Virus record (IMG/VR): IMGVR_UViG_3300027969_002350
Location: 1 to 64,000 of that record
Direction: 5' to 3' (one strand)
Length of the DNA: 64,000 bases
Origin: a virus
Shown here: positions 1 to 64,000 of the stretch, piece by piece
How positions within the stretch are numbered: the first letter of the stretch is position 1
How the letters are laid out: the number at the start of each line of letters is the position of its first letter
The notes under the pieces: model-generated
Told to the model about the DNA's origin: nothing
Database searches by the model: none
What the model saw: the letters and a program-made list of their open reading frames with translations, nothing else
Position numbers and translations under genes: made by a program

Positions 1-2
1 AA

Positions 3-1538
3 TCAGTCACGGAAGCATTTGACCAACCCTATAAAATACTTCGATGGGAAAAGGGTGACTTCGGTGATGTAGACGCAATAGCACGATTAGATGACAACAC
101 CTTTCTAAGTATTATGTTCAACAAGGGATTTAGTCAAGGTACAAAAGAAGAAGCATGGAGTGTTGAGTTTTATAGAAACAACAGCCAAGAAGTCACAGGA
201 GAAGGTGATGCACAACGTGTGTTCGCCACTGTGATAAGTGCTATACAAACATTTATTGAAAAGTACAAACCTAATAAAATAACCTTTTCAGCGAGTAAAG
301 AAGTTGAAGATGGACAAAACTCACAAAGCAGAGCAAGATTATATGACAGTTTAGTTCAGCGTTACGCAAGGTCCTGGGGCTTTAGAGCATTTCGTGCTGA
401 CACTGGTAACAAAGTTATCTACGAATTAAGTAGATTAAAGCCTATTGTTGACAAACCTGTGGCGGAAGGCTCTTGGAAAAAGCCCAAGTTTAATACTGAC
501 ACCGTGGTATATGACGGTGCAAAAGCAAACGGTATATCTATTTTTTCAGCAGGATATCACCCTGATATTGAAACAGCATGGATTGAAGCAATAAAATCTG
601 TTAAGCCAGGTGCGGGTGCCACTATGGTTAAATCATTTGAGCAGTGGGCAAAGTCTCAAGGTGCAAAGACTATTAGAGCCGAAGCACTTCAGCCCAGTTT
701 GAATTTTTGGAAAAAAATGGGGTTTGATGTTGTTGGTAATCCGTCTAGTAAGAACAGGGTGCCGATCGAAAAACATATTGGCCAGCAAGATGTGGCAGAA
801 AATATCAACACTATGAATTTTGAAGAAGGTGATTGTCCTATTTTCGCTATTGCTTTACATCGTTTATCCAAATTGCCATTAATGGCATTAATTGAGTATA
901 ATGAACAAGTGGGAAGTACAGTATTAATTCACGCCTATGTAAAACTTAATAATCAATGGCGTATTGATGCTAGTGGAGAAACTGATGTTAATTGGATGTT
1001 ACAAAAATATCCTAACAATGGTAACGCAGAAGAAATAGAAATAAGCGAAAACAATTTAATTAAATTAGGGTATGGTAAAAATAAATGCCCTATGCTACAA
1101 CAAGTTCTTCCACATGCTAAAGAAGTTTTACAAGATATAGAACTAAATGAAAACTTTGCAGATGGTAAAGTAAAAGGTAAAAGCCGTCCCGGGCGTGTAA
1201 AACGCAGTGGTGCAAGCTGTGACGGAAGTGTCTCAGATCTAAGATCAAAAGCAAAAGATGCCAGTGGCGAACGTGCCAAAATGTATCACTGGTGTGCTAA
1301 CATGAAAAGCGGCCGTGCTAAAAACGAATCTGAAATGTTAGAAGATTTAAACGTTATATGGAAAGATGTATTGGAAGCTGGCGTGTATAAAGGTTATCCC
1401 TGTACTAAAGACTGTAGCGGACATGCCGCAGGCGATCGTTGGGCAGATGCTAGAAATATAACTGACCCTAATCAATGTCCTTACAGTAATAACAGTTTCT
1501 GGGAAGGTTGTCTAGCGCATACCGATGAACAAGAATAA
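3..1538 (+). CDS. Partial CDS: GNAT-like domain protein, probable virion/head-associated
   Basis: The frame is open from base 3, so the gene begins upstream of the window and its true N-terminus is missing; the first internal ATG (114) has no ribosome site. Around base 600-740 the protein carries a GNAT-acetyltransferase-like tail (GATMVKSFEQWAKSQGA, then LNFWKKMGFDVVG). Near the C-terminus is a basic Cys-containing module (GKSRPGRVKRSGASC, then MYHWCANMKSG), which I recall from other marine T4-like phage proteins. It is followed directly by a late promoter and by genes with capsid-targeting-like leaders, so a late virion role is likely but inferred. Acetyl-CoA binding is not proven. Confidence 0.75.
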   Translation, partial: SVTEAFDQPYKILRWEKGDFGDVDAIARLDDNTFLSIMFNKGFSQGTKEEAWSVEFYRNNSQEVTGEGDAQRVFATVISAIQTFIEKYKPNKITFSASKEVEDGQNSQSRARLYDSLVQRYARSWGFRAFRADTGNKVIYELSRLKPIVDKPVAEGSWKKPKFNTDTVVYDGAKANGISIFSAGYHPDIETAWIEAIKSVKPGAGATMVKSFEQWAKSQGAKTIRAEALQPSLNFWKKMGFDVVGNPSSKNRVPIEKHIGQQDVAENINTMNFEEGDCPIFAIALHRLSKLPLMALIEYNEQVGSTVLIHAYVKLNNQWRIDASGETDVNWMLQKYPNNGNAEEIEISENNLIKLGYGKNKCPMLQQVLPHAKEVLQDIELNENFADGKVKGKSRPGRVKRSGASCDGSVSDLRSKAKDASGERAKMYHWCANMKSGRAKNESEMLEDLNVIWKDVLEAGVYKGYPCTKDCSGHAAGDRWADARNITDPNQCPYSNNSFWEGCLAHTDEQE

Positions 1539-1540
1539 CA

Positions 1541-1548
1541 TATAAATA
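1541..1548 (+). promoter_or_regulatory. T4-type late promoter octamer
   Basis: TATAAATA, an exact match to the T4 late promoter consensus, lies 7 nt before the ATG at 1556 and just after the upstream stop codon. Confidence 0.7.
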
Positions 1549-1555
1549 TACTATT

Positions 1556-2920
1556 ATGCGATTATTAGACCTTAAACAACTTACCGAAGCGGCATTAGAC
1601 GTTGATGAACTTAAAAAGTACGAAGATGAAGTATCGTCTCCTACTCCATATCTACGTGCTAATAAATTTTTAAGTAAGATTGAACGCAATGAAGAATTTG
1701 AATTAGTAGGCGGAGAAAAGGTTATAATTAAACCAGAAGAATATAATAGATTATTACAAATATTTAAAGCAGACACAGTAAAAGGCCAAACAGTAAGTAT
1801 TCAATTGGCCAACGGACAAACCAAACGTTTAACACAATTTCAAAAAACAACAGACTTAGGTGGCAAAGGCGGCGGCGGTGCAGGACTGGCCAATCGAGGC
1901 GAAGCCGCAGAAGGCATATTGGGTGCTAGTTTATTTGCTAAATTAATTGCTAGAACACGTGGCAAAATAGATACAATCAATCCTACAAATATCTGGAACA
2001 TCATTGATACGTTGAAGCAAACACAGGAAGATCATTATTCTATACAAATTAAAGATGCTACTAAAAACGTTGCCAGAGACAGTATTCAATTTACATTAAA
2101 ATTAAAACCAGGACCATACAAAGACATAATGGATCCTAAGAAACGAAGTTTACTTACCAGCGAAATTAATAGTGCTGTTGCGTATGCTAACAGCGCAGAC
2201 GCACAAGAATACTGTGAGTATTTTTATCTCAACGGCAAGCCCGATGTTATCCATGTTATTACGGACGGCATCAGTGGCAGTACAACAAAGAAATCAGACG
2301 TTGAAGTTATTACAACAGATCCAACAACCGGCAAATCAGTGCGCCAACAACTTAATATTAGCCTTAAAGCAGGTAGTGATCAAATGGGTCAAGTTGGACA
2401 GGGAGAAAAAGGCGAAGAGTTTGACGCACAAAAGAAACTATGGAATTCCTTTGGCATTGACATCGAATCAAGTAGAAACGAATTTGATACTCTAGTCTCT
2501 GAACAAGGATTACCAGTAGGCATTGAAAGAATATATAGAGATGCTACCGTATTCTTACAAGACTTACTAGCAGGTAGTTTTGATGATGCTGAATACTTGT
2601 TCTTAAAAGATTTAGTCAAAGGCATTGATTATTTTGCTACATTAAACGATCCAACCGTATTGCTTGTTAGCTTTGAAGGCGGCAATTACGAAGTATTGAG
2701 TTTTGCTAATTTAGAAAAAAAACTAAAAAACATTGATTTAGACGCTAGATACAACGATAAAGCCGCCAATCCTCAAATTGAAATATATGATATAAACAGC
2801 GGTATGCAACTATTTAGGATCAGAAGCAAAAAAGAAAAAGTCAAAGGCGACAAGTGGTACATTCGCAATTACATTGAAAAAGGTCCATTGCTTTCAGAGT
2901 TAACCAGCATCAAGAAGTAA
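1556..2920 (+). CDS. Putative internal head protein with capsid-targeting-like leader
   Basis: 454 aa, no family recognised for the body. The N-terminus MRLLDLKQLTEA resembles the T4 capsid-targeting sequence (a short amphipathic leader of internal head proteins) and contains LTE, fitting the (L/I)xE cleavage rule of the gp21 prohead protease. A Gly-rich patch lies near residues 101-107 and the remainder is a mixed soluble sequence with no membrane segment. It is expressed from a late promoter 7 nt upstream and precedes three more genes with similar leaders. Packaging in the capsid is an inference from leader and promoter only. Confidence 0.75.
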   Translation: MRLLDLKQLTEAALDVDELKKYEDEVSSPTPYLRANKFLSKIERNEEFELVGGEKVIIKPEEYNRLLQIFKADTVKGQTVSIQLANGQTKRLTQFQKTTDLGGKGGGGAGLANRGEAAEGILGASLFAKLIARTRGKIDTINPTNIWNIIDTLKQTQEDHYSIQIKDATKNVARDSIQFTLKLKPGPYKDIMDPKKRSLLTSEINSAVAYANSADAQEYCEYFYLNGKPDVIHVITDGISGSTTKKSDVEVITTDPTTGKSVRQQLNISLKAGSDQMGQVGQGEKGEEFDAQKKLWNSFGIDIESSRNEFDTLVSEQGLPVGIERIYRDATVFLQDLLAGSFDDAEYLFLKDLVKGIDYFATLNDPTVLLVSFEGGNYEVLSFANLEKKLKNIDLDARYNDKAANPQIEIYDINSGMQLFRIRSKKEKVKGDKWYIRNYIEKGPLLSELTSIKK

Positions 2921-2942
2921 TACGATATATTGACATAAAATG

Positions 2943-2950
2943 GATAAATA
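2943..2950 (+). promoter_or_regulatory. T4-type late promoter octamer
   Basis: GATAAATA, one mismatch from TATAAATA, only 5 nt before the ATG at 2956. A start this close to the box would leave almost no 5' leader. Confidence 0.6.
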
Positions 2951-2955
2951 ATCAT

Positions 2956-3150
2956 ATGAAAATAAAAGAACTTATCATTGAAGACGGCGGCATAAGTGCT
3001 GGTAGTTTTGCCAACGCACCTGCCGGCAATTTGTTTGCTGTACCAATGAAACGTAATATGCCACGTAAGCGTCCAAAGAAGGAAGCTGAAGAATTCAAAA
3101 CTAAAAAAGATAAGTCTAATGTTTTAGAAACTGGAACTAAAAATGGATAA
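2956..3150 (+). CDS. Small basic protein with capsid-targeting-like leader
   Basis: 64 aa. Begins MKIKELIIEDGG, with IIE matching the (L/I)xE prohead protease consensus; after predicted removal of the first nine residues about 55 aa remain, rich in Lys/Arg with a patch PRKRPKKEAEE, so DNA contact inside the head is plausible. It overlaps the next gene by 8 nt, suggesting coupled translation. No database family is recognised. It sits behind its own late promoter. Confidence 0.65.
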   Translation: MKIKELIIEDGGISAGSFANAPAGNLFAVPMKRNMPRKRPKKEAEEFKTKKDKSNVLETGTKNG

Positions 3151-4003
3151 ACAAAGAGCACGTCAACTTTATGAACTAGCAGATCGTTTAAGTAAATTAG
3201 ACGTTAATACTCTATCCGAAGAACAACTATCACATCGTAATACTATGATTGCTAAATTGCAAGAAGAAGTTACAACAATTAAAGAGATGGCCAGCAAGAT
3301 TATATCTGTAGATGATAAGCACGGATTCATTACAGTTATTGTACAAGCACCAGATGGCAGTAAAAGAGCAATGGCCAATGACAATCCAAATTACATCCAA
3401 AAATGGTTACAAAAATATGGATTAACTCTTCCACAGAGTATTACAAGTCAGTTCGTAGGCGTACACGAAGAATTCAACGGTGAATACGATGACGAAGCAG
3501 GTATGGTTCAAAGCAATCTACGCACAATGGCTCGTGCTGTAAACGGTTTACTAGATACCATAGAAGACAATGACAACTTGCCAGAGTGGGCACAGGAAAA
3601 AATTGCCAAAGCAGAAATGATGACAACCAGTGTTTGGGATTATTTACTAAGTCAAAAAGAACAAGGCATGGATCCTAAAGTAACAGAGGCCAAGCTGCCA
3701 GAAGTTGATTCACTTGTTACTGATACAGAAGCTGTAATGAAAGAATTTCAAATTGATGCTGAACAAGCATTAAAAACTGTGCTAGGAAACAGAGAGTATA
3801 ATAGCCGCCGTGGCTATTACAGTTTCTATATTAGACAAATTATTGCTAGATTGAATCAACAAGGTGTAACTGAAACTAAAAAGCCAAGTCCTCGTCTTAC
3901 GCCAGTTGACATGAAAAAATCTGAGCCGGTCAGTGAAGAAATAAATACAGAAGCATACGAAAGACTACAAAAGGTTTTCGCATTTAAGAATTACGAAAGT
4001 TAA
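3143..4003 (+). CDS. Conserved phage protein, unknown function
   Basis: 286 aa, soluble, charged and predicted mostly helical (residues 1-60 look like a coiled coil: MDKQRARQLYELADRLSKL). Its start lies inside the previous gene and it is followed after 2 nt by another leader-bearing gene, so it belongs to the same late unit. There is no capsid-targeting-like leader at its own N-terminus. It contains a section resembling motifs seen in other marine T4-like phage proteins (NREYNSRRGYYSFYIRQII), but I cannot assign a function. Confidence 0.7.
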   Translation: MDKQRARQLYELADRLSKLDVNTLSEEQLSHRNTMIAKLQEEVTTIKEMASKIISVDDKHGFITVIVQAPDGSKRAMANDNPNYIQKWLQKYGLTLPQSITSQFVGVHEEFNGEYDDEAGMVQSNLRTMARAVNGLLDTIEDNDNLPEWAQEKIAKAEMMTTSVWDYLLSQKEQGMDPKVTEAKLPEVDSLVTDTEAVMKEFQIDAEQALKTVLGNREYNSRRGYYSFYIRQIIARLNQQGVTETKKPSPRLTPVDMKKSEPVSEEINTEAYERLQKVFAFKNYES

Positions 4004-4005
4004 TT

Positions 4006-5253
4006 ATGAAACTATTTGAACTATATCAACAAAATACCCTACAAGGTACAAATAACTTAAAACAGATATCTGAAGCTGTTACCAATAAGACTGGTGCAGT
4101 TATTACTGTAGGCAATACTCAAGTTAAACTTGGCATTAATAGTGCTAGATATGTTTTTAGCTTATATGAAACCGCAGTGGCCAATGGCACCAGCGAACAA
4201 TTCTTAGAAGGCCTTGCTAATCTAAATCCAACAATGGTCATGGAAAATGATAACACAATGCGTCACATTGTCGGCAAGTTCAAGCACGAAGTTAAAAACT
4301 TCTTAGCTGGTCAAGAACTAAGCGATGACTTATATCACGCATTGTTTGACTACTACAGTGACCACGGTGAAATGCCTTATGGTACTATGAAAGGTCGTGA
4401 TGGCGATCCTTATGAATGGGTTCATATGCGTTTTGATCAAGACGTACTTGATTACACTGGCGGTGATAATCAAGATGTTCCGGCATTACCAGCGGCAACA
4501 ATGCCAATGATGCCACGTCAAGAAAGCATGTACGAATCTAAGAAAACAAAAATGAAAGAAGGTTGGGCAGAAATGCAGGCCGACGTTCTTGCTCGTGCAG
4601 AACGTGAAAAGCAAGAAAGAGGCACTGGTAAGTTTGATAAAAAACAAACTAGTACTGGTACTGTTTACAGCCGCAAATATAATGCAGATACAGGCCAATC
4701 AATTGAGCCAACTAAAGATGCAGAAGGTAAATCACCAGTTAAGCGCAGTCGCGGGCGCCCAAGTGCTGCCGCTAGTTCTACCGAAGGTGGTACAAGTTTT
4801 GCAGATTACAACAGTTGGTATCACAAGTCTAAGCGTACACATAGTGAACGCAAGATTGTTGGTAGCAGAGCAGGTGCTGTAGCAGTTGTTCCAAAAGGTA
4901 AAAAATATCTAGTAGTAGGTAATTGGGAAAACGATTCTGGTATGTTGTTTGATGCACCAAGTGAAATACTGTCATTGGAAGATTTAAAAGCATTTAAGAG
5001 TGCTAAAGGACGTCCAAAGAAAATCCGTGAATGGATTGAAACATTACGTTTTGTATCCGAAGGTGAAACAACTAAAACATCAACCGGTCTTAAGCATAGT
5101 GCTAAAGGCAAATATGGTGCAGACGAAAACGAACCAGAAGATGAAGAACAACTAGACAAAGCTGGCACTAACCGTAGAGAAAAAGCTATGGGCGTTAAGT
5201 GGGATCGCGAAAAGAAATGGGGCGGCGGCATTAAAGTTGAAAGCAAGAAGTAA
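4006..5253 (+). CDS. Putative head-associated protein, leader MKLFELYQ
   Basis: 415 aa. Begins MKLFELYQQNTLQ and contains ISE at residues 22-24, a possible (L/I)xE processing point later than in its neighbours. The middle (about 180-270) is highly charged and low in complexity, with a basic KRSRGRPSAAASS stretch resembling an AT-hook core (RGRP), which would fit DNA contact. The C-terminus is Lys/Gly/Trp rich (WDREKKWGGGIK). Starts 2 nt after the previous stop and overlaps the next start by 1 nt (TAATG). Function unknown; head packaging is inferred. Confidence 0.7.
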   Translation: MKLFELYQQNTLQGTNNLKQISEAVTNKTGAVITVGNTQVKLGINSARYVFSLYETAVANGTSEQFLEGLANLNPTMVMENDNTMRHIVGKFKHEVKNFLAGQELSDDLYHALFDYYSDHGEMPYGTMKGRDGDPYEWVHMRFDQDVLDYTGGDNQDVPALPAATMPMMPRQESMYESKKTKMKEGWAEMQADVLARAEREKQERGTGKFDKKQTSTGTVYSRKYNADTGQSIEPTKDAEGKSPVKRSRGRPSAAASSTEGGTSFADYNSWYHKSKRTHSERKIVGSRAGAVAVVPKGKKYLVVGNWENDSGMLFDAPSEILSLEDLKAFKSAKGRPKKIREWIETLRFVSEGETTKTSTGLKHSAKGKYGADENEPEDEEQLDKAGTNRREKAMGVKWDREKKWGGGIKVESKK

Positions 5254-5669
5254 TGCGTATCTCTGAAATTCTTGCCGAGAGTTGGAGTCAAAAGTATAAA
5301 AGCAGTATCAATTGTTCTCATCCTAAAGGCTTTAGTCAAAAGGCTCATTGTGCTGGCAAAAAGAAACACAACGAGTCAATTGAAACAGAAATGGTCTGCG
5401 AAGACTGCGGTATGTGCCAAACACACGGCGACAACCTAGTAGAAGTCAAACAACGGTTAGATGCCAAATGTTGGACAGGTAAGCACAAAGAAGGCACTAA
5501 GATCAAAGGCGGTGTTCGTGTAAACAACTGTGTACCTAATGAAAGCCTAGATGCTAATCAAAAACGTGTAGGACAAGTTGGTGGTGAAGAAAAAGCAAAA
5601 AAGATAGGACAAGTTCTTGCTAAACCTCCTAAGCAACATCCTTTCAAAGGTCGATTGGTCGGCGAATAA
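5253..5669 (+). CDS. Cys-rich small protein with capsid-targeting-like leader
   Basis: 138 aa. Begins MRISEILAES; LAE fits the gp21 (L/I)xE cleavage rule. Two Cys modules follow: CSHPKGFSQKAHCAGKKK (about 22-39) and CWTGKHKEGTKIKGGVRV ending NNCVP, separated by CEDCGMC, which could bind a metal. These modules look like ones repeated in other marine T4-like phage virion proteins (from memory, not searched). The start overlaps the upstream stop by one base, so translation is probably coupled. Confidence 0.7.
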   Translation: MRISEILAESWSQKYKSSINCSHPKGFSQKAHCAGKKKHNESIETEMVCEDCGMCQTHGDNLVEVKQRLDAKCWTGKHKEGTKIKGGVRVNNCVPNESLDANQKRVGQVGGEEKAKKIGQVLAKPPKQHPFKGRLVGE

Positions 5670-5676
5670 CTAAACA

Positions 5677-6081
5677 ATGACGCATTGGCAAGAATACATT
5701 CGCAGTAGTTATGAATTGATTCTTGATGCAGAAGGCAAGACTGCTACTTACTTAAACGAACCTTTAGAATACTATCTAGTCAGCTTGATGGCTAGATGGT
5801 TTGACAAGCCTAATATTCCCCCTGATACTCCTGTGGCAATACTAATGCTTACTGCCATGCAAAATCCTAGAAAAGAAAACTTGTCAGAAGTAGCAGACAT
5901 TTGTTTGTTCTACGACAGCTTTAAAATAAAACAACGTAAATGGCCATCGCCCAAGTATTATAAAGACATGGGCGCCACAGCATATGGCATGGCTTATGTT
6001 GCTAGTAATGACAATATATACAATCAACTAGAAATTAGTTTTGATACGTGTAGTAGAATTTTATCTAATACTATTAAATAA
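5677..6081 (+). CDS. Conserved phage hypothetical protein
   Basis: 134 aa, soluble, no recognised domain and no membrane segment. It follows the leader-bearing genes after 7 nt and precedes a late promoter. The composition (MTHWQEYIRSSYELILDA at the start) suggests a compact helical protein. I cannot assign a role. Confidence 0.6.
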   Translation: MTHWQEYIRSSYELILDAEGKTATYLNEPLEYYLVSLMARWFDKPNIPPDTPVAILMLTAMQNPRKENLSEVADICLFYDSFKIKQRKWPSPKYYKDMGATAYGMAYVASNDNIYNQLEISFDTCSRILSNTIK

Positions 6082-6090
6082 CTTATTAAA

Positions 6091-6098
6091 GATAAATA
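6091..6098 (+). promoter_or_regulatory. T4-type late promoter octamer
   Basis: GATAAATA 21 nt before the ATG at 6120, leaving room for a short leader with a ribosome site (TAGGAAAA). Confidence 0.55.
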
Positions 6099-6119
6099 TA
6101 TTCAATAGGAAAACAAATC

Positions 6120-6560
6120 ATGGATGAATTAGTACAAGCAATGAAAAAGGCACTGGCAGATACATTTGCCTTTTATTTAAAAGCACAGGGCTTTCACTGG
6201 AACGTTGAAGGTCCTAATTTCCCACAATATCACGCATTGTTTGATACTATATACAACGAAGTCTATGGAAGCATAGATCGTTTTGCAGAAGAAATTCGTG
6301 CCATGGATGCGTATGCTCCTGCTAGTTTTGCTCGCTTCAGTGAACTAACTAGTCTAGAAGATGAGATACAAATTTTAAATGCACAAGGCATGCTGGCAAA
6401 ATTATTAGCAGACAATGATGTTGTATTGGCTAGTCTTGAGCAAGCATATGAATTAGCAGAAGTTGCACACAATCATGGACTAAGCAACTTCTTAGCTGAA
6501 CGTCAAGATGCACATAAAAAACATGCTTGGCAATTAAAAGCAACTCTAAAACAAAGATAA
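6120..6560 (+). CDS. dps: Dps-like ferritin (DNA-protecting iron-storage protein)
   Basis: 146 aa, close to the usual length of Dps. Dps assembles as a 12-mer that oxidises Fe(II) with peroxide and can shield DNA. The inter-subunit ferroxidase ligands are visible: H26 in FHWNVEGPNF, H38 in YHALFDTIY with D42, and D53/E57 in SIDRFAEEIR. No long basic N-terminal tail is present, so direct DNA binding is less certain. It stands behind a late promoter, which suggests expression late in infection, possibly to limit oxidative damage or for packaging. A phage copy is unusual but the family assignment is firm. Confidence 0.92.
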   Translation: MDELVQAMKKALADTFAFYLKAQGFHWNVEGPNFPQYHALFDTIYNEVYGSIDRFAEEIRAMDAYAPASFARFSELTSLEDEIQILNAQGMLAKLLADNDVVLASLEQAYELAEVAHNHGLSNFLAERQDAHKKHAWQLKATLKQR

Positions 6561-6806
6561 ATGAATCCTTTAATTAAAGAGTTAGTTCGGACAGAACTAA
6601 CTAAAAACCAAATACTTGCTCTTGACTCTTTTATCGCAGACAGAGGTGAGGAAATATTCAAAAACAGCAATCTACTCAAAGTAATCAACAAAGGCGATTT
6701 AAATTCCGTTCCTGTTGAACTTGCAAAATGGGTCGTAGATTCTGGAAGACTTCGTCCAGAACTCGCAGAACTTCGCCAAAAAGAAATCTCCTTGTTTACC
6801 AAATAA
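6561..6806 (+). CDS. Lysozyme (GH24) C-terminal-half-like protein
   Basis: 81 aa. The order of motifs resembles the C-terminal half of phage GH24 lysozymes: ALDSFIADRG, then LLKVINKGDLNSVPVELAKW, then GRLRPELAELRQKEISLF, equivalent to the final helices ending in the RR..E..LF tail. The N-terminal part that carries the catalytic Glu is absent, and the ATG follows the Dps stop codon directly, so there is no room for it. It is therefore either a degenerate remnant or a reused fold without hydrolase activity. Similarity was judged by eye. Confidence 0.5.
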   Translation: MNPLIKELVRTELTKNQILALDSFIADRGEEIFKNSNLLKVINKGDLNSVPVELAKWVVDSGRLRPELAELRQKEISLFTK

Positions 6807-6809
6807 CAC

Positions 6810-6838
6810 TTGACCTTTGTTGTCTACTATAGTATAAT
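6810..6838 (+). promoter_or_regulatory. Sigma70-type promoter
   Basis: TTGACC (6810-6815), 17 nt spacer, TATAAT (6833-6838). It drives the gene at 6869. Confidence 0.85.
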
Positions 6839-6868
6839 AGTGAACACACATTTTACTAAGGAGTGTTT

Positions 6869-7126
6869 ATGGAACCGCGTATGTTTTCCGGCGATGAAAA
6901 AGCCAAAATTAAAAAACTATTTGCCGAAGGCATTCAAGTTATGGGCGAAGTTGCTGCCTTGTCAGAGGGCTTGAATGAAACGATTAAAGCCATTGCAGAA
7001 GAACTAGACATGAAACCCGGCGTACTAAAGAAAGCATTACGTATTGCTTATAAGAATGAGTTTGCCAAAGAACAAGATGCATTTACTGAAGTAGAAGAAG
7101 TTCTTGAAGTTGCAGGTCATCGTTGA
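6869..7126 (+). CDS. DsbA-like small DNA-binding protein
   Basis: 85 aa. The ATG at 6869 is preferred over an in-frame GTG at 6863 because TAAGGAG (6857-6863) sits 5 nt before it. Size and helical pattern (KIKKLFAEGIQVMGEV, then LDMKPGVLKKALRIAYKNEF, then an acidic FTEVEEVLEV tail) resemble T4 DsbA, a small dsDNA-binding protein that helps late transcription; T4 dsbA is about 89 aa. It comes directly before polymerase-linked genes. The assignment rests on length and pattern and is moderate. Confidence 0.6.
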   Translation: MEPRMFSGDEKAKIKKLFAEGIQVMGEVAALSEGLNETIKAIAEELDMKPGVLKKALRIAYKNEFAKEQDAFTEVEEVLEVAGHR

Positions 7127-7509
7127 ATCAGTCATACCTAAGTCGGTTACAATATAATAAATTCTGGAGTGGCAGATCTAATTGCCCTTCAAAGAATGTA
7201 GCTGACTTATGGGCGGAACAGATTATTGTTCCTGCTATTTTTTACATTTATGATGATATGATTGATGATATAAAAGAGTTTGTCAATAAACAAACTTGGC
7301 AATTTTATTTTGAATGGCTATGTACTGCCGTTCTAATCGTCGGAGTTGCTTTAACCAGTTATAATGTTTATCCTCTAAACATTTGGGTCAGCGGTCTAGG
7401 CAATCTAGGCTGGTTTGTTCTTGGAATACTATGGCGTAAGTGGAGTTTGATTATTGTTCAACTTATAGTTACAATAATCTATGTTGCAGGAATATATAAT
7501 ATACTATGA
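7123..7509 (+). CDS. Small membrane protein, PnuC-like pattern
   Basis: Up to 128 aa. The start is probably the TTG at 7123, overlapping the upstream stop; an internal ATG near 7257 is an alternative. After a soluble stretch of about 60 residues come three hydrophobic segments (LCTAVLIVGVALTSYNVY, GNLGWFVLGILW, LIIVQLIVTIIYVAGIY). The spacing of Trp and Gly resembles part of PnuC nicotinamide riboside transporters, but it is much shorter than a full transporter. It overlaps the start of the polymerase gene (ATGA). The role is unknown. Confidence 0.6.
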   Translation: MNQSYLSRLQYNKFWSGRSNCPSKNVADLWAEQIIVPAIFYIYDDMIDDIKEFVNKQTWQFYFEWLCTAVLIVGVALTSYNVYPLNIWVSGLGNLGWFVLGILWRKWSLIIVQLIVTIIYVAGIYNIL

Positions 7510-10151
7510 GTTATGTTGACGCAGTTTATGTAAAAGATAAAGACCTTATCAATGTTGTAGAACGAGTTGATGGCGTAAGGAAGTTTAAAAGTTTCCCGGC
7601 ACATTATTTGTTTTACTATCAAGACAACAAAGGTCAATACACAGGCATTGATGGTAAAAAATTAACTAAAGTTGCTGTAGCCAGTAACAAAGCGTTTGAT
7701 AAAGAAAAACGTATCTATAGTCACAAACAACTTTATGAAAGCGATATTAAACCGCTTAATCGTTGTTTAGAACTAAACTATCTAAACAGTGATGCACCAA
7801 AAGTCAACAAGGCATTCTTTGACATCGAGGTTGCTTACAACAAAGTTAAAGGCTTTGCTGATCCCAGTGACCCTTTTAATCCTATCACTGCTATCTCTGT
7901 ACATTGTAGCTGGTTAGATAAATTAATCACGTTAGCAATTAAACCTGATAAGATGGCTCAGGACCAAGCGGAAGCTATTGTTGCTAGATTTGACGATACT
8001 ATTCTTTGTAGCACAGAAGAAGAAATGTTGGATATGTTCTTAAGTCTCATAGAAGATGCAGACATTATCAGTGGCTGGAACAGTGAAGGCTATGACGTAC
8101 CTTATACTGTTAATAGAATTATTAAACTTATGGGTGCAGATCATACTCGTAGATTCTGTTTGTGGAATGCTAAACCTAAAAAGCGCGAATACGAAAAGTA
8201 TGGTAAGATCAGTGCAACATATGACTTTGTGGGTCGCGTTCACTTAGACTATCTAAACTTATATCGTAAGTATACCTATCACGAACTTCATACATATCGT
8301 TTGGACTATGTAGGCGAGATTGAGATTGGCGAAACTAAAGTCCACTATGAAGGCACATTGGATCAATTGTATAACAATGACTTTGAAAAGTTTATTGCTT
8401 ATAACAGACAAGATACTATGTTGCTGTTCAAGATGGATGCCAAACTACAATACATTGACTTAGTTAATGTATTGGCACACGCAAATACAGTTACATTAAG
8501 CACAACAATGGGTGCAGTGGCAATGACTGACCAAGCGATTATTAATGAAGCACATGGCAGGGGTGTTATGGTTATGGATCGTAAGCGTGGTGATGGTATT
8601 GAAACACAAGCGGCAGGTGCTTATGTTGCGTATCCAGAAAAAGGTGTACATGACTGGATCGGAAGCATGGACTTGAACAGTCTATATCCTTCCTTAATCC
8701 GTGCTCTTAATATGAGCCCAGAAACTATTGTTGGTCAAGTACGTCAACAGCAAACTAAACCAGAAATTAAAGATTGGTTAGACAGCGGCAAAGGCTTTGC
8801 TGACTATTGGGATGGTAAGTTTGCTGTTCATGAGTATAATGAAATTGTCGCCAAGAATAAAGGCTACGACATAGTTATTGACTGGGAGAATGGTACTAGC
8901 ACCGAATTTAGCGCGGCAGAAGCATATGATTTAATTTACTTGCAAGGTAAGCCGTGGATGTTAACTGCTAATGGTACAATCTTTACCTATGAGAATCAAG
9001 GTGTTATTCCTGGCTTGTTGACTCGTTGGTATGCCGAACGTAAAGAACTGCAAGCAAAAGCAAAAGAAGCATACGGCAGTGATATGTTTGAATATTGGGA
9101 CAAGCGACAGTTAGTTAAAAAGATTAATTTGAACTCACTGTATGGCGCTTTGCTTAACGCAGGTAGTAGGTTCTTTGATATCCGTCTCGGACAAAGTACA
9201 ACGTTATTGGGTCGTTGTGTTGCTCGTCATATGGCAAGCCAAGTTAATAATGTGTTTACTGGTGAGTATGATCACAAAGGTAAAACTATTATCTATGGTG
9301 ATACAGACTCGTGTTACTTTAGTGCATATCCAGTTTACAAAGGTCAGATTGACAGAGGTGAAGTAGATTGGACTCGTGACAAAATTATTGAGCTATATGA
9401 CATGGTTGCCGATGAAGTTAATGCAACTTTTCCATTGTTTATGAATACTGCGTTTAATTGTCCAACTAACTTAGGTGAGATCATTAAAGCAGGACGAGAA
9501 GTTGTTGCGTCAAAAGGATTGTTCATTACTAAAAAGCGTTATGCTGTTCTTATCTATGATAAAGAAGGTAAACGCAAAGACAAAGATGGAGAGCTTGGCG
9601 AGATTAAAGCCATGGGCCTTGACTTGAAGCGAGCAGATACTCCTGAGTTTATGCAACGGTTCTTGGAAAAGATTTTGCTAATGGTGCTCAATGGACAGGA
9701 CAAGCAAGACGTTATTGATGCTATCAATGAATTTAGAACAGCATTTAAAGACCGTCCGGGTTGGGAGAAAGGTACACCCAAGCGTGTCAACAACTTGACC
9801 AAACACACAGAAGTCTTTGAAAAGACTGGTAAGTGCGGAGTTGGACATGCTATGGCGGCTATCAATTGGAATAGATTTAAAAAAGCACACGGTGACCAAG
9901 CAAGTTTGGATGTCACAGATGGTATGAAAGTTATTGTCTGTAAACTAAAATCCAATCCCATGGGCATCACAAGTATTGCACATCCAATTGACGAAATGAG
10001 ATTGCCAGAATGGTTCAAGGACATGCCTTTTGACCATGGCGCAATGGAAGAAACAATCATCAACAATAAAGTGGAAAACTTAATTGGTGTTCTTGATTGG
10101 GATATTCGAGCAAGTGATCAAACAAACACCTTCGAAAGTTTGTTTGCGTAA
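7506..10151 (+). CDS. 43: DNA polymerase, family B (T4 gp43-like)
   Basis: 881 aa, near the 898 aa of T4 gp43. The 3'-5' exonuclease motifs are FFDIEV (104-109; D106, E108), NSEGYDVPY (192-200; D197) and YNRQD (299-303). Polymerase motif A is SMDLNSLYPSLI (D389), motif B KKINLNSLYGALL (538-550) and motif C YGDTD (597-601). All catalytic residues are present. The extreme C-terminus (FESLFA) resembles the clamp-binding tail of gp43, which fits the sliding clamp gene next door. It replicates phage DNA as the leading- and lagging-strand enzyme. It overlaps the membrane-protein stop by 4 nt. Confidence 0.97.
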   Translation: MSYVDAVYVKDKDLINVVERVDGVRKFKSFPAHYLFYYQDNKGQYTGIDGKKLTKVAVASNKAFDKEKRIYSHKQLYESDIKPLNRCLELNYLNSDAPKVNKAFFDIEVAYNKVKGFADPSDPFNPITAISVHCSWLDKLITLAIKPDKMAQDQAEAIVARFDDTILCSTEEEMLDMFLSLIEDADIISGWNSEGYDVPYTVNRIIKLMGADHTRRFCLWNAKPKKREYEKYGKISATYDFVGRVHLDYLNLYRKYTYHELHTYRLDYVGEIEIGETKVHYEGTLDQLYNNDFEKFIAYNRQDTMLLFKMDAKLQYIDLVNVLAHANTVTLSTTMGAVAMTDQAIINEAHGRGVMVMDRKRGDGIETQAAGAYVAYPEKGVHDWIGSMDLNSLYPSLIRALNMSPETIVGQVRQQQTKPEIKDWLDSGKGFADYWDGKFAVHEYNEIVAKNKGYDIVIDWENGTSTEFSAAEAYDLIYLQGKPWMLTANGTIFTYENQGVIPGLLTRWYAERKELQAKAKEAYGSDMFEYWDKRQLVKKINLNSLYGALLNAGSRFFDIRLGQSTTLLGRCVARHMASQVNNVFTGEYDHKGKTIIYGDTDSCYFSAYPVYKGQIDRGEVDWTRDKIIELYDMVADEVNATFPLFMNTAFNCPTNLGEIIKAGREVVASKGLFITKKRYAVLIYDKEGKRKDKDGELGEIKAMGLDLKRADTPEFMQRFLEKILLMVLNGQDKQDVIDAINEFRTAFKDRPGWEKGTPKRVNNLTKHTEVFEKTGKCGVGHAMAAINWNRFKKAHGDQASLDVTDGMKVIVCKLKSNPMGITSIAHPIDEMRLPEWFKDMPFDHGAMEETIINNKVENLIGVLDWDIRASDQTNTFESLFA

Positions 10152-10236
10152 CTAAATAGAATACACGACATGCTTGGCGCACGTCGTATCAAAGATCAGC
10201 TTAACTATGTTTTGGTAATATAGGTAGTTATAACAG

Positions 10237-10265
10237 TTGACACACTAACCTAAATACAGTATACT
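10237..10265 (+). promoter_or_regulatory. Sigma70-type promoter upstream of the sliding clamp
   Basis: TTGACA (10237-10242), 17 nt, TATACT (10260-10265), followed by the ribosome site TAGGAGA before the ATG at 10284. An imperfect hairpin at about 10163-10184 (ACGACATG/CACGTCGT) lies between gp43 and this promoter, without a T-run. Confidence 0.85.
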
Positions 10266-10283
10266 ACTGTATAGGAGAAAATA

Positions 10284-11021
10284 ATGAAAGACGCAATTTT
10301 TGATATCGTGCGACACACAGCCAGCCTCGGCTTCTTTGACTTAGCAAAGATTACAGGCACTGATGCTAGCACAGAAATATGGACCTGTGACGAAAAACGT
10401 AACGTGGTCCTCGAAGCTGAATTAAAGAACCCAGTGGCATCGTTAATCGGTGAAGTTGGATTGGGAAATTTAAGTTTCTTAAATGGTCTCACTGGACTTT
10501 ACAACAAAGATGGCGTTGAAGTCGAAGTATCTACAGTTAATAAAAATGGAAATGATATTCCAGAGTATTTTATCTTTAAAGATGCAGAAGGCAACAACGA
10601 CAAGTATCGTTTGATGAGCAAAGAGATTATCGACACACAACTACAGCAAAGCAAGTTTAAAGGTGTTAAATGGGATATTAGTTTTGAACCCAAGAAAACT
10701 AAAGTCAGTGAAATGGCACAAAAGGCAGGTATCTACTCTGCGCTAGAGCCAACATTTACTGTAAAGACAGAGAACAACGACCTTGTTCTCATATTTGGTA
10801 GTGATACAGGCGGCAGCCACTTTGGACGTATGACCTTTGCAACTAATGTAACAGGTACTATGAAAGAAGGTTATTCTTGGCCCATTGACAAGTTTTTGAG
10901 TATTCTTAAACTTGGCATGAGCGGCGAATGCAAAGTACAATTCTGTCAAGTAGCTTGTATGATTACCATTGACAGCGGCACAGGTGTATATAATTACATC
11001 TTGCCAGGCCATACACGATAA
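10284..11021 (+). CDS. 45: DNA polymerase sliding clamp (T4 gp45-like)
   Basis: 245 aa against 228 for T4 gp45. Overall pattern matches the T4 clamp: an N-terminal ILKLG-type region replaced by IVRHTASLGFFDLAKITG, an EAELKNPVASLIGEVGLGN block, and a C-terminal section with CKVQFCQVACMITIDSGTG. Clamps tether the polymerase to DNA, and in T4 gp45 also activates late transcription together with gp33/gp55, consistent with the late promoter octamers across this window. It lies 132 nt after the polymerase gene with its own promoter. Assignment rests on pattern and synteny. Confidence 0.85.
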   Translation: MKDAIFDIVRHTASLGFFDLAKITGTDASTEIWTCDEKRNVVLEAELKNPVASLIGEVGLGNLSFLNGLTGLYNKDGVEVEVSTVNKNGNDIPEYFIFKDAEGNNDKYRLMSKEIIDTQLQQSKFKGVKWDISFEPKKTKVSEMAQKAGIYSALEPTFTVKTENNDLVLIFGSDTGGSHFGRMTFATNVTGTMKEGYSWPIDKFLSILKLGMSGECKVQFCQVACMITIDSGTGVYNYILPGHTR

Positions 11022-11029
11022 GGATTGTT

Positions 11030-11248
11030 ATGGCAACTAAACTAACTCCTATTAAACAAGAAGAAGTTTCGCTAGCATCTACACAAGATGCAATTCTTTT
11101 AGAGCTAAAAAAACATACAGAATATCTACACAGAGTCGATTGGAAACTGTGGATGATTATGAATATGTTTAGAACTGTAGGTGAAGAAAATGGCTACACT
11201 TTTAGTGTAGTACATAGAGACGGTGACGATACCGACAAGGAAATTTAA
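11030..11248 (+). CDS. Small protein, paralogue of the next gene
   Basis: 72 aa with the ribosome site AAGGA before the ATG. Its core ILLELKKHTEYLHRVDWKLW parallels IEKHLQAIDWKFWDIYQK in the following gene; both share a helix ending in (V/I)DWK(L/F)W. No known domain is recognised. The position directly after the clamp gene invites a link to replication or late transcription, but this is only context. Confidence 0.6.
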   Translation: MATKLTPIKQEEVSLASTQDAILLELKKHTEYLHRVDWKLWMIMNMFRTVGEENGYTFSVVHRDGDDTDKEI

Positions 11249-11250
11249 AA

Positions 11251-11514
11251 ATGACAGATAATCAAGCGGCACAAATAGTAGAAACACTTGAGAAGATTGA
11301 AAAACATCTTCAAGCAATTGATTGGAAATTCTGGGATATATATCAGAAATTTTCTAAAGATGACTCTAATCCTTCTAACAATGAAACACCAGTTACAGAT
11401 GTTAAGGCAGATAATGAATTAGATACTCTTGCTGAAATTATAAATGAATCTAATAAACCAGTAGTTAAACATACATTAAAATATCCTAGCATTGAGATTT
11501 TAAAAAATGAATAA
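11251..11514 (+). CDS. Small protein, paralogue of the previous gene
   Basis: 87 aa. The first 35 residues form an amphipathic helix with the (V/I)DWK(L/F)W motif shared with its upstream neighbour; the rest is acidic and probably disordered (residues 38-60), then a short ordered tail (VKHTLKYPSIEILKNE). It begins 2 nt after the upstream stop and overlaps the next start. Function unknown. Confidence 0.6.
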   Translation: MTDNQAAQIVETLEKIEKHLQAIDWKFWDIYQKFSKDDSNPSNNETPVTDVKADNELDTLAEIINESNKPVVKHTLKYPSIEILKNE

Positions 11515-11881
11515 AATGATTTGGGTAACCTTCCAAAAAGAAGGAATACATAAGTATCCAGCGGCTCTAACTGATCCCAACTTGGCTACCGGCGATGAAT
11601 ATGATGTCAGCTTTCTTGGCTATCCTCACAGACACATATTTCATTTTAAAGTATCCATTGAAGTGTTTCATGACGATCGTGACATTGAATTTATTCAATT
11701 TAAACGCTGGTTGGAAAATCTCTATAAAGATGCTATACTAGCATTAGACTTTAAAAGTTGCGAGATGATCGCAGAGGATTTATATTCTCAAATTGCTACC
11801 CGCTATCCTGGCAGGGCAGTATGGATTGACGTGAGTGAGGATGAAGAAAATGGATGCCACATTCAATTTAACAAGAAGTAA
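11507..11881 (+). CDS. QueD-like T-fold protein (divergent)
   Basis: 124 aa (an ATG at 11516 is an alternative start). The order of elements resembles 6-carboxytetrahydropterin synthase (QueD): an HxH pair (H41, H43 in YPHRHIFHFKVSIEVF), an acidic turn, DIEFIQFKRWLENLY corresponding to the MDFxxLK segment, a SCEMIAEDLYSQI helix corresponding to the PTAENLA helix, and a VSEDEENG ending corresponding to the ET-P-x-W substrate Glu region. Several usual catalytic residues are not obvious, so activity is uncertain. Its neighbour at 12235 is a TGT-like enzyme and folE and queE lie downstream, which strengthens the link to 7-deazaguanine synthesis. Confidence 0.5.
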   Translation: MNKMIWVTFQKEGIHKYPAALTDPNLATGDEYDVSFLGYPHRHIFHFKVSIEVFHDDRDIEFIQFKRWLENLYKDAILALDFKSCEMIAEDLYSQIATRYPGRAVWIDVSEDEENGCHIQFNKK

Positions 11882-11891
11882 AGTGAGAACT

Positions 11892-12248
11892 ATGCATAAT
11901 AATAATTCTTATGTAAGTCGTGCTATGATTAATATCAACGATATCAAATATGATTTGTTGAAAATTAGTGAGATGTACGACGGAGTGTTACAAGATGGTC
12001 TTGGACACATTGCCGCAGACATGTTCTGCCAGTATCTACAAGATATGTGTGACCAGAGATGGATGCACAGTTTTGAGATCACAGAAATTGTGTTGAAAGA
12101 ACACAGTTATACATACGACATTAATATCCAAATTACTAATGATCGTACTCCAAAGAAATTAAAGATTCACGTGGGTCTTTATAAGAGTGCTTGGCCTAGC
12201 TTTGCTAGTACAATGAAGAATACTGAGACTGGTTATGTCGCTCAGTAA
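11892..12248 (+). CDS. Conserved phage hypothetical protein
   Basis: 118 aa from the ATG at 11892, 10 nt after the upstream stop; the in-frame ATG at 11835 lies deep inside the previous gene and is unlikely. Soluble and mixed alpha/beta in character (SFEITEIVLKEHSYTYDINI), without recognised motifs. It overlaps the start of the DpdA-like gene by 14 nt, so the two are probably translated together. Confidence 0.6.
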   Translation: MHNNNSYVSRAMININDIKYDLLKISEMYDGVLQDGLGHIAADMFCQYLQDMCDQRWMHSFEITEIVLKEHSYTYDINIQITNDRTPKKLKIHVGLYKSAWPSFASTMKNTETGYVAQ

Positions 12249-13755
12249 AAAAAGCACAGTTGATCTATGGGCAAAGAATGCAGACTATTCTGTGTTCCTC
12301 CCTAGTATCAGCACATTCTACAACGACTTTATCAGCAAACAACATCATAGTGAGTTTGTTCCTAAAGATCGTATTCCTGCAGAATGTGAAAATGGTATAG
12401 AAGGCTTTAACTTTTTAAACAAAGAACAGGCCTACTATTATTATCCTTGGGCATTGTATTCAGCAGGTCACGCTCAACTTGATATTGCTAAAAGCAAAGT
12501 ACAAGAATCTATGGTCCATCGTAGAGATAAAAAAGAAACTTTTATTCTCGGCGACTCAGGTGGATTTCAAATTGGTAAAGGTGTTATTAAGTTTGACTGG
12601 GATCGCTTCTTTGAAAAGAAGGGTGATGCTGATTATAAAGGATCAGCAGATGGAGTTCGTGATGCTATTCTAAATTGGTTAGAAGAGACTGCTGACTATT
12701 CAATGATCCTTGATATTCCAACATGGGCTGCCGATCCAGTTAATAAGAGTCGTACCAAGCTCAACGGCTTTAATGATGCACTTAAAGGAACTTTGTTTAA
12801 CAACGATTACTTCTTAAAGAATCGTAAAGGTAAAACTAAATTCCTAAACGTACTACAGGGTGGTAATGGTGTTGATGCTGATATTTGGTATGACGCAGTA
12901 AAGCATTATCCGTTCGAAGGTTGGGCCATGGGTGGACAGAATATGCGTGATGCATATCTAATGTTACGCAGACTTATTACTTTACGAGATGATAAACTTC
13001 TTGATCCAGGACATGATGTTATTCACTTCTTAGGTACAAGTAAATTAGAGTGGGCCTGTTTGCTAACAGCAGTACAACGTAATATCAGAAAAACTATTAA
13101 TCCAGGTATGAATGTTACATTTGACTGTGCCAGTCCTTTCATTGCCACTGCTAAAGGTCAAATCTATACACAGCATAGACATGAAAATGACAGCTTTCGT
13201 TATGTAATGACTAAGGCATTAGATAGTAAGAAGTTTGCTGGTAGTGAAATTCCTTGGCCTTGGTCTAGTCCTATTGGCGATAGAATGACCATGGGCGATG
13301 TCTGTTACTATTCTCCTGGTATGCTAAACAAGATTGGCAAAGAAGGTAAAACTTCGTGGGATAGTTTTAGTTACTTCTTACAAATGGGTCATAACGTATA
13401 TCAACACATTGAATCAGTTCAACGTGCTAACATGCTTGCAGATGCGGCAGCTTTGATGCATCAACCTGATCCTGGACATTGGACTAAAGTCAAGAATGGT
13501 GTTGATGAGCCTAGCTCATGGGTACCTAGAAATACTTTGTATATGATTGAACTTGTTAACAGAGTCTTTAACAGCGAAACACCTATGACAGAACTCAATC
13601 GTGCTGAACATTTGTTGGCTGAGTTTAATGTCAAGAAAACTCTAAAGAACACAGCAGAAACATTTGATAGCTTATTTGACGTTGTTGAGCAAGACCAAGA
13701 TGAAGATTCTTGGGAAGGTCTAGATGCTGACGAATTGTTGAAAGACATACTATGA
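12235..13755 (+). CDS. dpdA: tRNA-guanine transglycosylase-superfamily protein, DpdA-like
   Basis: 506 aa. Signature blocks of the TGT superfamily are in order: LGDSGGFQI (D107, general acid/base position), LNVLQGG (204-210), GWAMGG (229-234), HFLGTSKLEWA (the MGVGTPED-like block) and FDCASPFIATAKGQIYT (D297 at the nucleophile position). The Cys zinc site of bacterial Tgt is not seen. In phages such proteins (DpdA) exchange guanine in DNA for 7-deazaguanine derivatives, protecting against restriction. The adjoining QueD-like gene, with folE and queE downstream, supports this. A tRNA target is less likely. The function is inferred from the family. Confidence 0.8.
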   Translation: MSLSKKSTVDLWAKNADYSVFLPSISTFYNDFISKQHHSEFVPKDRIPAECENGIEGFNFLNKEQAYYYYPWALYSAGHAQLDIAKSKVQESMVHRRDKKETFILGDSGGFQIGKGVIKFDWDRFFEKKGDADYKGSADGVRDAILNWLEETADYSMILDIPTWAADPVNKSRTKLNGFNDALKGTLFNNDYFLKNRKGKTKFLNVLQGGNGVDADIWYDAVKHYPFEGWAMGGQNMRDAYLMLRRLITLRDDKLLDPGHDVIHFLGTSKLEWACLLTAVQRNIRKTINPGMNVTFDCASPFIATAKGQIYTQHRHENDSFRYVMTKALDSKKFAGSEIPWPWSSPIGDRMTMGDVCYYSPGMLNKIGKEGKTSWDSFSYFLQMGHNVYQHIESVQRANMLADAAALMHQPDPGHWTKVKNGVDEPSSWVPRNTLYMIELVNRVFNSETPMTELNRAEHLLAEFNVKKTLKNTAETFDSLFDVVEQDQDEDSWEGLDADELLKDIL

Positions 13756-14270
13756 AAAGAGATTATGCTCAAGGGGAGAAGGATGATGTTCAATTCTTTA
13801 CTGGCGTAGAGATTGAACACACACCTGCCTATGGAATGAATACTTTGTTTGTAACTAATCTTCAAACTATAGATGCTATTGAATTATTATTGGCAGCTAA
13901 CAATACTATCAAACATATCTTTTTTGGAGCCAATCATAGTTTTAATCCACAGACTCCAGAAGAGTGGGATAGCTGGCAAGATATGATTCAGTTCTTTCTA
14001 GACAAAAATTATCTATGCTCATTAGATATTCCGCTAAGTGCTGTTGAAGAATTCAATGACGGTGGTCTAAACGAGAACGATAATTTTATTCCTCAGATCC
14101 GTGTTCCGATTCCTTATATTAAATTGTGGAATTATAACACTATGATTAAAATTGATGACAAGGATTTTAAGGCAACTAATCCCGGTGTGTGGAGTCATAG
14201 TTTACATTCATTAACTAATAGAGAAAACTTTACTCCTTGGTTTAAATATGAAGATGATAAAATTGTATAA
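13752..14270 (+). CDS. Hypothetical partner of the DpdA-like gene
   Basis: 172 aa, start overlapping the upstream stop (ATGA), so translation is probably coupled to the DpdA-like enzyme. The pattern IEHTPAYGMNTLFVTNLQ, then HIFFGANHSF, and DIPLSAVEEF suggests a Rossmann-like or beta-alpha-beta fold, but I see no named family. Coupling suggests a role in base modification, as a guess from context. Confidence 0.6.
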   Translation: MKRDYAQGEKDDVQFFTGVEIEHTPAYGMNTLFVTNLQTIDAIELLLAANNTIKHIFFGANHSFNPQTPEEWDSWQDMIQFFLDKNYLCSLDIPLSAVEEFNDGGLNENDNFIPQIRVPIPYIKLWNYNTMIKIDDKDFKATNPGVWSHSLHSLTNRENFTPWFKYEDDKIV

Positions 14271-14282
14271 GTAAAAATTAGT

Positions 14283-15194
14283 TTAGTCTAAACTAGACAC
14301 CGCATTTAAATTCTTATGGTGCCACTCGAGTAAATCTTTACTGAACTCATCATTGGTTATTTGGAATATTTCTTCCAAATAACCTTTTTCGAATAGTTTG
14401 CTGTAGTAAATTCTATTTGTGTTAACTGTAGTGTCGTGAAAAAACTGTATGTTATTCTCATATGGACCATCTAAGTAATTTATATACTTACAATATAGCT
14501 CAGTAGTTGTGCTCGATATTAACTCTTTAAAATTTTTAAAATCTGGGAATATATAATTAGACATCATACATGCAATATATATTTCTTCTATTTCAGTAAT
14601 ACCAACACTTTTTGACCATGTAGAAAATTCATCTAGTATAGTTAGCTTGCTTCCTAATTTCCAGAAATTCATTTTGTACGTATCGATAATTGAATCTACA
14701 GAAGATTTATTATTGAATACTTTTAAAAATCGTAATTTGTTTATATAAGTGTAGCTTTCTTTATTATCTATGAATATAGACCATGTGTTGGTTTTATTGA
14801 AATATGAATTAGTTGTCAGGTGTAGTTTACATAGATTAGGTTTATCAGTTACTAACATAGGTCGAGTGCCGTTTATTATTTTTATTGCTTCATTTAAATC
14901 TCCAGCAGACACTCTGAGTAATTCTTTAAATATTAAATTTTTTATATCTTCAATATTCCCATTATCGAGTCGAGAAAATCCAATTGCCGATAAAAATGGA
15001 GTTACGTGTAATATTGTTCTATTATTTTCATCTAACCTAAGTGCATCTGCATCAGTTTTGTATATATTAGAATATTGTCTTAATTTAGTTATTAGGAATT
15101 CACCACCAGAGCCGCCATTATATGCAAGATAATGTAATTGGTATTGAGCAAATATATCATTAATTTGTTGTTTAAGTTGTTGTTCTGTAATCAT
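14283..15194 (-). CDS. Sulfotransferase-like protein, GGSGGEF family
   Basis: 303 aa. Near the N-terminus is YNGGSGGEFLITKL, a Gly-rich loop followed by a helix, in the place where sulfotransferases bind the PAPS 5'-phosphosulfate; the usual PxSGTT residues are not matched, so the link is weak. Its neighbour at 15191 is a clear paralogue (PGGSGGEFFALH, and a shared EWHHKNL/QWHTTNI tail). It reads opposite to the surrounding genes, overlaps its partner by 4 nt and is AT-rich, as expected for an inserted accessory module. Confidence 0.55.
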   Translation of the reverse strand: MITEQQLKQQINDIFAQYQLHYLAYNGGSGGEFLITKLRQYSNIYKTDADALRLDENNRTILHVTPFLSAIGFSRLDNGNIEDIKNLIFKELLRVSAGDLNEAIKIINGTRPMLVTDKPNLCKLHLTTNSYFNKTNTWSIFIDNKESYTYINKLRFLKVFNNKSSVDSIIDTYKMNFWKLGSKLTILDEFSTWSKSVGITEIEEIYIACMMSNYIFPDFKNFKELISSTTTELYCKYINYLDGPYENNIQFFHDTTVNTNRIYYSKLFEKGYLEEIFQITNDEFSKDLLEWHHKNLNAVSSLD

Positions 15195-16120
15195 AAAATA
15201 AATTTATCTGTGTCGAAGCCATAAGATTTTATCAACGAAATATTAGTTGTATGCCATTGTAATAACTCTTGATGGAATACTGGGTTAGAAATATTAAACA
15301 TATTTTCTAAATATCCCTCATTAAAGATTTTAGTATACTCTATTATATTAACGTTGTCAGTTAGCATCGTAGTAGAGTCTTGTATAAATTTAGTATGATA
15401 TACCGGACAAGAAGGTAACTGCACTTTCTTAATTTTGTTTAAGAAAAAATTGTAAATGTCTACTAATGACATTGCAAAAATATCTTTATAACTGCCGATC
15501 TCATCTAAATATTCTATACAATATCGATGTCCAAAATAAATTTCTGTTTGATTATTATCTTGCATCCATTTAAGTGCATCATCATACTTTCTTCTATCTC
15601 TGCCGCTTTTGCTTGTATACTCATCAAAATACATTGATGCAAGATTATAATCCAGTTTATAACTACACGCTTTTATAACACGCATTAAAGACGAATATTC
15701 TAACCACAGTTCGTTATCTGGAATTATTGCAAATGAGTTTTGTTTATTGAAATATTCGTTAACCGAATAGTGTACCCTAAGTAGATATTTTTTATCTTTA
15801 ATAAATTTTTCGGCTATGTCTAATTCTTTGTCCAAATCCAATCTTAGTATTTTGGCATCGTGTATTATTCCCGCATACAAATCGTCTAAATTACCTGTTA
15901 TTGCCGGCACACTGGCCATTAATTTAAAAAACTTAGGTAGTTCAATTACTGTTCTATTCTCACGATTAACTGTTGTAAGATGTGTTAAGTTTTCATAAAT
16001 AGGAGAATACTTACTAATATGTAATGCAAAAAACTCACCGCCCGAACCTCCGGGAAATTGTAACCAAGCCTGTGTTTTGGCAAGTTCTAACAGTCGTTCT
16101 ATTTTGTTTAGTTCACTCAT
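15191..16120 (-). CDS. Sulfotransferase-like protein, GGSGGEF family (paralogue)
   Basis: 309 aa from the ATG at 16120 (MSELNKIERLLELA); a GTG at 16147 would add nine residues overlapping the promoter. FPGGSGGEFFALH near residues 23-35 matches the loop of its neighbour, and both share YLENMF/YLEEIF and NPVFHQELLQWH-like C-terminal blocks, so they arose by duplication. A box AATAAATA on the minus strand (16131-16138) lies 10 nt upstream and may be a late promoter. The substrate is unknown. Confidence 0.55.
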   Translation of the reverse strand: MSELNKIERLLELAKTQAWLQFPGGSGGEFFALHISKYSPIYENLTHLTTVNRENRTVIELPKFFKLMASVPAITGNLDDLYAGIIHDAKILRLDLDKELDIAEKFIKDKKYLLRVHYSVNEYFNKQNSFAIIPDNELWLEYSSLMRVIKACSYKLDYNLASMYFDEYTSKSGRDRRKYDDALKWMQDNNQTEIYFGHRYCIEYLDEIGSYKDIFAMSLVDIYNFFLNKIKKVQLPSCPVYHTKFIQDSTTMLTDNVNIIEYTKIFNEGYLENMFNISNPVFHQELLQWHTTNISLIKSYGFDTDKFIL

Positions 16121-16136
16121 AATGGCGAAGTATTTA

Positions 16137-16165
16137 TTGACAAACACCTTAATAGATTGTAAAAT
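16137..16165 (+). promoter_or_regulatory. Sigma70-type promoter, candidate leaderless start
   Basis: TTGACA (16137-16142), 17 nt, TAAAAT (16160-16165), then only 6 nt before the ATG at 16172. Transcription would begin at or next to the start codon. The -35 box overlaps the possible minus-strand late box at 16131-16138. Confidence 0.7.
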
Positions 16166-16171
16166 ATAAAG

Positions 16172-17269
16172 ATGAAAATATATATTATTGACTTAGAAGC
16201 AGTAAGCACCCGCTATACTGGTCAGTGGAAAGATCACGTTCCACAATTACTTAGAAAAGCAGGTTACGATGTTCAAGTTATTTCTGGTCCTGAGGATATT
16301 CCTAGTGCCACTACTCCTGGCGCCTTTCTTAATTTCGGCGGCACTAATATCTATAAGTCTAGTCAAGTTGAGCAGATGGGCCGTTTATTTTGCTCCGGAG
16401 CAGTTAAGCCTGGCGATCATTTTTTGTTTACTGACGCTTGGCATCCTGGTATCATAAACTTAAAGTACATGAGTGAACTACTAGATATTCCAGTAGTTAC
16501 ACATGGGTTATGGCATGCCGGTAGTTACGATCCTCAAGATTTCCTTGGACGTCTTGTTGGTAATAAACCTTGGGTTAGGCATGCTGAGAAGAGTTTCTTC
16601 TACGCATTTGATCACAATTATTTTGCCACAGACTTTCATATCAAAATGTTCTATACAAATTTACTAAATGATTATCCTACAGAGAATCCTTGGTTTAGTG
16701 AACACCTTGACGAAATATTAAAAGGTGAGGATCCTAGATTTGTTCGCACCGGTTGGCCTATGGAGTATATGAATGATACTTTAAGTTTATACAAAGGTAT
16801 GCCTAAACGTGACCTTATTGTATTTCCCCATCGCATCGCTCCTGAGAAACAAGTTGAAATCTTCCGTGATTTAAAAACTCATTTACCACAATATGAATTT
16901 GTAGTATGTCAGGATCGGCAACTTACTAAGAATGAATATCACACATTATTAGGAGAAGCTAAAATTGTGTTTAGTTGTAGTCTACAAGAAACACTGGGCA
17001 TTGGCTGTTATGAAGGTGCAATAGTTGATGCTATTCCTATGGTGCCAGATAGACTAAGCTACAGTGAAATGTATTTAGATGTATTCAAATATGATAGTAA
17101 ATGGAGTGAATCATGGGAGGCTTATAATGTTTACCGTCCAGACTTGTGCCGCGCTATTATGACACACATGGATTATTATGACACTCGTTTATCATTGCTC
17201 AAACAACAAACGGCTAGTTTAACAACTAATTTCTTTAGCGCAGGAGATATGTTAAGGAATATAAAATGA
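16172..17269 (+). CDS. Glycosyltransferase, GT-B type
   Basis: 365 aa. The C-terminal half has the GT-B donor-binding pattern: VFPHRIAPEKQVEIFRDL, then LPQYEFVVCQDRQ, then KIVFSCSLQETLGIGCYEGA (the E-x7-E-like region) and IPMVPDRLSYSEMY. The N-terminal half has a Rossmann-like start (MKIYIIDLEAVSTRYTG). Such enzymes move a sugar from a nucleotide donor to a glycan, protein or DNA base. It is followed by a cytidylyltransferase and a sugar dehydrogenase, so nucleotide-sugar use is likely. The acceptor is unknown. Confidence 0.75.
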   Translation: MKIYIIDLEAVSTRYTGQWKDHVPQLLRKAGYDVQVISGPEDIPSATTPGAFLNFGGTNIYKSSQVEQMGRLFCSGAVKPGDHFLFTDAWHPGIINLKYMSELLDIPVVTHGLWHAGSYDPQDFLGRLVGNKPWVRHAEKSFFYAFDHNYFATDFHIKMFYTNLLNDYPTENPWFSEHLDEILKGEDPRFVRTGWPMEYMNDTLSLYKGMPKRDLIVFPHRIAPEKQVEIFRDLKTHLPQYEFVVCQDRQLTKNEYHTLLGEAKIVFSCSLQETLGIGCYEGAIVDAIPMVPDRLSYSEMYLDVFKYDSKWSESWEAYNVYRPDLCRAIMTHMDYYDTRLSLLKQQTASLTTNFFSAGDMLRNIK

Positions 17270-17613
17270 TTAAAATACAAAGTTATGGTCCGGTACCTAG
17301 TTGGTATCAAGTTGATAACAATTATAACCTACCTGGTATTACTGGCGCTGTTCAATGGAATGGTCACGGTAAATGTTTTGAAGTTAGTATTGGTACTGGC
17401 TGGCAACGTATTGACAATACTGTTCAAATACAGCATAATGCAGATTTACAAAAAATTATTGCATGGGCAAATATAAAAATGTCCGAAGAAGAAAAAATGC
17501 AGGACTTGCGTAGTAAATACCCAGCACTAGATGAGGCATACAATCATTTAGAATTAATTAAAGCATTGGTTACATCTGGATCAGAAGAAAACAGCGTACA
17601 AACAAGCCCATGA
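17266..17613 (+). CDS. Phage hypothetical protein, tail-appendage-like pattern
   Basis: 115 aa, ATGA overlap with the glycosyltransferase. The first half (GITGAVQWNGHGKCFEVSIG, then GWQRIDNT) resembles the tip of phage tail-fibre-related proteins. The C-terminal part (QDLRSKYPALDEAYNHLELI) parallels the KYPYIRDVAHSWMMEKL end of the protein at 20678-21043. The shared tail suggests a common family. The role is unknown. Confidence 0.6.
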   Translation: MIKIQSYGPVPSWYQVDNNYNLPGITGAVQWNGHGKCFEVSIGTGWQRIDNTVQIQHNADLQKIIAWANIKMSEEEKMQDLRSKYPALDEAYNHLELIKALVTSGSEENSVQTSP

Positions 17614-18080
17614 TATTCAACAAAGTTAAAGACTTAAAGGCCAAAGGCCTTAAGATAGGAATTACATTTAGCACGTTTGATTTACTTCATGCCGGACATA
17701 TTGCTATGCTAGCAGAAGCAAAGAATCATTGTGATTACTTAATCTGCGGTATTCAAACTGACCCTACTATTGATAGGCCAGAGAGTAAAAATCCTCCGGT
17801 CCAAAGTATAGTAGAAAGACAAATACAATTATCAGCAGTACGCTACGTTGACGAAACAGTGGTATATCAAACTGAAAAAGACTTAGAAGATATTTTACTT
17901 ACATTGCCAATTGATGTTCGTATCCTAGGAATAGAATATGCAGAAAAAGATTTTACTGGCAAAAATATATGTTTTGACCGAGGCATTGAATTAGTATTCA
18001 ATCAAAGGGATCATAGCTTTAGCTCTAGTAACTTGAGAAAGCGTGTGGCCCACGCAGAAATGATTAAGGAAATAAAATGA
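17610..18080 (+). CDS. Cytidylyltransferase-like nucleotidyltransferase (TagD/GlmU-like fold)
   Basis: 156 aa, typical for the family. The nucleotide-binding motif HxGH is seen in STFDLLHAGHIAML (HAGH 27-30), and the C-terminal SSSNLRKR corresponds to the ISTTxxR motif. These enzymes couple CTP to a phosphorylated alcohol or sugar, as in CDP-glycerol or ADP-heptose synthesis. Together with the flanking glycosyltransferase and dehydrogenase it suggests activated sugar synthesis. The exact substrate cannot be told from sequence. Confidence 0.85.
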   Translation: MIFNKVKDLKAKGLKIGITFSTFDLLHAGHIAMLAEAKNHCDYLICGIQTDPTIDRPESKNPPVQSIVERQIQLSAVRYVDETVVYQTEKDLEDILLTLPIDVRILGIEYAEKDFTGKNICFDRGIELVFNQRDHSFSSSNLRKRVAHAEMIKEIK

Positions 18081-19000
18081 GAATTGGTATTATTGGTTAT
18101 GGATTTGTGGGATCAGCAGTTGCGGCTGCTCACGATAGAAATGTGTTGATGATTAACGATCCTGGTAAGTTTGAAGAATGGCAACAATATACCGTAGAGC
18201 AAATTAAAGAAAACTGTGGATGGATTTATGTATGTTTGCCTACAGCACAAAATGAAGATGGAAGTTGTGATACCAGTATTTTAGATGCTATGTTAGAACA
18301 ACTCAAAGACTACGAAGGTTTTGTTATTAGCAAAAGTACAGCACCTCCTAAATGGTACAAAGACATTTTTGATAACTGTGGAATGAACAAAAAGTATAAG
18401 TTTAAATTTGTTCACATGCCAGAATTCTTGACTGCTAAAAATGCCATACAAGACTACATGCATCCAAAAATTATTGTTATTGGTGGCAACCCTATACATA
18501 CCAGTGTTATAACCACGCACGTTATTAACAGTGACTTAACTTACAAAAGTAAAGCTAGAATAGTTAGAACAGATATTGGTAGTGCGGCCGCTATGAAATA
18601 TTATGCCAACAGTTGGTTGGCTACCAAAGTTATCTATAATAATCAATTTGCTAAGTGGTGTGAATCACAAGGCGTTGTGTGGAATGATGTTACTGAAATC
18701 CTTGCACAAGATAATAGATTGGGCAACACACATTATAATGTGCCGGGAGAAAATGGTGATGTTGGCTATGCTGGATATTGTTTTCCAAAAGATATTGCTG
18801 CCATACTTAAAATTGCAGATGACAATGGCGTAGATATGAGTCTATTGAAATCTCAAGTTGAAATCAATGATGCTATGCGTGAAGCGCAACGAATACAACG
18901 AGAAGAAGAAGCTGCCAGGATCAAAGCATTCCCGCAACGTCGTAGAAGAGATGAACTTCCTCCATATAATCCAAACGCTAACAACCGTAGAAGACGTTGA
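18077..19000 (+). CDS. UDP-glucose/GDP-mannose dehydrogenase family protein
   Basis: 307 aa, shorter than the usual 390-450 aa. The NAD-binding GYGFVG (7-12), the central helix AAMKYYANSWLATKVIYNNQFA (from about 170) and the catalytic Cys in GYAGYCFPKD (C235) are present. The C-terminal UDP-binding domain is missing and replaced by an Arg-rich tail (QRRRRDELPPYNPNANNRRRR, shortened here as RRRR ends). Whether it still oxidises a nucleotide sugar to a uronic acid is open. It overlaps the cytidylyltransferase stop by 4 nt. Confidence 0.8.
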   Translation: MRIGIIGYGFVGSAVAAAHDRNVLMINDPGKFEEWQQYTVEQIKENCGWIYVCLPTAQNEDGSCDTSILDAMLEQLKDYEGFVISKSTAPPKWYKDIFDNCGMNKKYKFKFVHMPEFLTAKNAIQDYMHPKIIVIGGNPIHTSVITTHVINSDLTYKSKARIVRTDIGSAAAMKYYANSWLATKVIYNNQFAKWCESQGVVWNDVTEILAQDNRLGNTHYNVPGENGDVGYAGYCFPKDIAAILKIADDNGVDMSLLKSQVEINDAMREAQRIQREEEAARIKAFPQRRRRDELPPYNPNANNRRRR

Positions 19001-19025
19001 CAAGACCTAAATAATCATGTATAAT
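18997..19025 (+). promoter_or_regulatory. Sigma70-type promoter for folE
   Basis: TTGACA (18997-19002), 17 nt, TATAAT (19020-19025). The -35 box overlaps the end of the dehydrogenase gene. The leader before the ATG at 19045 is about 13 nt and contains ATGGAG. Confidence 0.85.
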
Positions 19026-19044
19026 ACTAATATGGAGACTTTAT

Positions 19045-19872
19045 ATGCAACCTGTATTTAAAAAAGATGAGCTCATTCACGGGACCATTTTAAAATTTAA
19101 ACAAGACAAAATTGAAGAAGTAATAGATATGACTGATAAAAACGAACCGGTGACATTACAAAACATAGACGACAAGGGCTACGAAGAAGCGTATTTTGCA
19201 GATGTTATCCGCACTAAGATGAAACGTGACAACAAACGCTTTTGGGCAGGTGACAATATCAGTGACTACTTACACGAAGGTGATGTAGAAAAACTAATCG
19301 ACGAAGCAACAGAAGCATTTGAACTAGTGCTAGATCGTTTGCTCATTGATAGAGAGAATGATCCTAATAGTAAAGGTACAGCAAGACGTCTTGCTAAAAT
19401 GTATTTTAATGAAATTATGGCAGGTAGATATGAACAAGCACCAGACGCAACAGCATTTCCAAACGATTCTGCAGACCGCTACGAAGGTATGCTCGTGGTA
19501 CGTAGTGAGTTACGTTCCATGTGTTCTCATCATCACCAGCCTGTTAGTGGGGTTGCCTACATCGGTATCCTTGCCGCTAATAAACTTATTGGTTTATCTA
19601 AGTATACTAGAATAGCACAATGGTGTGCTAGACGAGGTACGCTTCAAGAAGAACTAGCCAATGATATTGCTAAAGAGATTACGAAAGCTACAGACTCTGA
19701 AAGCGTGGGCGTGTATTTAAGGATGACTCATGGGTGTTGCGAAAATAGGGGTATCATGGCTCACGATAGTTCAACAACTACTACAGTACTTAAAGGTGCA
19801 TTTAGTCAAGATGTTGGTACAAAGAAAGAGTTTTTTGATACCTTGAGTTTACAAGAATCTAATAAGAGATAA
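19045..19872 (+). CDS. folE: GTP cyclohydrolase I (FolE)
   Basis: 275 aa. The zinc site is visible: C160 and H162-164 in MCSHHHQPVSG, and C231/C232 in HGCCENRG, with the core helices KGTARRLAKMYFNEIM and SKYTRIAQWCARRG. FolE converts GTP to 7,8-dihydroneopterin triphosphate, the first step of folate and of 7-deazaguanine (queuosine-type) synthesis. In this phage the QueE, QueD-like and DpdA-like genes point to the deazaguanine branch. The first 50 residues before the core are an extension of unknown role. It has its own promoter. Confidence 0.95.
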   Translation: MQPVFKKDELIHGTILKFKQDKIEEVIDMTDKNEPVTLQNIDDKGYEEAYFADVIRTKMKRDNKRFWAGDNISDYLHEGDVEKLIDEATEAFELVLDRLLIDRENDPNSKGTARRLAKMYFNEIMAGRYEQAPDATAFPNDSADRYEGMLVVRSELRSMCSHHHQPVSGVAYIGILAANKLIGLSKYTRIAQWCARRGTLQEELANDIAKEITKATDSESVGVYLRMTHGCCENRGIMAHDSSTTTTVLKGAFSQDVGTKKEFFDTLSLQESNKR

Positions 19873-19877
19873 TACAT

Positions 19878-20468
19878 ATGATAGTAACTAGTCTTCCACG
19901 AAGCGGATCAACCAAATTCTGCACTGACTTATCAGTGAATTTAAAATTGCCACTGCATGACGAGATATTTGAATATGAGGTGGCAATAGACCATAAAGAA
20001 AAATTACATCAAATTTCAGATGCACCTGCTTCCTCTAAGGATATTATATTTTTAAAATCTCTAAACTTTAAAGAATGTGTGATTAATAATCATGAAATTT
20101 CATTCTTTACTTTAGAAAATACAGATATATTTGTATCTAGAAAAAATATACAAAATTCTATTTGGTCCTGGATCGAATATATTGATCGATATATTGATAT
20201 CTACTTATCGGAAAAAACAAAATTAGATCGATTATCAATAGAATTTAATAATAGAAAACATGCTATAATACATGGACAGTTAGAAAGATTGCTAAAACGT
20301 ACACGATACTTTTATGAATACTGTATTGTTACTAATAAAGAGATAATTGTGCCTGACCTAATTTACAGGAGTAATGAAGATGTTAGAGAAAAATTTAAAA
20401 TGTTCTCGAGTCAAATAATTGAATTTAAAAATCAACTAGTACTGCCTAGTGGATTTATATACGAATAA
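19878..20468 (+). CDS. Sulfotransferase domain protein
   Basis: 196 aa. The N-terminal SLPRSGSTKFC is the 5'-phosphosulfate-binding loop typical of PAPS-dependent sulfotransferases, and VSRKNIQNSIWSWIEY fits the 3'-phosphate-binding R...S region. The protein is short compared with typical 250-300 aa enzymes. It starts 5 nt after folE. The acceptor is unknown; together with the sugar genes a sulfated glycan is possible. Confidence 0.75.
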   Translation: MIVTSLPRSGSTKFCTDLSVNLKLPLHDEIFEYEVAIDHKEKLHQISDAPASSKDIIFLKSLNFKECVINNHEISFFTLENTDIFVSRKNIQNSIWSWIEYIDRYIDIYLSEKTKLDRLSIEFNNRKHAIIHGQLERLLKRTRYFYEYCIVTNKEIIVPDLIYRSNEDVREKFKMFSSQIIEFKNQLVLPSGFIYE

Positions 20469-20481
20469 TAAAGAATTTAAG

Positions 20482-20691
20482 ATGAAAGATCCAGCAATAG
20501 AATTAAAAGTCGCAGACTTAAAAGTATTAGTTGACCAAGTAAATCAAATTATGAGTGACCTTCAAGACTTGAACGTAGAAGTTAGAATTGCTTATGTTGA
20601 TAAAAATGAACCAGGTCATACCACTGAATTTGGACCAGCTAGACAAAGTATTAAACTGTGGAAAGTAGAAGAGCGGAATGGCTACATCTAA
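20482..20691 (+). CDS. Small phage hypothetical protein
   Basis: 69 aa from the ATG at 20482 (MKDPAIELKVADLKV); an in-frame upstream start would overlap the sulfotransferase. The N-terminal half is a predicted amphipathic helix (VLVDQVNQIMSDLQDLNVEV). Overlaps the next start by 14 nt. No function is recognised. Confidence 0.6.
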   Translation: MKDPAIELKVADLKVLVDQVNQIMSDLQDLNVEVRIAYVDKNEPGHTTEFGPARQSIKLWKVEERNGYI

Positions 20692-21043
20692 TATACATCC
20701 AGGTTATGGCGCTGTTCCTCCAAGCCATAATCTTCCACCGTACGTAGGTTCTGCAGGACAAGTTCTAACTGCTAATGGTATGAATGGTACTAGTTGGTCC
20801 AAGCCCATGCAACATACTAATGCTGTTCAAATTGGTAATCCTGATCCTGTTATTACATTTAAATTGGATGGTGACATAGTAACCAAGGCAGGAACTATTA
20901 CAGCAGATGATTGGATAACTACTATCAAAGTTATGAAACAGTTAGTCATGGATATGAGTCAAGATGAGGAATTAGTATCTAAATATCCGTATATACGTGA
21001 TGTGGCACATTCCTGGATGATGGAAAAACTTAAAGGAGAATGA
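20678..21043 (+). CDS. Phage protein with tail-fibre-like motif
   Basis: 121 aa. The section GSAGQVLTANGMNGTSW is a motif repeated in many phage tail-fibre and receptor-binding proteins. The C-terminal KYPYIRDVAHSWMMEKL parallels the protein at 17266-17613. The central part (VITFKLDGDIVTKAG) is beta-rich. Likely a virion-related or accessory structural protein; no firm assignment. Confidence 0.6.
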   Translation: MATSNIHPGYGAVPPSHNLPPYVGSAGQVLTANGMNGTSWSKPMQHTNAVQIGNPDPVITFKLDGDIVTKAGTITADDWITTIKVMKQLVMDMSQDEELVSKYPYIRDVAHSWMMEKLKGE

Positions 21044-21044
21044 T

Positions 21045-21251
21045 ATGGCAAAAGTAAAAACAAATAAAATCAGCGATAAATTAGCCAAGGTAAACGATAG
21101 CTTTACTATTAATATGTATGACAATGGCTTTATGTTAGAAATTGCAGGCAATGATCATAAAGAAGATTGGGCTAGTGCTAAAATTGTATGTACAAGTATG
21201 GCAGATCTTGTTGAGCTTATTCAAGAAGCAACAGAACTAGAAAGAAGTTAA
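21045..21251 (+). CDS. Small phage hypothetical protein
   Basis: 68 aa, ribosome site AAAGGAGAATG beside the ATG at 21045. Mixed alpha/beta sequence (FTINMYDNGFMLEIAGND); no motif recognised. It lies in a tight run with its neighbours. Confidence 0.6.
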   Translation: MAKVKTNKISDKLAKVNDSFTINMYDNGFMLEIAGNDHKEDWASAKIVCTSMADLVELIQEATELERS

Positions 21252-21253
21252 TC

Positions 21254-21763
21254 ATGGCATTTTGGACTATTAGGACTCATTATAAAAAATCTTGCGAACA
21301 GCACGAACATTTTTACAATCGTAAAATTGATGGTGCAAAAATTATTGTCAAAGACGGTTACCGTAGTGCAGAATTTACCATCGAAACTACAGACGATAAA
21401 TTTCCTGCTATTGAGTTTTCAGAAGTGCCAGGTGGCGACGGCAAGAAAGACAGCGTAGACTTATTCAGTCTTGTGGGAGAAAACATTGACTCAACTGACC
21501 TTATTGAAATGTACGACGGCGGCTGCTGGGGCGATATTGAAATTGAAGGTATCGACGACGAAGATGAAATAGAACGTCTAACAGATCTTATCAACGAAGA
21601 TGGTTCATATGCTTTAGAAGATGATGAAGATGGTGACTGGTATCTTAGCGACACTGAATGTTGGGTATGGGGTCCAATAAAAATTGAAGATGAGGCGGGC
21701 AATGTACGTATTATCATTGCAGATGAAGATGGCAATGTCATTGACTTTGAAGGAGACGAATAA
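21254..21763 (+). CDS. Acidic phage hypothetical protein
   Basis: 169 aa, very acidic in the C-terminal half (many Asp/Glu from residue 100 on, such as IEGIDDEDEIERLTDL). Acidic phage proteins are sometimes DNA mimics that block nucleases, but here nothing more than composition supports that. It overlaps the next gene by 1 nt (TAATG). Confidence 0.6.
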   Translation: MAFWTIRTHYKKSCEQHEHFYNRKIDGAKIIVKDGYRSAEFTIETTDDKFPAIEFSEVPGGDGKKDSVDLFSLVGENIDSTDLIEMYDGGCWGDIEIEGIDDEDEIERLTDLINEDGSYALEDDEDGDWYLSDTECWVWGPIKIEDEAGNVRIIIADEDGNVIDFEGDE

Positions 21764-22065
21764 TGGCAACAAAAAAGAAAACTAAAGTAGAAGAAGTCAA
21801 AGTAAAAAAACCTTCTAAGAAAAAAACAAAGGACAGTATCACTCTAGATATGCCTGGAACTATTGGTGGTGCTAAACTAGTATTTCCGGAAACTAAAGTT
21901 GTAAAAGGTAGTCACTTAACTATCACATACACTAACGGTTATCCTGAGAAATTAGAATGGGATGATGAAGCATTGATACGTGATGTTCGTCAGGCATTAC
22001 TAAAAGCAGAAAGTAACGTTCCTGCTACAGCAGAAACTAAACCAAAGAAGAGCAAAGCAAAATGA
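21763..22065 (+). CDS. Lys-rich phage hypothetical protein
   Basis: 100 aa with basic, low-complexity termini (KKKTKVEEVKVKKPSKKK at the start, KPKKSKAK at the end) around a small ordered core (KGSHLTITYTNGYPEKLEWDD). The basic tails could contact nucleic acid. It is flanked by an acidic protein upstream and a HIT protein downstream, in overlapping frames. Confidence 0.6.
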   Translation: MATKKKTKVEEVKVKKPSKKKTKDSITLDMPGTIGGAKLVFPETKVVKGSHLTITYTNGYPEKLEWDDEALIRDVRQALLKAESNVPATAETKPKKSKAK

Positions 22066-22475
22066 AAACAACAGTAACTATATCAGACAATGAAGAATAT
22101 GTAATGGAAGATTTTCCGTGGCGTGACCCAATTAAAGAAAATGAACAAATGGTAGTGTTTATAGACAACTATCCTGTCAGTGAAGCTGGACATTTTCTTT
22201 TTGTACCTAAGACGAATGATATTAAAGACATTGCAGATTGCTTAACTGCCGCTACCAAACAAGGTGCTGCCTTTATGGAAGAGGGCAGATGTGATGGCTT
22301 TAATGTAGGATTGAACTACGGAGAAAGTGCAGGCCAAACTGTTGATTGGCCGCATGTTCATTTAATTCTTCGAGTACTAGGAGACTGTGCCAATCCAAAA
22401 GGCGGGGTAAGAAACGTAATTCCAGGTAAAGGCGATTACACAGCAGATGAAGAACCAACAACTGATTTCTCTTAA
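22062..22475 (+). CDS. HIT (histidine triad) family protein
   Basis: 137 aa. The triad region GQTVDWPHVHLILR aligns with HxHxHxx of HIT hydrolases; the first His is replaced by Trp (W96), while H98, the nucleophile position, and H100 remain. Upstream VVFIDNYPVSEAGHFLFVPK fits the usual substrate-pocket strand (DxxPxxxGHxLxxPK). HIT proteins hydrolyse or transfer nucleotide phosphates. It overlaps its neighbours on both sides. Confidence 0.75.
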   Translation: MKTTVTISDNEEYVMEDFPWRDPIKENEQMVVFIDNYPVSEAGHFLFVPKTNDIKDIADCLTAATKQGAAFMEEGRCDGFNVGLNYGESAGQTVDWPHVHLILRVLGDCANPKGGVRNVIPGKGDYTADEEPTTDFS

Positions 22476-22689
22476 TTTTTGGGAATCTAAACAATTAGAA
22501 TATTGGCTAGAAGACAATTTTCCAGATTGTCGAATTCGTAGCCTTTATGATACCTGGACGGCTCCAGAAGACTCAGAATTGTATGCCATAGAAGGTAACA
22601 TTACACTTGACTTAGAGTGCCTTCTGAAGTTAAAATACAGTGACAGATTAAAAAATTCTAACGCAGGGATAAGACATGGACAAAATTAA
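22447..22689 (+). CDS. Small hypothetical protein upstream of queE
   Basis: 80 aa, overlapping the HIT gene by 29 nt and queE by 14 nt, so translation may be coupled. The sequence is rich in Trp, Leu and acidic residues (YWLEDNFPDCRIRSLYD). No known motif. Confidence 0.5.
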   Translation: MKNQQLISLNFWESKQLEYWLEDNFPDCRIRSLYDTWTAPEDSELYAIEGNITLDLECLLKLKYSDRLKNSNAGIRHGQN

Positions 22690-23536
22690 AGTAAGTGAAA
22701 TCTTTTATAGCGCACAAGGTGAAGGTCGATTTATCGGCGTACCTAGTGTATTCTTCCGTACATTCGGTTGTAACTTTAAATGTGGCGGCTTTGGCTTGCC
22801 AGCAGGTGAAAAGACCTCAGAGCCAGATGACATTGGTGCTAAGGTACATCTATATAAAACGTTTATGGACTTACCCTTAGCACAAACAGGTTGTGACAGT
22901 TATGCTAGTTGGCATCCTGCATTTAAACATCTAAGTCCTTACTATAGTATCGATGAAGCTATTGCAGAAATGTTAAAGCTAACTCCTAATCATGCTTGGA
23001 AACAAGACAACGGCAATGATGTACATCTTGTTATTACAGGTGGCGAGCCATTGCTGGGCTGGCAACAACTATATCCTGACTTGCTCAGTGAAAACAAAAT
23101 GCGTGATCTCGAAAACTTAACCTTCGAGACAAACGGCACTCAGCACTTGCATGAAGACTTTAAACGTTTCTTAACCAATGATTATCATTTGCGTAAAGAT
23201 CAAATTACATTTAGTGTTAGTCCTAAACTAAGTGCCAGTGGTGAATCTTGGAAGGATGCTGTCTGTCCCGAAGTGGTTGCAGAGTATCAAACTCGTGGTT
23301 TTACATATTTAAAGTTTGTTGTTGATAAACTAGAAGACTTTAAAGAAGTAGATGCCGCCACAGCAGAATATAGGGAAGCCGGCTTTAAAGGTCCTGCGTT
23401 TGTTATGCCGGTAGGTGGTACTGATGCGGCCTACTTTGCCAACAGTAAACACATTGCAGACATTGCATTAGAACGAGGTTATCGTTATAGTCCTAGACTA
23501 CACGTAGACATTTGGAGTAATGGGTGGGGAAAATGA
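22676..23536 (+). CDS. queE: 7-carboxy-7-deazaguanine synthase (QueE), radical SAM
   Basis: 286 aa. N-terminal SEIFYSAQGEGRFIGVPS and RTFGCNFKC match QueE; the GGEPL loop (VITGGEPLLGWQQL) binds SAM. The cluster Cys are C32, C36 and C73, giving CX3CX36C instead of the usual CX3CX2C; the third Cys sits in TGCDSYASW, which matches the normal CDTxxxW site, so a 36-residue insert splits the motif. QueE turns 6-carboxytetrahydropterin into 7-carboxy-7-deazaguanine. With FolE and the QueD- and DpdA-like proteins it forms the deazaguanine route. Confidence 0.93.
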   Translation: MDKIKVSEIFYSAQGEGRFIGVPSVFFRTFGCNFKCGGFGLPAGEKTSEPDDIGAKVHLYKTFMDLPLAQTGCDSYASWHPAFKHLSPYYSIDEAIAEMLKLTPNHAWKQDNGNDVHLVITGGEPLLGWQQLYPDLLSENKMRDLENLTFETNGTQHLHEDFKRFLTNDYHLRKDQITFSVSPKLSASGESWKDAVCPEVVAEYQTRGFTYLKFVVDKLEDFKEVDAATAEYREAGFKGPAFVMPVGGTDAAYFANSKHIADIALERGYRYSPRLHVDIWSNGWGK

Positions 23537-23736
23537 CAGAAACTAAAAAAAGAACAGTAGTCAGAATGATTACATATCGCTTAACAGCATGGCTATTCAC
23601 TATATTCTGGACCTATTTGTTTACTGGCGATATCGGAAGCGCCACGGGTTTTGCTACAGTTTTACATCTACTATTAAGCGTAGATTATTATATTCATGAA
23701 CGCATTTGGTTAACAATCAAATGGGGTAAAGAATGA
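23533..23736 (+). CDS. DUF2061 membrane protein
   Basis: 67 aa from the ATG at 23533 (MTETKKRTVVRMITYRL), overlapping the queE stop (ATGA). The pattern RTVVRMITYRL, then FTIFWTYLFTGD, then LHLLLSVDYYIHERIW, then IKWG is characteristic of DUF2061, which has two hydrophobic segments. The function of this family is unknown. It probably sits in the inner membrane. Confidence 0.85.
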   Translation: MTETKKRTVVRMITYRLTAWLFTIFWTYLFTGDIGSATGFATVLHLLLSVDYYIHERIWLTIKWGKE

Positions 23737-24089
23737 AAGCACAACCGCCTGCACAAGGCATAATGTTCGATGGTGACTATGGAAACTGTCAAGCATACAC
23801 CATTGCCTGCGACTGTCACAGTGGAGATCATCAAGTTCATATGTGGATTGAACTTACAGGGGACGATGACCTCAAAGATATAGAAATGACATTCTATGTA
23901 AATACCACTACACCATTCTGGAGAGAAGGATTTAGCCGTATTAAAAGTGCATGGGATATTTTAATTAACGGGTATAGAGAAGATCAACATACATTGATTT
24001 TAAACAAACAGGCAGCATTGAATGTTGCTAGTACTATTAATCGAGTGGTAAAAGAATTAGAGGAAAAGAAAAATGGAAGTTCAACCTAA
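23733..24089 (+). CDS. Conserved phage hypothetical protein
   Basis: 118 aa. ATGA overlap with the DUF2061 gene. It contains ACDCHSGDHQVHMWIEL, a Cys/His cluster that could bind a metal, and NKQAALNVASTINRVVKELEEKK as a C-terminal helix. It probably belongs to a small family found in T4-like marine phages (from memory). Function unknown. Confidence 0.65.
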   Translation: MKAQPPAQGIMFDGDYGNCQAYTIACDCHSGDHQVHMWIELTGDDDLKDIEMTFYVNTTTPFWREGFSRIKSAWDILINGYREDQHTLILNKQAALNVASTINRVVKELEEKKNGSST

Positions 24090-24240
24090 AGATACAAGTA
24101 AGGGACATTTCTATGTTAGCCTTGTTAAAAGTGCATTACGTATCATTGCAGGTCTAGCATTAATTCAAGGTATGATATGTGAGGCGGGTGCATTTCTTGT
24201 TGCCGCAGAAATATTAGGCGTTGTTGAGGAATTAGTATGA
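24073..24240 (+). CDS. Small membrane protein (55 aa)
   Basis: 55 aa, ATG at 24073 with the upstream AGGAAAAGAAAA acting as ribosome site. It has one long hydrophobic stretch (LRIIAGLALIQGMIC, then EAGAFLVAAEILGVV) that could span the membrane once or as a hairpin. It overlaps the previous gene by 17 nt and the next by 4 nt, so it is expressed within the same unit. Confidence 0.6.
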   Translation: MEVQPKDTSKGHFYVSLVKSALRIIAGLALIQGMICEAGAFLVAAEILGVVEELV

Positions 24241-24548
24241 AAGAGTTTCTAAAAGGCTTATTTAATAAAAAAGAAGAACCTACAGGCAAAGAAGGTAAAG
24301 AACCTTGGGTCAATGTTGTTAATACAAACTTTGATGGAGAAAATCCTAACCAAGGCTTTATGGAATTGGAATGGAATAAAGCCTTTATCGAGTTTCTACG
24401 TAAGCATGGTTATGAAGGTGCCACAGATGAGGAAGTAGTCGACAAGTGGTTTACTGACCTCTGTAAGAATATTGGTGGCCAAATGGATGAAGAATCCAAA
24501 TTTGTTGCTGACGCTGACAAGTTACCAAAAAAGCGTAAGAAGACTTGA
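24237..24548 (+). CDS. Conserved phage hypothetical protein
   Basis: 103 aa, ATGA overlap with the upstream gene. Contains WVNVVNTNFDGENPNQGFM, then FIEFLRKHGYEGATDEEVVDKWF, and ends in a basic KKRKKT tail. The soluble helix-rich core has no recognised motif. The promoter of the next gene overlaps its stop codon. Confidence 0.65.
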   Translation: MKEFLKGLFNKKEEPTGKEGKEPWVNVVNTNFDGENPNQGFMELEWNKAFIEFLRKHGYEGATDEEVVDKWFTDLCKNIGGQMDEESKFVADADKLPKKRKKT

Positions 24549-24572
24549 CTTTAATTGATAATCGTGTATAAT
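24545..24572 (+). promoter_or_regulatory. Sigma70-type promoter, candidate leaderless start
   Basis: TTGACT (24545-24550), 16 nt, TATAAT (24567-24572); only 5 nt separate the -10 box from the ATG at 24578. Confidence 0.75.
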
Positions 24573-24577
24573 AGCGT

Positions 24578-24793
24578 ATGTCAACAAAATTAAATTGGAA
24601 CTTTGAAGTTAAATGGGTAGGTGATACTCATATATTATTAATCCTAACAAGGACCGATGATGACAACATTAAAAATGAAATGCTAATGACAGTTAAAGAG
24701 TATGCCGAATTTATGAGCTTGCTACAAGAGTTCAACATGCACTTTAAAGATAAAATTGATCAACAACTTATACAAGATTATTTAAATGGGTAA
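24578..24793 (+). CDS. Small phage hypothetical protein (candidate leaderless)
   Basis: 71 aa. No ribosome site can precede the ATG because the -10 box ends 5 nt upstream, so the transcript would start at or near the ATG. The sequence FEVKWVGDTHILLILTRTDD is beta-rich, followed by a helix (VKEYAEFMSLLQEFNMHF). It overlaps the start of rnh by 8 nt. Function unknown. Confidence 0.65.
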   Translation: MSTKLNWNFEVKWVGDTHILLILTRTDDDNIKNEMLMTVKEYAEFMSLLQEFNMHFKDKIDQQLIQDYLNG

Positions 24794-25775
24794 ACAATAC
24801 ATCCTAGTAGATGCCGCTAACATGTTCTTCCGTGCTAGACACGTTGTTCGCGGAGAAGATGCAGAAACTAAGGTAGGTATGGCTTACCACATTATGTTTA
24901 ACAGCATTAATAAGGTATGGCGCGACTTTAAAGGTAGTCACGTTGTAGTCTGCCTTGAAGGTCGAAGCTGGCGTAAAGATGTTGATACAAAATACAAGGC
25001 CAATCGTACTGCGGCACGTATGGCATTAAGTCCTAAAGAAGCAGAAGAAGATCGAATCTTTTGGCAGGCCTTTGACGAATTCAAAGACTATCTTACATCC
25101 AAATCCAACTGCACCGTTCTACAACATGAACGCTGTGAAGCAGATGATTTCATTGCTCGCTGGATTCAAAATCATCCAGAAGATGAACACGTTATTGTCA
25201 GCAGTGACAGCGATTTTTATCAACTACTCAAACCAAATGTTCGTCAGTTTAATGGCATCAGTAAACAACTAATTACAGTTGATGGTATCTTTGACGAAAA
25301 AGGTAAGCGCATTAAAGATAAGAAAACTAAAGAAGAACTTGCACCACCAGATCCAGAATGGTTGCTGTTTGAGAAATGTATACGTGGCGATAGCTCAGAC
25401 AATGTCTTTAGTGCTTTCCCCGGTGTACGTGAAAAAGGTACTAAGAATAAAGTTGGTTTGAGAGAAGCATTTGCTGACCGAAAAGACAAGGGCCTCAATT
25501 GGAATATGATGATGCTTCAGCGTTGGGTTGACCACGAAGGAAATGAACATAGAGTTCGTGATAGATATTTGCACAATAAGATGCTGATTGACTTGACAGA
25601 ACAGCCAGAAGATATTAAAATAGCATTAGATACAACTATTAGCGATTCCGTTAATAAACAAAGAGTACAGTCAGTGGGCTTACACTTTGTCAAGTTTTGT
25701 AGTAAATGGAACCTTGTCACTATCGCAGATAAGATGACTGACCATGGAGAGTACCTCGGAGCAACATATAAATGA
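24786..25775 (+). CDS. rnh: RNase H / 5'-3' exonuclease (T4 Rnh-like)
   Basis: 329 aa, against 305 for T4 RNase H. FEN-type active-site Asp residues are seen in ILVDAANMFF (D9), CEADDFIARW, VSSDSDFYQLL and GDSSDNVFSAFPG (helix-hairpin-helix start). The family removes RNA primers and 5' flaps from lagging-strand fragments, which fits the polymerase and clamp in this window. An insertion near residues 165-185 (KGKRIKDKKTKEE) differs from the T4 pattern. It overlaps the next gene by 4 nt. Confidence 0.9.
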   Translation: MGKQYILVDAANMFFRARHVVRGEDAETKVGMAYHIMFNSINKVWRDFKGSHVVVCLEGRSWRKDVDTKYKANRTAARMALSPKEAEEDRIFWQAFDEFKDYLTSKSNCTVLQHERCEADDFIARWIQNHPEDEHVIVSSDSDFYQLLKPNVRQFNGISKQLITVDGIFDEKGKRIKDKKTKEELAPPDPEWLLFEKCIRGDSSDNVFSAFPGVREKGTKNKVGLREAFADRKDKGLNWNMMMLQRWVDHEGNEHRVRDRYLHNKMLIDLTEQPEDIKIALDTTISDSVNKQRVQSVGLHFVKFCSKWNLVTIADKMTDHGEYLGATYK

Positions 25776-26242
25776 TTTTAGCAAAAAGTGTAATTAAAGA
25801 TAAGTTTTGGATCTTAGAAGAAAATGCCAAACGTGTTGGTATGATGAACTTCAAAGACAACAATTATACTATTAATCTTAAACGTAAAGATTTAATAGCG
25901 CAAAACGAAAACGAACTTAAAAATATGGGTATCGAGTTTGTTATTCGTGATTTAACACATGGCGGACATCTTGAGGTTATGGGATATCCTACAGACCAAG
26001 AAGAAGTGTTTAATGTAAAAGAGATTGATGGATTTCCTACATTTACTAAAAAAGCCCTAAGTAAAAGCACTCACGTAGCAGGTTGGTATGGTTTAAGATT
26101 TAAGAATGGATGGAGTATTAGTCTTTGCCCTAGACTTACCACTGTTAAAACTAATCAATATGTAGGACCATTTAAAACTAAAATGGATCTTAAAGTTGTC
26201 CTAGGACAGAAAAAAGATGCTATTTTAGACGATGATCTTTAA
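25772..26242 (+). CDS. Conserved phage hypothetical protein
   Basis: 156 aa, ATGA overlap with rnh. Begins MILAKSVIKDKFWILEEN and has a repeated beta-strand look; GWYGLRFKNGWSISLCPRL suggests a compact fold. I know similar genes next to rnh in other T4-like marine phages but no function. It could be part of the replication group by position only. Confidence 0.65.
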   Translation: MILAKSVIKDKFWILEENAKRVGMMNFKDNNYTINLKRKDLIAQNENELKNMGIEFVIRDLTHGGHLEVMGYPTDQEEVFNVKEIDGFPTFTKKALSKSTHVAGWYGLRFKNGWSISLCPRLTTVKTNQYVGPFKTKMDLKVVLGQKKDAILDDDL

Positions 26243-26268
26243 TTAAATAAGTATATAATGCTGTTTTT

Positions 26269-26276
26269 GATAAATA
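26269..26276 (+). promoter_or_regulatory. T4-type late promoter octamer
   Basis: GATAAATA, 18 nt before the ATG at 26295, with the ribosome site TAGGAGA between. A TATAAT at 26254-26259 has no matching -35. Confidence 0.5.
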
Positions 26277-26294
26277 ATAGTAGGAGAACAGCAA

Positions 26295-26612
26295 ATGGCA
26301 AGACCAAAACCTACTATATTATTAACGCACGTTGACCCCAGTACTTATAAAAGCGAAGAAGTATTAGAAGCCGAAGCCATCTATGCAGTATTCTTTCAAG
26401 GTAAGCCGTTTAACCTTCGTACTTTCTTAAATAGTTTACAAGATTATCCTGGACCAAAGTACAAGAAGGTCAGCTTTAGTAATCCAGGACATGCATTTAA
26501 CTTAATGGAAAAAATGAACAAGTTGTTCAAGTGTTCAGACTTTACTGTAGTAGAATTAAAAGAAGGGTCACTAGTCAATGAGTCAGACCTTGTCAAAAAA
26601 ACAGATAAGTGA
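26295..26612 (+). CDS. Conserved phage hypothetical protein
   Basis: 105 aa with a good ribosome site (TAGGAGA). The pattern ILLTHVDPSTYKSEEVLEAEAIYAVFF, then GPKYKKVSFSNPGHAFNLMEKMN is alpha/beta and soluble. It overlaps the next start by 35 nt. Function unknown. Confidence 0.65.
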   Translation: MARPKPTILLTHVDPSTYKSEEVLEAEAIYAVFFQGKPFNLRTFLNSLQDYPGPKYKKVSFSNPGHAFNLMEKMNKLFKCSDFTVVELKEGSLVNESDLVKKTDK

Positions 26613-26919
26613 ATCAATATTTAAACAGTTAAAAGTCTCAGTAGGGCAAGACTTAGAGTTTTTTCAAATATTTAAAAACATCAAAGGTACTAGATTTACC
26701 AGCACTGGGTTTGAGTTGGCTAAGAAACTTTGGAAAATATATCCAATAAAATTCAAACAAGAATACAGAGTACTGAACAAAACGTTGTTACTACTAGATG
26801 AGCGTATGGATTGGCCATATTATCTAAGTAAACGTCAATTGGTATTATTCAGTGAAATGGATGCGTTCGAGTTTACATTATATTCAGGTGATATAAATCT
26901 ATGGTCCAACAAATTTTAA
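26578..26919 (+). CDS. Conserved phage hypothetical protein
   Basis: 113 aa, helical and basic in the N-terminal half (LAKKLWKIYPIKFKQEYRV), ending in an aromatic stretch. Overlaps both neighbours, so part of one translated chain ending in the oxygenase gene. No recognised motif. Confidence 0.6.
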   Translation: MSQTLSKKQISESIFKQLKVSVGQDLEFFQIFKNIKGTRFTSTGFELAKKLWKIYPIKFKQEYRVLNKTLLLLDERMDWPYYLSKRQLVLFSEMDAFEFTLYSGDINLWSNKF

Positions 26920-27596
26920 ACACAATCAAAGAACAAGGTTATTGCATTGTTCAAAACGCCATTAATGTTGAGGACATAGACGGTCTTAATTATTTACAAA
27001 GATATTTAGAACCACAACGAGGTCACGATTATACTGCAAAATATTTTCCAAGAAAAACTTTACACGAAGCCGGTAAACTTGCTATATGGTGGAGTCAACA
27101 AGTTGTCGGTTGGGAATGTGTTAAATCTATTAATCAGAGTTTATTAGGAATTACCAAAGGCTGGTTTGATAATAACATTATCTATGTTAGTGATGTTATT
27201 ACTAATGAGCCTGGTAATCAATTTGTAAAACCACACATTGATAGTCCATACCGTTTTGATCAATGGCATGAAACTTTTGAATTACTAGGCGTTCAATGTA
27301 TCGTGCCATTATGCAATTTTAACAAGGAAAATGGCGGTACTGGAATATATCCTGGCAGCCATTTAAAAAATTGGATTGTCAAGGACTGCTATCGAGGAGT
27401 TTATACTGAAGAATTTTTAAAACATGTTGTCCAACCAGAAATGAATCCAGGAGATGTGTTGATTTACAATCCAAGAGTGCTACATAGTACCATGCCAAAT
27501 AACACAAATATAACACGAAGAGCTTTGCTAACTCACATAACTACCAAAGAATTAGCAGAAGAAATGAAATTGGTTGACAATTTGTATTTAGAATGA
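26901..27596 (+). CDS. 2-oxoglutarate/Fe(II) oxygenase, PhyH-like
   Basis: 231 aa. The double-stranded beta-helix iron ligands are visible as HxD in VKPHIDSPYRFD, the distal His in NPRVLHSTMPN, and the 2-oxoglutarate-binding Arg in TRRALLTH. GGTGIYPGSHLKNW is the typical PhyH strand. These enzymes hydroxylate small molecules, lipids, nucleobases or proteins; the substrate is not evident here. It overlaps the gene before by 19 nt and is followed by a minus-strand gene. Confidence 0.85.
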   Translation: MVQQILNTIKEQGYCIVQNAINVEDIDGLNYLQRYLEPQRGHDYTAKYFPRKTLHEAGKLAIWWSQQVVGWECVKSINQSLLGITKGWFDNNIIYVSDVITNEPGNQFVKPHIDSPYRFDQWHETFELLGVQCIVPLCNFNKENGGTGIYPGSHLKNWIVKDCYRGVYTEEFLKHVVQPEMNPGDVLIYNPRVLHSTMPNNTNITRRALLTHITTKELAEEMKLVDNLYLE

Positions 27597-27597
27597 T

Positions 27598-28104
27598 TTA
27601 ATCTTTAAAGAAACGTAGACTACAAAAATAAGCAAATTCATCGGACTCATTAGATACTTGATGCCATTGTAAAATTTGTACCTGAATTGGTTGCGTATAA
27701 TATGCAGAATCTATTAATTCTACTTGATTAATATTAAGAGTAGGTGCAGGAGGCTCGACATTATAATTCATAGTAATTTGATCAACAATCGATTTATACC
27801 AACTCATCTTAACATTATTACAATTGACTAATGGTAAATTTGTTGCTATTGGGTTCCAAGGAACAGTTGTAGTTGGTGCATCCAAATGTATTGCACTTTT
27901 ATCATTAGGAGGCATTATAAAAAAAACTACACTCTGTAAGTTTTTAATGCCTAACAATGTTGCTATTTCTTTTATTTGTATTTCGGACGCTCGAAATACT
28001 CTAGTTTTTTTATCCAAAAGATCTTTATCTTTATATAAAATATCAAATAAAGCAGTAGGATTATATTCAAATTCTGTTAATTTATAATTTGGTAAAGTGT
28101 TCAT
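27598..28104 (-). CDS. 2OG-Fe(II) oxygenase-like protein
   Basis: 168 aa from the ATG at 28104 (MNTLPNYKL); an in-frame TTG further upstream is the -35-like TTGACA and not a likely start. AIHLDAP gives a candidate HxD iron motif and the C-terminal ILQWHQVSN plus CSLRFF could supply the distal His and Arg. The central NLPLVNCNNVKMSWY fits the strand pattern of small phage oxygenases. It converges with the PhyH-like gene. Activity is inferred only. Confidence 0.55.
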   Translation of the reverse strand: MNTLPNYKLTEFEYNPTALFDILYKDKDLLDKKTRVFRASEIQIKEIATLLGIKNLQSVVFFIMPPNDKSAIHLDAPTTTVPWNPIATNLPLVNCNNVKMSWYKSIVDQITMNYNVEPPAPTLNINQVELIDSAYYTQPIQVQILQWHQVSNESDEFAYFCSLRFFKD

Positions 28105-28207
28105 ACAAATATTTAGTTCTTGTGTCAACGAAATACTGAGCTGCCGCGTTATATATATGTAGGGACAAAAATGTCACTACAGTTCATTAACCAAAAGGAA
28201 ACGTAAA

Positions 28208-28504
28208 ATGAAAAATCTTATCGCCACACTAATCGTTGCAGTTGCCGCAACATCCGCTCTTGCCGCTGAACCAGCTAAGGTTGAAGCAGTTAAGAAACCA
28301 GAAGCTACTGCCACCGCAGTTCCTGCTACACCAAAGGAAATGCCTAAGGTTGAAAAGCCAAAGACAAAAGCTGAAAAAGATGCCGCTAAAAAGGATGCTA
28401 AACCAGCAGACACTAAAAGTGCCGCTCCAGCCGCAACTCCAGCACCTGCTGCCAAAGCAGACGAAAAGGCTGTTGCTAAGCCTGCCACAGCACCAACTAA
28501 GTAA
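28208..28504 (+). CDS. Secreted Ala/Lys/Pro-rich protein with signal peptide
   Basis: 98 aa, AAAGGAAACG ribosome site. The first 20 residues form a signal peptide (MKNLIATLIVAVAATSALA, cleavage after ALA-A). The mature part is low complexity, rich in Ala, Lys, Pro and Glu (KPKTKAEKDAAKKDAKP), probably unfolded and periplasmic. Secreted proteins with this look are common in betaproteobacteria, so it may derive from a host. It is a rare example of an exported phage protein outside lysis genes. Function unknown. Confidence 0.75.
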   Translation: MKNLIATLIVAVAATSALAAEPAKVEAVKKPEATATAVPATPKEMPKVEKPKTKAEKDAAKKDAKPADTKSAAPAATPAPAAKADEKAVAKPATAPTK

Positions 28505-28688
28505 TTTAGAATTAAACGATGAAGACTATGATGGTGGTTCAGACGACATAGATCTTCATCGTGGCTACAATAGACCTAAACTTATTACTGTTGACTTAGA
28601 CAATGATGATATTAGTGACTATGTAGCACTTAGATTACAACTAGCTAGAGCAAAGGCCTTAGAGGCTTATCGAGAAAAATGGGCATAA
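28473..28688 (+). CDS. Possible overlapping gene or frameshift extension
   Basis: In a frame +1 relative to the secreted protein, a well-formed sequence continues past its stop codon: LELNDEDYDGG, then RGYNRPKLITVDLDNDD, ending RAKALEAYREKWA. It stops right at a terminator hairpin. No ATG lies in this frame after 28420; a TTG at 28473 with AAAAGG upstream is the best start (71 aa). Alternatively a +1 frameshift near 28500 would fuse it to the secreted protein. Which applies cannot be decided here. Confidence 0.4.
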   Translation: MLSLPQHQLSNLELNDEDYDGGSDDIDLHRGYNRPKLITVDLDNDDISDYVALRLQLARAKALEAYREKWA

Positions 28689-28704
28689 TGCCCATTTTTC
28701 TTTA
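28674..28704. terminator. Bidirectional rho-independent terminator
   Basis: Perfect 11-bp stem GAAAAATGGGC / GCCCATTTTTC (28674-28684 and 28690-28700) with loop ATAAT; A/T runs on both sides. It lies between convergent genes. Confidence 0.8.
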
Positions 28705-30018
28705 TGTCCTAACAGGTAATATTTCATGTACCTTTGGGGGTGGTAATAGTTTTTCAGTGTCTGGCGGTAGGGCATCTATTATTTCAACTAACCAAGGAAA
28801 TGTTACTTTCCAGTCAGTGCCTCGTTTTTTATCAAGTCTGCCTAAAAATAATGACAAATCTAATATGTGCCCGGGTTGCGTCGTAGATCCTTCTATTTCA
28901 TTAAAAATGGCGGCAACATATTCTTTATAATTGGAACCTTTAGTAAAAATTTTCTCGTTTAATTCTAATAGTTCTTTAAAGTATTTTGTATAAGTACCTT
29001 TAGGCATAATATGCGGATCAAACATTATAGGGTTTATGCATTTATTATAGTTAACTTCAATGTGTTTTATTTTTTGCCATTCTACAACTTTTCTAATTAG
29101 TTTTGCAGTATACGGAATACTCAATGTACTCACTGTTAAATTAAATTGCATTTTAATGTTATCTTCTTGGCACTCGTTTAGTATGTATAATAAATTTTCT
29201 TCAAATGTTTCCATGTCATGGCCAAAGCGAATATATTCGCTTTCAGATCCCCAACAATCAATACTAGCAGTTATTTCTACACAACGAACTGTTTTAGAAA
29301 GATCTTTAATTTTTCTAATGCCACGTTTAAATAGTTCTGGTTTGATTTGTAAGTTACTATAAATCTCAGCGTCTACTTCTAAATTAGGATGTGCAATCAT
29401 CCAATCAATACAATCATATGTCTCTTGCTGGATAAAAGGTTCGCCGCCAAGAATGTCAAATGCTCGTAGACTAGAATAATTTTCTTCCATCCAAGTATAA
29501 AATTTTGCAAGACGTACTTTATAATTTGCATCTAGATCCCACGGATCCATGCCATTTACTCTGCCTTCGCCTATTGATTGTTTTTCTAATAACCATGCAC
29601 TACTTTGATTTGGTCCGCAGTAAACACATTTCATATTGCATTTATTATTAAAATGCACAGATAGCATTGTCGGTTTAACTCTTACTGCTGATGGATTAGT
29701 TAATAACTCCGATGGTACATATCTAGCATTTTCATCATTTTTTAAAAATTGTATTCGATCACTTAAACCACTGTGAAGTTCTTGATCTCTACAATGTTCA
29801 CAACCGCGGCCGTCGCTGGGCCATTCACCGCGTAACATTTTTTCTCTGTGTTCAACTACTGGTCCAGAATTATGAAAATCATAATCATCTGCTATAAATG
29901 AATTTTTGTTCCTGTGACAGCCACTGCTCATGTTTTCCCATAGGTACAAACTAACTTGACTCCATTTTAATAGACAGGCTTTGTCGCTGGGAGGCGGAAA
30001 CCATTTTGCTAATGACAT
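28702..30018 (-). CDS. Radical SAM protein, N-terminal twitch type
   Basis: 438 aa. The radical SAM cluster CNMKCVYC (C127, C131, C134) is followed by the LGGEPF loop. N-terminal Cys residues (C15, C34, and C73/C76 in GCEHC) sit where N-terminal twitch-type enzymes hold an extra Fe-S cluster. Twitch/SPASM enzymes usually act on peptides, proteins or sugars. Ribosome site AAGGATA. It follows the second radical SAM gene on this strand and is transcribed into the 28.68-kb terminator. Confidence 0.85.
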   Translation of the reverse strand: MSLAKWFPPPSDKACLLKWSQVSLYLWENMSSGCHRNKNSFIADDYDFHNSGPVVEHREKMLRGEWPSDGRGCEHCRDQELHSGLSDRIQFLKNDENARYVPSELLTNPSAVRVKPTMLSVHFNNKCNMKCVYCGPNQSSAWLLEKQSIGEGRVNGMDPWDLDANYKVRLAKFYTWMEENYSSLRAFDILGGEPFIQQETYDCIDWMIAHPNLEVDAEIYSNLQIKPELFKRGIRKIKDLSKTVRCVEITASIDCWGSESEYIRFGHDMETFEENLLYILNECQEDNIKMQFNLTVSTLSIPYTAKLIRKVVEWQKIKHIEVNYNKCINPIMFDPHIMPKGTYTKYFKELLELNEKIFTKGSNYKEYVAAIFNEIEGSTTQPGHILDLSLFLGRLDKKRGTDWKVTFPWLVEIIDALPPDTEKLLPPPKVHEILPVRT

Positions 30019-30030
30019 ATTTTATCCTTT

Positions 30031-31371
30031 TTAACTACTCGTATTTATTACATTCATTTTAGCCCACCACTCTTGTAAAAATGGATAGTCTTTTATAACA
30101 TCTGTTATGTATGATTTTCTTATGGTATCTGTTTTGTTTGCCCATGTAACGCCTCGGCAAAGTCTTTCTAATTGGTGAGTATTAAGTTTATCTAAATTTA
30201 CATTTGTTCTATGTTCTATAATATTTGCTATTGATTCTAACTGTTGATAAGAATAAGGAAGCAATGTATCTTTATAATCTTTTATTATTGTTCTAAATTC
30301 TTCCAACCAAGGTTTTTTGTATTCACCCAAAAACTCAAATCCTAAATGCCAATTATTTTGATTAGGCTTAATCAAAGTAGCACTGGCAATATCTGCTTGT
30401 TCTTCTACTAAAAATTCAATAAACTCTCGCAGGCCAGATAGACTCAAATTTGTTAATGTGATGCCTGCTCGTATAGTATGCTCATAGTCTTCTCTTGTTT
30501 CTTTATATCTAAAACTGTTATGAATTATTCTAAAATTTGTTTTCCATTTTTCCCAGTTTAATCCAGTTCTGATATATTCAGCGGCTTTCCCGCCACTCTC
30601 TATACTTGCATGAACATACACCATGTTAAACTTGTTAATCATTTCTACAAAGTCATAACCTTTAAATTTTAATATACTAAGATTTGTTATGTAAGACATG
30701 TAAATATCTTCGTAGTCACAGTTCTGTATTAAATGATTCATAAAGTCCCAATGAACTTCGTGAAACAGCGGTTCTCCGCCCACCCATTGAATATAGTCGA
30801 GAACTCCGGCATCGGCTGCCGCTTGCATTTCTTTTAATAAATGTTCTTGTCTTAAATCTTTATCAAAGTTAGTTATATTAGGACGAGTATCAGAATCTTC
30901 GTATCCTACATGCTCGATTCCATGTGCATCTTCCTCATGTTCAATTGCTGAGCTAGCAAACCAATCACAATGTCTACATTTATAATTGCAGATATTATTA
31001 AATCTATAATCAAAACTTCGCATTGGCATTGTTGTAGTACCATCTGGTGCTGTTTTTTCTAATGATTCTAGGTAAAACTTTTTATATCTTTTATTAAAAC
31101 TATCTTTATAAGAATTAACCCTAGTAACCTTGTTACCCTGTACATTGCAGTTATAACAATCTTTTGGCAATATTCCATTCATCATTTGATGTCTAATAGA
31201 TTTAAGATGCGGGGAATTTTGATAATCGTCTAAACTATGAGGATTTAATAGCTCGCCCTTTTCATCAAATGCGCTAGGAGACATACTACAGACTTTTCTA
31301 AGATAATCCGAATTGTGATGTGCATGAAGCCATGGTGCCAGACAAAAATTCTCAGGTATTACAATATTCAT
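30031..31371 (-). CDS. Radical SAM protein, N-terminal twitch type
   Basis: 446 aa from the ATG at 31371 (MNIVIPENFCLAPWLHAHH), chosen because the FCxxPWxH block opens this protein family and a late promoter box precedes it by 5 nt; longer versions run into the promoter. N-terminal Cys are C10, C28 and C72/C75; the radical SAM motif is CNYKCRHC (C128, C132, C135), with VGGEPLF as SAM loop. The end reads FLQEWWAKM. The substrate is unknown. It is divergent from the small-gene cluster starting at 31438. Confidence 0.85.
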   Translation of the reverse strand: MNIVIPENFCLAPWLHAHHNSDYLRKVCSMSPSAFDEKGELLNPHSLDDYQNSPHLKSIRHQMMNGILPKDCYNCNVQGNKVTRVNSYKDSFNKRYKKFYLESLEKTAPDGTTTMPMRSFDYRFNNICNYKCRHCDWFASSAIEHEEDAHGIEHVGYEDSDTRPNITNFDKDLRQEHLLKEMQAAADAGVLDYIQWVGGEPLFHEVHWDFMNHLIQNCDYEDIYMSYITNLSILKFKGYDFVEMINKFNMVYVHASIESGGKAAEYIRTGLNWEKWKTNFRIIHNSFRYKETREDYEHTIRAGITLTNLSLSGLREFIEFLVEEQADIASATLIKPNQNNWHLGFEFLGEYKKPWLEEFRTIIKDYKDTLLPYSYQQLESIANIIEHRTNVNLDKLNTHQLERLCRGVTWANKTDTIRKSYITDVIKDYPFLQEWWAKMNVINTSS

Positions 31372-31376
31372 GCTGT

Positions 31377-31384
31377 TATTTATA
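31377..31384 (-). promoter_or_regulatory. T4-type late promoter octamer (minus)
   Basis: TATAAATA on the minus strand, 5 nt before the ATG at 31371, the same unusually short spacing as at 2943 and 37556. Confidence 0.65.
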
Positions 31385-31402
31385 GAACTGATTCTTGACA
31401 AA

Positions 31403-31431
31403 TTGACACAAATTGATTCCGAGTGTATAAT
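31403..31431 (+). promoter_or_regulatory. Sigma70-type promoter, candidate leaderless start
   Basis: TTGACA (31403-31408), 17 nt, TATAAT (31426-31431); ATG follows after 6 nt at 31438. First member of the repeated promoter series. Confidence 0.8.
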
Positions 31432-31437
31432 TACGTT

Positions 31438-31680
31438 ATGAACAAAGAAAAAGTAAACGAAATTGTACAGTGGACTGGTGCGTTTTTTATTACAGCCGGC
31501 CACGTCCTAAATACACTTGGTAGCGCATACCACCAAGATTTTTGGAATATTGCGGCATTTGCAGTTGGAACAACCCTGTTTTTAACATGGACAATCCGTG
31601 TTGCAAATAAGCCACAGATGGCTGTTAACATAGCCGCATTGGCTACAATGGCAGTCGGACTATACAAAGCCTTTAATTGA
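31438..31680 (+). CDS. Small membrane protein (candidate leaderless)
   Basis: 80 aa from the ATG at 31438. Three hydrophobic segments: VQWTGAFFITAGHVLNTLG, WNIAAFAVGTTLFLTWTI and MAVNIAALATMAVGLY. It probably sits in the inner membrane. The -10 box ends only 6 nt upstream of the ATG, so no ribosome site fits. Its stop codon overlaps the next promoter. Function unknown. Confidence 0.65.
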   Translation: MNKEKVNEIVQWTGAFFITAGHVLNTLGSAYHQDFWNIAAFAVGTTLFLTWTIRVANKPQMAVNIAALATMAVGLYKAFN

Positions 31681-31705
31681 CACAAATTGGTTTTGGCTAT
31701 ATAAT
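31677..31705 (+). promoter_or_regulatory. Sigma70-type promoter, repeat unit
   Basis: TTGACA, 17 nt, TATAAT (31700-31705). The block TTGACACAAATTGGTTTTGG (31677-31696) recurs exactly at 31891-31910. The ATG at 31712 follows after 6 nt. Confidence 0.85.
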
Positions 31706-31711
31706 ACTTGT

Positions 31712-31894
31712 ATGACACTAGCAAACGAACTTCCAAAAGGTCTTCAAACTGAAGACGAAATTTTAGCCGCAGGCTTTGCATTAATGAAGGAACAACTGGG
31801 CTTAAAATCAGCCCGTTATTACTTCTATTACAATGAAGACTATCCTAGTGACTTAGTTAACGAGTATCTTTGGTTACAAGAACCCGTTAATTGA
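31712..31894 (+). CDS. Small phage protein (candidate leaderless)
   Basis: 60 aa. The ATG lies 6 nt after the -10 box. Sequence TLANELPKGLQTEDEILAAG is helical, followed by an aromatic stretch (RYYFYYNEDYPSD). No known motif. The stop codon lies inside the following promoter's -35 region. Confidence 0.6.
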   Translation: MTLANELPKGLQTEDEILAAGFALMKEQLGLKSARYYFYYNEDYPSDLVNEYLWLQEPVN

Positions 31895-31919
31895 CACAAA
31901 TTGGTTTTGGTAGTATAAT
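31891..31919 (+). promoter_or_regulatory. Sigma70-type promoter, repeat unit
   Basis: TTGACA (31891-31896), 17 nt, TATAAT (31914-31919). Exact repeat of the 20-nt block at 31677. Leader of about 24 nt with AAGGAA before the ATG at 31950. Confidence 0.85.
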
Positions 31920-31949
31920 ATACACATAGACAGCAAAAAAGGAACTTAT

Positions 31950-32231
31950 ATGTCATACGTAATTGTCGCAAAAGGTACAGGACTTATCGTAACAGATGGC
32001 CCTAATCACAGTAAAGCCTACAAGACTTATGCCGCCGCTCGTGCTACTCGCACTCGTCTTTGCAATAAAGCAGGTTGGAATGCTGGTGATTTGAGCATTG
32101 TTGCTCGCGAAACTTATCGTGCGCCAGGTAGGATCACTGTTAAGAACTTGATGACTGGCAAAGATGTAGAAATCGATGCTGATACACCTTGGGCTTGTCG
32201 TGTAGACAGCGAAGCGTTTTGGTGTAATTAA
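31950..32231 (+). CDS. Small phage protein, conserved type
   Basis: 93 aa with ribosome site AAGGAA. Basic N-terminal half (AYKTYAAARATRTRLCNKAG) and a beta-rich C-terminal half (GRITVKNLMTGKDVEIDA). Conserved-looking but no known function. Likely early because of its promoter. Confidence 0.65.
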   Translation: MSYVIVAKGTGLIVTDGPNHSKAYKTYAAARATRTRLCNKAGWNAGDLSIVARETYRAPGRITVKNLMTGKDVEIDADTPWACRVDSEAFWCN

Positions 32232-32260
32232 TTGACACAAATTAGGTTTTATTGTATAAT
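32232..32260 (+). promoter_or_regulatory. Sigma70-type promoter, repeat unit
   Basis: TTGACA (32232-32237), 17 nt, TATAAT (32255-32260); spacer CAAATTAGG-like variant of the repeat. Confidence 0.85.
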
Positions 32261-32284
32261 ACATTATCGCAACAAGGAGTTAAC

Positions 32285-32545
32285 ATGAAAGCACTTCAAA
32301 CATTTATAGACCAGAAGAACCGTTGGAACGCTATCTTCAATGGCGAACAATACGAGATCAAAACTGCCGCAGGCCGCCAAAAGGTAGCAGATATGATTGA
32401 CTCTGCATTGAGTCCTGAGAACTTGACCTGCGATGGGGAATTGCCCAGAGCAGAGGTCAATCGGAGATTCAAAGAGTTGAACTCTGCCGCTAAACAACTT
32501 CGTCAGTTGGATCCCGGTGTTAAGTTTTACGAATACGATTATTAA
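32285..32545 (+). CDS. Small phage protein
   Basis: 86 aa from the ATG at 32285, with AAGGAG (32274-32279) placed 5 nt before it; an in-frame TTG upstream is not needed. Helical pattern: KVADMIDSALSPENL, then VNRRFKELNSAAKQLRQL. Soluble; no known function. Confidence 0.65.
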   Translation: MKALQTFIDQKNRWNAIFNGEQYEIKTAAGRQKVADMIDSALSPENLTCDGELPRAEVNRRFKELNSAAKQLRQLDPGVKFYEYDY

Positions 32546-32553
32546 GGAAAAAT

Positions 32554-32712
32554 ATGAGTGCAATGTCAGATATGTCAATTGAAATTCAAGGTATGCTTGA
32601 AGATGGTTACTTGCCAGTAACTATTGCTCGTCAACTTGAAATTCCCATCACTTGGATCTTCGAGGAAATCGAACAAGAAGAACTAAGCCCGTTTGAAACA
32701 ATCAATTCTTAA
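32554..32712 (+). CDS. Small HTH-like protein (52 aa)
   Basis: 52 aa, ribosome site AAGGAAAA. MLEDGYLPVTIARQLEIPI, then TWIFEEIEQ has the spacing of a helix-turn-helix (helix, IARQLEIP turn, second helix). It could be a small DNA-binding regulator in this early region, which is a guess from pattern only. Confidence 0.55.
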   Translation: MSAMSDMSIEIQGMLEDGYLPVTIARQLEIPITWIFEEIEQEELSPFETINS

Positions 32713-32716
32713 AATC

Positions 32717-32950
32717 ATGAACGCATTTGACCGAGAAAACCTAGACTTCATCATGACTGCCAGTCCTGATGTTCTTAAAGAATTTTACAGCGACATTGAC
32801 ACAGAAAATCTATTGTATCTTTTAAAATTGGTACAAGGTGAAATGAGTCGTTTGCGTTTGGAAGAAGTTGAGTTGCTTGACTTGGTCGAGCACACAGATG
32901 ACGCAGACCGTGCCATCCTAGAGATGCTAGAGAAATTTGACACAAAATAA
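32717..32950 (+). CDS. Small acidic helical protein
   Basis: 77 aa from the ATG at 32717 (MNAFDRENLDFIM), 4 nt after the upstream stop. Acidic and helical: LLKLVQGEMSRLRLEEVELL, with leucine heptad-like spacing. No known function. Its end overlaps the next promoter. Confidence 0.6.
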   Translation: MNAFDRENLDFIMTASPDVLKEFYSDIDTENLLYLLKLVQGEMSRLRLEEVELLDLVEHTDDADRAILEMLEKFDTK

Positions 32951-32965
32951 TTTTGGTGTTATAAT
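32937..32965 (+). promoter_or_regulatory. Sigma70-type promoter, repeat unit
   Basis: TTGACA (32937-32942), 17 nt, TATAAT (32960-32965), spacer CAAAATAATTTTGGTGT-like. Confidence 0.85.
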
Positions 32966-32986
32966 AACACTTTAATGGAGAGAATT

Positions 32987-33145
32987 ATGAAGCGAGAAAT
33001 CATTACTGCTAAAGTTCCTAAACAGAAACGCCGTGCTGAGTTCTTGTTTCATAACGGTGCTTATCGCCCGCAGGTCGTTGCTAGCCAAAAAGTTTACAAT
33101 CGTAAAAAATTGGTAAAAGTAGTAATTGACACAAAAGGTGATTGA
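32987..33145 (+). CDS. Small basic protein (52 aa)
   Basis: 52 aa, ATG at 32987 after GGAGAGAA. Very rich in Lys/Arg (AKVPKQKRRAEFLFHNG, then QKVYNRKKLVKVV), so it may bind nucleic acid. The promoter of the next gene lies inside its 3' end. Function unknown. Confidence 0.55.
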   Translation: MKREIITAKVPKQKRRAEFLFHNGAYRPQVVASQKVYNRKKLVKVVIDTKGD

Positions 33146-33154
33146 GCATACAAT
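33126..33154 (+). promoter_or_regulatory. Sigma70-type promoter, repeat unit
   Basis: TTGACA (33126-33131), 17 nt, TACAAT (33149-33154), lying inside the 3' end of the basic-protein gene. Confidence 0.8.
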
Positions 33155-33215
33155 AGTGATACGGTGAATGGTTCATCGTACACATTTTTTACACACAGAG
33201 AAAGAAAAATCTAAA

Positions 33216-33470
33216 ATGGCTACATCTAAACTTTTCAAAGTAGTTGGCGTTTCAACCCTTAATGGCAAAACTAAAGTTCGTTTTGCCAATGACACCGCCC
33301 GTGTCAAAATCCTTGTCAAGAACGGTCATACCGCAATTGACTTGCACGAGTTGCCTGAGGCAATGACAAAAGAAGCCGCACTGGCTCACGTTAAGGCTAA
33401 TAACCTTTTTGCTATCCCTGCAGACACAGATATTTCTGCAGAAGACTTAGTAGCAGTAGCAGGCAAGTAA
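33216..33470 (+). CDS. Small phage protein before a terminator
   Basis: 84 aa from the ATG at 33216 (MATSKLFKVVGVST); an ATG at 33168 in frame is nearer the promoter and adds 16 residues. Beta-rich start, then a helix with Ala repeats (AMTKEAALAHVKANNLF). Ends just before a strong terminator, so this gene has its own transcript. Function unknown. Confidence 0.6.
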   Translation: MATSKLFKVVGVSTLNGKTKVRFANDTARVKILVKNGHTAIDLHELPEAMTKEAALAHVKANNLFAIPADTDISAEDLVAVAGK

Positions 33471-33473
33471 TTA

Positions 33474-33510
33474 GGATGGGCACAGAAGTGTGCCCAATCC
33501 TTTCTTTTTA
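33474..33510 (+). terminator. Rho-independent terminator
   Basis: GGAT-GGGCACA-GAAG-TGTGCCC-AATCC followed by TTTCTTTTT: a 7-bp GC-rich core stem with flanking pairs, loop GAAG, and a T-run at 33501-33509. Confidence 0.88.
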
Positions 33511-33520
33511 GGAAATCATA

Positions 33521-33742
33521 ATGAGCAGATTACAGTTGCACGGACGCCAGTTCATGGTGTTTGATGCTAACAATAAAGATCATCGCAAGTGGTTTGCTGA
33601 CTTTAATGCAACAAGACGTTGGGGTAAATGCCCTGTGCGTTTTGTAGTTAATGATGATCATGGCGACCTGATCACTCAAATCCAACGAGAACTAATCCAG
33701 TTCTATGTTGACAAAGAATTTAAAACCGTAGTAAAGAAATAA
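33521..33742 (+). CDS. Small phage hypothetical protein
   Basis: 73 aa, TAGGAAATC before the ATG. Sequence FMVFDANNKDHRKWFADFN, then GDLITQIQRELIQFYVDK. Soluble; no recognised motif. It starts 10 nt after the terminator and overlaps nothing. Confidence 0.6.
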   Translation: MSRLQLHGRQFMVFDANNKDHRKWFADFNATRRWGKCPVRFVVNDDHGDLITQIQRELIQFYVDKEFKTVVKK

Positions 33743-33743
33743 A

Positions 33744-33857
33744 ATGACACAACCTGTAACAACACCTAAAGTCGGTGACAAAGTCCGTAGCTCAACTGGC
33801 GGAGTTATCACATACACTAAGACAGGTCTAATCCACACTATGTCAAAGAATCGTTAA
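33744..33857 (+). CDS. Very small phage protein (37 aa)
   Basis: 37 aa with ATG 1 nt after the upstream stop: KVGDKVRSSTGGVITYTKTG suggests a tiny beta-hairpin. The stop codon lies at the promoter of the MoxR gene. It is short, so the call is tentative. Confidence 0.4.
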   Translation: MTQPVTTPKVGDKVRSSTGGVITYTKTGLIHTMSKNR

Positions 33858-33886
33858 TTGACATTAAATAGTTTTGACGTTACAAT
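33858..33886 (+). promoter_or_regulatory. Sigma70-type promoter for the MoxR gene
   Basis: TTGACA (33858-33863), 17 nt, TACAAT (33881-33886); leader of about 30 nt with TAGGAG before the ATG at 33922. Spacer ATTAAATAGTTTTG resembles the 35354 promoter. Confidence 0.85.
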
Positions 33887-33921
33887 AGACACATAGCAAA
33901 ACATTTATAGGAGTATGCTAA

Positions 33922-35037
33922 ATGGCAAAAGTAAATAAAGGCGGAGTCGGCGAACCCCGTACAGTAAAGATAACAGAAGCAAAGCGTCTCGTTCGCCATG
34001 CTATGAAGAAAAAACGTCCAGTGTTCCTTTGGGGTCCTCCAGGCGTGGGTAAATCCGACCTTGCCGCTCAGTTGGCAGATGAAATGGGCGGAGCACTAAT
34101 TGACGTTCGTTTGAACTTGTGGGAACCTACAGACATTAAAGGTATCCCTTACTATAACGCAAAAGAAAATGTAATGAGCTGGGCTCCTCCAGCAGAACTG
34201 CCCACTAAAGAGTTTGCCGCAAAGCATCCTGTGGTAGTGCTATTCCTAGACGAGCTTGCAGGTGCGGCTCCTGCTGTACAGGCCGCGGCTTACCAACTTA
34301 TCCTTAACCGCAAGGTAGGTACATACGAACTGCCAGACAATGTTGTTATTATGGCGGCAGGTAACCGTATGACAGACAAGGGTGTAACTTATCGTATGCC
34401 TACTCCGCTAGCTAACCGCTTTGTTCACTTTGAACTTCGTGTAGACTTTGCAGACTGGAATGTTTGGGCATTACAAAACCGTATCCACCCGGACGTGGTA
34501 GGTTACCTTAACTACCAAAAAGCAGACCTGTACAACTTTGATCCTACAGTACACGACCGCAGTTTTGCCACTCCACGTAGTTGGATGTTCGTCAGCGACT
34601 TGCTTGATGACGACATGACAGACAACGAGCAGACAGATACTGTAGCAGGTTGTGTTGGTGAAGGTCTTGCTATTAAGTTTATGGCACACCGTAAGATTGC
34701 CGCAGACTTGCCTACTCCTACAGACGTGCTGTCTGGTAAAGTTAAAGAACTAAAGACTAAAGAAATTAGTGCTATGTATTCTTTGACAACTGGTATGTGC
34801 TACGAGCTCAAAGACAACTACGAGACTGCTAAAAAGGCAGGTAAGCTAGACACATGGCATACTAACTGTGAAAACTTTATCCAGTTTATGATGGATAATT
34901 TTGAGGCAGAGATGGTTATTATGGGTGCCCATACAGCACTTAAGAATTACAACTTGCCCTTTGACCACAAGAAGCTTAAGAACTTTCCAGACTTCTTTAA
35001 ACGCTACGCTCACTTGGTAGTGGATGTCAGTAACTAA
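33922..35037 (+). CDS. MoxR-type AAA+ ATPase
   Basis: 371 aa. Walker A GPPGVGKS (38-45), Walker B VVVLFLDELAGA (about 104-115) and a sensor-1-like AAGNRM are present, with the pore segment WEPTDIKGIP. MoxR ATPases usually act as chaperones with a VWA-domain partner, and a VWA protein lies two genes downstream. RavA-ViaA is a known bacterial example; a phage pair is unusual. Possible roles are assembly of metal enzymes, virion maturation or host take-over. The small gene at 35024 overlaps its 3' end. Confidence 0.85.
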   Translation: MAKVNKGGVGEPRTVKITEAKRLVRHAMKKKRPVFLWGPPGVGKSDLAAQLADEMGGALIDVRLNLWEPTDIKGIPYYNAKENVMSWAPPAELPTKEFAAKHPVVVLFLDELAGAAPAVQAAAYQLILNRKVGTYELPDNVVIMAAGNRMTDKGVTYRMPTPLANRFVHFELRVDFADWNVWALQNRIHPDVVGYLNYQKADLYNFDPTVHDRSFATPRSWMFVSDLLDDDMTDNEQTDTVAGCVGEGLAIKFMAHRKIAADLPTPTDVLSGKVKELKTKEISAMYSLTTGMCYELKDNYETAKKAGKLDTWHTNCENFIQFMMDNFEAEMVIMGAHTALKNYNLPFDHKKLKNFPDFFKRYAHLVVDVSN

Positions 35038-35353
35038 GACAAACAAAGAAGGGGACTTGATCCCTTTCTTGCCTAATACAGTTGACTTGGTATATGGTGG
35101 CATGGACTATGCTAGAAGTGTGTTTGGTACAGCAAAAATCTCCAGAACACTGATAGTAAACTATTTTGACAATGCCAGACGTACATGGCCCAATGCAGAT
35201 ATACCTCATGGCTTCAGTAGGTATTCTGTGACAAGTTGGTGTAAGGAACGTGGCATCAAACCTTTGCACTACTATACACCAATGTCAGAGAGAACAGTTT
35301 GGTTTAGGGAAGAGTCAGACTTATTTGCATTTAAACTAAGGTTTGGAATCTAA
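35024..35353 (+). CDS. Small protein between MoxR and VWA genes
   Basis: 109 aa, start overlapping the MoxR stop by 14 nt, so co-translated. Sequence GMDYARSVFGTAKISRTLIVN, then RYSVTSWCKERGIKPLHYYT, resembles a small DNA-binding or adaptor protein, but no named family. It may bridge the ATPase and VWA functions, which is a guess from position. Confidence 0.6.
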   Translation: MSVTKTNKEGDLIPFLPNTVDLVYGGMDYARSVFGTAKISRTLIVNYFDNARRTWPNADIPHGFSRYSVTSWCKERGIKPLHYYTPMSERTVWFREESDLFAFKLRFGI

Positions 35354-35382
35354 TTGACATTAAATAAGTTTATGTGTATAAT
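35354..35382 (+). promoter_or_regulatory. Sigma70-type promoter for the VWA gene
   Basis: TTGACA (35354-35359), 17 nt, TATAAT (35377-35382), ribosome site CAGGAG before the ATG at 35404. Confidence 0.85.
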
Positions 35383-35403
35383 AGATACATACAGGAGCAC
35401 AAT

Positions 35404-36597
35404 ATGAAATTCACAACAAAAGATAGACTTACTAAAGCCCGTGTTAAGATGTTGCTTAAACATCCTTTCTGGGGTAACTTGGCAACTCGTCTTAAAATGG
35501 TAGAGAACAGCGAGTGGTTGACAACTGCCGCTACAGATGGTCGCCACTTTTACTATTGTGAAAAGTTTATTGAAAGTCTAGACGACGAGGAACTAGTGTT
35601 CTTGTTTGGACACGAAGTTGGTCACATTGTCTATGACCACATGGGACGCCGTGGAGACCGAGATCCGCAATTATGGAACATGGCCGGAGACTATCTTATC
35701 AACGACATGCTTATCCAAAACAATGTAGGCAAAAAGATTACCAAGGTGCCAATCCTTTGGGATCCTAAATTCCGTGACATGACAGCAGAAGAAGTCTATG
35801 ACGACTTGTTTAAGAACGCTGTTAAGATCCAAGTTACTTTGGACATGCACATGGACGGCAGTGGCGAAGAAGGTGAAGACGGTAAAGGCAGTGACGGCAA
35901 GTCTAAGTCAAGTGGTATTAAGATTGACGAAGAGACTGCCAAGAAGATGCGTGACGAGATGAAAGAAGCTATCCTGCAAAGTGCTCAGGCCGCAGGTGCA
36001 GGTAACGTTCCGGCAGGCATTAAACGTCTTATTAATAACTTTACTGCTCCTAAGATGCGCTGGCAAGACCTGTTGCGTATCCAATTGGAATCTAGTCTTA
36101 AAAGTAATTATAGTTTTATGCGTCCCAGCCGTAAGGGTTGGCATACAGGTGCAGTACTGCCGGGTATGTTGCCAGCAGAAGAATTGGATGTAGTAATTGG
36201 TATTGACATGTCTGGCAGTATTAGCCAAGAGATGGCACAAGACTTCTTATCAGAAGTTAAAGGCATGATGGATTTGTATCCTACTTACAAAATCCATGTA
36301 TTCTGTTTTGATACAGAAGTGTACAATCCTGTGACGTTCAGCGATGACTATGGAGATGACATTAGTACATACGAAACAATGGGTGGCGGCGGAACTGACT
36401 TTGACGCTTGCTTCCGTTACATGAAGGAAGAAGACATTAATCCAAAACAATTTATTATGTTTACAGACGGCTACCCATACGACAGTTGGGGTGACGAAAA
36501 CTACTGCGACACGTTATTTGTTGTACATGGCAATGAACAGATAGAAGCACCATTTGGTGTAACAGCACATTATACTTTTGACAACGAAACTGTATAA
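35404..36597 (+). CDS. VWA-domain protein with metallopeptidase-like N-terminus
   Basis: 397 aa from the ATG at 35404. The N-terminal half has HEVGHIVYDH (70-79), an HExxH zinc-protease-like motif as in DUF2201-type proteins. After a disordered Gly/Lys/Asp linker (about 148-175), the C-terminal VWA domain carries the MIDAS motif DMSGS (268-272) and a GGGGTDF loop. Such proteins pair with MoxR AAA+ ATPases, as seen here. The target is unknown. It is followed by a minus-strand gene. Confidence 0.85.
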   Translation: MKFTTKDRLTKARVKMLLKHPFWGNLATRLKMVENSEWLTTAATDGRHFYYCEKFIESLDDEELVFLFGHEVGHIVYDHMGRRGDRDPQLWNMAGDYLINDMLIQNNVGKKITKVPILWDPKFRDMTAEEVYDDLFKNAVKIQVTLDMHMDGSGEEGEDGKGSDGKSKSSGIKIDEETAKKMRDEMKEAILQSAQAAGAGNVPAGIKRLINNFTAPKMRWQDLLRIQLESSLKSNYSFMRPSRKGWHTGAVLPGMLPAEELDVVIGIDMSGSISQEMAQDFLSEVKGMMDLYPTYKIHVFCFDTEVYNPVTFSDDYGDDISTYETMGGGGTDFDACFRYMKEEDINPKQFIMFTDGYPYDSWGDENYCDTLFVVHGNEQIEAPFGVTAHYTFDNETV

Positions 36598-36611
36598 GTT
36601 TAAATAGGACC

Positions 36612-37550
36612 TCAGCGTTCTATTTTTTTGAGTATTTCTTTTATCTTAGCAGTATGCACTAGGTTAATATTATCTCGCAAGTGTGCATAAGAAATGCCGG
36701 GATTTAAATCAAATACACTACAGATATATGTTATATCCTTCTTTACTTTTTCTAACATGATATTTTGAGAATAACTTAATTCAAAATTAGGATATGCAAG
36801 TTGTATCTGTTCGATATTTTTATTAAAAATTAAATCATACATATCTATGTTACGGTATCCCGGCATATCTTTTACCAGTCGACGCCCAAAGGATTTTATC
36901 CTGTTGTTCCATTCATTTTTATAAAATTTTTGGGTAGCAATAGGATCATTGTGTAACTGTTGTTCTATTGGTATTTCTGGCTTGTCTATTGTGTAATAAA
37001 ATTTTTTGTAATACATTAAAATATCAACTAACCACATTTTATCAAAAGAAAATTGGCAATAAATTTTTTGTTTCCAATTTAAATTATTGATAAGAGGATT
37101 TGTATTTTCATAATGGCATTTTAAATGTGTAAACTTTAAATCGTTGACGTCAAATAATGGCTCTATCTCTGCTAGTTCAAGTAATTGTTCAGGTGAATAT
37201 TTCATCGAAGTAGGATGAATTTGTTCATAGTGTCCATGTTCTCTAACTAGAGGTTCAGTTAACTGGTATATTACATAAATTAACGCCTTATCATATTCAT
37301 CTCCATGATATTTTTCTTTTAATAATGAAGTGTGATCATTTATATATTTTTTATAATAATTATGGTTGCTGCCATTTTCTAAATATTCCAATGTTCTATC
37401 CCAATTAAACCATTCTAAATTAGGCCATTGATTTTTATCGCGTATAAAATTAGCGTCTTCAATGAACCGCATAAAGAACGCCCCCATTGCACCGCCTACC
37501 CACATTACCGGAGTTAAATTATTAATTAATAGTTCATGATTTTTGTTCAT
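36612..37550 (-). CDS. Sulfotransferase-like protein
   Basis: 312 aa from the ATG at 37550 (MNKNHELLINNLTPV), 5 nt after a late promoter box; longer versions would run across it. N-terminal VMWVGGAMGAFFMRFI is the Gly-rich loop and helix shared with the proteins at 14283 and 15191 (GGSGGEFF). The rest is rich in aromatic and Asn residues. Classical PAPS motifs are not clear, so the enzyme class is tentative. It is a single-gene minus-strand insertion among plus-strand genes. Confidence 0.55.
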   Translation of the reverse strand: MNKNHELLINNLTPVMWVGGAMGAFFMRFIEDANFIRDKNQWPNLEWFNWDRTLEYLENGSNHNYYKKYINDHTSLLKEKYHGDEYDKALIYVIYQLTEPLVREHGHYEQIHPTSMKYSPEQLLELAEIEPLFDVNDLKFTHLKCHYENTNPLINNLNWKQKIYCQFSFDKMWLVDILMYYKKFYYTIDKPEIPIEQQLHNDPIATQKFYKNEWNNRIKSFGRRLVKDMPGYRNIDMYDLIFNKNIEQIQLAYPNFELSYSQNIMLEKVKKDITYICSVFDLNPGISYAHLRDNINLVHTAKIKEILKKIER

Positions 37551-37555
37551 GCTTT

Positions 37556-37563
37556 TATTTATA
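37556..37563 (-). promoter_or_regulatory. T4-type late promoter octamer (minus)
   Basis: TATAAATA on the minus strand, 5 nt before the ATG at 37550; it nearly touches the plus-strand -35 box at 37565. Confidence 0.65.
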
Positions 37564-37564
37564 T

Positions 37565-37613
37565 TTGACAAAGTGCAAATCTTAATGTATAATAAGAACA
37601 TATGCTATAAATA
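37565..37613 (+). promoter_or_regulatory. Tandem sigma70-type and late-type promoters
   Basis: TTGACA (37565-37570), 17 nt, TATAAT (37588-37593), then TATAAATA (37606-37613). The gene at 37653 could thus be expressed both early and late. Confidence 0.75.
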
Positions 37614-37652
37614 AAATAGGTATATAATATATCAACCTTAAGGAGAATTTAA

Positions 37653-37919
37653 ATGAACTTGACAGATCTATCTACACTACTAGCCGCAATTGATATCGCA
37701 GTTAAACGTGGTGCTTTCAGCGTACTAGAGATTGGTGCAGTTGGAGAAACAGCTACTAAGCTAAACAACTTCTTGCTAGAAGCTAAAAAGCAACAAGAAG
37801 AAGCCGCTGCCGCCCAAGCCGCAGAAGCACCTGCTGATGCCGCGCCAGAAGCACCTGCTGATGCCGCGCCAGAAGCACCTGCTGAAGTTGTTGCAGAAGC
37901 TCCGGTAGAACAAGCCTAA
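37653..37919 (+). CDS. Small protein with Ala/Pro/Glu repeat tail
   Basis: 88 aa, ribosome site AAGGAG. The first 50 residues form two helices (LSTLLAAIDIAVKRGAF, then ATKLNNFLLEAKKQQ). The C-terminal tail is low complexity, EAPADAAPEAPADAAP, encoded by 24-nt tandem repeats, and probably disordered. I recall similar helical proteins in T4-like marine phages, without a known function. Confidence 0.65.
   Translation: MNLTDLSTLLAAIDIAVKRGAFSVLEIGAVGETATKLNNFLLEAKKQQEEAAAAQAAEAPADAAPEAPADAAPEAPAEVVAEAPVEQA
37827..37884 (+). repeat. 24-nt tandem repeat, about 2.4 copies
   Basis: The unit GCACCTGCTGATGCCGCGCC plus AGAA occurs at 37827-37850 and again exactly at 37851-37874, followed by a partial copy. 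It encodes the APADAAPE tail and is a likely site of copy-number change. Confidence 0.85.
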
Positions 37920-37932
37920 TTAGGAATTAACT

Positions 37933-38514
37933 ATGCCTAAGTTTACTAAACACGTAGGGCAAGTTGTTAGCACAGGTAAGAAGTGTGTTGTTGTATTTAG
38001 AACAATACCTAATGACACAACTTCTTGCCTTGTTATACAAACTGAAGATATTCCCAATCTTTATCACGACGACCTAATTAATGCGGTCGAAAGTGATACA
38101 GCTCAAGAGAATATGGACTTCTTTAAATATGCTCAACGTACACAATTCCATGATGGAAGAACTATCCTAGAAGGTAGTCATCAAAGTGGTTGGATGAAAA
38201 AGTTTCTAACTACTGAGATTATGATGCTACCAACTTTAGAACATAAAATTCTACTCAGCGATCTTAATCAACAATTAGATCAAGCAGGTAGAACAACTAG
38301 TGGTGATATCAGTCAACCCGCACCAGAAGGCAAGCCTGCCGGTATACTAGATGAAAAAGATATCGCTAATCAAATGCGTGGGCAAGCTGCCTTCTTCCGT
38401 AAGGAAGCAGAACGTTTACTCAAAGAAGCAAATGATTTAGATCCAACTGCGGCAACTGCCCAGCAGGTTGCTGAGGCTCCTGCGCCTAAGCGAGCATACA
38501 ACAAAAAAAAGTAA
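37933..38514 (+). CDS. Conserved phage hypothetical protein
   Basis: 193 aa. The first half is ordered (VGQVVSTGKKCVVVFRTIP, then LVIQTEDIPNLYHDDL); the second half is charged with a coiled-coil-like stretch (MRGQAAFFRKEAERLLKEA) and a basic end (RAYNKKK). Soluble, no known domain. It stands between the repeat-tail protein and the thyX unit. Confidence 0.65.
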   Translation: MPKFTKHVGQVVSTGKKCVVVFRTIPNDTTSCLVIQTEDIPNLYHDDLINAVESDTAQENMDFFKYAQRTQFHDGRTILEGSHQSGWMKKFLTTEIMMLPTLEHKILLSDLNQQLDQAGRTTSGDISQPAPEGKPAGILDEKDIANQMRGQAAFFRKEAERLLKEANDLDPTAATAQQVAEAPAPKRAYNKKK

Positions 38515-38530
38515 GTAAGGAACCCGAGTC

Positions 38531-38854
38531 ATGGCTATTAGGAAAAAGGATAGAAGTTTTGAAGAAATCCTTAAAGATGTTGTCATGGAAGAAGTTCCTA
38601 TAGAATACATAACACACATTCAACTTAAACTTATAACCGGAGATGTTCTTGAATTTAATCAAGAAGAATTAGCAGGCTTAAAAGATGCCGGTGAAATTCT
38701 TAAAGCACAGGGCTTAGAGCACTTGCGTGATAATATTCAAGACATCGAGGTTTTTATTGACAGCAGTAAAATCAAGAATCGCGTCATAAAGTATGTACGT
38801 GGTATACTAACCAGCCAATTCGGCGAAGAGAATGACACTAAGAACAGAAATTAA
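38531..38854 (+). CDS. Conserved phage hypothetical protein upstream of thyX
   Basis: 107 aa. Sequence YITHIQLKLITGDVLEFNQEE is beta-rich, followed by a helix (AGEILKAQGLEHLRDNIQ). It overlaps thyX by 23 nt, so the two are probably co-translated. Function unknown. Confidence 0.65.
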   Translation: MAIRKKDRSFEEILKDVVMEEVPIEYITHIQLKLITGDVLEFNQEELAGLKDAGEILKAQGLEHLRDNIQDIEVFIDSSKIKNRVIKYVRGILTSQFGEENDTKNRN

Positions 38855-39716
38855 TTTTGAAACAGATAAAAACTATCTTCCAGTATTGGATCATGGTTTT
38901 GTAGGTCTTGTTGACCATATGGGCAGTGATAACGCCATCGTTCAAGCCGCTCGTGTTAGTTATGGTGCTGGCACAAAACAAGTTCAAGATGACCGCAACT
39001 TAATCCGGTATCTAATGCGTCATGAACATACAACACCATTTGAAATGTGCGAAGTAAAGTTCCACATTAAACTTCCTATCTTTGTTATGCGACAACTTGT
39101 ACGGCATCGTACAGCCAGCATGAATGAATATAGTGCTCGCTATAGTGTGCTTACAGATGAGTTCTACATTCCAGAGTTTGAACAAATACAAAAGCAAAGC
39201 ACAACTAACAAGCAAGGCAGAGAAGAAAGTGCCTGGGGCTTTGATGAGAAGCGTAGCGTACAACATGCTTTCCAACGTAGCTTTCATAATGCATACAAAG
39301 AATATGCAAGTTTGCTGGGCAAGGAAGATTCTGGACTGGCACGTGAGCTTGCTAGGAGTGTGCTTCCAGTAGGCGGATATACAGAATTGTATTGGAAAGC
39401 CAACTTAAAGAACTTTCTGCACATGGCTCGCTTACGCATGGATCCACACGCTCAATGGGAGATCCGAGAGTTTGCAGGCGCTATGTATGACTTAGTTAAG
39501 CCATTATTTCCAGAGGCATGTACTGCATTTGAAGACTACGCTGTTAACTCAGTGAAGCTAAGTGCTGGAGAGTACGAGCTAGTTAAGAATTTAATTAGTC
39601 ATGCTAAATGGGCTTCGTTAGTCGAGCAATACGGCAATGACGAAAAAGCACTGGGCGCAGACGCAGGACTTGGTGTTCGTGAACTTAAAGAGTTTAAAGA
39701 TAAATTAGGTCTGTAA
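38832..39716 (+). CDS. thyX: Flavin-dependent thymidylate synthase (ThyX)
   Basis: 294 aa. The ThyX signature RHRTASMNEYSAR (residues 91-103) binds FAD and dUMP; flanking blocks MRHEHTTPFEMCEVKF and HFLHMARLRMDPHAQWEIR-type (NFLHMARLRMDPHAQWEI) also match. It converts dUMP to dTMP with methylene-tetrahydrofolate and NADPH. Supplying thymidine nucleotides fits an AT-rich phage genome. The last 12 nt overlap the convergent gene at 39705. Confidence 0.95.
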   Translation: MTLRTEINFETDKNYLPVLDHGFVGLVDHMGSDNAIVQAARVSYGAGTKQVQDDRNLIRYLMRHEHTTPFEMCEVKFHIKLPIFVMRQLVRHRTASMNEYSARYSVLTDEFYIPEFEQIQKQSTTNKQGREESAWGFDEKRSVQHAFQRSFHNAYKEYASLLGKEDSGLARELARSVLPVGGYTELYWKANLKNFLHMARLRMDPHAQWEIREFAGAMYDLVKPLFPEACTAFEDYAVNSVKLSAGEYELVKNLISHAKWASLVEQYGNDEKALGADAGLGVRELKEFKDKLGL

Positions 39717-40259
39717 AGGATCTACACTAAGTTCATTAATGTGAACTCCTGCAGGCTGCGAGATTATCCATTTGATATAATCAGCAGCCTGTTTTGTTGG
39801 CATTGTTTTCCTGTCAGGATGCTTGGTTTGATTATTAGATAAAGTACCAAAGCTAATCAATGTAACTTTGGGATTAGTTGCCCACACACCAGTCATACCC
39901 AAACTGTTAGCATAATCACGTAATGCTTTCTTTTCAGCATTATATAACCAATCTGTTGCTTTCATAACCCTATCAGTTGTACTACCAACACAAATTATTA
40001 AAGTTTGTTTGTTTTCTGTTTTAAGTTTTTTGTATACTGCTTCAAGTAACAATGTTTGATTGAACTTCCACAATGCACTATTAATAATGACTATATCGTA
40101 ATCAATACTCATATCAGCAAATACTTGTTGGTGTTCTGCTTTAGTTAGATCTAACTTATGAGTTGTTCTACTTACAAAAGTAAGGTCATGTCCTGTTAGC
40201 TCTGTGTTAAGAGCTTCTGCTAATCCATACGCTGGATTACCTGATATTAATATTTTCAT
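39705..40259 (-). CDS. Short-chain dehydrogenase-like protein
   Basis: 184 aa. Begins MKILISGNPAYGLAEAL with a Gly-containing nucleotide-binding turn, then a DIVIINSALW strand and YNAEKKALRDYANSL holding the YxxxK catalytic pair. It is short for the family (usually about 250 aa) and lacks the common C-terminal part. It probably oxidises or epimerises a sugar or alcohol. It overlaps the SGNH-like gene by 4 nt, part of a minus-strand accessory chain. Confidence 0.7.
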   Translation of the reverse strand: MKILISGNPAYGLAEALNTELTGHDLTFVSRTTHKLDLTKAEHQQVFADMSIDYDIVIINSALWKFNQTLLLEAVYKKLKTENKQTLIICVGSTTDRVMKATDWLYNAEKKALRDYANSLGMTGVWATNPKVTLISFGTLSNNQTKHPDRKTMPTKQAADYIKWIISQPAGVHINELSVDPLQT

Positions 40260-40987
40260 AATTTATTTATTTCTTCCATATCGTAATATACGTTAACGTC
40301 TGTTTTTGGACAATGATCAAAAACAGAAATATCAATTTCAATGTTGTTACCTTGCATTATTTTTTTAATCAAATCAAATAATACAAAATTATTTTCGTCT
40401 GATAAATGATTTTGTAATCTATCTTCTCGTTCAAAATGCATACCTTTGTGCGGAATATTGTAAAATTCTCTTTCTAACTCGTTTACCATGCCTAAATTAA
40501 ATTCGTCAGCACAATTAATATACGGATTAGAATTTCTAGTTCTACTCTCAACCATACACGGTAGCATAATTAATTTAATATTATGTTCTGCACATACGTT
40601 TATAATTTTTTCAATTATAGCATCGTGAACAAATATATCAAACTCGTCAGTTTGAAGGTACTTATAATATTGTTCTGCTGCCTTAATATGTTTATAATAC
40701 ATCTTTGTTTCGATGTTTGGCATGCTTAATTGATGTTCAACTACAAACAAATTGCAAATGCACATATCTACAGGAACATCGGTATAAAGTCTTCCAGGCG
40801 CAGTAATTGTAAAAATAACAGTATCGTAATCTTGATAGTTTTTTATAAAATGTTGATATGCGTGGAACAAACTTGTGCCTGGTTCTGAGTGATTAATGGC
40901 ATTTCCAAATTCGTTGTGCAATAATGTTGTCCAACTAGTTGGACCATTGCTTCCTGAAAAACTATCTCCAAAAATCCCTATTTTCAT
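40256..40987 (-). CDS. SGNH/GDSL-hydrolase-like protein
   Basis: 243 aa. Begins MKIGIFGDSFSGSNGPTSW with the GDS block of SGNH esterases; VIFTITAPGRLYTD follows. A clear GxND block is not seen, so the catalytic set is uncertain. Enzymes of this fold often remove or add acyl groups on carbohydrates. It overlaps genes on both sides in the minus-strand island. Confidence 0.6.
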   Translation of the reverse strand: MKIGIFGDSFSGSNGPTSWTTLLHNEFGNAINHSEPGTSLFHAYQHFIKNYQDYDTVIFTITAPGRLYTDVPVDMCICNLFVVEHQLSMPNIETKMYYKHIKAAEQYYKYLQTDEFDIFVHDAIIEKIINVCAEHNIKLIMLPCMVESRTRNSNPYINCADEFNLGMVNELEREFYNIPHKGMHFEREDRLQNHLSDENNFVLFDLIKKIMQGNNIEIDISVFDHCPKTDVNVYYDMEEINKL

Positions 40988-42297
40988 TTAAATAACCTTG
41001 TGTATTCTGGTGCAATATTTAATATGCTATGTCCACGTGCTTGATCCAAATACTTTGTAAACTTGACGAACTCGGGAAGTTTATCACTGTAGTCAGCACC
41101 TAACATGTATTTTGTAATACTGTTTAGTATGTTTTCTGCGTTCTTTGCAATGTCTTCTGGATACTCTGCTTTAAACTCAGCAATACATTTAGCATAGTAG
41201 TCGACAATTTCTTGTTTCATGTCTGCAGGTAAAACACGAACGTTAACACGTTTTGGTCCGTGTGCTACATGATGTGTAATAATAGGACGCTTCTTTGTGC
41301 TATTGATCTTAGTAAAGCCACTGCTGTCTAGCTTCCATTTCATAAAACGAGGAACGTGCCAAATATTGTATGCTGTTACTGTACAGGCCATCCAGGCCAT
41401 AATGTTTGGATTCTTTTCTGCATATTCGTCTAATTTCTGCAAGTTCTTGTATGCCTGTGTCCACTTTAAAGGCCAACGCTGATATTCAACTGTTTCGCCC
41501 ATGCCGTCCATACTGGCACCAACACGCACTTGTTTAAACTGTGTCCACATATCTAATACACGCTGTGGCAGGTTACTCATGTTAGTGTTATACTCAATGA
41601 TCATCTTCTTACTTTGACCAGCATCAATGCATTTTTGCAAAAACTCATAATGACGTTCAATCATCATTGGTTCTCCGCCGGCCATATAAACATGCTTGAT
41701 GTTTGGAATGTTAGCTTCTATCTGTGTCCAAAATGATTCACTGTTGTGCCAGTCATAGTCAGTAGTAGATAGTCTGCCACTATCATTGCGCTCTAATTTA
41801 ACTGTACCGTGCGTATCTTTGTATTCATCACTGCCATGATATTCAGTCCATTGTTCATACCAAGTGTGACTATCAGTAGGGCCGCACATACGGCAAGCAA
41901 GATTACATAAATTACCAAAACGCAAGTCGTAGTATTCTAAGTTTCTATTTTTAACCGAGCCATCTTCTTCTGTTATATAGCGAGCATCATCTATACTAAA
42001 CTTCCAGTTTTCTAATTCGTATTGTCTGCGACTGTTAAGTCCACTGGCCTCTTCTTGTTGGCATCGGCCACATTCTTGACTCCATTCTCCCACTAGCATA
42101 TTCTTGCGAACTTCTTTCATTAGTGTAGCATTACGAGCAGTTTCCATATTGTCTCTGCCAGCATTATATGGAGTGCCATCTTCGTGTCTAACTACACCTT
42201 GATTCTCAGTTACATTGGCTTGACAGCATATACGAATGTCGCCATTATTTCGAACAGCTTGGAAGTTCCATGGTATAGGACAAAATGTATTAGTCAT
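40984..42297 (-). CDS. Radical SAM protein, N-terminal twitch type
   Basis: 437 aa. N-terminal module FCPIPWNF with C6, C24/C25 and C76/C79 (CGRC); the radical SAM motif is CNLACRMC (C131, C135, C138), followed by AGGEPMM. VRVGASMDGMGETVEYQRW carries the typical SxDG segment. The family acts on peptides, proteins or sugars; the substrate here is unknown. It overlaps the SGNH-like gene (ATGA) and the next radical SAM gene (8 nt), so the genes are expressed as a chain. Confidence 0.88.
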   Translation of the reverse strand: MTNTFCPIPWNFQAVRNNGDIRICCQANVTENQGVVRHEDGTPYNAGRDNMETARNATLMKEVRKNMLVGEWSQECGRCQQEEASGLNSRRQYELENWKFSIDDARYITEEDGSVKNRNLEYYDLRFGNLCNLACRMCGPTDSHTWYEQWTEYHGSDEYKDTHGTVKLERNDSGRLSTTDYDWHNSESFWTQIEANIPNIKHVYMAGGEPMMIERHYEFLQKCIDAGQSKKMIIEYNTNMSNLPQRVLDMWTQFKQVRVGASMDGMGETVEYQRWPLKWTQAYKNLQKLDEYAEKNPNIMAWMACTVTAYNIWHVPRFMKWKLDSSGFTKINSTKKRPIITHHVAHGPKRVNVRVLPADMKQEIVDYYAKCIAEFKAEYPEDIAKNAENILNSITKYMLGADYSDKLPEFVKFTKYLDQARGHSILNIAPEYTRLFK

Positions 42298-43660
42298 TTA
42301 TTCTTCCCTTGTATTCTATTGTATCTACTATTCGTTTCCATAAATCAGGCAAGTTTCTTCTTAAGTCTTGTCCTCTTATTTTATCCAAGTCTGCTGTATA
42401 TTCAACAAAAAGTTTTAATTGTTCCTTATCGACTTCTTCTTTGGCATGTAATGCATTTACTACGTTAGTATAAATCCTATACAATCCTAGTTCGGCTAGC
42501 CATTTTTTGTCATGGTCAACATCACTGTTATTCATTTGTTCCAATAAAGTATCTCTGTGCGTTACTAACTTATGCACTAGTAACTTTTTTGCAGGATATA
42601 GTGTTGGGCTTAGATATTTTGGATCATATAAAATATTAATAATCATAGTAGTAAAATCTGAGCCGTAATATCTAACTAGTACATCCCACCATTCTTTATT
42701 AGATATTTCTTTTTGTAAAGCAAACCACCACTCTAACATTTTATGAAATGTCCATACATTAAAAATACTTAATACAGGAGCCCATTTAATGTATATACGT
42801 TCTGGATCATCTTTTTCTGTTATTAACCATTCTCTTACTGATGCTTCTACAATGTTCCATTCACTAGGAAATCGGATATAATCATTGACTGGGCCCACGC
42901 CATCGACGCTTAGATTAACAATAACTTTTTTAAATTGTTTAAGACGGCTTAATACTTTTTCTTTTGGTACCCAGCTTGCATTAGAAAAGATGTCTAGTAT
43001 GATTTGATCCTGTCGTCCTGTAGATATAATCATATCGATTGCTTCAATAAAATTAGGATGCAACATTGGTTCGCCTCCTGTAAATTTAATTTCTTCAACA
43101 TCCCTAAAGTCTTCGATGTCCCAGTTATTATCAACGTTAATAACTGTTTTATGAAATTTTCTATCCGAATAATACGACGCAAGTTTATTGTCGTCATCGT
43201 ACCATGTAGTACTTAAACTACCATTACAAGTCCTGCATTTTAAATTACAGTGATTACCAAACGCTAGTTCAATATATCTAATTTTATTTTTTTGATTAGG
43301 ATCAGCAAGTTGCTCTTGGTTGTTTTCATTCCACATCAAATTTGCTTTTTCTCGCATACTTTTATTTTTTCGACGAGCATTTTTAACTTCTGGTAGTGTA
43401 CTAGTTTCTTCTTGATAACATTTTCTACAGCCTGGAACTGGTTTGCCAGCAATAATAGTTTGTCTAATTTCTTCCCACTCGGGCGAGTTTAATGCCCCAG
43501 TAAAAGAAATATTATCAACATTGAACTTGTCAAATTTAAATTCGTTACCTTTAACTTTATAGTCAGGATGTTTAATATCAAAACGGCAGCAAGGTTTTAT
43601 TTCTCCTGCTGGTTTAGTTTGAAGATGTATCCATGGGAGAATACAAAAAACATTACTCAT
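42290..43660 (-). CDS. Radical SAM protein, N-terminal twitch type
   Basis: 456 aa from the ATG at 43660 (MSNVFCILPWIHLQTKPAG), with AGGAG upstream; longer frames run into the upstream gene. N-terminal Cys are C6, C24/C25, C78/C81; radical SAM motif CNLKCRTC (C138, C142, C145); TGGEPML follows, and SVDGVGPVNDYIRFP. The N-terminal CCR-type pattern is diagnostic of this twitch subfamily. The start overlaps the upstream stop by 8 nt. Confidence 0.88.
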   Translation of the reverse strand: MSNVFCILPWIHLQTKPAGEIKPCCRFDIKHPDYKVKGNEFKFDKFNVDNISFTGALNSPEWEEIRQTIIAGKPVPGCRKCYQEETSTLPEVKNARRKNKSMREKANLMWNENNQEQLADPNQKNKIRYIELAFGNHCNLKCRTCNGSLSTTWYDDDNKLASYYSDRKFHKTVINVDNNWDIEDFRDVEEIKFTGGEPMLHPNFIEAIDMIISTGRQDQIILDIFSNASWVPKEKVLSRLKQFKKVIVNLSVDGVGPVNDYIRFPSEWNIVEASVREWLITEKDDPERIYIKWAPVLSIFNVWTFHKMLEWWFALQKEISNKEWWDVLVRYYGSDFTTMIINILYDPKYLSPTLYPAKKLLVHKLVTHRDTLLEQMNNSDVDHDKKWLAELGLYRIYTNVVNALHAKEEVDKEQLKLFVEYTADLDKIRGQDLRRNLPDLWKRIVDTIEYKGRIND

Positions 43661-44819
43661 AACTCTTATCTCCTGGAAACAAAGGTAACTTAGTGCCAGG
43701 AGCACGTTTTGGAATCTTACTATCTGCACTACTTACACAACTTGTCCCGCCACAAGGCATTGGCTTGTCATATAACTTAAATCCAGTTTCAATATGTCCT
43801 AAAGGAACTTCGCTACAACTATAACTACGTTTTACTGTGCCGTCTGGTTCGCGAATAATAATACTGCGAAATCCACTACTACACTCCCATTTATTAAAGT
43901 TATTAAAGTTAAAAGCATTAAAACGTTCTGCTTGATCCATAAACCAAGGCTTGCCTTCTTTATCAACAAACTCAATTTGATAGTGTGGATCAACATCGAC
44001 TTGTTTCTTACGCTGAGTATCTGCCTTGTCAATCATGAACGTAGGTTTCGGACGTTTCACTAATCCAGACTTTAATGCTTTTTCTTCTGTGTAAGCACGT
44101 TGTGGCATACCATTGTGTAACTTAGCCAACATCTCAGGTGTATAACCATCTACCACACGGCTTGCAGTAGGATCGCTTTGTGGCTTGAGTGTTACGTTGA
44201 TACCTCTATTGTGAAAGTATAAACTTAGATCATAAATCTCATTAAACTGTTCTGGCACCATAACCATATTAATAGTTATTTGTGTGTCATATTCTTGGCA
44301 TAAGACTAGTTTGTCAGCAAACTCTTCTACTTTCTTATCTGTGTCAACATGTTCACGATGGCAACTTGCTGTAATACTAGCACGATGAAAATTTTTAACT
44401 GCTGGCACATATTGTTCTTCAAACCATTTCATAGGACGACTCATGTTACTGGTCATATGCACACTGGTATAGTTTGTGTTAGCCGCATCATTATTTAAAT
44501 GATTAAGGATGTCAATGTAAGCTGGATGGAATGTGGGTTCTCCTCCACTTAGACTAAAGTGGAAACTATTAAATCCATTTTCTCTAGCTTGACGTTTTAT
44601 CTCATCTACAGTATGTAACATTAAAGGTGTAGGGCGATGGTCCTTTGTGTCACTGCGAGCATACGGCCAGCAATAACTACAACGATAGTTGCAGTATCGT
44701 CCTAATAGCCACGATACGGTAAACATATCGCGGTATAGCATTGTTCTTTGACCAACTCTAACTAAGTCGTTAAATGGAATCTTAGTAAAGTCATATTCAC
44801 TGGTTTTTAAATCACTCAT
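43653..44819 (-). CDS. Radical SAM protein with C-terminal Cys cluster
   Basis: 388 aa. CNYRCSYC (C43, C47, C50) near the N-terminus, LSGGEPTFHP as SAM loop, and a late Cys set (WECSSGF, SYSCSEV, MPCGGTSC) that could bind a further Fe-S cluster as in SPASM proteins. Distinct from the twitch type but similar to the gene at 59340. Substrate unknown. It overlaps its neighbours on both sides. Confidence 0.85.
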   Translation of the reverse strand: MSDLKTSEYDFTKIPFNDLVRVGQRTMLYRDMFTVSWLLGRYCNYRCSYCWPYARSDTKDHRPTPLMLHTVDEIKRQARENGFNSFHFSLSGGEPTFHPAYIDILNHLNNDAANTNYTSVHMTSNMSRPMKWFEEQYVPAVKNFHRASITASCHREHVDTDKKVEEFADKLVLCQEYDTQITINMVMVPEQFNEIYDLSLYFHNRGINVTLKPQSDPTASRVVDGYTPEMLAKLHNGMPQRAYTEEKALKSGLVKRPKPTFMIDKADTQRKKQVDVDPHYQIEFVDKEGKPWFMDQAERFNAFNFNNFNKWECSSGFRSIIIREPDGTVKRSYSCSEVPLGHIETGFKLYDKPMPCGGTSCVSSADSKIPKRAPGTKLPLFPGDKSYE

Positions 44820-45045
44820 TTTTTTCGTAGATAAATTTTACTTCTTTGCCTGGTCCTGCTTCGCTGGGCAGGCCGCCATACTCTTTAATATACCAAGTAA
44901 TAGCAGCCTTGTACCATCCTGTGCTATCATGCCTACTTTCTTTATTAAACTTATATATGTTATCATTGGTTGCTTCCATGCTACTAATAATTCTAGCGGC
45001 TTCTAATTGTAACACTCTTAAGGGCATTGTGTCAAGGTCTATCAT
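44812..45045 (-). CDS. Small protein between two radical SAM genes
   Basis: 77 aa. Charged, helical start (LRVLQLEAARIISSMEA), then GWYKAAITWYIKEYGGLP, and an acidic end. It overlaps both neighbouring radical SAM genes (ATGA and 8 nt), so its product is made together with theirs. It might be a partner or substrate for one of them, but it has no leader-core layout of a modified peptide. Confidence 0.55.
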   Translation of the reverse strand: MIDLDTMPLRVLQLEAARIISSMEATNDNIYKFNKESRHDSTGWYKAAITWYIKEYGGLPSEAGPGKEVKFIYEKNE

Positions 45046-46244
45046 AGGTCCAAATTATTCATTAGTTTAATTAATTTATCTGTTTTCTTAACAGCTTGTT
45101 TGCGCTCTAAAAATTCCTGTGCCAGTTGTTTATAGTTATCATTGTATGCTGTACCAATTCTAAATATCATATTATCAAGAAACGTGATAAAGTTTTCGGG
45201 GTCTACATGATTAGAATTGGCAATATTATCCAACACAACTTTTTTAGCCTGTTCCATGTATTTAAGATAATATATCGGAAGATTTGCAATATCCAATTCA
45301 GTGGGTACACTTATAAAATTTCCGTACCACGTAAATTTTTTATTTGGTGCGTGAGTTTTGAATTGTTCATATATCCAAGAAATATATTGTGAAAAACTTT
45401 TTAAGTTAAAAATATTAACAGTAGGACTTAGTACTATTAATTCTGTCTTAGGATGTGTTATGTATCTAACAAAGTTTTCTTGAAAACAAGTCCAATCTAA
45501 ACCGTGTCTTATAAGTTCAGCATCCTCTCCAAAACTTTCATTGCTAATGCCAATTCCCCATGACAAATTACTTGTGTCCATTTTAGCAACAATTTTATCC
45601 ATCAAGAATCGTTTACTATTGGCATTAGTACATATTTCTAATCTAATATTTTTACTGCTATTCTTTGAGCACTCATCAATAAAATCTACTAACTCATAAA
45701 AACGATTACTGGCAGTAGGCTCTCCACCTAAAAATATAAAAATTATCTTATTAGCATACAGTTCTTTATCGATATGATTTTTAATCCACTGCTTAAAAAC
45801 TGTATAATCATCCTCATTAGTATTATCTACTATTTCAATGCCTTCTTCTTGCGCTATCTTACTGCTACTACCAGACCAACAATATATGCAAGACATATCA
45901 CATATTCTATCAGGTCTAATTTCTATATAACTAATATAGCTATCACCCTCTAAGCTATTTCTTTTATCTTCAATAAAGTTATTATCCCATTTATTGGCCC
46001 ATTCTTTAAAGGCGCTATTACCTTTATTATAATCATTCCAACAGTTATTACAATCAATATGTTTAACATTTTTTAAACTTGCAATTCTTCTATCTGTTAT
46101 GTACTCATTTTTACTAATAAAATCTTCAGTTAGTTTGTCGGGAAACTGATGTGAAGCAGCCTTGCAACAATGGCTTACTGATCTTAATTCAAAATTAATA
46201 TTAATATCTGTCCAACTTTTAGAACAGTAAGTTTCGTTGCTCAT
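45042..46244 (-). CDS. Radical SAM protein, N-terminal twitch type
   Basis: 400 aa. N-terminal YCSKSWTDI with C7, C26/C27 and C65/C68 (CNNC); radical SAM CDMSCIYC (C115, C119, C122); LGGEPTA loop. The N-terminal module is more diverged than in its neighbours (no PW block). It lies in an AT-rich stretch and overlaps the nitroreductase stop by 4 nt. Substrate unknown. Confidence 0.82.
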   Translation of the reverse strand: MSNETYCSKSWTDININFELRSVSHCCKAASHQFPDKLTEDFISKNEYITDRRIASLKNVKHIDCNNCWNDYNKGNSAFKEWANKWDNNFIEDKRNSLEGDSYISYIEIRPDRICDMSCIYCWSGSSSKIAQEEGIEIVDNTNEDDYTVFKQWIKNHIDKELYANKIIFIFLGGEPTASNRFYELVDFIDECSKNSSKNIRLEICTNANSKRFLMDKIVAKMDTSNLSWGIGISNESFGEDAELIRHGLDWTCFQENFVRYITHPKTELIVLSPTVNIFNLKSFSQYISWIYEQFKTHAPNKKFTWYGNFISVPTELDIANLPIYYLKYMEQAKKVVLDNIANSNHVDPENFITFLDNMIFRIGTAYNDNYKQLAQEFLERKQAVKKTDKLIKLMNNLDL

Positions 46245-46984
46245 ATACTAACTATCATAGTTTCTTGCTTTTGATTGATAGTAAAACTTTCTTCGCGTCC
46301 GCCACGTTTAAAATGCGTTTCCCCGTCTAAATATTCTTCTTTTACTGATACATTTTTACCTGCATATATATCAACAATTTTTTTATCTTTTGGTCCAATA
46401 CATATAGCTACTACCGCTTCAACTGGTTGTTGAGAAAAATCATCTCCAAATTCTTTTGCAAGTAACCGAACAAATTGTTTATTGGATAATACATCTTCCA
46501 TACCGCAGGCAACAAATGCCGTGCCATAACCAAGATCCTCAGCAGTTAACTGTGCGTATGTGGCGCTAATCATTGCGTCACGTACAGCACCTTTGACCAT
46601 AACATATTTAGATACAGGACTTTTAACTTCGCTGTATACTCTGTCATATACTTCTGTTCCTTTACTTTCTACAAGATCAACCATTTGATGCTCTGGAGCA
46701 GGGTTTGTTATATAAAGTAATACCAACGGGGCTTTAGTTTGTAGCAGATATATTTCTTTACCAAGTTCGTCATTACACGATGTAATATTATCACATAGTT
46801 CTGACTTTAATCTTTTACCGGCTGCAGAGTCTGTCAACGCAAACACTTTGTATCCATATATTTTGTTTTTACTTGGTGCACGACGGGCACTATCCAAAAT
46901 AGTTTGAACATCGTCTTCGTTGATTTCGTCGGTCATTAACCTAGTAGTAAATCTAGATTTAATTAATTCATTCACTGTTGACAT
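46241..46984 (-). CDS. Nitroreductase family protein
   Basis: 247 aa. SRFTTRLMTDEINEDDVQTI and ARRAPSKNKIYGYKV match the FMN-binding N-terminal part of nitroreductases, and AQLTAEDLGYGTAFV is the central helix region. Such FMN enzymes reduce nitro groups, quinones or imines, sometimes in natural-product routes. It is the first gene of the minus-strand run reading towards 39.7 kb, behind AAGGAGA. A redox step in the radical SAM pathway is possible. Confidence 0.8.
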   Translation of the reverse strand: MSTVNELIKSRFTTRLMTDEINEDDVQTILDSARRAPSKNKIYGYKVFALTDSAAGKRLKSELCDNITSCNDELGKEIYLLQTKAPLVLLYITNPAPEHQMVDLVESKGTEVYDRVYSEVKSPVSKYVMVKGAVRDAMISATYAQLTAEDLGYGTAFVACGMEDVLSNKQFVRLLAKEFGDDFSQQPVEAVVAICIGPKDKKIVDIYAGKNVSVKEEYLDGETHFKRGGREESFTINQKQETMIVSI

Positions 46985-47012
46985 TTTCTCTCCTTAAATT
47001 ATTATATACGCA

Positions 47013-47026
47013 GATAAATATTTATA
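47013..47026. promoter_or_regulatory. Divergent overlapping late promoter boxes
   Basis: GATAAATA on plus (47013-47020) and TATAAATA on minus (47019-47026) overlap, forming the palindrome ATAAATATTTAT (47014-47025). It lies in the 62-nt gap between the divergent genes at 46984 and 47047. Confidence 0.6.
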
Positions 47027-47046
47027 GATAATAACCGGAGAATAGC

Positions 47047-47787
47047 ATGGCAGACGATTTAGTAAACGAATATGGTGTAAGTAACGAGGACCCAAAATCA
47101 TTTGCTAATAGGAACAACCATCCTGCTAACATAAAATATCCACAGAATTTAACAAATGGTAGAGAAGTTAATATGTCTAGTGACATTCCATTTTTACCAA
47201 TAGACGATTGGAAGGATACTGCTGATTGGAATCAAATGTTGTTTGAAGCAAAACGCTTACAAAAGCATTATGTACAGCATAGAAGTCACGAGTTACATGC
47301 AGGCTGGAGTAGTTTATGTATACACGGTCTTAGTAGTGTTCATACAGAAAGCAGTCACACATATGGATTTACAGATGCAGATGCTCCTTGGCGCTGGACC
47401 GATGTAGCTGATTGGTGTCCCACGATTAGAGCATTCTTTAAGGATCAATTTGATTATAAAAAATACTTTAGAATACGCATTATGAAATTGGCTCCTGGCG
47501 GATGGATCGTACCGCATAAAGATAGCATGACTCAAGACGAAAATCATATAGGACCAGTTAATATTGCCATCAATCATCCTGCAGATTGTCACTTCTATAT
47601 GGATAACATTGGTTATTTGCCGTGGGAGGCAGGGCGAGCAATTAAACTGAACTTATATAATGTACACCAAGTGTATAATCATAGCAACGAGGATAGATAT
47701 CATATCATTGCACACGGCCATGCAGGAGATAGTTGGTCCAATCGATTATATCATAATTACAATAATTGGAAGAAAATATATGAATAA
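47047..47787 (+). CDS. Aspartyl/asparaginyl beta-hydroxylase-like oxygenase
   Basis: 246 aa. RIRIMKLAPGGWIVPHKDS supplies the HxD iron ligands, IGPVNIAINHP is the next strand, CHFYMDN follows, and NVHQVYNHSNEDRYHIIAHG holds the distal His and 2-oxoglutarate Arg. This matches the Asp/Arg hydroxylase family, which can hydroxylate amino-acid side chains. It stands next to radical SAM genes, so protein or peptide modification is an attractive reading. ACCGGAG ribosome site. Confidence 0.8.
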   Translation: MADDLVNEYGVSNEDPKSFANRNNHPANIKYPQNLTNGREVNMSSDIPFLPIDDWKDTADWNQMLFEAKRLQKHYVQHRSHELHAGWSSLCIHGLSSVHTESSHTYGFTDADAPWRWTDVADWCPTIRAFFKDQFDYKKYFRIRIMKLAPGGWIVPHKDSMTQDENHIGPVNIAINHPADCHFYMDNIGYLPWEAGRAIKLNLYNVHQVYNHSNEDRYHIIAHGHAGDSWSNRLYHNYNNWKKIYE

Positions 47788-49285
47788 TACACGCATTTCA
47801 AATGCGCTTATATACGACAAAAAAGACATAGGCTTAGATGAAGATATTAGACAAAGTTTAAAAATATTTCATAAACGAAATATATCTATAGATATTGTTA
47901 AATTGCCGTCACTGGGAAATATATCAGATAATGAAGACATTGCAATTCAAGAAACTGCCGATAATCCAAATAACTACGACTATGTAATTTTAACATGGGA
48001 AGGTACGATCCCAAATATATATTACTATCACGAGCCGTGTATTAAACATGTAATAGACTTAAACGAAAAGACCAACGGAGAATGGTTAGTCAGCGGACAA
48101 ATAATGGATCAATACGAAAACCGAAAAATGTTCGAAGATGCTGATGCAGATAAATGGAAAGGAAGTTTTTATCTATTTCCTATAACAGCTATTGTTAATT
48201 TAAAGAAGTGGAGAGAACTTGGACGGCCTGCTTGGGGACAATCTAGCTTAGTCGCCGTACAACATATAATTCCAAAAAGAAGCGACGATAATATACACGA
48301 TAACTATACTCCATTGATGCTTACTACAGGGACGGAGGTTACAGAAACGCCAGTCAAAAAAGGCTGGAATATTATCGACGTTTCAATAAAAAATAATTTA
48401 CCTATTTACAATCTGAGTACAGACATAAGACAAAATCAAACTTATTTGTATCCAGAGAATAATCCAACAATGTTTAATAATTTTTGGCGTAGCTTATATA
48501 CTATGCCAAAGTTAACTGATCAATACGTAAAAGTATTACAAACTGTATTACCAAGTAAAAATCCTATTCGTATCAATGGCAATAAATGGGGTTGTTTTAT
48601 TCGCAATACAGAAGAACATATTGTAGAACGATTTGTAGATATATTCGAAAAGCATATGTACGGTGTAGATACAATGATAGTCCCTTGCAGTGGATTTAAA
48701 GATCTAGTTATTGCATCTAAAAAACCAAAAGGTGTAAATATTAAACAAGTAATACATTTTGATATTCTTAAAGGATGCGTAGATATCAGACAACATATTG
48801 TGAAAGGATGGGATGGCACCAGAGATCATTTTACTATATTATTAACCAATATAAAAGAATACTATCAAAAAAAATATAATCATCCAAATTGCTTTCAAAT
48901 GGGATCAATGGATACATTTGATGATGCTTATTTGGATATTTTAAAGAATTTTGACAATGAAGAGCATTTAAAAGATAACTGGTTAGAATTCAAACAGTTA
49001 AATCATAAATTCATACACAGCGATATTCTTTCAGAACCTTGGCTAGTCACCAAACATGTTAAAAATAGTAATGTGTATTTGTGGTTAAGCGACATTGCTG
49101 GCTGGAGAGAAAATATCATTGGTTATGGATACAAGACATTGCGAAATCAATTATCATCTGTTGCTGAACATTTAAAGCGCAATAACTGTATTGGCATAGT
49201 TGACTATAAGGATCCTGCTACTGATTTGCAATTACTTCAAGAATTTGATGAATTTATAACATTTTTAAAACAAGATATTCAATGA
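47780..49285 (+). CDS. Two-domain protein: possible glycosyltransferase-like N-terminus
   Basis: 501 aa from the ATG at 47780, overlapping the oxygenase stop by 8 nt. The N-terminal half (about 1-290) contains DYVILTWEGTIPN, WLVSGQIMDQ and ITAIVNLKKWRELGRPAWG, suggestive of a GT-A-like fold. The C-terminal domain (about 300-490) has VIHFDILKG, KGWDG, DNWLEFKQLNHKFIHSDI and YLWLSDIAG, which parallels the first 175 residues of the next protein. No function is established. Confidence 0.6.
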   Translation: MNNTRISNALIYDKKDIGLDEDIRQSLKIFHKRNISIDIVKLPSLGNISDNEDIAIQETADNPNNYDYVILTWEGTIPNIYYYHEPCIKHVIDLNEKTNGEWLVSGQIMDQYENRKMFEDADADKWKGSFYLFPITAIVNLKKWRELGRPAWGQSSLVAVQHIIPKRSDDNIHDNYTPLMLTTGTEVTETPVKKGWNIIDVSIKNNLPIYNLSTDIRQNQTYLYPENNPTMFNNFWRSLYTMPKLTDQYVKVLQTVLPSKNPIRINGNKWGCFIRNTEEHIVERFVDIFEKHMYGVDTMIVPCSGFKDLVIASKKPKGVNIKQVIHFDILKGCVDIRQHIVKGWDGTRDHFTILLTNIKEYYQKKYNHPNCFQMGSMDTFDDAYLDILKNFDNEEHLKDNWLEFKQLNHKFIHSDILSEPWLVTKHVKNSNVYLWLSDIAGWRENIIGYGYKTLRNQLSSVAEHLKRNNCIGIVDYKDPATDLQLLQEFDEFITFLKQDIQ

Positions 49286-51345
49286 AACCCTTTTCAATTA
49301 TAAAAGAACACGAAGCTACTTACGGCAAAGGTATTTTAAATAATACGTTTACTAGATTTGTGGGGCCTGCTGACAGCATTTTTAATATGCTAGTACGTAG
49401 TATTGGGCAACGCAAAGAAAAAAGAGCAAACGAACAATTACATTTTGTTATATACGACAAGAATCCTGCACACCTAGAAATGTTCAAATATTTGTTAGCA
49501 TGGGATGGCAAGGTAGAAACTAACAAAGAATACGATTACTCTGACTTATTAAATTATATTGAACAAGGAAAAATAAAGTTTGGACTACAACTTGCTCCTT
49601 TTGTTTTACGTTATATGAAAAGTTCTCCATTAGATAAAACTATAAGATATGATTATGATAACTTTACCGAATCGTGGAACATCTTTAAAAAGCATAAGTT
49701 TACATTCTTACATATAGACTTGATTGAAGAGAATGAAAAGTTTATTGATTATATAGACAAACTTCCATTGCTCAGGAAAAAACTAAGTCAATTTGTTAAA
49801 ATTGATATTAATCCATCTGACTATGATGCAAAAAAATATCAAGATTCAATAGACAACATTCTTCATAATTTATGGATTAAGAATATTAAAAATTATCCCA
49901 GCGTTGTGCAAATTGCAACCAATAATTCAAATGAAGAAGATTATGCAGGTAAACTATATGCCAAACGCAATCCTAGTTTTTGTGTATTACCTTGGATGCA
50001 CATACAATACAAGCCTACTGGCCAAAGTAAACTATGTTGCAGATATGATACTGTTCACGAACACAAACAAAATGATGTAAATAGAACATTGGGTAATTTA
50101 TCCGAACTTGTTCCAGAACGTTTAGACTTAGTAATACAAAAAAGTACTATGGAAGAAAGTTTCTTCAGTAATTATTGGGATACTGCAAGAAAGTATACTG
50201 ATAATAATCAAGCTATTTCTGGTTGTCACAAATGCTATAAAGAAGAAAGCGGTGCGGGAGAAGTTGCTACATCAATGCGACTGGGTACTGCTATTTTGTA
50301 CAACGAAGGGTATTTACATAAAAGGCCTGCACACGAAAAGCCAGAAATAAAATTCTTAGAAGTGGGCTTTGGTAATTACTGCAACCTTGCTTGTTTATCT
50401 TGTAATAGTACACTTAGCACAACCTGGAACAATGACGAATTAGAATTAAATAAAATTGTTGGTTCAAGACTTAAACGAGACGTGTTTCCTAAATTGGATA
50501 ACTTAAAATTTATTCCCAATGAAGAAACACTTAACAGTTTACGCATTATTAAATTCACTGGTGGTGAGCCAATGATTAATCCTGAATTTATTAAATTTAT
50601 AGACTTAATTTGTGAAAATGGAAATCCTGCACAAATCAGTTTAGAAATATATACTAATTGTAGTTACATTCCAAGTCCAAAGTTATTAGAAAATTTAACT
50701 AAATTTGAAGCAGTACAATTAAATTTAAGTATAGACGCATATGGACAAGCCAATGACTATATTCGGTATGGTAGCGTATGGGAAGGTACTTCAAAGCAAA
50801 CAGTTAGCAATGCCATAGATCATTGGTTGGATTTTGGTAAACAATACGATAACATCAGTATCATAATGTCTTCTACACTAAGTGCTCTTAATATATTAGA
50901 AGTACCAAAATTAATGACATGGTGGATGGACAAGTATAAAGATTCTGGCAATAAAATTGTTGTTCATCGAAGTAAATTATTGGCCACAGAATACGACGGC
51001 TTCTTCAAATTACAGCCTGCTCATGATCCTAGTTATATTAATTTAAATATTTTACCAAAAGAATATTATGCCGATGTATCTAAATGGATAGAAAAATATC
51101 GTGAAGAGTTTGTTGTAAAATATGCAGACTTGGGGGGTATTCCAGAATGTATTGGTGCTAGTTTATTAAAGCTAGAACAACTTATCAACAAAGCAAAAGG
51201 CAATAAAGATTCTGCACAAGACTTTATTAACTACATCGAATCTATGGATAAGGTACGAAAGAATTCCGGGGATGCTATTATACCAGAGTTGATTAACAAA
51301 GTTAAAGAATACTTGCTAACTCAGGATATACCTCAGCAAAACTAG
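49282..51345 (+). CDS. Fusion: unknown domain plus radical SAM (twitch type)
   Basis: 687 aa, much longer than the other radical SAM proteins here. Residues 1-175 match the C-terminal domain of the upstream protein (GPADSIFNMLV, FVIYDKNP, AWDG, SWNIFKKHKFTFLHIDLI). From residue 233 a complete twitch-type radical SAM follows: FCVLPWMHIQ, C252/C253, C315/C318, CNLACLSC (C367, C371, C374) and TGGEPMI. The fusion and the adjoining split version suggest both domains work together. It is the only plus-strand radical SAM gene of this array, and its end overlaps the convergent gene at 51302 by 44 nt. Confidence 0.85.
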   Translation: MKPFSIIKEHEATYGKGILNNTFTRFVGPADSIFNMLVRSIGQRKEKRANEQLHFVIYDKNPAHLEMFKYLLAWDGKVETNKEYDYSDLLNYIEQGKIKFGLQLAPFVLRYMKSSPLDKTIRYDYDNFTESWNIFKKHKFTFLHIDLIEENEKFIDYIDKLPLLRKKLSQFVKIDINPSDYDAKKYQDSIDNILHNLWIKNIKNYPSVVQIATNNSNEEDYAGKLYAKRNPSFCVLPWMHIQYKPTGQSKLCCRYDTVHEHKQNDVNRTLGNLSELVPERLDLVIQKSTMEESFFSNYWDTARKYTDNNQAISGCHKCYKEESGAGEVATSMRLGTAILYNEGYLHKRPAHEKPEIKFLEVGFGNYCNLACLSCNSTLSTTWNNDELELNKIVGSRLKRDVFPKLDNLKFIPNEETLNSLRIIKFTGGEPMINPEFIKFIDLICENGNPAQISLEIYTNCSYIPSPKLLENLTKFEAVQLNLSIDAYGQANDYIRYGSVWEGTSKQTVSNAIDHWLDFGKQYDNISIIMSSTLSALNILEVPKLMTWWMDKYKDSGNKIVVHRSKLLATEYDGFFKLQPAHDPSYINLNILPKEYYADVSKWIEKYREEFVVKYADLGGIPECIGASLLKLEQLINKAKGNKDSAQDFINYIESMDKVRKNSGDAIIPELINKVKEYLLTQDIPQQN

Positions 51346-52558
51346 TATCGTTTTGTTTGTCCATAAAGTTAATATACTCGGCGGTTTCGCCGAGTGCTGA
51401 TGAATAGTCTTCGGCATTCATATAGTTAATTGCATGATCACCATAACGAACAATACGTTTCTTTTGTTGTTGTTTACGTTTTTCATTGCTCCATTGTGCG
51501 TGTGTCCACAATGCAGGATCATCTAATGTTAGTTTAAAATTATTCCAGTCTTCTGTGACCTTTGCTTTGATGGCAGCTGGCAATACTTTAGGATTAATAG
51601 GCTTAGGATATTGAACCATACTTGTATGAAACAATCCGCCTGCGGCATTGACAAATTTAACAATGTCAACTAATCTAGTAATATTATAAATGCTAACAGT
51701 AGTAGTCAAACTCATTTCTATGTTAGTAAGTGCATGTAATTTTTGTACATTATCTACAATCTTATATATGTCGCCGTTAGTTCTAAAATAACTAAATGTA
51801 GTATCATCTCCGTCAATACTTACACGAAGTATAATCTTTTTAAACTTGGGCCAGTGATCCAAGACATTATAGTACCCTAGACCTAATGCTACCAAGTTAC
51901 TGTTATAACTTAATGTTATGTTCTGTGCATGATCTGCCATGGCATCAATCATTTCCCAATGACGCTTTTGTTGTAATGGTTCTCCACCGGCAATCAATAC
52001 TTCACGCAAATAAGGAATAGCATTTTTAAACTCTTCAAAACTCCGCTCGGGTAAACTAATGTGTTTCTTTTCTAGTCTGCCTGCGCCGTGCTTGGTAAAG
52101 AATGTTTTAACTTCAGGATCTTTAAATGCTAGTACTTCCCATTGACTACTATAAGTAGGGCTACAATGTCTACAACGCAGATTACAAGTATTATCAAAGC
52201 GAATCTCTATACTTCTTGGCTGATAAGGCATTGAATAGTCTTCTGCAACATTAGACAGTATTTCATCAAAGTCCATATTGTAACTATCTTTGTATGTTTC
52301 ATTACATGTTTGTCGTGTACTAGCAACTCCGCTATCCTCAAAGTCCCAACAACTGCGACAGCCAGTAGGACGCTCTTCATTTAATACAGCTCTACGAAGT
52401 TCTTTTGTTTCTTTACTATTCCATATTTCACTTAATGTTTGACTGCGGTAATCTCCAATACGATCCGGATAACGCCAGCAAGCACCTACTTTACCTTCGT
52501 GCTTAATGTTCTGATGTATAAAAGGCATTATACAGAATGTTTTGCTGTCTTTGTTCAT
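51302..52558 (-). CDS. Radical SAM protein, N-terminal twitch type
   Basis: 418 aa. N-terminal FCIMPFIHQNIK with C9, C27 and C67/C70; radical SAM CNLRCRHC (C125, C129, C132); AGGEPLQ loop and RVSIDGDDTTF. Only one Cys (C27) lies where other members have a CC pair. It overlaps the next minus-strand gene by 4 nt and converges with the fusion gene over 44 nt. Confidence 0.87.
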   Translation of the reverse strand: MNKDSKTFCIMPFIHQNIKHEGKVGACWRYPDRIGDYRSQTLSEIWNSKETKELRRAVLNEERPTGCRSCWDFEDSGVASTRQTCNETYKDSYNMDFDEILSNVAEDYSMPYQPRSIEIRFDNTCNLRCRHCSPTYSSQWEVLAFKDPEVKTFFTKHGAGRLEKKHISLPERSFEEFKNAIPYLREVLIAGGEPLQQKRHWEMIDAMADHAQNITLSYNSNLVALGLGYYNVLDHWPKFKKIILRVSIDGDDTTFSYFRTNGDIYKIVDNVQKLHALTNIEMSLTTTVSIYNITRLVDIVKFVNAAGGLFHTSMVQYPKPINPKVLPAAIKAKVTEDWNNFKLTLDDPALWTHAQWSNEKRKQQQKKRIVRYGDHAINYMNAEDYSSALGETAEYINFMDKQNDTSFAEVYPELASIL

Positions 52559-53616
52559 TGCTTTAATATGTTTTCTTTATTCAGCTTATCGTTAACATAA
52601 AGAGTTGTGTTCTCTTGACTTCCGCATGTGTGTAAACATGTAATTAAATTGCCGTTTTCTATTGTGTCATTCCATTTTGAACTTATATTATACTGCATTT
52701 TTAGCACGTCGTCAACCGAATGTAAATTCAAATCAAAGTCTTTTAAATTGTAATTCTCATTAAGATTCCAACTGCCAGGACTATCGTGTGTATGTGTGCC
52801 CAAATAACAACAAGGCATTAATAGCCCGTTTGACGACAAATATATATCTTTACGTTCTAAGCTCTTACAAGTAATTTTATTTCCATTTAATTTAGAATAA
52901 TTTTTAATATCAAATTTGAACAGCGTGATTGGTATATGTTCTTCCTTGCCTACATTAGTATGTCTAAATTGTTCTTGATTGGGAGGCTCTAAGGTAAAAA
53001 CTTGTTTGCCTTCTATCATAACTTTAAAGTCTTTTTTGCCACGAAACTTTTGAGTTACTTTTAATCTAAACTTAATGCCCAGTTCTTCTGCTAATTGCTT
53101 TGCTTCATTAACTTGATGTTCATTATGTTTAAATGCTATGAAATTCCATTGTGCTTGGCCGCCAGCGGCAACATAGGCTTTTAAGTTGACATATACTTTA
53201 TCATATTTGACACCAATTCTATATTTCCCTAGTGCTTCGTTGTCAGTTCCATCTAAGGCAAAGTTAATCATTACATTAGGACGAGCAAGACTAGCCCACC
53301 ATTCTTCGCCACGATAGCCGCCATTAGTATCAACACTAACACTTTTACATCCGTTGTCTATTAAGTAGTTGACAAACTCCGGCAATGATTTATTTAAGCA
53401 AGGGTCACCGTATACTCCACTAAAGTATACATGGTCGAGTTGTCTGGTAAATTCTTTAGTAAACAACTTATAAAAAACTTCAGGAGTTAAGTCTCCTTCT
53501 TCCAAATCTGGTTGCACAAATCCATCACCAGTGTATCTACTACACATAGGACATTGGCTGTTACAACGACTGCTTGCTTCAACGTGTATTAATCTAATAT
53601 CTTCTTTAGCTATCAT
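52555..53616 (-). CDS. Radical SAM/SPASM protein
   Basis: 353 aa from the ATG at 53616, which overlaps the upstream stop (ATGA); longer starts lie inside the upstream gene. CNSQCPMC (C18, C22, C25) begins the protein after HVEASSR. FSGVYGDP replaces the usual GGEP loop. C-terminal Cys groups (ITCKSLE, MPCCYLG, CLHTCGS) form a SPASM-like set. It resembles the proteins at 58280 and 60308. Confidence 0.87.
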   Translation of the reverse strand: MIAKEDIRLIHVEASSRCNSQCPMCSRYTGDGFVQPDLEEGDLTPEVFYKLFTKEFTRQLDHVYFSGVYGDPCLNKSLPEFVNYLIDNGCKSVSVDTNGGYRGEEWWASLARPNVMINFALDGTDNEALGKYRIGVKYDKVYVNLKAYVAAGGQAQWNFIAFKHNEHQVNEAKQLAEELGIKFRLKVTQKFRGKKDFKVMIEGKQVFTLEPPNQEQFRHTNVGKEEHIPITLFKFDIKNYSKLNGNKITCKSLERKDIYLSSNGLLMPCCYLGTHTHDSPGSWNLNENYNLKDFDLNLHSVDDVLKMQYNISSKWNDTIENGNLITCLHTCGSQENTTLYVNDKLNKENILKQ

Positions 53617-54434
53617 TTTGCAATAGTGGTCATCATACTTAAACCACATTTCATAGTCACACCATTCCTTGGAAAGTTTGTTCCGCTGTGTGCTTGGCAT
53701 CTATCAAAAACAACTATGCCGCCACGCTTCCAGTTATACACCCCTTCTAATTCAAATCCATCTAACCATTCGCGCTTGAAATGACTAAAGTAGTTTTTAT
53801 AATCTTCATCGCTGATTGTGCGCTTATTCCAATCTACATCCCATACTGTGCCGTCTCGATGATAACAAGGCATTCCTCGATAATCACTGATAGTATAAAA
53901 TACATTTGTTTCATACTGTGGACTATTTTTAGCAAAGTTTGTTCCGTACATCATAAATCTATTCTTAAAGATAGCAGTCCCTGCCATAGGATTTTCTTCT
54001 TCTTTATTAGTATGACAAACCCATAGCGGGATAATAAACTGTTTGCCCGGAACGCTGTTACTGTCCTTTAATGTATTTGGATTTCCTGTGTCAATATGCA
54101 AATTATAAGGTGTTGCTGTGATTAAGAAGTTGCCTTCCCATATTGTTTCATTGGTCAATTCTGGAATTACTTCTTTTAGTTTGCCAAAGAATTTATCCTG
54201 TATACGTTTATTATCTACGTTAAAGTGCAACGTTCCGTTATGCTTAACTCTGCGTGTTCGATGTTCACGATGCATTAAATCTTCTAACCAAACTAATTCT
54301 TCTTCGTCAAATACATTATCTACAGCATAGCTACTATCACTCCAAGTACTCATCCATTTTGGATGTTCTATTGGATCTACAGGAATAAATTCTTTTACTA
54401 TATTATCTCCTGGTACGTATTCTAAATTAACCAT
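53613..54434 (-). CDS. 2OG-Fe(II) oxygenase-like protein
   Basis: 273 aa. TPYNLHIDTGNP supplies a candidate HxD, KQFIIPLWVCH is a following strand, and VVFDRCQAHSGTNF holds a possible distal His with later Lys/Arg residues. The layout resembles phage PhyH-type oxygenases. It sits inside the minus-strand radical SAM chain and overlaps the next gene by 4 nt. The substrate is unknown. Confidence 0.65.
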   Translation of the reverse strand: MVNLEYVPGDNIVKEFIPVDPIEHPKWMSTWSDSSYAVDNVFDEEELVWLEDLMHREHRTRRVKHNGTLHFNVDNKRIQDKFFGKLKEVIPELTNETIWEGNFLITATPYNLHIDTGNPNTLKDSNSVPGKQFIIPLWVCHTNKEEENPMAGTAIFKNRFMMYGTNFAKNSPQYETNVFYTISDYRGMPCYHRDGTVWDVDWNKRTISDEDYKNYFSHFKREWLDGFELEGVYNWKRGGIVVFDRCQAHSGTNFPRNGVTMKCGLSMMTTIAK

Positions 54435-55182
54435 GATAATGTTCCTTTATATATTTTAATATGTAATCTGCCAAAAACTCATTGCCGTCGTGATCCCAAT
54501 GTCGACAGCTAGCTGGAGATATACCAGATTCCACTAGAAAATTATTTGCATTAATGTCATAATTTAAATCATCTTTAAATTTTATCATTGGAATAGTATG
54601 GCCTAATTGTATTGGCTCTATTGTTTCAGGTTCGGCTAACATTTCAAAGAAATAATGTTCTATATTTAATGATTCTAATAATGTATGCATCATTACTACT
54701 TTTCGATTAATTTCCTCGACGTCATTGGTTCTATGATGAAATGTCGAATAATATATTTCAAAAAAATGTCGTTCTCTTTTATTAAATTGATCTGCATTTT
54801 TTTTACGATCTATTGTTGTAAATTCATCTTCGGCAATTAAATTATCAAGAGTGTTAATATTGATCATCCAGCTTCCTAGTGAAATATATTTTACATAATC
54901 ATCATAACAATATATCAATTCTTTACGTGACAATTCAGTTAATGAGATTATAACTACTAAATCCGCAGTATTATTATTTTTTAAATGTTCAAAAAGTACC
55001 CTTTCTGATCTATCATTGCTGCCGCCAGGAGCTCCTAAATTGATACTATCTCTAAAGTTACCCAATCTTTCTAATTTTTTAACCCAACTTCGTTCGTGAC
55101 ATGTTATTGGGTCATTATCTTCTCCAAGAGTTCCAAATACATGACTACAACCTACAGCAACCAATGTCTTTCCTTCAAACAT
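54427..55182 (-). CDS. SGNH-hydrolase-like protein (tandem copy)
   Basis: 251 aa. VAVGCSHVFG replaces the usual GDS block, and GAPGGSNDRSERV is the Gly/Asn block of SGNH folds. It shares MFEGKTL, GCSH, CHERSWVKKLE and the GNF-SINL block with its upstream neighbour at 55175, so it is a tandem duplicate. The catalytic Ser of GDS appears to be shifted (CSH), so it may be a non-standard esterase or a carbohydrate-related enzyme. It overlaps genes at both ends. Confidence 0.65.
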   Translation of the reverse strand: MFEGKTLVAVGCSHVFGTLGEDNDPITCHERSWVKKLERLGNFRDSINLGAPGGSNDRSERVLFEHLKNNNTADLVVIISLTELSRKELIYCYDDYVKYISLGSWMININTLDNLIAEDEFTTIDRKKNADQFNKRERHFFEIYYSTFHHRTNDVEEINRKVVMMHTLLESLNIEHYFFEMLAEPETIEPIQLGHTIPMIKFKDDLNYDINANNFLVESGISPASCRHWDHDGNEFLADYILKYIKEHYHG

Positions 55183-55879
55183 TTTTCATTTCCTTTATGC
55201 GATTATAAAATAATTCTGCTAAGAATTGATGTGCATCATGATCGAAATGTCCAGTATAATCTGGAACATACCCTTGTTCCATAATATAACGGATTGCATT
55301 AGTTGCATCACCGTATTTGTTTTTAAAATTTAGTAATGGTAATTTAATTCCAAATGGATTATCGACAATGCTACCACCATGGCAATGTAATTCTATAAAA
55401 TAATGTTCTATATTAAATTTGTTTAAAAATGTATTTAAGAATAATAGTGTTCTATTAATCATAACTGTTTCGTATTGTGTACTATGAAATTTTCCATATA
55501 AAATTTCCATAAAGGTTATTTCTTTAGGATCACTTGTAAATTCTTTATTAACACTCCAGGGACCAAACGGTTTCATTGTATAGAAATGAGTGAATGTTTG
55601 ATCTGGTAATGGAATTTCAAATCTAGATAAATCGGTTAAGCCGAATGCAATAACTAAATTTGAAACTTCGTGTGTTTCTAAGTATTCCATCAATACACGT
55701 TCAGAGCGTTGATTGCTTGCTCCTTCTAATGATAGATTGATACTGTTTTTAAAATTTCCTATATTCTCTAATTTTTTGACCCAACTGCGTTCATGACAAC
55801 TTAATGGATTAATATCCTCACCTAGCGGAGCAAATGTATGACTACACCCAACTCCTAGTAGTGTCTTACCTTCAAACAT
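55175..55879 (-). CDS. SGNH-hydrolase-like protein (tandem copy)
   Basis: 234 aa. LGVGCSHTFA and LSLEGASNQRSERVL repeat the layout of the neighbour; CHERSWVKKLE is identical in both. Differences concentrate in the C-terminal half. The C-terminal FDHDAHQFLAEL could hold the DxxH-type His. It overlaps the radical SAM gene at 55872 by 8 nt. Confidence 0.65.
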   Translation of the reverse strand: MFEGKTLLGVGCSHTFAPLGEDINPLSCHERSWVKKLENIGNFKNSINLSLEGASNQRSERVLMEYLETHEVSNLVIAFGLTDLSRFEIPLPDQTFTHFYTMKPFGPWSVNKEFTSDPKEITFMEILYGKFHSTQYETVMINRTLLFLNTFLNKFNIEHYFIELHCHGGSIVDNPFGIKLPLLNFKNKYGDATNAIRYIMEQGYVPDYTGHFDHDAHQFLAELFYNRIKEMKNV

Positions 55880-57272
55880 CTTTAAAAATATCTTTCATCT
55901 CTGGGAAGGTAGTATAAAAATTAGTACCTCGCTGTTTATCTAATAGCTCTAAGTATTCTTTCATTTCTGGCAAACGCACACTCCAGTCTTCACTCTTAGC
56001 AAATTTAACCATACCGCGAAGACGATCTATACCGTAATCTGCATTTAACCATTGTTCTTCAGTTACTTTACCTTGATGCCATGCTGGCACGCCTTTTTGC
56101 CAATTAGCTTTCCACCACGGAATAAACTCTTCGTACTTGCGTTCAATCTCATCTTTAAACCATGCTGGCAATATCTTAACATTTAAATGTGGTGGATGAT
56201 AAACAAAGTGATAGTTAATGCCGCCAGCACCAAATGGCCACATGTTAATCTTCTTAAAGCCATGTTCTAGCTTCCACTTTAAAAACTCTGGGATATAATA
56301 AATGTTCAGTGCTTGCACGGCACAGGCAATTGATATCTCTACATTTTTTCCTGTCTCGTTATCTAACTGTCTAAATGCTTCTAAGTTTCTTTCCCACTTA
56401 CTTGGATAACGAATATAATCATTACGTTCTTCTATAGCATCAACACTATAGTGATAACGAACTAGTTTAAAATGACTCCATAATTCAAATAAATCTTCAC
56501 GCCACTCGACACCATTGCTGTTATAACGTATTTCCATGTCCTTGGCATAGCCACGCTTAATACATTCTTCTAGAATAGCATAATGCTCTTCAATGATTAA
56601 AGGCTCGCCTCCAGCAAAGTAAAGCTGTTTCATATTAGGAATCTGTTCCCATAACTGTTCCCAGAATTGAGGATTGCTCTTATGCCAATTATAACTGGCA
56701 CCGTTCTCTTGTCCTTTGTTACCCCATTGCATACTATCTTTAAGTACAGGATTAGTAACGTTAGGATACATCTTTTGCCATTCAGGAACCCATAAACTAC
56801 TATCATGCGGACTACACATCACACATGCCAGGTTACATTTAGTACCAAACCTCATGTCAATATAAGCAATATGCGGGGGGACGCTACCGTCTTCTTGGGT
56901 GTCTTCTAATAGTTTGTCTAGATCGACACGTTGGCTCCAGTATTTTGTTTCCCATTCACGTTTAGATTTATGTCCTTCACGTTCTTCCTTGTAACACTTA
57001 GTACAGCTATCTGGTTCTTCACCTGCTAGCATTTTAAGTCTTGTATTCTTCATGTAGTCATTATTCCAACTACTTAGAAAGTCTGTGTGATTTAAATTTG
57101 CGGGTTTACCATCGGCATTTTTGAGAATACCGACTTCGCCGCCATGAATTTTGTCGTTTGTTGGGCCTACTGAACTTGCATTGGCGGTACAGCAGACTCG
57201 CATATGTCCGTTGGGTCGTGTGCTTAAATGTACCCACGGAAGGATACAAAATGTTTTACTTGGAGTTGTCAT
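55872..57272 (-). CDS. Radical SAM protein, N-terminal twitch type
   Basis: 466 aa. N-terminal FCILPWVHLSTRPNG with C9, C27/C28 and C90/C93; radical SAM CNLACVMC (C146, C150, C153); AGGEPLI loop; the later SVDAIEERNDYIRYP block matches the other members. The long N-terminal section between the CC pair and C90 is a variable insert. It is the first gene after the 57.28-kb hairpin on this strand. Confidence 0.88.
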   Translation of the reverse strand: MTTPSKTFCILPWVHLSTRPNGHMRVCCTANASSVGPTNDKIHGGEVGILKNADGKPANLNHTDFLSSWNNDYMKNTRLKMLAGEEPDSCTKCYKEEREGHKSKREWETKYWSQRVDLDKLLEDTQEDGSVPPHIAYIDMRFGTKCNLACVMCSPHDSSLWVPEWQKMYPNVTNPVLKDSMQWGNKGQENGASYNWHKSNPQFWEQLWEQIPNMKQLYFAGGEPLIIEEHYAILEECIKRGYAKDMEIRYNSNGVEWREDLFELWSHFKLVRYHYSVDAIEERNDYIRYPSKWERNLEAFRQLDNETGKNVEISIACAVQALNIYYIPEFLKWKLEHGFKKINMWPFGAGGINYHFVYHPPHLNVKILPAWFKDEIERKYEEFIPWWKANWQKGVPAWHQGKVTEEQWLNADYGIDRLRGMVKFAKSEDWSVRLPEMKEYLELLDKQRGTNFYTTFPEMKDIFKDV

Positions 57273-57280
57273 ACTAGTAT

Positions 57281-57314
57281 TTAATCAACAAAGCCGGATA
57301 GACCTGTTGATTAA
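57281..57314. other. Intergenic hairpin
   Basis: Perfect 10-bp inverted repeat TTAATCAACA (57281-57290) / TGTTGATTAA (57305-57314) with a 14-nt loop, in the gap between two minus-strand genes. No T-run follows on either strand, so it may be a processing or binding site and not a simple terminator. Confidence 0.55.
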
Positions 57315-57321
57315 GAAATTA

Positions 57322-57639
57322 TTAATCTTTTCCTTGTTGCTGTACTTTACGGACAAAAGGATGTTTCGGAGAGTCGGTGCCACAGGTATCTAGACAAGTC
57401 GAAAATGGTTCGTCTGTATCAAAAGAGTCTTTTAATTTATCGTATGCTTTGATAATATCTTCTTTAGCATTAGTAATAAAAATTCTTTTATAGTCCTCCC
57501 CTAAAAACTTTTCTAAGGCATTGTGGCGTCTCTTTGTACTTACTAACCAGCAACAAGGTGCAACTAAGCCAGTAAACTCAATAAAAACACCCGGATGTTT
57601 AACGCAAAACGGATTTACTTTTTTGTTGGTTGAATTCAT
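57322..57639 (-). CDS. SPASM-like domain, separated from its radical SAM half
   Basis: 105 aa. Contains FCVKHPGVFIEFTG, VAPCCWLVSTK and FSTCLDTCGTD: the Cys layout of the C-terminal SPASM-like domain in the proteins at 52555 and 60308. It lacks the radical SAM core, which is encoded just upstream in another frame. A +1 shift at the A-run joining both frames would fuse them into one protein of normal size. It is either a broken gene, a sequence error or a true frameshift site. Confidence 0.75.
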   Translation of the reverse strand: MNSTNKKVNPFCVKHPGVFIEFTGLVAPCCWLVSTKRRHNALEKFLGEDYKRIFITNAKEDIIKAYDKLKDSFDTDEPFSTCLDTCGTDSPKHPFVRKVQQQGKD

Positions 57640-58270
57640 TTTCTATTTCCTCAAATGGGCGACTAGGTGCTAACCAATCATTTCCTCCCGGTACAACAAC
57701 TAATGCATGTTGTAATTCAAAACCTATTCCTAATTCAATACTTTTTTCATAAGCATCCATGATCGTATTTTCATTAAATGAAAATACGATATGTTTCCAT
57801 TTAATTCTAGCTTTTTTAACTTTTGTATTATTGACTTTGACACATGATTTAATAGCGGTTTCAACATCTTCCCATTCTGAATTAACTCGATATTGCATAT
57901 AGTTTTCCGGACTGCCGTCTATACTAAAGAACAACAAATCATGTTCATTAAATTCAGCCATTAACCTTTCCCACCACTCTGCAGATTTGCCTGAGCCGTT
58001 GGTATGTGTTATAATTTGACAAGTAGGATGTGCTTGTTTAACTGAGCGCACTAGTCCAATAAAATCTTTACTGTATATTGGATCTCCCCAATTACCGCAA
58101 AACGTAATAACTTCTGGATTGCAGCCAAGCAAGAATTCTTTGAAATATTCAATATCCATATCAAACATATTGTGAATATACTTGTTATGCGGTGTTGTTC
58201 TTGTACATTCTAAACAAAGCAATCTACATCGGTTTGTTAATCCAACATGTAAGCATGTAAAATCAATCAT
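57599..58270 (-). CDS. Radical SAM core domain, separated from its SPASM half
   Basis: 223 aa. CRLLCLEC (C15, C19, C22) is the cluster motif, FCGNWGDPIYS the GGEP-equivalent loop and FSIDGSPENYMQYR the SxDG block. It ends where the downstream SPASM-like frame starts, with a 41-nt overlap containing a run of six A on the minus strand (T6 at 57618-57623). Alone it would lack the extra Fe-S clusters of its family. Confidence 0.78.
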   Translation of the reverse strand: MIDFTCLHVGLTNRCRLLCLECTRTTPHNKYIHNMFDMDIEYFKEFLLGCNPEVITFCGNWGDPIYSKDFIGLVRSVKQAHPTCQIITHTNGSGKSAEWWERLMAEFNEHDLLFFSIDGSPENYMQYRVNSEWEDVETAIKSCVKVNNTKVKKARIKWKHIVFSFNENTIMDAYEKSIELGIGFELQHALVVVPGGNDWLAPSRPFEEIENEFNQQKSKSVLR

Positions 58271-58279
58271 ATAATTTCC

Positions 58280-59347
58280 TTATATTAAAGTATAGTTACC
58301 TATCGGTAATACTTCTAGTTTTTTCACATTGCATACTTCAGTGCAACGATGAATACGATCAATTTTATTTATACCGTGTTCTTTTGATTGCCAACTACTA
58401 ACTAAGTTGTCTGTGTAAAATTCGTGTGCTAGTATTTCTTCAACAGAATATTTAGTCAGGTCGTTCCAGTCATTACTGCCATACGATTCAAATAATCGTT
58501 GTTGTAAAATTTCTGCTCGGCCACGATCCATGTTCATAAACCCATTGTGTAAAAAACAGCAGGGCCATAGCTTACTATCAAAACCAATGAAATACATTTT
58601 CTTTGTTTGATTATTACATTGTATTTCATTATCTACTGAATCTTTAAATGCTTCATTAACTGAGTCGATGGTACTTTTATAATCTTTGCGCTTTATATTA
58701 TCTACTTTAATTTTTTGAATTAATTGTAAACCTAGACTAGTTGCCACGCTTCTATCATGTCTGCTCATAAACTCTTTAAACTGCATCTTAACACTTAATG
58801 CTTTTGCATCCATAATCTGATGCTCATTCCAAGGGAATATTAAATATTGCCAGCCTGCATTGCCTCCTGCGCCAATAAAAGCATTTGCATTTTCTATAAT
58901 CTTAGACCATGTAGTATTTTGTCTGTATATATGATTAGTATCTTCCATGCCATCAATACTAAATTTAACCATATGTCTGTCATGCTTCTTTAGCACTTGA
59001 GCTAATTTAGTCCAGTATTTTACACTACGTAAGCTGGCATTTGTATGAATTATAATATTGTATTTGCCCACAGTACTTGCAAAATCTAAGAAATCTAAAA
59101 ATTCAGGATGCATTAAAGGATCGTCGATTGTTCCACAAAACTCTAACTCGATGACTGATTTAAATTCTGGTGCTAGTAAAATCTTTTTGAATGTTTCAAA
59201 TTTAATATATTCTTTATCAGGAATAACATATTTCTTTTCATTGAACGAATTACCGTCTGTTCTAACACAGCCCAGACATAGTGCATTGCACATGCTACTA
59301 AGTTCGAATTGTAGCTTGGTGGCCGCGGATAGATATGTATTATTCAT
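58280..59347 (-). CDS. Radical SAM/SPASM protein
   Basis: 355 aa. FELSSMCNALCLGC (C20, C24, C27); FCGTIDDPLMHPEFLDF in the GGEP position; FSIDGMEDTNHIYRQNTTW; C-terminal WPCCFLHNGF and HRCTEVCNVKK carry the SPASM-like Cys. It shares SIDGxEDTNHxYRQ and the NEHQ block with the gene at 60308, so both are paralogues. It overlaps the gene at 59340 by 8 nt. Confidence 0.87.
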   Translation of the reverse strand: MNNTYLSAATKLQFELSSMCNALCLGCVRTDGNSFNEKKYVIPDKEYIKFETFKKILLAPEFKSVIELEFCGTIDDPLMHPEFLDFLDFASTVGKYNIIIHTNASLRSVKYWTKLAQVLKKHDRHMVKFSIDGMEDTNHIYRQNTTWSKIIENANAFIGAGGNAGWQYLIFPWNEHQIMDAKALSVKMQFKEFMSRHDRSVATSLGLQLIQKIKVDNIKRKDYKSTIDSVNEAFKDSVDNEIQCNNQTKKMYFIGFDSKLWPCCFLHNGFMNMDRGRAEILQQRLFESYGSNDWNDLTKYSVEEILAHEFYTDNLVSSWQSKEHGINKIDRIHRCTEVCNVKKLEVLPIGNYTLI

Positions 59348-60311
59348 AATTAAGTTCTTTTGGTATTAACACATCAGCAGTACACATGCACCAATCTTCT
59401 TTACATTTTACTGACTGTGTTAGCAGGCCACTAAAATTAAAAATACTAGTAAATGGTTTTAATTGTGCTGTTCTGCATGTTGCCATATATATAGAACCAG
59501 TATCATCTACATATATATGATCCATGCCCATATTACAGTCCCATCCTTTAAATTTATTTGTTCTATTGTTAACGGCTTCTACTTCGTCAAATCTAGAAAC
59601 AACATCAAATTCGTCTTTAATAAAAGTATTACCATAATAGTTATGAATAGGTGCAGGTTTAATTGCTCCACGAATGTTCAATCCTGTATTTGCAGATAAC
59701 CAACTTAATTGTTCGGTATTATATTCATAACTAATAGATAGTCCACTTTGATTGTTGTTTCTTTGAAATACCCTACTAGGTTCTAACGTTATGTTAGGCA
59801 TATCTTTAAGTCTTTCAAATGCATCTACACTTTTTTCCCAGTAAGGAGAAACTGGATACATTAAAGTAACTATGCCGATATTAGTTTGTGTGCCAATGAA
59901 TCTAATTTTTTCAAATATTTCTTCATCTGCACTTTCTGGGTGATAGCTAATTGTAACTTTATAAATTTTAGGGGCATATTCCCTCCACCATTCTATGCTT
60001 CTACTTCCGTTTGTATTAACATATACACACCAACCAGCTTCATTACAAAAATCAATAATTGTTTCTAAACTGGGACTAATAGTAGGTTCACCACCATTTA
60101 CAAATACATGTACGCTTCTTCCGATAACTTCTTTTTGTATGTTGGTAAGAAATTTTTTAATTATTACAGGATCTTCTTGTTTACTTTTAAAAACATTTGT
60201 ACCTGTGTGGAGGGATGGCGGACAATAGCTACAATGATACGTGCAAAGAGTATTCAATGTCCAATCAATAATAAATCGATTTGTCTCATTGTAAATTTTA
60301 ATAGTTTTCAT
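59340..60311 (-). CDS. Radical SAM protein with C-terminal Cys cluster
   Basis: 323 aa. WTLNTLCTYHCSYCPP (C23, C27, C30); VNGGEPTISPSLETI as SAM loop; C-terminal WDCNMGM, ATCRTA and CKEDWCMC carry extra Cys. It resembles the gene at 43653 in the FxxxxLxxxCxYxCSYC layout. Start overlaps the next gene upstream by 4 nt. The substrate is unknown. Confidence 0.85.
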   Translation of the reverse strand: MKTIKIYNETNRFIIDWTLNTLCTYHCSYCPPSLHTGTNVFKSKQEDPVIIKKFLTNIQKEVIGRSVHVFVNGGEPTISPSLETIIDFCNEAGWCVYVNTNGSRSIEWWREYAPKIYKVTISYHPESADEEIFEKIRFIGTQTNIGIVTLMYPVSPYWEKSVDAFERLKDMPNITLEPSRVFQRNNNQSGLSISYEYNTEQLSWLSANTGLNIRGAIKPAPIHNYYGNTFIKDEFDVVSRFDEVEAVNNRTNKFKGWDCNMGMDHIYVDDTGSIYMATCRTAQLKPFTSIFNFSGLLTQSVKCKEDWCMCTADVLIPKELNYE

Positions 60312-61480
60312 TTAAATTGTTCTTTAAAGGCATCGTATTTAGTACCACATGTCTTGGCACAAACTGCTAACTTACCTTCTGCACAACTGGGCTTAGTCCA
60401 CGATCCTGGAACAACTTCTTGGATGAATTTGCCGTTGATAACATCATTTAAATCGTGTACACGCAGATCTAAACTGTCAAGGCCTGCACTATCAATAGCA
60501 TCCCAAATTTGGCCGCCGCGTTCTTTCCAATACCAAACATACATCTGCCCAGCTGTCCAACAACATGGCTGTAGATATCCTTCTGCTGTAATGTAAATGC
60601 TTTTTTCTTCAGCAACTTTACATTTAACTTCAACAGAGTCCCAGTACTTTTCCATGTCTTTTTTCTTATCAAGATCTAAATTAAATTTCTGGCTACCTAT
60701 TTTACCTTCAAGTTCTGCTACAGTTGAAATAAAATCAATTTTAACTTCACCTTTGTCTTTACTTAAACTTTCTAATTGCTTTAATGCGGCATTTTGATAT
60801 TCGGGATTCTTAGGCATACTTAACAACGTAGTTTCGTTGCCTTTACGATTTCCTGCTTGATGTTCTGCTTTAACTGCACCTCTAGTATTGCTAAAGAACC
60901 TATTGGACTTTTTGACATTAAACTTTTCAAAGCCCATGCTAGTTGCTAATGCTCTAGCTTCTTCAACTTGATGTTCGTTATGTCCAAATACAATATAGTC
61001 CCAACGAGCTCTACCGCCGGCGGCTATAAAGGCTTCTGCATTACGCATAATGTTTTTCCATACCGTGCCTTGTCGATACAAGTGATTAGTATCTTCTAAG
61101 CCGTCTACACTGAATACAACATAATGACTTTTACCCATAGCGGCAGGCAACTTACTCCACCATTCAGGAGTTTTAGCACTGGCATTTGTGTGAAAGCTCA
61201 ATTGCATTTTAGCATTGTGGCTGCGAATATATTCAAATATCTCTAATGTATCTCTGGCACTAATTGGGTCACCATAGTTGCCGCACATATACAATCGTTT
61301 TAATTGTTTGATGAATTTAGGTTTTAGTATTGTTTTAACATCATCTAAGCTAAGTTCAGCGTCATGTAATTGTGGATTAACTTCGCCGCCATTGATGTTT
61401 CTAGCACATTGAGGACAACTAGCATTACAGCGTTCTGTAACTTCTAAGTGAACTGTGGCGATTTCATTAGCTTTATACAT
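60308..61480 (-). CDS. Radical SAM/SPASM protein
   Basis: 390 aa. HLEVTERCNASCPQCARN (C18, C22, C25), MCGNYGDPISARDTLEI, FSVDGLEDTNHLYRQGT, and a C-terminal set of Cys (EVKCKVAE, QPCCWTA, SCAEGK, VCAKTCGTK). The NGGEVNP segment follows the cluster motif. It resembles 52555 and 58280 and carries the most complete SPASM-like end. It abuts the methyltransferase gene with a 1-nt overlap. Confidence 0.88.
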   Translation of the reverse strand: MYKANEIATVHLEVTERCNASCPQCARNINGGEVNPQLHDAELSLDDVKTILKPKFIKQLKRLYMCGNYGDPISARDTLEIFEYIRSHNAKMQLSFHTNASAKTPEWWSKLPAAMGKSHYVVFSVDGLEDTNHLYRQGTVWKNIMRNAEAFIAAGGRARWDYIVFGHNEHQVEEARALATSMGFEKFNVKKSNRFFSNTRGAVKAEHQAGNRKGNETTLLSMPKNPEYQNAALKQLESLSKDKGEVKIDFISTVAELEGKIGSQKFNLDLDKKKDMEKYWDSVEVKCKVAEEKSIYITAEGYLQPCCWTAGQMYVWYWKERGGQIWDAIDSAGLDSLDLRVHDLNDVINGKFIQEVVPGSWTKPSCAEGKLAVCAKTCGTKYDAFKEQFK

Positions 61481-62331
61481 TATTTGATACCATAGATCAT
61501 AAATCTTTTATATTTGGGAAAAGCTGTTTCTCCCCTAAAATGAACTATATTTAATGGGTATTTTTTTAAAAAAACTCCAAAATTTTCACAATAGTTTATA
61601 TGGTCGTATTCGGGACTACTATTTGATTGTATTAAAACTGTAGTACCTGGTTTTAACTTTTCAAACCAAACATTACTCATATGCTCTGCACTTGTGTTAA
61701 TAATTAAATCAGGATTTAAAATACTATTATTAAAAATAATATTGTTATTTGCATCAAACGCTTCTTCCATAGTTCTGTTATCAACTTGTGCATTTGAATT
61801 TATAATTTTAACTAATGGATTAATACTACTGTCTGGATCTATACTGTATAGATTGGAATATGTAATATCTTTTAAAAATAAACTATGATGTGTAAGCCAG
61901 CCGCCAATTAACAATACATTATCAAAATTTAATTTAAATTTATTTAATGTTTCTGCCATCCAAAGTTTACTTAGGATTTGACTTTTACTAAAGACCGTTG
62001 CAATTATATCATTATTTAACAATGTAATATTGTGCAATTTTTTCAACACTACATCATTGGGCCATATAGAAGTCATAATATAGATTAATTCACTGGTAAC
62101 TAGTTTATCTTCAGCGCATATGTTAGTATAAAAATTTAAACGTTCGTTTCTGTTTAAGTTTGAATACAATTCATAATCGCTAGCAATCAAATCTTTTAAC
62201 GGCCATGTTTTTAATTTAGGCTCAGAATATTTCATATTAATAATATGACGTATAAAGTTTTTCTTTTCTGGTTCATTAATAAAGTTAAAAAACTTTTCAA
62301 TTCCAAAAAGCCAAGAGAGTTGATCATCCAT
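61480..62331 (-). CDS. Class I SAM-dependent methyltransferase-like protein
   Basis: 283 aa. The C-terminal half has NVLLIGGWLTHHSLFL (motif I, Gly-rich), YSIDPDSSINPLV (motif II acidic strand) and LIINTSAEHMSNVWFEKLKPGTTVLIQS (motif IV and following), then RFMIYGIK. The N-terminal half is helical and unrecognised. It belongs to a phage methyltransferase family I know from marine T4-like genomes. The substrate is unknown. Confidence 0.65.
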   Translation of the reverse strand: MDDQLSWLFGIEKFFNFINEPEKKNFIRHIINMKYSEPKLKTWPLKDLIASDYELYSNLNRNERLNFYTNICAEDKLVTSELIYIMTSIWPNDVVLKKLHNITLLNNDIIATVFSKSQILSKLWMAETLNKFKLNFDNVLLIGGWLTHHSLFLKDITYSNLYSIDPDSSINPLVKIINSNAQVDNRTMEEAFDANNNIIFNNSILNPDLIINTSAEHMSNVWFEKLKPGTTVLIQSNSSPEYDHINYCENFGVFLKKYPLNIVHFRGETAFPKYKRFMIYGIK

Positions 62332-63004
62332 TTAAACCCGTCCATTCTGTAAATTTACCACGTAGCCATTTAAAATTATTTACTAAAGTAAAATCTGCAT
62401 TTTCTTCTTTAGTGTATGCAACACCTTGTCTTGCACCTTGTATAGCAAAGTATCCATACTGCGTTTCTATACCTGCTTCGCACCACATAGTTAACCGTTC
62501 TTGACTTTCTTGATCATTATTATTTTTATTAATACCAGCACTAAGTTTAACTGCTTCACGAAATGCTGTTCTCCACGTACTGTATGGATTATAATTAAAC
62601 CTATGCTCTGTGGCTAGTATGTTTAACTTAATATAACTATCAGCAAGTGTAGTAGTCATATCAGGTCGGTCTAAGCGTTCTGCACTAAAACAATCCTTAC
62701 TAAATAATTTAATACCACCGTGTCCATATATTAAACCATTAATGGGATTTTTACTGCGAAATACCGCGACACTCTTTGGCGTTAGTTCTATTTGTTTATC
62801 AAATGTAAAACTATCTACTATCCACGAGTCAGCATCTACTACATAGAATCTATCGCCTTCACAGAGACCGGCTATGTGTTTATGACTTTCAAATATATTC
62901 CCTACTGCGGCAACTGCTTGAGCATTGTCAGTTTTAGATTGCAGTCGTTCCCAATTATCATTGAGATTGCTTTCATCAGAATATAAAAAATAAACAGGTA
63001 ACAT
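62324..63004 (-). CDS. Glycosyltransferase-like protein, VDAD type
   Basis: 226 aa from the ATG at 63004 (MLPVYFLYSDESN). FYVVDADSWI carries an acidic DxD-like motif, followed by NGLIYGHGGIKLF; both are shared with the next gene (FFTVDADCFV, NGLVYGNGGIKLW). This fits a GT-A-like nucleotide-sugar transferase, but donor and acceptor are unknown. It starts 1 nt after the neighbour's stop. Confidence 0.55.
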   Translation of the reverse strand: MLPVYFLYSDESNLNDNWERLQSKTDNAQAVAAVGNIFESHKHIAGLCEGDRFYVVDADSWIVDSFTFDKQIELTPKSVAVFRSKNPINGLIYGHGGIKLFSKDCFSAERLDRPDMTTTLADSYIKLNILATEHRFNYNPYSTWRTAFREAVKLSAGINKNNNDQESQERLTMWCEAGIETQYGYFAIQGARQGVAYTKEENADFTLVNNFKWLRGKFTEWTGLNG

Positions 63005-63005
63005 T

Positions 63006-64000
63006 TTAATATTTAGGTAACTCGAAACCAAATAATGGTAATGCGCTTTGATTTAATAATGCAGGCCATCCTAGTCCCTTGCCAGGACTAATATGTACAT
63101 GTTTGAACCATATGCTTTGATTTGAATCAAGTTCTACTAATGGTAATCCTAATTGTGCTTTTAAATCCGTCATTAATTTATGACTGCGTTCATTAATATA
63201 CTCACCTTGTTTTAATTGTAATATTTGATTATCCCATAACTTATTAAACCAGTCATAGTCTGAAATTACAGTATGATCAAAGTAGTCCAGATATAGCATG
63301 TGGGCCGCTAACCGAGCACCATATATAACCCAATCTCCGTTTTCTACATCGCGTCCCACTGTCATCCAAATTAACCAACGTGCAAAGTTAGCTGGGTACA
63401 TTTTATGTTTAAAATCCTTAGGAGATACTTTATGTCCTTGATCGAGGCCCATTTTAACACCTTCACGAAAGCCCGCTCTAAATGCTTGTTTAGGAGTTGC
63501 ATTATTATAAACAACGCCATAAGTATTGTTCATTTGTTTGTACTGATCTGCATCCCAGCAAAAATCAACATTATGAGTACTATCGCCTTTTGCTGCCGCT
63601 TCGTGGCTTTTCATATTTTTAACATGTTCAGAATACCATAATTTAATTCCGCCATTACCATAGACTAAGCCATTGACGATATTACGACTACTCCAACTTA
63701 GTGTAGCAAATTTGATATCAGAAGTAATCTCGATACTTTTTTTCCATATTTCACTATCTACAAAACAATCAGCATCTACTGTAAAAAATCTATCAGTGCC
63801 TGCGGTTTCTGCAGCCGCTTTGTGTGCCGCATCAAAGCCTTTGACTCCGTGTACCCTGTACACTAATTCCGGATTAGGATGATTGTTTTTTAAATGATTA
63901 TAATTATCATCTGCATTAGGCTCATCAAAACTTAAAAACACAACAGGTGGTGTTTTTAATTGTATTATTTGATTTTTTTTATTTAATCCGCTATCAAAAG
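63006..64000 (-). CDS. Glycosyltransferase-like protein, VDAD type (partial at window end)
   Basis: The frame is open to the last base of the window, so the N-terminus lies beyond it: a stretch ending LKTPPVVFLSFDEPNADDN matches the MLPVYFLYSDESNLNDN start of its paralogue, and the internal GTG is not the real start. FFTVDADCFVD and NGLVYGNGGIKLWYS are the conserved blocks, and FRAGFREGVKMGL parallels FREAVKLSAG in the neighbour. The C-terminal extension (about 100 aa) is unique. Tandem duplication is likely. Confidence 0.6.
   Translation of the reverse strand, partial: FDSGLNKKNQIIQLKTPPVVFLSFDEPNADDNYNHLKNNHPNPELVYRVHGVKGFDAAHKAAAETAGTDRFFTVDADCFVDSEIWKKSIEITSDIKFATLSWSSRNIVNGLVYGNGGIKLWYSEHVKNMKSHEAAAKGDSTHNVDFCWDADQYKQMNNTYGVVYNNATPKQAFRAGFREGVKMGLDQGHKVSPKDFKHKMYPANFARWLIWMTVGRDVENGDWVIYGARLAAHMLYLDYFDHTVISDYDWFNKLWDNQILQLKQGEYINERSHKLMTDLKAQLGLPLVELDSNQSIWFKHVHISPGKGLGWPALLNQSALPLFGFELPKY

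Follow-up and report, generated by a model that had tools for sequence, protein, structure and literature searches.

Leader sequences and exchangeable modules point to capsid-targeted polyproteins in a T4-like phage and its relatives

Four genes near the beginning of the analyzed stretch of viral DNA (the window, comprising the first 64,000 nucleotides of a 90-kb record) start with short leaders like the capsid targeting sequences of T4, and their relatives carry such leaders on unrelated cargo and encode a gp21-type protease. These genes and their homologues probably encode capsid-targeted polyproteins, which the protease would dice into small proteins that are packaged and likely injected. 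The original prediction of capsid targeting is thus supported, and hxE sites (h, hydrophobic) that it missed lie also inside the proteins, marking module borders. The window features are as follows, with slashes at predicted cuts and joints.

3..1538, plus strand: polyprotein gene with its 5' end missing; opens SVTE/AFDQPYK, followed by a DUF6934-like part, PVAE/G, an acetyltransferase-like part, LNE/NFADGKVKGKSRPGRVKRSGASC and VLE/AGVYKGYPCTKDCSGH
459..467, plus strand: internal joint VAE/G, DNA word GTGGCGGAAGG
1541..1548, plus strand: T4-late-promoter-like TATAAATA, 7 nt upstream of the ATG at 1556
1556..2920, plus strand: 454-aa protein; leader MRLLDLKQLTE/AALD, predicted cut after nt 1588
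2943..2950, plus strand: late-promoter-like GATAAATA, 5 nt upstream of the ATG at 2956
2956..3150, plus strand: 64-aa basic protein; leader MKIKELIIE/DGGI, predicted cut after nt 2982, then DGGISAGSFANAPAGN
3143..4003, plus strand: 286-aa polyprotein; joints VHE/E (3461-3469), LPE/V (3695-3703) and VTE/T (3866-3874)
4006..5253, plus strand: 415-aa protein; leader MKLFELYQQNTLQGTNNLKQISE/AVTN, predicted cut after nt 4074
5253..5669, plus strand: 138-aa Cys-rich basic protein; leader MRISEILAE/SWSQ, predicted cut after nt 5279

The claimed series of leaders is present in the genes starting at 1556, 2956, 4006, and 5253, which end their leaders with LTE, IIE, ISE, and LAE, respectively, although the ISE of the third occupies residues 21 to 23, not 22 to 24. 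All four have the form of a gp21 site, with Leu or Ile at P3, any residue at P2, and Glu at P1; T4 gp21 cuts at L/I-X-E with P2 free (PMC9026906). The general leader pattern is M[KR]xx[DEQ][LFI]..hxE over 8 to 24 residues, and its likeness to the T4 sequence is one of pattern, not of alignment score. The gene at 3143-4003, lying among the leader genes, begins otherwise, with MDKQRARQLYELADRLSKLDVNTLSE/E, and possibly has a longer leader ending in LSE (3212-3220). Upstream of the leader genes, frame 3 is open from nt 3 to 1538, and this gene is cut by the record start, meaning that its true N-terminus lies outside the window. The late promoters claimed ahead of two leader genes were located just before their ATGs; TATAAATA shows no enrichment across the window (6 observed versus 10.9 expected), so its placement alone is informative.

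Could such leaders arise by chance? The (L/I)xE motif is a weak one, with hxE at 2.2% of positions, and MK starts are common in phage proteins. In a near-complete relative (G001, 235 kb, 286 genes), however, nine genes match the strict leader pattern, whereas shuffling gives 0.32 on average (at most 3 in 500 shuffles). Eight of these genes lie within a single 21-kb cluster at 87.5 to 108.8 kb; the ninth is a small gene adjoining the portal in the head module. The leaders are also kept in orthologues of the window genes, and module joints show the 25-fold enrichment described below, leaving chance as an extremely improbable explanation that the shuffles refute. The eight clustered proteins of G001 are all different, so that one leader type stands on unrelated cargo within one phage, and the same arrangement was found many times over among the relatives.

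A protease of the gp21 type, whose presence elsewhere in the genome the original prediction proposed to confirm, was identified in near relatives. Both G001 and G002 encode a Peptidase_S77 protein (E values of 5e-25 and 2e-25) within a T4-type head module, in the order portal, gp67-like, gp68-like, protease, scaffold, and major capsid protein, and the G001 protease matches the solved T4 gp21 (5JBL) with an E value of 4e-10. The 90-kb record itself has no S77 match, as would be expected if it is a fragment that lacks the head module. Among contigs of at least 100 kb with the QGVAEG word (see below) or orthologues of window genes, all eight gp23-positive contigs are also protease positive, and the other five have neither. 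The capsid protein of these phages has LAE, LLE, LKE, LTE, and IME at the expected maturation region, again with Leu or Ile at P3, a free middle residue, and Glu at P1. Candidate substrate peptides predicted for the G001 protease are MRISEILAESWSQK and KKQGVAEGSLNE.

Cargo modules are shared among relatives, standing after a leader in one phage and after an internal linker in another. The module WSQKYKSSINCSHPK follows the leaders MRISEILAE in the window, MKIREVINE in L069, MKLSEIIIE in L122, and MRSSEFVFE in L134, as well as an internal QGVAEE in L065, L076, and L111. Likewise, modules of the truncated gene at 3..1538 occur behind leaders elsewhere (MRATEFITE/AFDKPYELLRW in L134, MKIKEIVE/AGIFRGY in L006, and MRLYELFE/AGLTYRGY in L157), and the G001 orthologue of the 286-aa polyprotein has two additional modules inserted at a QGV[AT]E joint. 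The 415-aa protein has further joints at MYE/S (4528-4536) and VSE/G (5053-5061), and the 138-aa protein consists of module WSQKYKSSINCSHPKGFSQKAHCAG, joint LVE (5436-5444), module VKQRLDAKCWTGKHKEGTKIKGG, and then QKRVGQVGGEEKAKK. Modules are often 50 to 70 aa in size. At the 222 joints analyzed, namely, those without GVAE, [LIVMF]xE is found in 122 (55%), 25 times the background of 2.2%. Glu occupies P1 in 64% of them compared to a background of 6.8%, the remaining 36%, where Glu is not exactly at -1, including some register errors; P2 is free, and L, I, M, and V are all seen at P3. The joint sample is biased to QGVAEG, since joints were defined from loci found by that word.

Most common among the joints is a nearly invariant DNA word, CAAGGTGTGGCGGAAGG, which encodes QGVAEG and is present in at least 120 viral contigs; nearly all of the 103 copies studied are in frame, in the same frame and strand. 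One codon spelling accounts for 161 of 203 GVAE copies, among them 58 of the 100 copies not picked by the search word, compared to 0.6% expected from codon usage. Pairs of copies share the upstream flank only (51 pairs) or the downstream flank only (71 pairs), 122 in all with some resting on short matches, versus 2 pairs sharing both flanks, indicating that modules are swapped at QGVAEG. Is the DNA word then primary, acting as an element that is mobile or recombinogenic and enters genes in frame, with the joint Glu merely its translation? The dominant spelling and the shuffling at the word would fit such an element, but conservation ends at ~20 bp, frame and strand are the same in nearly all copies, and hxE is retained at joints spelled otherwise, making this explanation very improbable. 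In a synonym control of 49 stretches, 47 of 50 copies are in frame, indicating that the peptide is conserved too; in a second control of 36 stretches, the frames are scattered, as in the chance background. The idea of a bacterial or general motif was rejected, since the 21-base version of the word gave five single matches in bacterial and archaeal genomes totalling 257 Gb, close to the chance level.

Another question is whether the internal joints are cut at all. QGVAEG has Val at P3, not the Leu or Ile of the T4 consensus and of the capsid protein sites here, so cutting could be slow or absent there. The leaders might thus be true capsid targeting sequences that are cut, while QGVAEG-like joints stay uncut as flexible linkers or recombination joints in multidomain proteins packaged whole, in the manner of polyvalent phage proteins, which can stay whole when packaged, for instance, the N4 virion RNA polymerase (PMC5512222). 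We consider this unlikely, because hydrophobic-x-Glu persists at joints without the QGVAEG spelling, leader ends and internal joints interchange before the same module, and Tat signals immediately follow internal joints. Such signals stand directly behind leader cuts in L059 and L077, and deep in the polyproteins of L140 (around residue 609) and L095 (around 467), behind QGVAE/LEE joints, where they could work only once cut. The 454-aa protein of the window reads LTE/AALDVDELKKYE at its predicted cut, and homologues that lack a leader have their N-termini at this point, with MASLSPKELMKYE in SRB7757 and MAALSSTSPGQLGKYV in ACG-2014f.

With cut polyproteins as the preferred reading, what do the cargoes do? 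The original prediction described basic, Cys-rich, and AT-hook-like cargo, and this holds for the 138-aa protein (7 Cys, net charge of +9) and for the AT-hook-like GRP stretches of the 415-aa protein. The 454-aa protein carries a domain of unknown fold with the core KxDVxV...N[IV]SLKxG...Q. Its model, the only structure tried, is mediocre (pLDDT of 67.6, pTM of 0.44) and has no convincing fold match in the PDB (best E value of 0.02, probability of 0.11); from the conserved D..SLK..Q, one might guess at a PD-(D/E)xK-like nuclease. No Pfam family scores above threshold against the leader-bearing window proteins, and scanning the window for Rfam families and tRNAs gave no matches. In these multimodule proteins, recognized domains are few, namely, amidoligase, cytidylyltransferase-like, and DUF6267 domains. 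By inspection, a GH19-like hydrolase with a Tat signal was also seen. A related cytidylyltransferase of cyanophage S-SM1, SSM1_190 (T4-GC190), begins MKKFSAFLNE/AERS and was detected in virions by mass spectrometry (PMC3037559). It combines a leader with a place in the virion, as predicted for the window proteins, but it is a single cargo without QGVAEG, and its leader is not mentioned in the examined passages of that article. Besides S-SM1, isolates with genes of this kind include S-SM2 and the cyanophages Bellamy and SynMITS9220M01, the latter two sharing a short module behind MKSFKQFQE/MKTFKQFQE.

Alternatively, the proteins may mainly form the prohead core, be diced, and leave the head like T4 gp67 and gp68, with no role in the host. 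A gp67-like gene beside the portal has a similar leader, MKLFEVKHEDG, and T4 core proteins yield fragments by cutting (PMC9026906). However, many cargoes are enzyme-like, including those listed above and the GH19-like hydrolase, and close relatives differ strongly in gene content, unlike core proteins; a core function is therefore quite unlikely.

In T4, IPI to IPIII and Alt have capsid targeting sequences cut by gp21, and Alt is cut at both ends, at ITE-6 and LTE-619 (PMC9026906, PMC5694885). The system described here shares with them short leaders ending in (L/I)xE (7 to 19 residues in T4), similar leaders on unrelated cargo, late promoters, and a gp21-type protease within a 20-67-68-21-22-23 gene series. 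It differs in having far more cargo genes, modular cargo with several internal hxE joints, a fixed DNA word at which phages exchange modules, and many modules with no relation to either the IPs or Alt. Neither IP nor Alt families appear among the PHROGs and Pfam matches, which thus show no homology to the mature T4 proteins. The T4 IPIII leader has earlier been fused to GFP to follow packaging and trimming. In the giant phages SPN3US and phiKZ, the prohead protease also processes many head proteins after Glu, and diverged cargo (gp53/gp54) stands under similar N-termini, but the propeptides are mostly long, often >100 aa, with A-x-E or S-x-E sites (PMC5694885, PMC10052503), in contrast to the short leaders, hxE sites, T4-like head module, and shuffled modules found here. 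The polyvalent proteins described by Iyer et al. (2017; PMC5512222) are also multidomain, predicted to be packaged and delivered, and frequently shuffled; they are large enzyme fusions, of which some include a metallopeptidase domain of their own, whereas the modules here are often small and end at prohead-protease-like sites. A text search of PMC5512222 found no linker and a single mention of prohead protease.

We propose that T4-type late promoters would drive late transcription of the cargo genes, and that the leader would bind each protein to the prohead core. The gp21-type protease would then cleave after the leader hxE and after each intermodule hxE, giving several small mature proteins per precursor inside the capsid. 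These may enter the host with the DNA and act early, some with a Tat signal that becomes N-terminal only after the cut. Because modules are bounded by hxE, often within the same 17 to 20 bp (QGVAEG), recombination at these sites could swap, add, or remove them in frame. With moderate confidence, we extend this to a widespread group of T4-like phages that load their capsids with cassette-built polyproteins, in which the near-invariant in-frame word may serve as both the recombination joint of modules between genes and phages and the prohead-protease release site, so that the cocktail could be rewired without breaking frames; the Tat signals of some freed modules may point to periplasmic export after injection.

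To our knowledge, which proteins phages inject and how these sets change is an open question for almost all phages outside T4. The leaders and hxE joints make packaged proteins predictable from sequence alone in hundreds of uncultured phages, and the joints reveal the exact places at which modules are cut and pasted in evolution. Should cutting be confirmed, maturation of the prohead would double as a polyprotein-processing step, and the modules could be searched as a catalogue of candidate proteins for early host takeover or counter-defence. Overall, our data suggest that in this phage and many relatives, each virion carries a fast-evolving protein cocktail for delivery to the bacterial host.

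Short N-terminal leaders ending in (L/I)xE and likened to the T4 capsid targeting sequence are, as the original prediction held, present on four genes at 1556-5669, each with a predicted cut (marked by a slash throughout):

1580-1588, predicted leader cut LTE/A (454-aa protein, 1556-2920)
2974-2982, predicted leader cut IIE/D
4066-4074, predicted leader cut ISE/A (415-aa protein, 4006-5253)
5271-5279, predicted leader cut LAE/S (138-aa protein, 5253-5669)

Ahead of two of these genes, where the original prediction placed late promoters, there are late-promoter-like [TGA]ATAAATA words at 1541 and 2943, separated from the ATG by 7 and 5 nt. In G001, a near-complete relative (235,561 bp, read in pieces; 454-aa protein 69% identical), the word lies 4 to 7 nt ahead of ATG in many genes, most often exactly 5 (e.g., at 3038, 23462, 35501, 89725, and 212350); a ribosome-binding site would not fit into so short a gap, and leaderless late mRNAs are possible. 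At other genes the word stands 13 to 39 nt upstream, in many cases together with an SD-like AGGA. The gene upstream of the four is open at the record start, its first codons reading SVTE/AFDQPYKILRW, and this module follows a leader in relatives (MRATEFITE/AFDKPYELLRW in L134). A Dps/ferritin-like gene (6120-6560) and a gene that aligns with phage lysozyme over its C-terminal half alone (6561-6806; Phage_lysozyme positions 54-125) directly adjoin the 3' end of the cluster, and both are kept in G001. A long minus-strand island, unusual for a T4-like phage, runs from ~40,000 to 63,900 and on to record position 80,200; judged by eye, its products, some of them tandem paralogues, resemble radical-SAM proteins, glycosyltransferases, and nucleotide-sugar enzymes.

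Nine of 286 G001 genes (≥60 aa) match a strict leader pattern; shuffled N-termini give a mean of 0.32 matches and a maximum of 3 (500 trials). Eight leaders fall within 87.5-108.8 kb, and the ninth is on a small gene adjoining portal. Among the cargo encoded here are a cytidylyltransferase-like protein (on a weak Pfam match), a DUF6267 protein, and, by inspection without Pfam support, kinase-like, HNH-like, and acetyltransferase-like proteins; the counterpart of this cluster in G002, another relative, adds amidoligases. The G002 orthologue of the 415-aa protein has three consecutive RGRGRPRK-type AT-hooks, and the window protein two weaker GRP stretches.

The window covers the first 64 kb of a 90,493-bp record, which is a fragment and has no head genes. 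The gp21-type prohead protease that the original prediction called for was located in G001 and G002 (Peptidase_S77, 5e-25 and 2e-25; 4e-10 for the G001 protein against T4 gp21 of known structure), within the T4 series portal, gp67-like, gp68-like, gp21, gp22, and gp23. Of 13 contigs of ≥100 kb with the QGVAEG word (described below) or orthologues of window genes, gp23 is encoded by 8, all of which also encode the protease; the 5 with neither are probably fragments. The capsid protein of these 8 phages carries (L/I)xE, in which the middle residue varies, then N or S, the same as the T4 rule L/I-X-E (PMC9026906). The capsid site IME/SASAGATQAGNVA resembles sequence behind some leaders, e.g., MNNEFKAKQYKDATVYTLE/SASGGSTGAGSVA.

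Similar sites recur inside the proteins, at joints between cargo modules often 50 to 70 aa apart; those in the window read VTE, VAE, LNE, VLE, VHE, LPE, MYE, VSE, and LVE. G001 cargo proteins have QGVAEG joints with identical codons every time. At least 120 viral contig stretches contain the exact 17-mer CAAGGTGTGGCGGAAGG, and the QGVAEG DNA word is near chance frequency in bacterial genomes. Across 80 loci, 103/103 copies have an open frame 0 on the strand that carries them (101/103 match frame 0 of the longest ORF when both strands are counted), and 23/23 spacings are multiples of three. GVAE is encoded by GGT GTG GCG GAA in 161 of 203 peptides and in 58 of 100 copies independent of the search word, where codon usage predicts 0.6%. 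Nothing relevant to the peptide turned up in the literature collection searched. DNA conservation ends after ~20 bp; copy pairs are alike, at up to 99% DNA identity, upstream only (51) or downstream only (71), and 2 pairs are alike on both sides: modules have been relocated in recent times, and this joint marks their ends.

The 222 non-GVAE joints carrying the same modules have Glu at the last position in 64% (background, 6.8%) and [LIVMF]xE, middle residue free, in 55% (background, 2.2%). Leaders and joints are interchangeable. Module WSQKYKSSINCSHPK stands behind MRISEILAE in the window; at other loci it comes after MKIREVINE, MKLSEIIIE, or MRSSEFVFE, and at three further ones after QGVAE/E. 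At the 138-aa locus, close relatives run the leader straight onto the second module (L015, MRISEILSE/MKCWPGH) or the third (L016, MKINDIINE/GLDADQKRVG), and L013 and L014 fuse the second module to a neighboring gene.

Three independent pointers argue for cutting and packaging. First, leaderless 454-aa homologues (SRB7757 and ACG-2014f) begin just at the predicted cut; in Desulfovibrio phage SRB7757, the adjacent upstream gene (L003, 14215-14964) has a leader-like start, MKSFRQFILEYKG. Second, twin-arginine (Tat) signals lie directly behind leader cuts (L059, minus strand, 6024; L077, minus strand, 7525) and, mid-protein, directly behind QGVAE or LEE joints of long proteins (L140, minus strand, 1868; L095); 3 of 4 Tat matches with a hydrophobic stretch follow [LIVMF]xE. 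By inspection, the L059 and L077 proteins are GH19-like cell-wall hydrolases. Third, mass spectrometry has detected the S-SM1 cytidylyltransferase T4-GC190 in virions (PMC3037559), and this protein begins MKKFSAFLNE/AERS. In the isolated cyanophage SynMITS9220M01, the module carried by the last of the window's leader genes is a complete small protein, MKTFKQFQE/GWSNKYKKSIDCSNPKGFSQRAHCAGRKKK.

The leaders are very likely T4-type capsid targeting sequences that are cut. The joints are probably prohead-protease sites at which precursors are diced, a reading that is weakest where QGVAEG has Val at P3, and the cargo is fairly likely to be injected with the DNA. Closest in concept are T4 internal proteins and Alt, giant-phage ejection proteins, and polyvalent proteins (PMC5512222). 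Precursors would be packaged and diced in the prohead, then delivered along with the DNA; several modules combine small size with a basic, Cys-rich composition, as might be expected of proteins that bind nucleic acid or zinc.

Follow-up and report, generated by a model that had tools for sequence, protein, structure and literature searches.

A radical SAM gene island in an uncultured jumbo phage and its three-enzyme core, shared with Bdellovibrionota

The locus described here raises the question of why a phage should carry a long array of radical SAM (rSAM) genes, and what these enzymes might make together. The window, that is, the whole 64,000-nucleotide stretch analysed (positions 1 to 64,000 of the IMG/VR record IMGVR_UViG_3300027969_002350), is part of a 90 kb fragment of an uncultured jumbo phage. 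An earlier note on this DNA had counted fourteen rSAM genes, eight encoding proteins with an N-terminal twitch-type domain organization and six with a C-terminal cluster, and had read them as a stepwise pathway to an unusual surface glycan, a modified virion protein, or a small molecule.

The count itself was confirmed, as all fourteen genes lie where they had been placed and each encodes a CxxxCxxC motif, while the open reading frame 57322 is a partner that lacks it (genes are named here by their first coordinate). The Pfam profile PF04055 matches 12 of the 14, nine of them above its cut-off, and the remaining two are recovered by a profile of the 60308 family. The array extends beyond the window to a ninth twitch gene, at record positions 75186–76586, which brings the total to 15 rSAM genes; a QueE-like rSAM gene at 22676 is separate from these, and the genes 28702 and 30031 lie approximately 8 kb from the main island, with mostly plus-strand genes in between. 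The chaining of the genes through short overlaps was also borne out, given that 39 of the 41 same-strand junctions between 39.7 and 80.6 kb either overlap or are separated by no more than 10 nt. Within this operon-like stretch, carbamoyltransferase, KbaZ-like, and shikimate-dehydrogenase-like proteins scored above the respective profile cut-offs, and a MobA-like NTP-transferase and a cupin fell just below theirs. The island is flanked by tail-type genes on one side and by a conserved MoxR/VWA/ThyX block on the other, both here and in the related phage G004, and the island of a second relative, G001, adjoins the same block. It thus has the form of a phage host-recognition or glycan island, a variable block by tail genes with glycosyltransferases, the latter recognized by their GT-A fold. 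A protein with Gly-Tyr repeats is encoded at the edge of the island (record positions 80626–81663).

All eight twitch-type proteins of the window match the NCBIfam family NF033640 across nearly the full length of its profile, with E-values ranging from 1e-44 to 5e-129, and seven score above the curated threshold of 170 bits for the whole protein, while 45042 fails at 153 bits. To our knowledge, this family, which was named by NCBI as that of the twitch domain-containing radical SAM proteins, has no assigned reaction or substrate; the likeness lies in the seven proteins over its cut-off, and the difference in their being arrayed here in a phage. The accessory members on the minus strand are 40984 (40984–42297), with 93% identity in G001 and 49% in a Bdellovibrionota genome, 42290 (42290–43729; E 4e-85), which, judged by eye, probably starts at about 43660, the divergent 45042 (45042–46244; E 1e-44), and 51302 (51302–52558; E 1e-96), as well as the detached 28702 (28702–30018; E 2e-64) and 30031 (30031–31503; E 6e-72). 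The best G001 match of 28702 (62%) sits within the island of that phage. On the plus strand, 49282 (49282–51345) has an N-terminal extension of approximately 230 residues, and matches the family over residues 231–670 (E 3e-74). No equivalog cut-off, for MoaA or any other NCBIfam maturase, was reached by any of the ten rSAM proteins scanned (all of the fourteen but 57599, 58280, 59340, and 60308), and several maturase families matched weakly. A viperin-like defence function was rejected on the same scan, in which the highest score for NF038283 was 39.8 bits, far under its cut-off of 180.

The six proteins with a C-terminal cluster also proved to be rSAM enzymes, with 43653, 52555, 59340, and 60308 exceeding the Pfam Radical_SAM cut-off, and 58280 and 57599, which Pfam misses, being found by the 60308-family profile at 2e-53 and 1e-25, respectively. 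These matches, and that of 52555 at 1e-66, are far beyond chance (the contig L204 was counted as phage in this search). Three of these minus-strand genes are accessory, that is, 52555 (52555–53700; Pfam 40 bits) and 58280 (58280–59347), both of the 60308 family, and 59340 (59340–60311; Pfam 36 bits). The entry that had been given as "57599/57322" represents two genes rather than one. The rSAM half (57599–58270, minus strand) is a separate gene in the relatives, and the putative auxiliary-cluster half (57322–57639, minus strand) contains five cysteines, C12, C29, C30, C82, and C86, which are invariant in seven sequences. The same division into a CxxxCxxC half and an auxiliary-cluster half recurs in other phages, and the pair is, on this comparative evidence, a conserved two-gene enzyme of the SPASM type. 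A frameshifted pseudogene was rejected, given this recurrence and the invariant cysteines on both halves.

Three of these rSAM genes form a conserved core, and all three lie on the minus strand. The first, T55 (55872–57272), has an N-terminal twitch/SPASM-like domain and the strongest match to NF033640 (E 5e-129); the second, R43 (43653–44819; Pfam Radical_SAM 54 bits), has a C-terminal auxiliary cluster of conserved cysteines (C313, C335, C356, and C361); and the third, R60 (60308–61480; Pfam 42 bits), has conserved SPASM-like C-terminal cysteines. The relatives of T55 were taken from the best 80 of 180 related IMG/VR stretches, at 69–100% identity, and the flanks of each locus were read to at most 10 kb or the end of the contig; L003 and L083, which lie on one 43 kb IMG/VR contig that matches the proteins of the window at 100%, are a near-duplicate among the 80 loci. 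In 73 of these 80 loci, R60 was found no further than 10 kb from T55, with an identity of at least 45%, a count that refers to the loci rather than to whole records, and R43 is a single-copy gene in all 20 of the large phage relatives. No close relative of known function was found for the core enzymes, the best PDB profile matches having E-values of 9e-5 or weaker.

These twenty large relatives were chosen for holding T55 or R60, and the presence of these two genes in them is therefore by selection. They contain 6–20 rSAM places per record (PF04055), and, among the matches listed, from at least one to 11 over the NF033640 cut-off, with one in G015. These two counts were preferred because the NF033640 matches at E 0.001 (5–21 per record, and 16–37 per genome in the Bdellovibrionota genomes G023–G032) are lax, with all 14 control genomes being positive at this threshold and none over the cut-off. 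In G001 and G004, the two other phages mapped in full, the orthologues are collinear, which, together with the constant single copy of R43, argues for co-inheritance rather than scattering. Most rSAM genes outside the core differ between phages, so that the locus does not look like the single stepwise pathway proposed in the earlier note. The genes are nonetheless co-inherited, and proteins with a GT-A fold are part of the set.

This variation does not appear to be the product of recent tandem duplication within the phage, which was rejected because the twitch paralogues are only 26–34% identical (two of the nine have no paralogue match at E 1e-20), while the best match of all nine (37–96%) is in another phage. 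Of the duplications that the earlier note had proposed to count by phylogeny, none looks recent. The twitch trees, built with FastTree from 80 of the 188 phage representatives, have long branches and imply at least 15 forced changes when the doubtful MAG contigs are excluded, and 20 when some are labelled bacterial.

The strong variability of the accessory genes could mean that the island is merely "stuffer" DNA, passively carried, or a random cargo on which no selection acts, as proposed for the LPS clusters of cyanophages in the part of PMC3037559 that deals with them. Against this stand the dN/dS values, which are no higher than 0.27 in any gene measured (one closest pair per gene, from relatives with at least 55% identity, with saturated pairs giving upper bounds), and fall to 0.023 for T55, 0.031 for R60, and 0.032 for R43. 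The core is thus among the most constrained genes measured, below both MoxR and ThyX (0.063), and the copy number of R43 and of the small gene sp77, described below, is nearly constant. Selectively neutral cargo is, then, very improbable.

The trio also occurs in contigs of Bdellovibrionota, at approximately 43–65% identity, where it clusters with glycosyltransferase-like or methyltransferase-like genes and is flanked by ordinary bacterial genes. T55 was found at 59–63% identity in ten of these loci, and R43 in 22 of the 368 genomes of the Bdellovibrionota phylum group. In the 19 loci read (nine of the ten loci L194–L203, with L198 left out, and ten further genomes from the 22 with R43), the trio is complete in 15 and incomplete in four, and a GT-A-like or methyltransferase-like gene lies near the core in 15, with neither being found in four. 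The cellular set relied on was G023–G032, and the bacterial genomes are mostly MAGs; the contigs L192, L193, L204, L205, and L206 were not counted as cellular because they could derive from phages and have ended up in bacterial bins. In 398 genomes sampled evenly across the phylum to which a Neisseriaceae MAG belongs, R43 was found in none, in a search in which no positive control gave a signal. The bacterial loci resemble the phage island in their tandem arrays of NF033640 genes (6–19 over-cut-off matches per genome in ten genomes) and in the trio itself, and differ in their bacterial flanks and in that no sp77 gene was found in the ten genomes examined. The modification of virion proteins, one of the products considered in the earlier note, is weakened by this distribution, because the core also sits in bacterial contigs, beside ordinary bacterial genes.

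The gene sp77, which was absent from the earlier gene list, lies at 44812–45045 on the minus strand, directly 5' of R43, and encodes a 77-amino acid protein of a new family, predicted to be a three-helix bundle (AlphaFold2 pLDDT 91). It has no match to a Pfam or PHROG family, and the best Foldseek match of its model has an E-value of 4, which does not in itself indicate a new fold. The gene was found in 71 of the fetched sequences (including the window, with some overlap among them), just 5' of R60 in 43 and of R43 in seven, and is single-copy in the record of the window and in 19 of the 20 other phage records. A conserved small protein in this position invites the view that the substrate of the rSAM enzymes is a peptide or protein, whether sp77, a virion adhesin, or some other, and that the GT-A enzymes glycosylate the modified side chains. 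SPASM/twitch enzymes are often peptide maturases, in keeping with the weak NCBIfam matches noted above; the Gly-Tyr repeat protein at the island edge might also be a candidate, and the first Foldseek match of 63006 is a capsid-protein glycosyltransferase (E 2e-3). Against this, sp77 is predicted to be folded, unlike a leader-core precursor, and is absent from all ten of the Bdellovibrionota genomes examined (G023–G032), which carry core genes; no other coding-strand family of short open reading frames beside the core is as widespread, and virion proteins could not be the substrate in bacteria. The folded model of sp77 also led to the rejection of the idea that it is a disordered RiPP precursor of the classical type, and PqqD had no match among the proteins covered by the general Pfam scan. 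A peptide or protein substrate is, overall, rather unlikely.

The AlphaFold2 model of 63006 (63006–64000, minus strand, with the gene continuing to record position 64016) has a GT-A glycosyltransferase-like fold over residues 1–147, with a VIA Z score of 10.1 to a GT-A enzyme, although nucleotidyltransferases, which share this fold, include several that score within about one Z unit, and Foldseek gave no match below E 0.001. The related GT-A-like protein 62324 (62324–63031, minus; 63006-family profile E 8e-40) has relatives at 30% identity or more in 68 of the 80 T55 loci, and a GT-A-like relative is present in 69. Beside the core, 61480 (61480–62331, minus) is methyltransferase-like in fold by eye, is a recurrent neighbour in both the phages and Bdellovibrionota, and has no Pfam match; searches of the PDB profiles with the 63006 and 61480 families returned nothing useful.

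The other partners include the nitroreductase-family protein 46241 (46241–46984, minus; PF00881, E 2e-6) and the Asp/Asn beta-hydroxylase-like oxygenase 47047 (47047–47787, plus; PF05118, E 9e-9), which has relatives at 38–41% in the Bdellovibrionota arrays. The 541-residue protein 47660 (47660–49285, plus), which adjoins 49282, has no Pfam or PHROG match, and has relatives at 45% or more in six of the 80 T55 loci; 53613 (53613–54434, minus), a recurrent partner found at 91% in G001, is oxygenase-like by motif and has no Pfam match. SGNH-like motifs are present in 40256 (40256–40987), 54427 (54427–55182), and 55175 (55175–55879), and an SDR-like motif in the short 39705 (39705–40259) at the island edge, all on the minus strand; the last is 40% identical to a Bdellovibrionota protein approximately 12 kb from the core trio. 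Profile or fold evidence thus upheld the earlier labels of nitroreductase, oxygenase, and glycosyltransferase fold (63006), while those of SGNH, SDR, and methyltransferase, which rest on motifs, drew no Pfam support at E 0.01, the sole exception being 54427, which matches DUF6071 with a score under the cut-off. PHROGs gave nothing useful for the GT-like, SGNH-like, and unfamilied proteins.

Nitroreductase, oxygenase, and carbamoyltransferase genes are typical of tailoring, and the small-molecule rSAM enzymes MoaA and cytosylglucuronate decarboxylase appear among the weak profile matches, so that the core might instead make a diffusible or intracellular metabolite, such as a cofactor or a nucleoside or amino-sugar antibiotic. 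The repeated GT-A genes and tail-type neighbours are better suited to a surface product, however, and no export or resistance gene was recognized among the proteins covered by the general scans; a small-molecule pathway is distinctly unlikely.

The reading preferred here, with a probability of roughly 0.45, is that the island is a modular pathway whose genes come from a pool common to these phages and Bdellovibrionota. It would assemble a sugar or glycoconjugate tailored by rSAM enzymes, transfer it, and reshape either the virion or the surface of the infected cell. The core enzymes would use radical chemistry to produce a single unusual building block, which the GT-A enzymes would transfer, while the accessory rSAM enzymes may tailor the product in a strain-specific manner, as in O-antigen loci, and sp77 may serve R60 or R43 as a scaffold or carrier. 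With this product, the phage could change the surface of the cell that it infects, and so exclude rivals, or else change its own adhesin. Co-inheritance, collinear islands, the Bdellovibrionota trio, the GT-A fold, the sugar-type enzymes, and purifying selection count in favour; the lack of a close relative of known function for the core, the occurrence of the GT-A fold in nucleotidyltransferases, and the two sets of four exceptions among the 19 loci (an incomplete trio, or neither partner gene near the core) count against. Many SPASM-type enzymes act on peptides, and the sugar substrate is for this reason a guess. The glycan reading is also suggested by the position of the island beside tail-type genes, as in the pelagimyophage islands described in the relevant part of PMC7029224.

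Those islands are hypervariable host-recognition clusters of tail fibres and glycosyltransferases, in which two genomes differ by rSAM cassettes; in the present island, rSAM genes predominate, and three of them recur as a core, a comparison of gene content rather than of the rSAM sequences themselves. In the section of Nishimura 2017 (PMC5332604) on the T4-like marine genome TARA_ERS488813_N000010 (183 kb, 12 rSAM genes), these genes are treated as part of Fe-S metabolism, together with an A-type carrier, and the section describes no cluster, core, or bacterial relatives. A phage-supplied Fe-S carrier was rejected as a fixed part of the present system, given that the carrier family PF01521 is found in five of 21 records and is absent from that of the window. 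Large glycan-type LPS clusters are known from the T4-like cyanophages P-SSM2 and S-SSM7 (PMC3037559), where the term "radical SAM" is absent from the main text. Among cultured jumbo phages, Atu_ph07, Phosso, and Vibrio phage K566 have four, four, and six Radical_SAM places, mostly clustered, and seven others have none or one; the cluster enzymes of the first two have no BLAST match to those of the island at E 1e-5, and four twitch proteins of K566 match at 20–25%. Marine phages with multiple rSAM genes have, then, already been published, as have phage islands that combine glycosyltransferases with rSAM cassettes, while the trio, the link to Bdellovibrionota, sp77, and the split enzyme appear to be new.

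The phages that carry this island have no close relative of it among the 50,697 phage records searched, in which megablast of the island found no match, tblastn of T55 found two Vibrio phages at 21%, and tblastn of R43, 63006, and sp77 found none. The NF033640 enzymes fill the phage island and also form arrays in some of the Bdellovibrionota genomes. A core present in genomes of two such different kinds indicates which enzymes to co-express, with the GT-A genes and sp77 as the partners to add. The Bdellovibrionota link also provides a testable guess at the hosts. It is conceivable, if doubtful, that jumbo phages of these predatory-type bacteria carry a radical SAM conjugation system of the host lineage itself, in which the trio and the GT-A enzymes would produce a new class of surface conjugate, the phage-specific sp77 would redirect it, and the accessory rSAM enzymes, including the split SPASM enzyme, would diversify it in an arms race between phage and bacterium. 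A surface conjugate of this type, if confirmed, would represent a new radical chemistry in the conflict between phages and their hosts.

The rSAM (radical SAM) array is real and larger than the earlier note had claimed: its fourteen genes are all confirmed as rSAM (14/14), and a ninth gene of the N-terminal twitch type, found past the window at positions 75,186-76,586 of the record, brings the total to fifteen. A single tight minus-strand run spans 39.7 to 80.6 kb, interrupted solely by three plus-strand genes (47,047-51,345), and 39 of its 41 same-strand junctions overlap or have a gap of no more than 10 nt. Beyond the window, the run includes genes for a carbamoyltransferase, a KbaZ-like protein, and a shikimate-dehydrogenase-like protein, all above their Pfam cut-offs, together with an NTP-transferase that resembles MobA and has a kinase-like end, and a cupin, both slightly below theirs. 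One end of the run is bounded by putative tail-type genes, among them that of a protein with long Gly-Tyr repeats (record 80626-81663; L001:16626-17663) on the tail side of the island, a candidate adhesin. The opposite side is occupied by a plus-strand block encoding a MoxR-type ATPase, a VWA/DUF2201 protein, and ThyX; the stretch at 33922-36597 (plus strand), in which the ATPase lies near the DUF2201 metallopeptidase/VWA protein, shows 79-93% conservation next to the island in two other large phage records (G001 and G004). A QueE-like rSAM gene outside the array (22676-23536, plus strand; phrog_2076, E 3e-51) possibly contributes to deazaguanine DNA modification.

The IMG/VR record that contains the window, 90,493 bases in length, most likely comes from an uncultured jumbo phage of which it covers only a part, given the matches of its DNA polymerase, which is nearest to those of Sinorhizobium phage Phosso (49%), Agrobacterium phage Atu_ph07 (46%), and Cronobacter phage GAP32 (42%), and of the 2,385-aa protein at its right end, which is approximately 23% identical to large virion-type proteins, with the top matches in jumbo phages. 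Records with the same core reach up to 342 kb. Small rSAM clusters of other families are found near a virion-protein gene in both Atu_ph07 (NC_042013.1:116000-123650) and Phosso (PV764938.1:185270-193015).

The core consists of three minus-strand rSAM genes, the twitch gene T55 (55872..57272), R43 (43653..44819), and R60 (60308..61480). Among 80 T55 loci, the best 80 of 180 related IMG/VR stretches, R60 is present at no less than 45% identity in 73, a GT-A-like relative at no less than 30% in 69, and the gene of a 77-aa protein (sp77) in 43, while R43 is found in 35 within the limited flanks, and once each in all 20 whole large phage records. The remaining rSAM genes (at 45% or more) mostly occur in a minority of these loci, and the large records each contain 6-20 places matching the Pfam Radical_SAM family, PF04055 (n = 20). 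G001 and G004 share the gene order, in compact form in G004. The dN/dS values, each from the one closest pair of a gene and only an upper bound where dS is saturated, are 0.023 for T55, 0.032 for R43, and 0.031 for R60, whereas ThyX has 0.063 and the MoxR ATPase 0.089; the core trio is thus among the most constrained parts measured, and the NTP-transferase (record 68,347-69,918) has the same value as R43, 0.032.

The overlooked gene of sp77 (44,812-45,045, minus strand) fills an apparent gap at 44,820-45,041. No other family of short ORFs is as widespread: it occurs at 52 loci, in 39 distinct sequences, and tblastn matches it in 71 fetched sequences. A profile search recovers one copy in the record and one in each of 19 of the 20 other large phage records, G007 being the single exception, and none in ten Bdellovibrionota genomes (G023-G032); it is also found on two MAG contigs of doubtful cellular origin (G021:C32 and G034:C1). 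The downstream neighbor of sp77 (n = 71 loci) is R60 (43), R43 (7), or another gene (2), and is unassigned at 19 loci. The AlphaFold2 model confidently predicts a three-helix bundle (pLDDT 91), with no above-noise match among the Pfam and PHROG families, and no significant Foldseek match in the PDB.

The two halves of a probable split enzyme, 57599, with a CxxxCxxC motif, and 57322, with five auxiliary-cluster-type cysteines that are invariant in seven sequences, are adjacent separate genes in other phages too, and similar pairs of other subfamilies (about 230-250 + 115 aa) are found at two Bdellovibrionota loci (L207 and L213). Paired adjacent twitch matches in open frames of 850-889 aa (G007:C1:196986-199625, G017:C1:154566-157073, and G019:C1:20681-23185) suggest two twitch units per protein, a likeness also seen in a Bdellovibrionota gene (G030:C47:66525-69038). 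Three phage records that are related to one another have twitch genes containing a TGA codon in frame (G011:C1:33266-34327, G012:C1:223219-224286, and G013:C1:31854-32921); these are broken or recoded copies.

The core also has a bacterial home. A T55 scan of one genome per bacterial or archaeal species, restricted by exact peptide patterns, recovered 15 loci, ten of them on Bdellovibrionota contigs (L194-L203; 59-63% identity), including one titled only "bacterium" (L197) from the same phylum group. The scanned neighbors at these loci include an aldehyde dehydrogenase, a sodium:solute symporter, a PHP protein, and MoxR/DUF58 proteins. The other five loci, in MAGs of other phyla, may be phage contigs; contigs L192, L193, L204, and L205, in MAGs assigned by label to the Neisseriaceae, Planctomycetota, Acidimicrobiaceae, and Chloroflexi, bear phage-type islands, and may be misbinned phage DNA. 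Of 19 Bdellovibrionota loci selected for T55 or R43, 15 have all three core genes, and 15 have a gene that belongs to the GT-A-like or methyltransferase-like families of the phages. The twitch family NF033640 has 6-19 places above its cut-off per genome in G023-G032 (ten genomes, counted from the match list), including 13 within about 29 kb in one genome (G024:C1:745513-774880; L207 and L208); this bacterial array includes oxygenase-like genes 38-40% identical to the Asp/Asn-hydroxylase-like 47047. At E 1e-30, NF033640 is found in 75/240 genomes of the Bdellovibrionota phylum group, 11/392 from the phylum to which the Planctomycetota MAG belongs, and 0/14 control genomes. R43 is found in 22/368 genomes of the Bdellovibrionota phylum group and, in a search run without a positive control, in 0/398 from the phylum that includes the Neisseriaceae MAG.

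In the R43 tree (52 sequences), all 32 phage-labelled rows form one clade (SH-aLRT 99), nested in the 20 bacterial rows with placing-branch supports of 90-92; this topology, midpoint-rooted rather than with an inferred root, fits one acquisition from the Bdellovibrionota. In the twitch tree of 145 proteins, phage and bacterial rows are intermixed, with at least 20 changes forced by the starred branches, or at least 15 in the 134 rows left after removal of the doubtful MAG contigs, although both counts are soft, as these are FastTree trees with long branches. Given this mixing, the accessory enzymes seem to have been drawn from a mobile pool exchanged by phages and bacteria.

Residues 1-147 of the 63006 AlphaFold2 model form a GT-A domain resembling a Leptospira glycosyltransferase (Z 10.1, rmsd 3.1 over 137 residues), and nucleotidyltransferases score up to Z 9.6 against the same model. 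The DxD-type motif of the family (D56/D58) is invariant in 20 sequences, and its profile recovers three more island proteins (62324, record 64,003-64,731, and record 76,588-77,559). The earlier note envisaged a stepwise pathway to an unusual surface glycan, a virion-protein modification, or a small molecule, and the evidence bears out this pathway reading in part. The best-supported reading is a pathway that builds a sugar or glycoconjugate, whose substrate, product, and beneficiary side we infer, in which the core trio would make a fixed unusual unit and the accessory enzymes would diversify it; the tail-gene neighborhood, the variability of the island, and the parallels with pelagimyophages and cyanophages agree with this. 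The bacterial home of the core counts against a virion protein as the only substrate. Enzymes of this type often use peptide substrates, which, together with the presence of sp77, keeps peptide or protein modification as the main rival to the sugar pathway.

Pelagimyophages have a host-recognition island that resembles this one in its glycosyltransferases and rSAM cassettes (PMC7029224), cyanophage LPS clusters parallel its glycan reading (PMC3037559), and the occurrence of many rSAM genes in a single marine phage is already known, with 12 in TARA_ERS488813_N000010 (PMC5332604). Among the open-licence papers returned by literature searches, none describes in its title or the opening of its abstract the trio of core genes, sp77, the split pair, or the arrays of the Bdellovibrionota, and the word "radical" is absent from the main text of a paper on a different aquatic jumbo-phage lineage (PMC12619734). 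Atu_ph07 and Phosso, both in culture, offer a means of testing such clusters in phages. We class the island as a new form of a known type, the phage-borne glycan or host-recognition island, with a core of possibly new chemistry.
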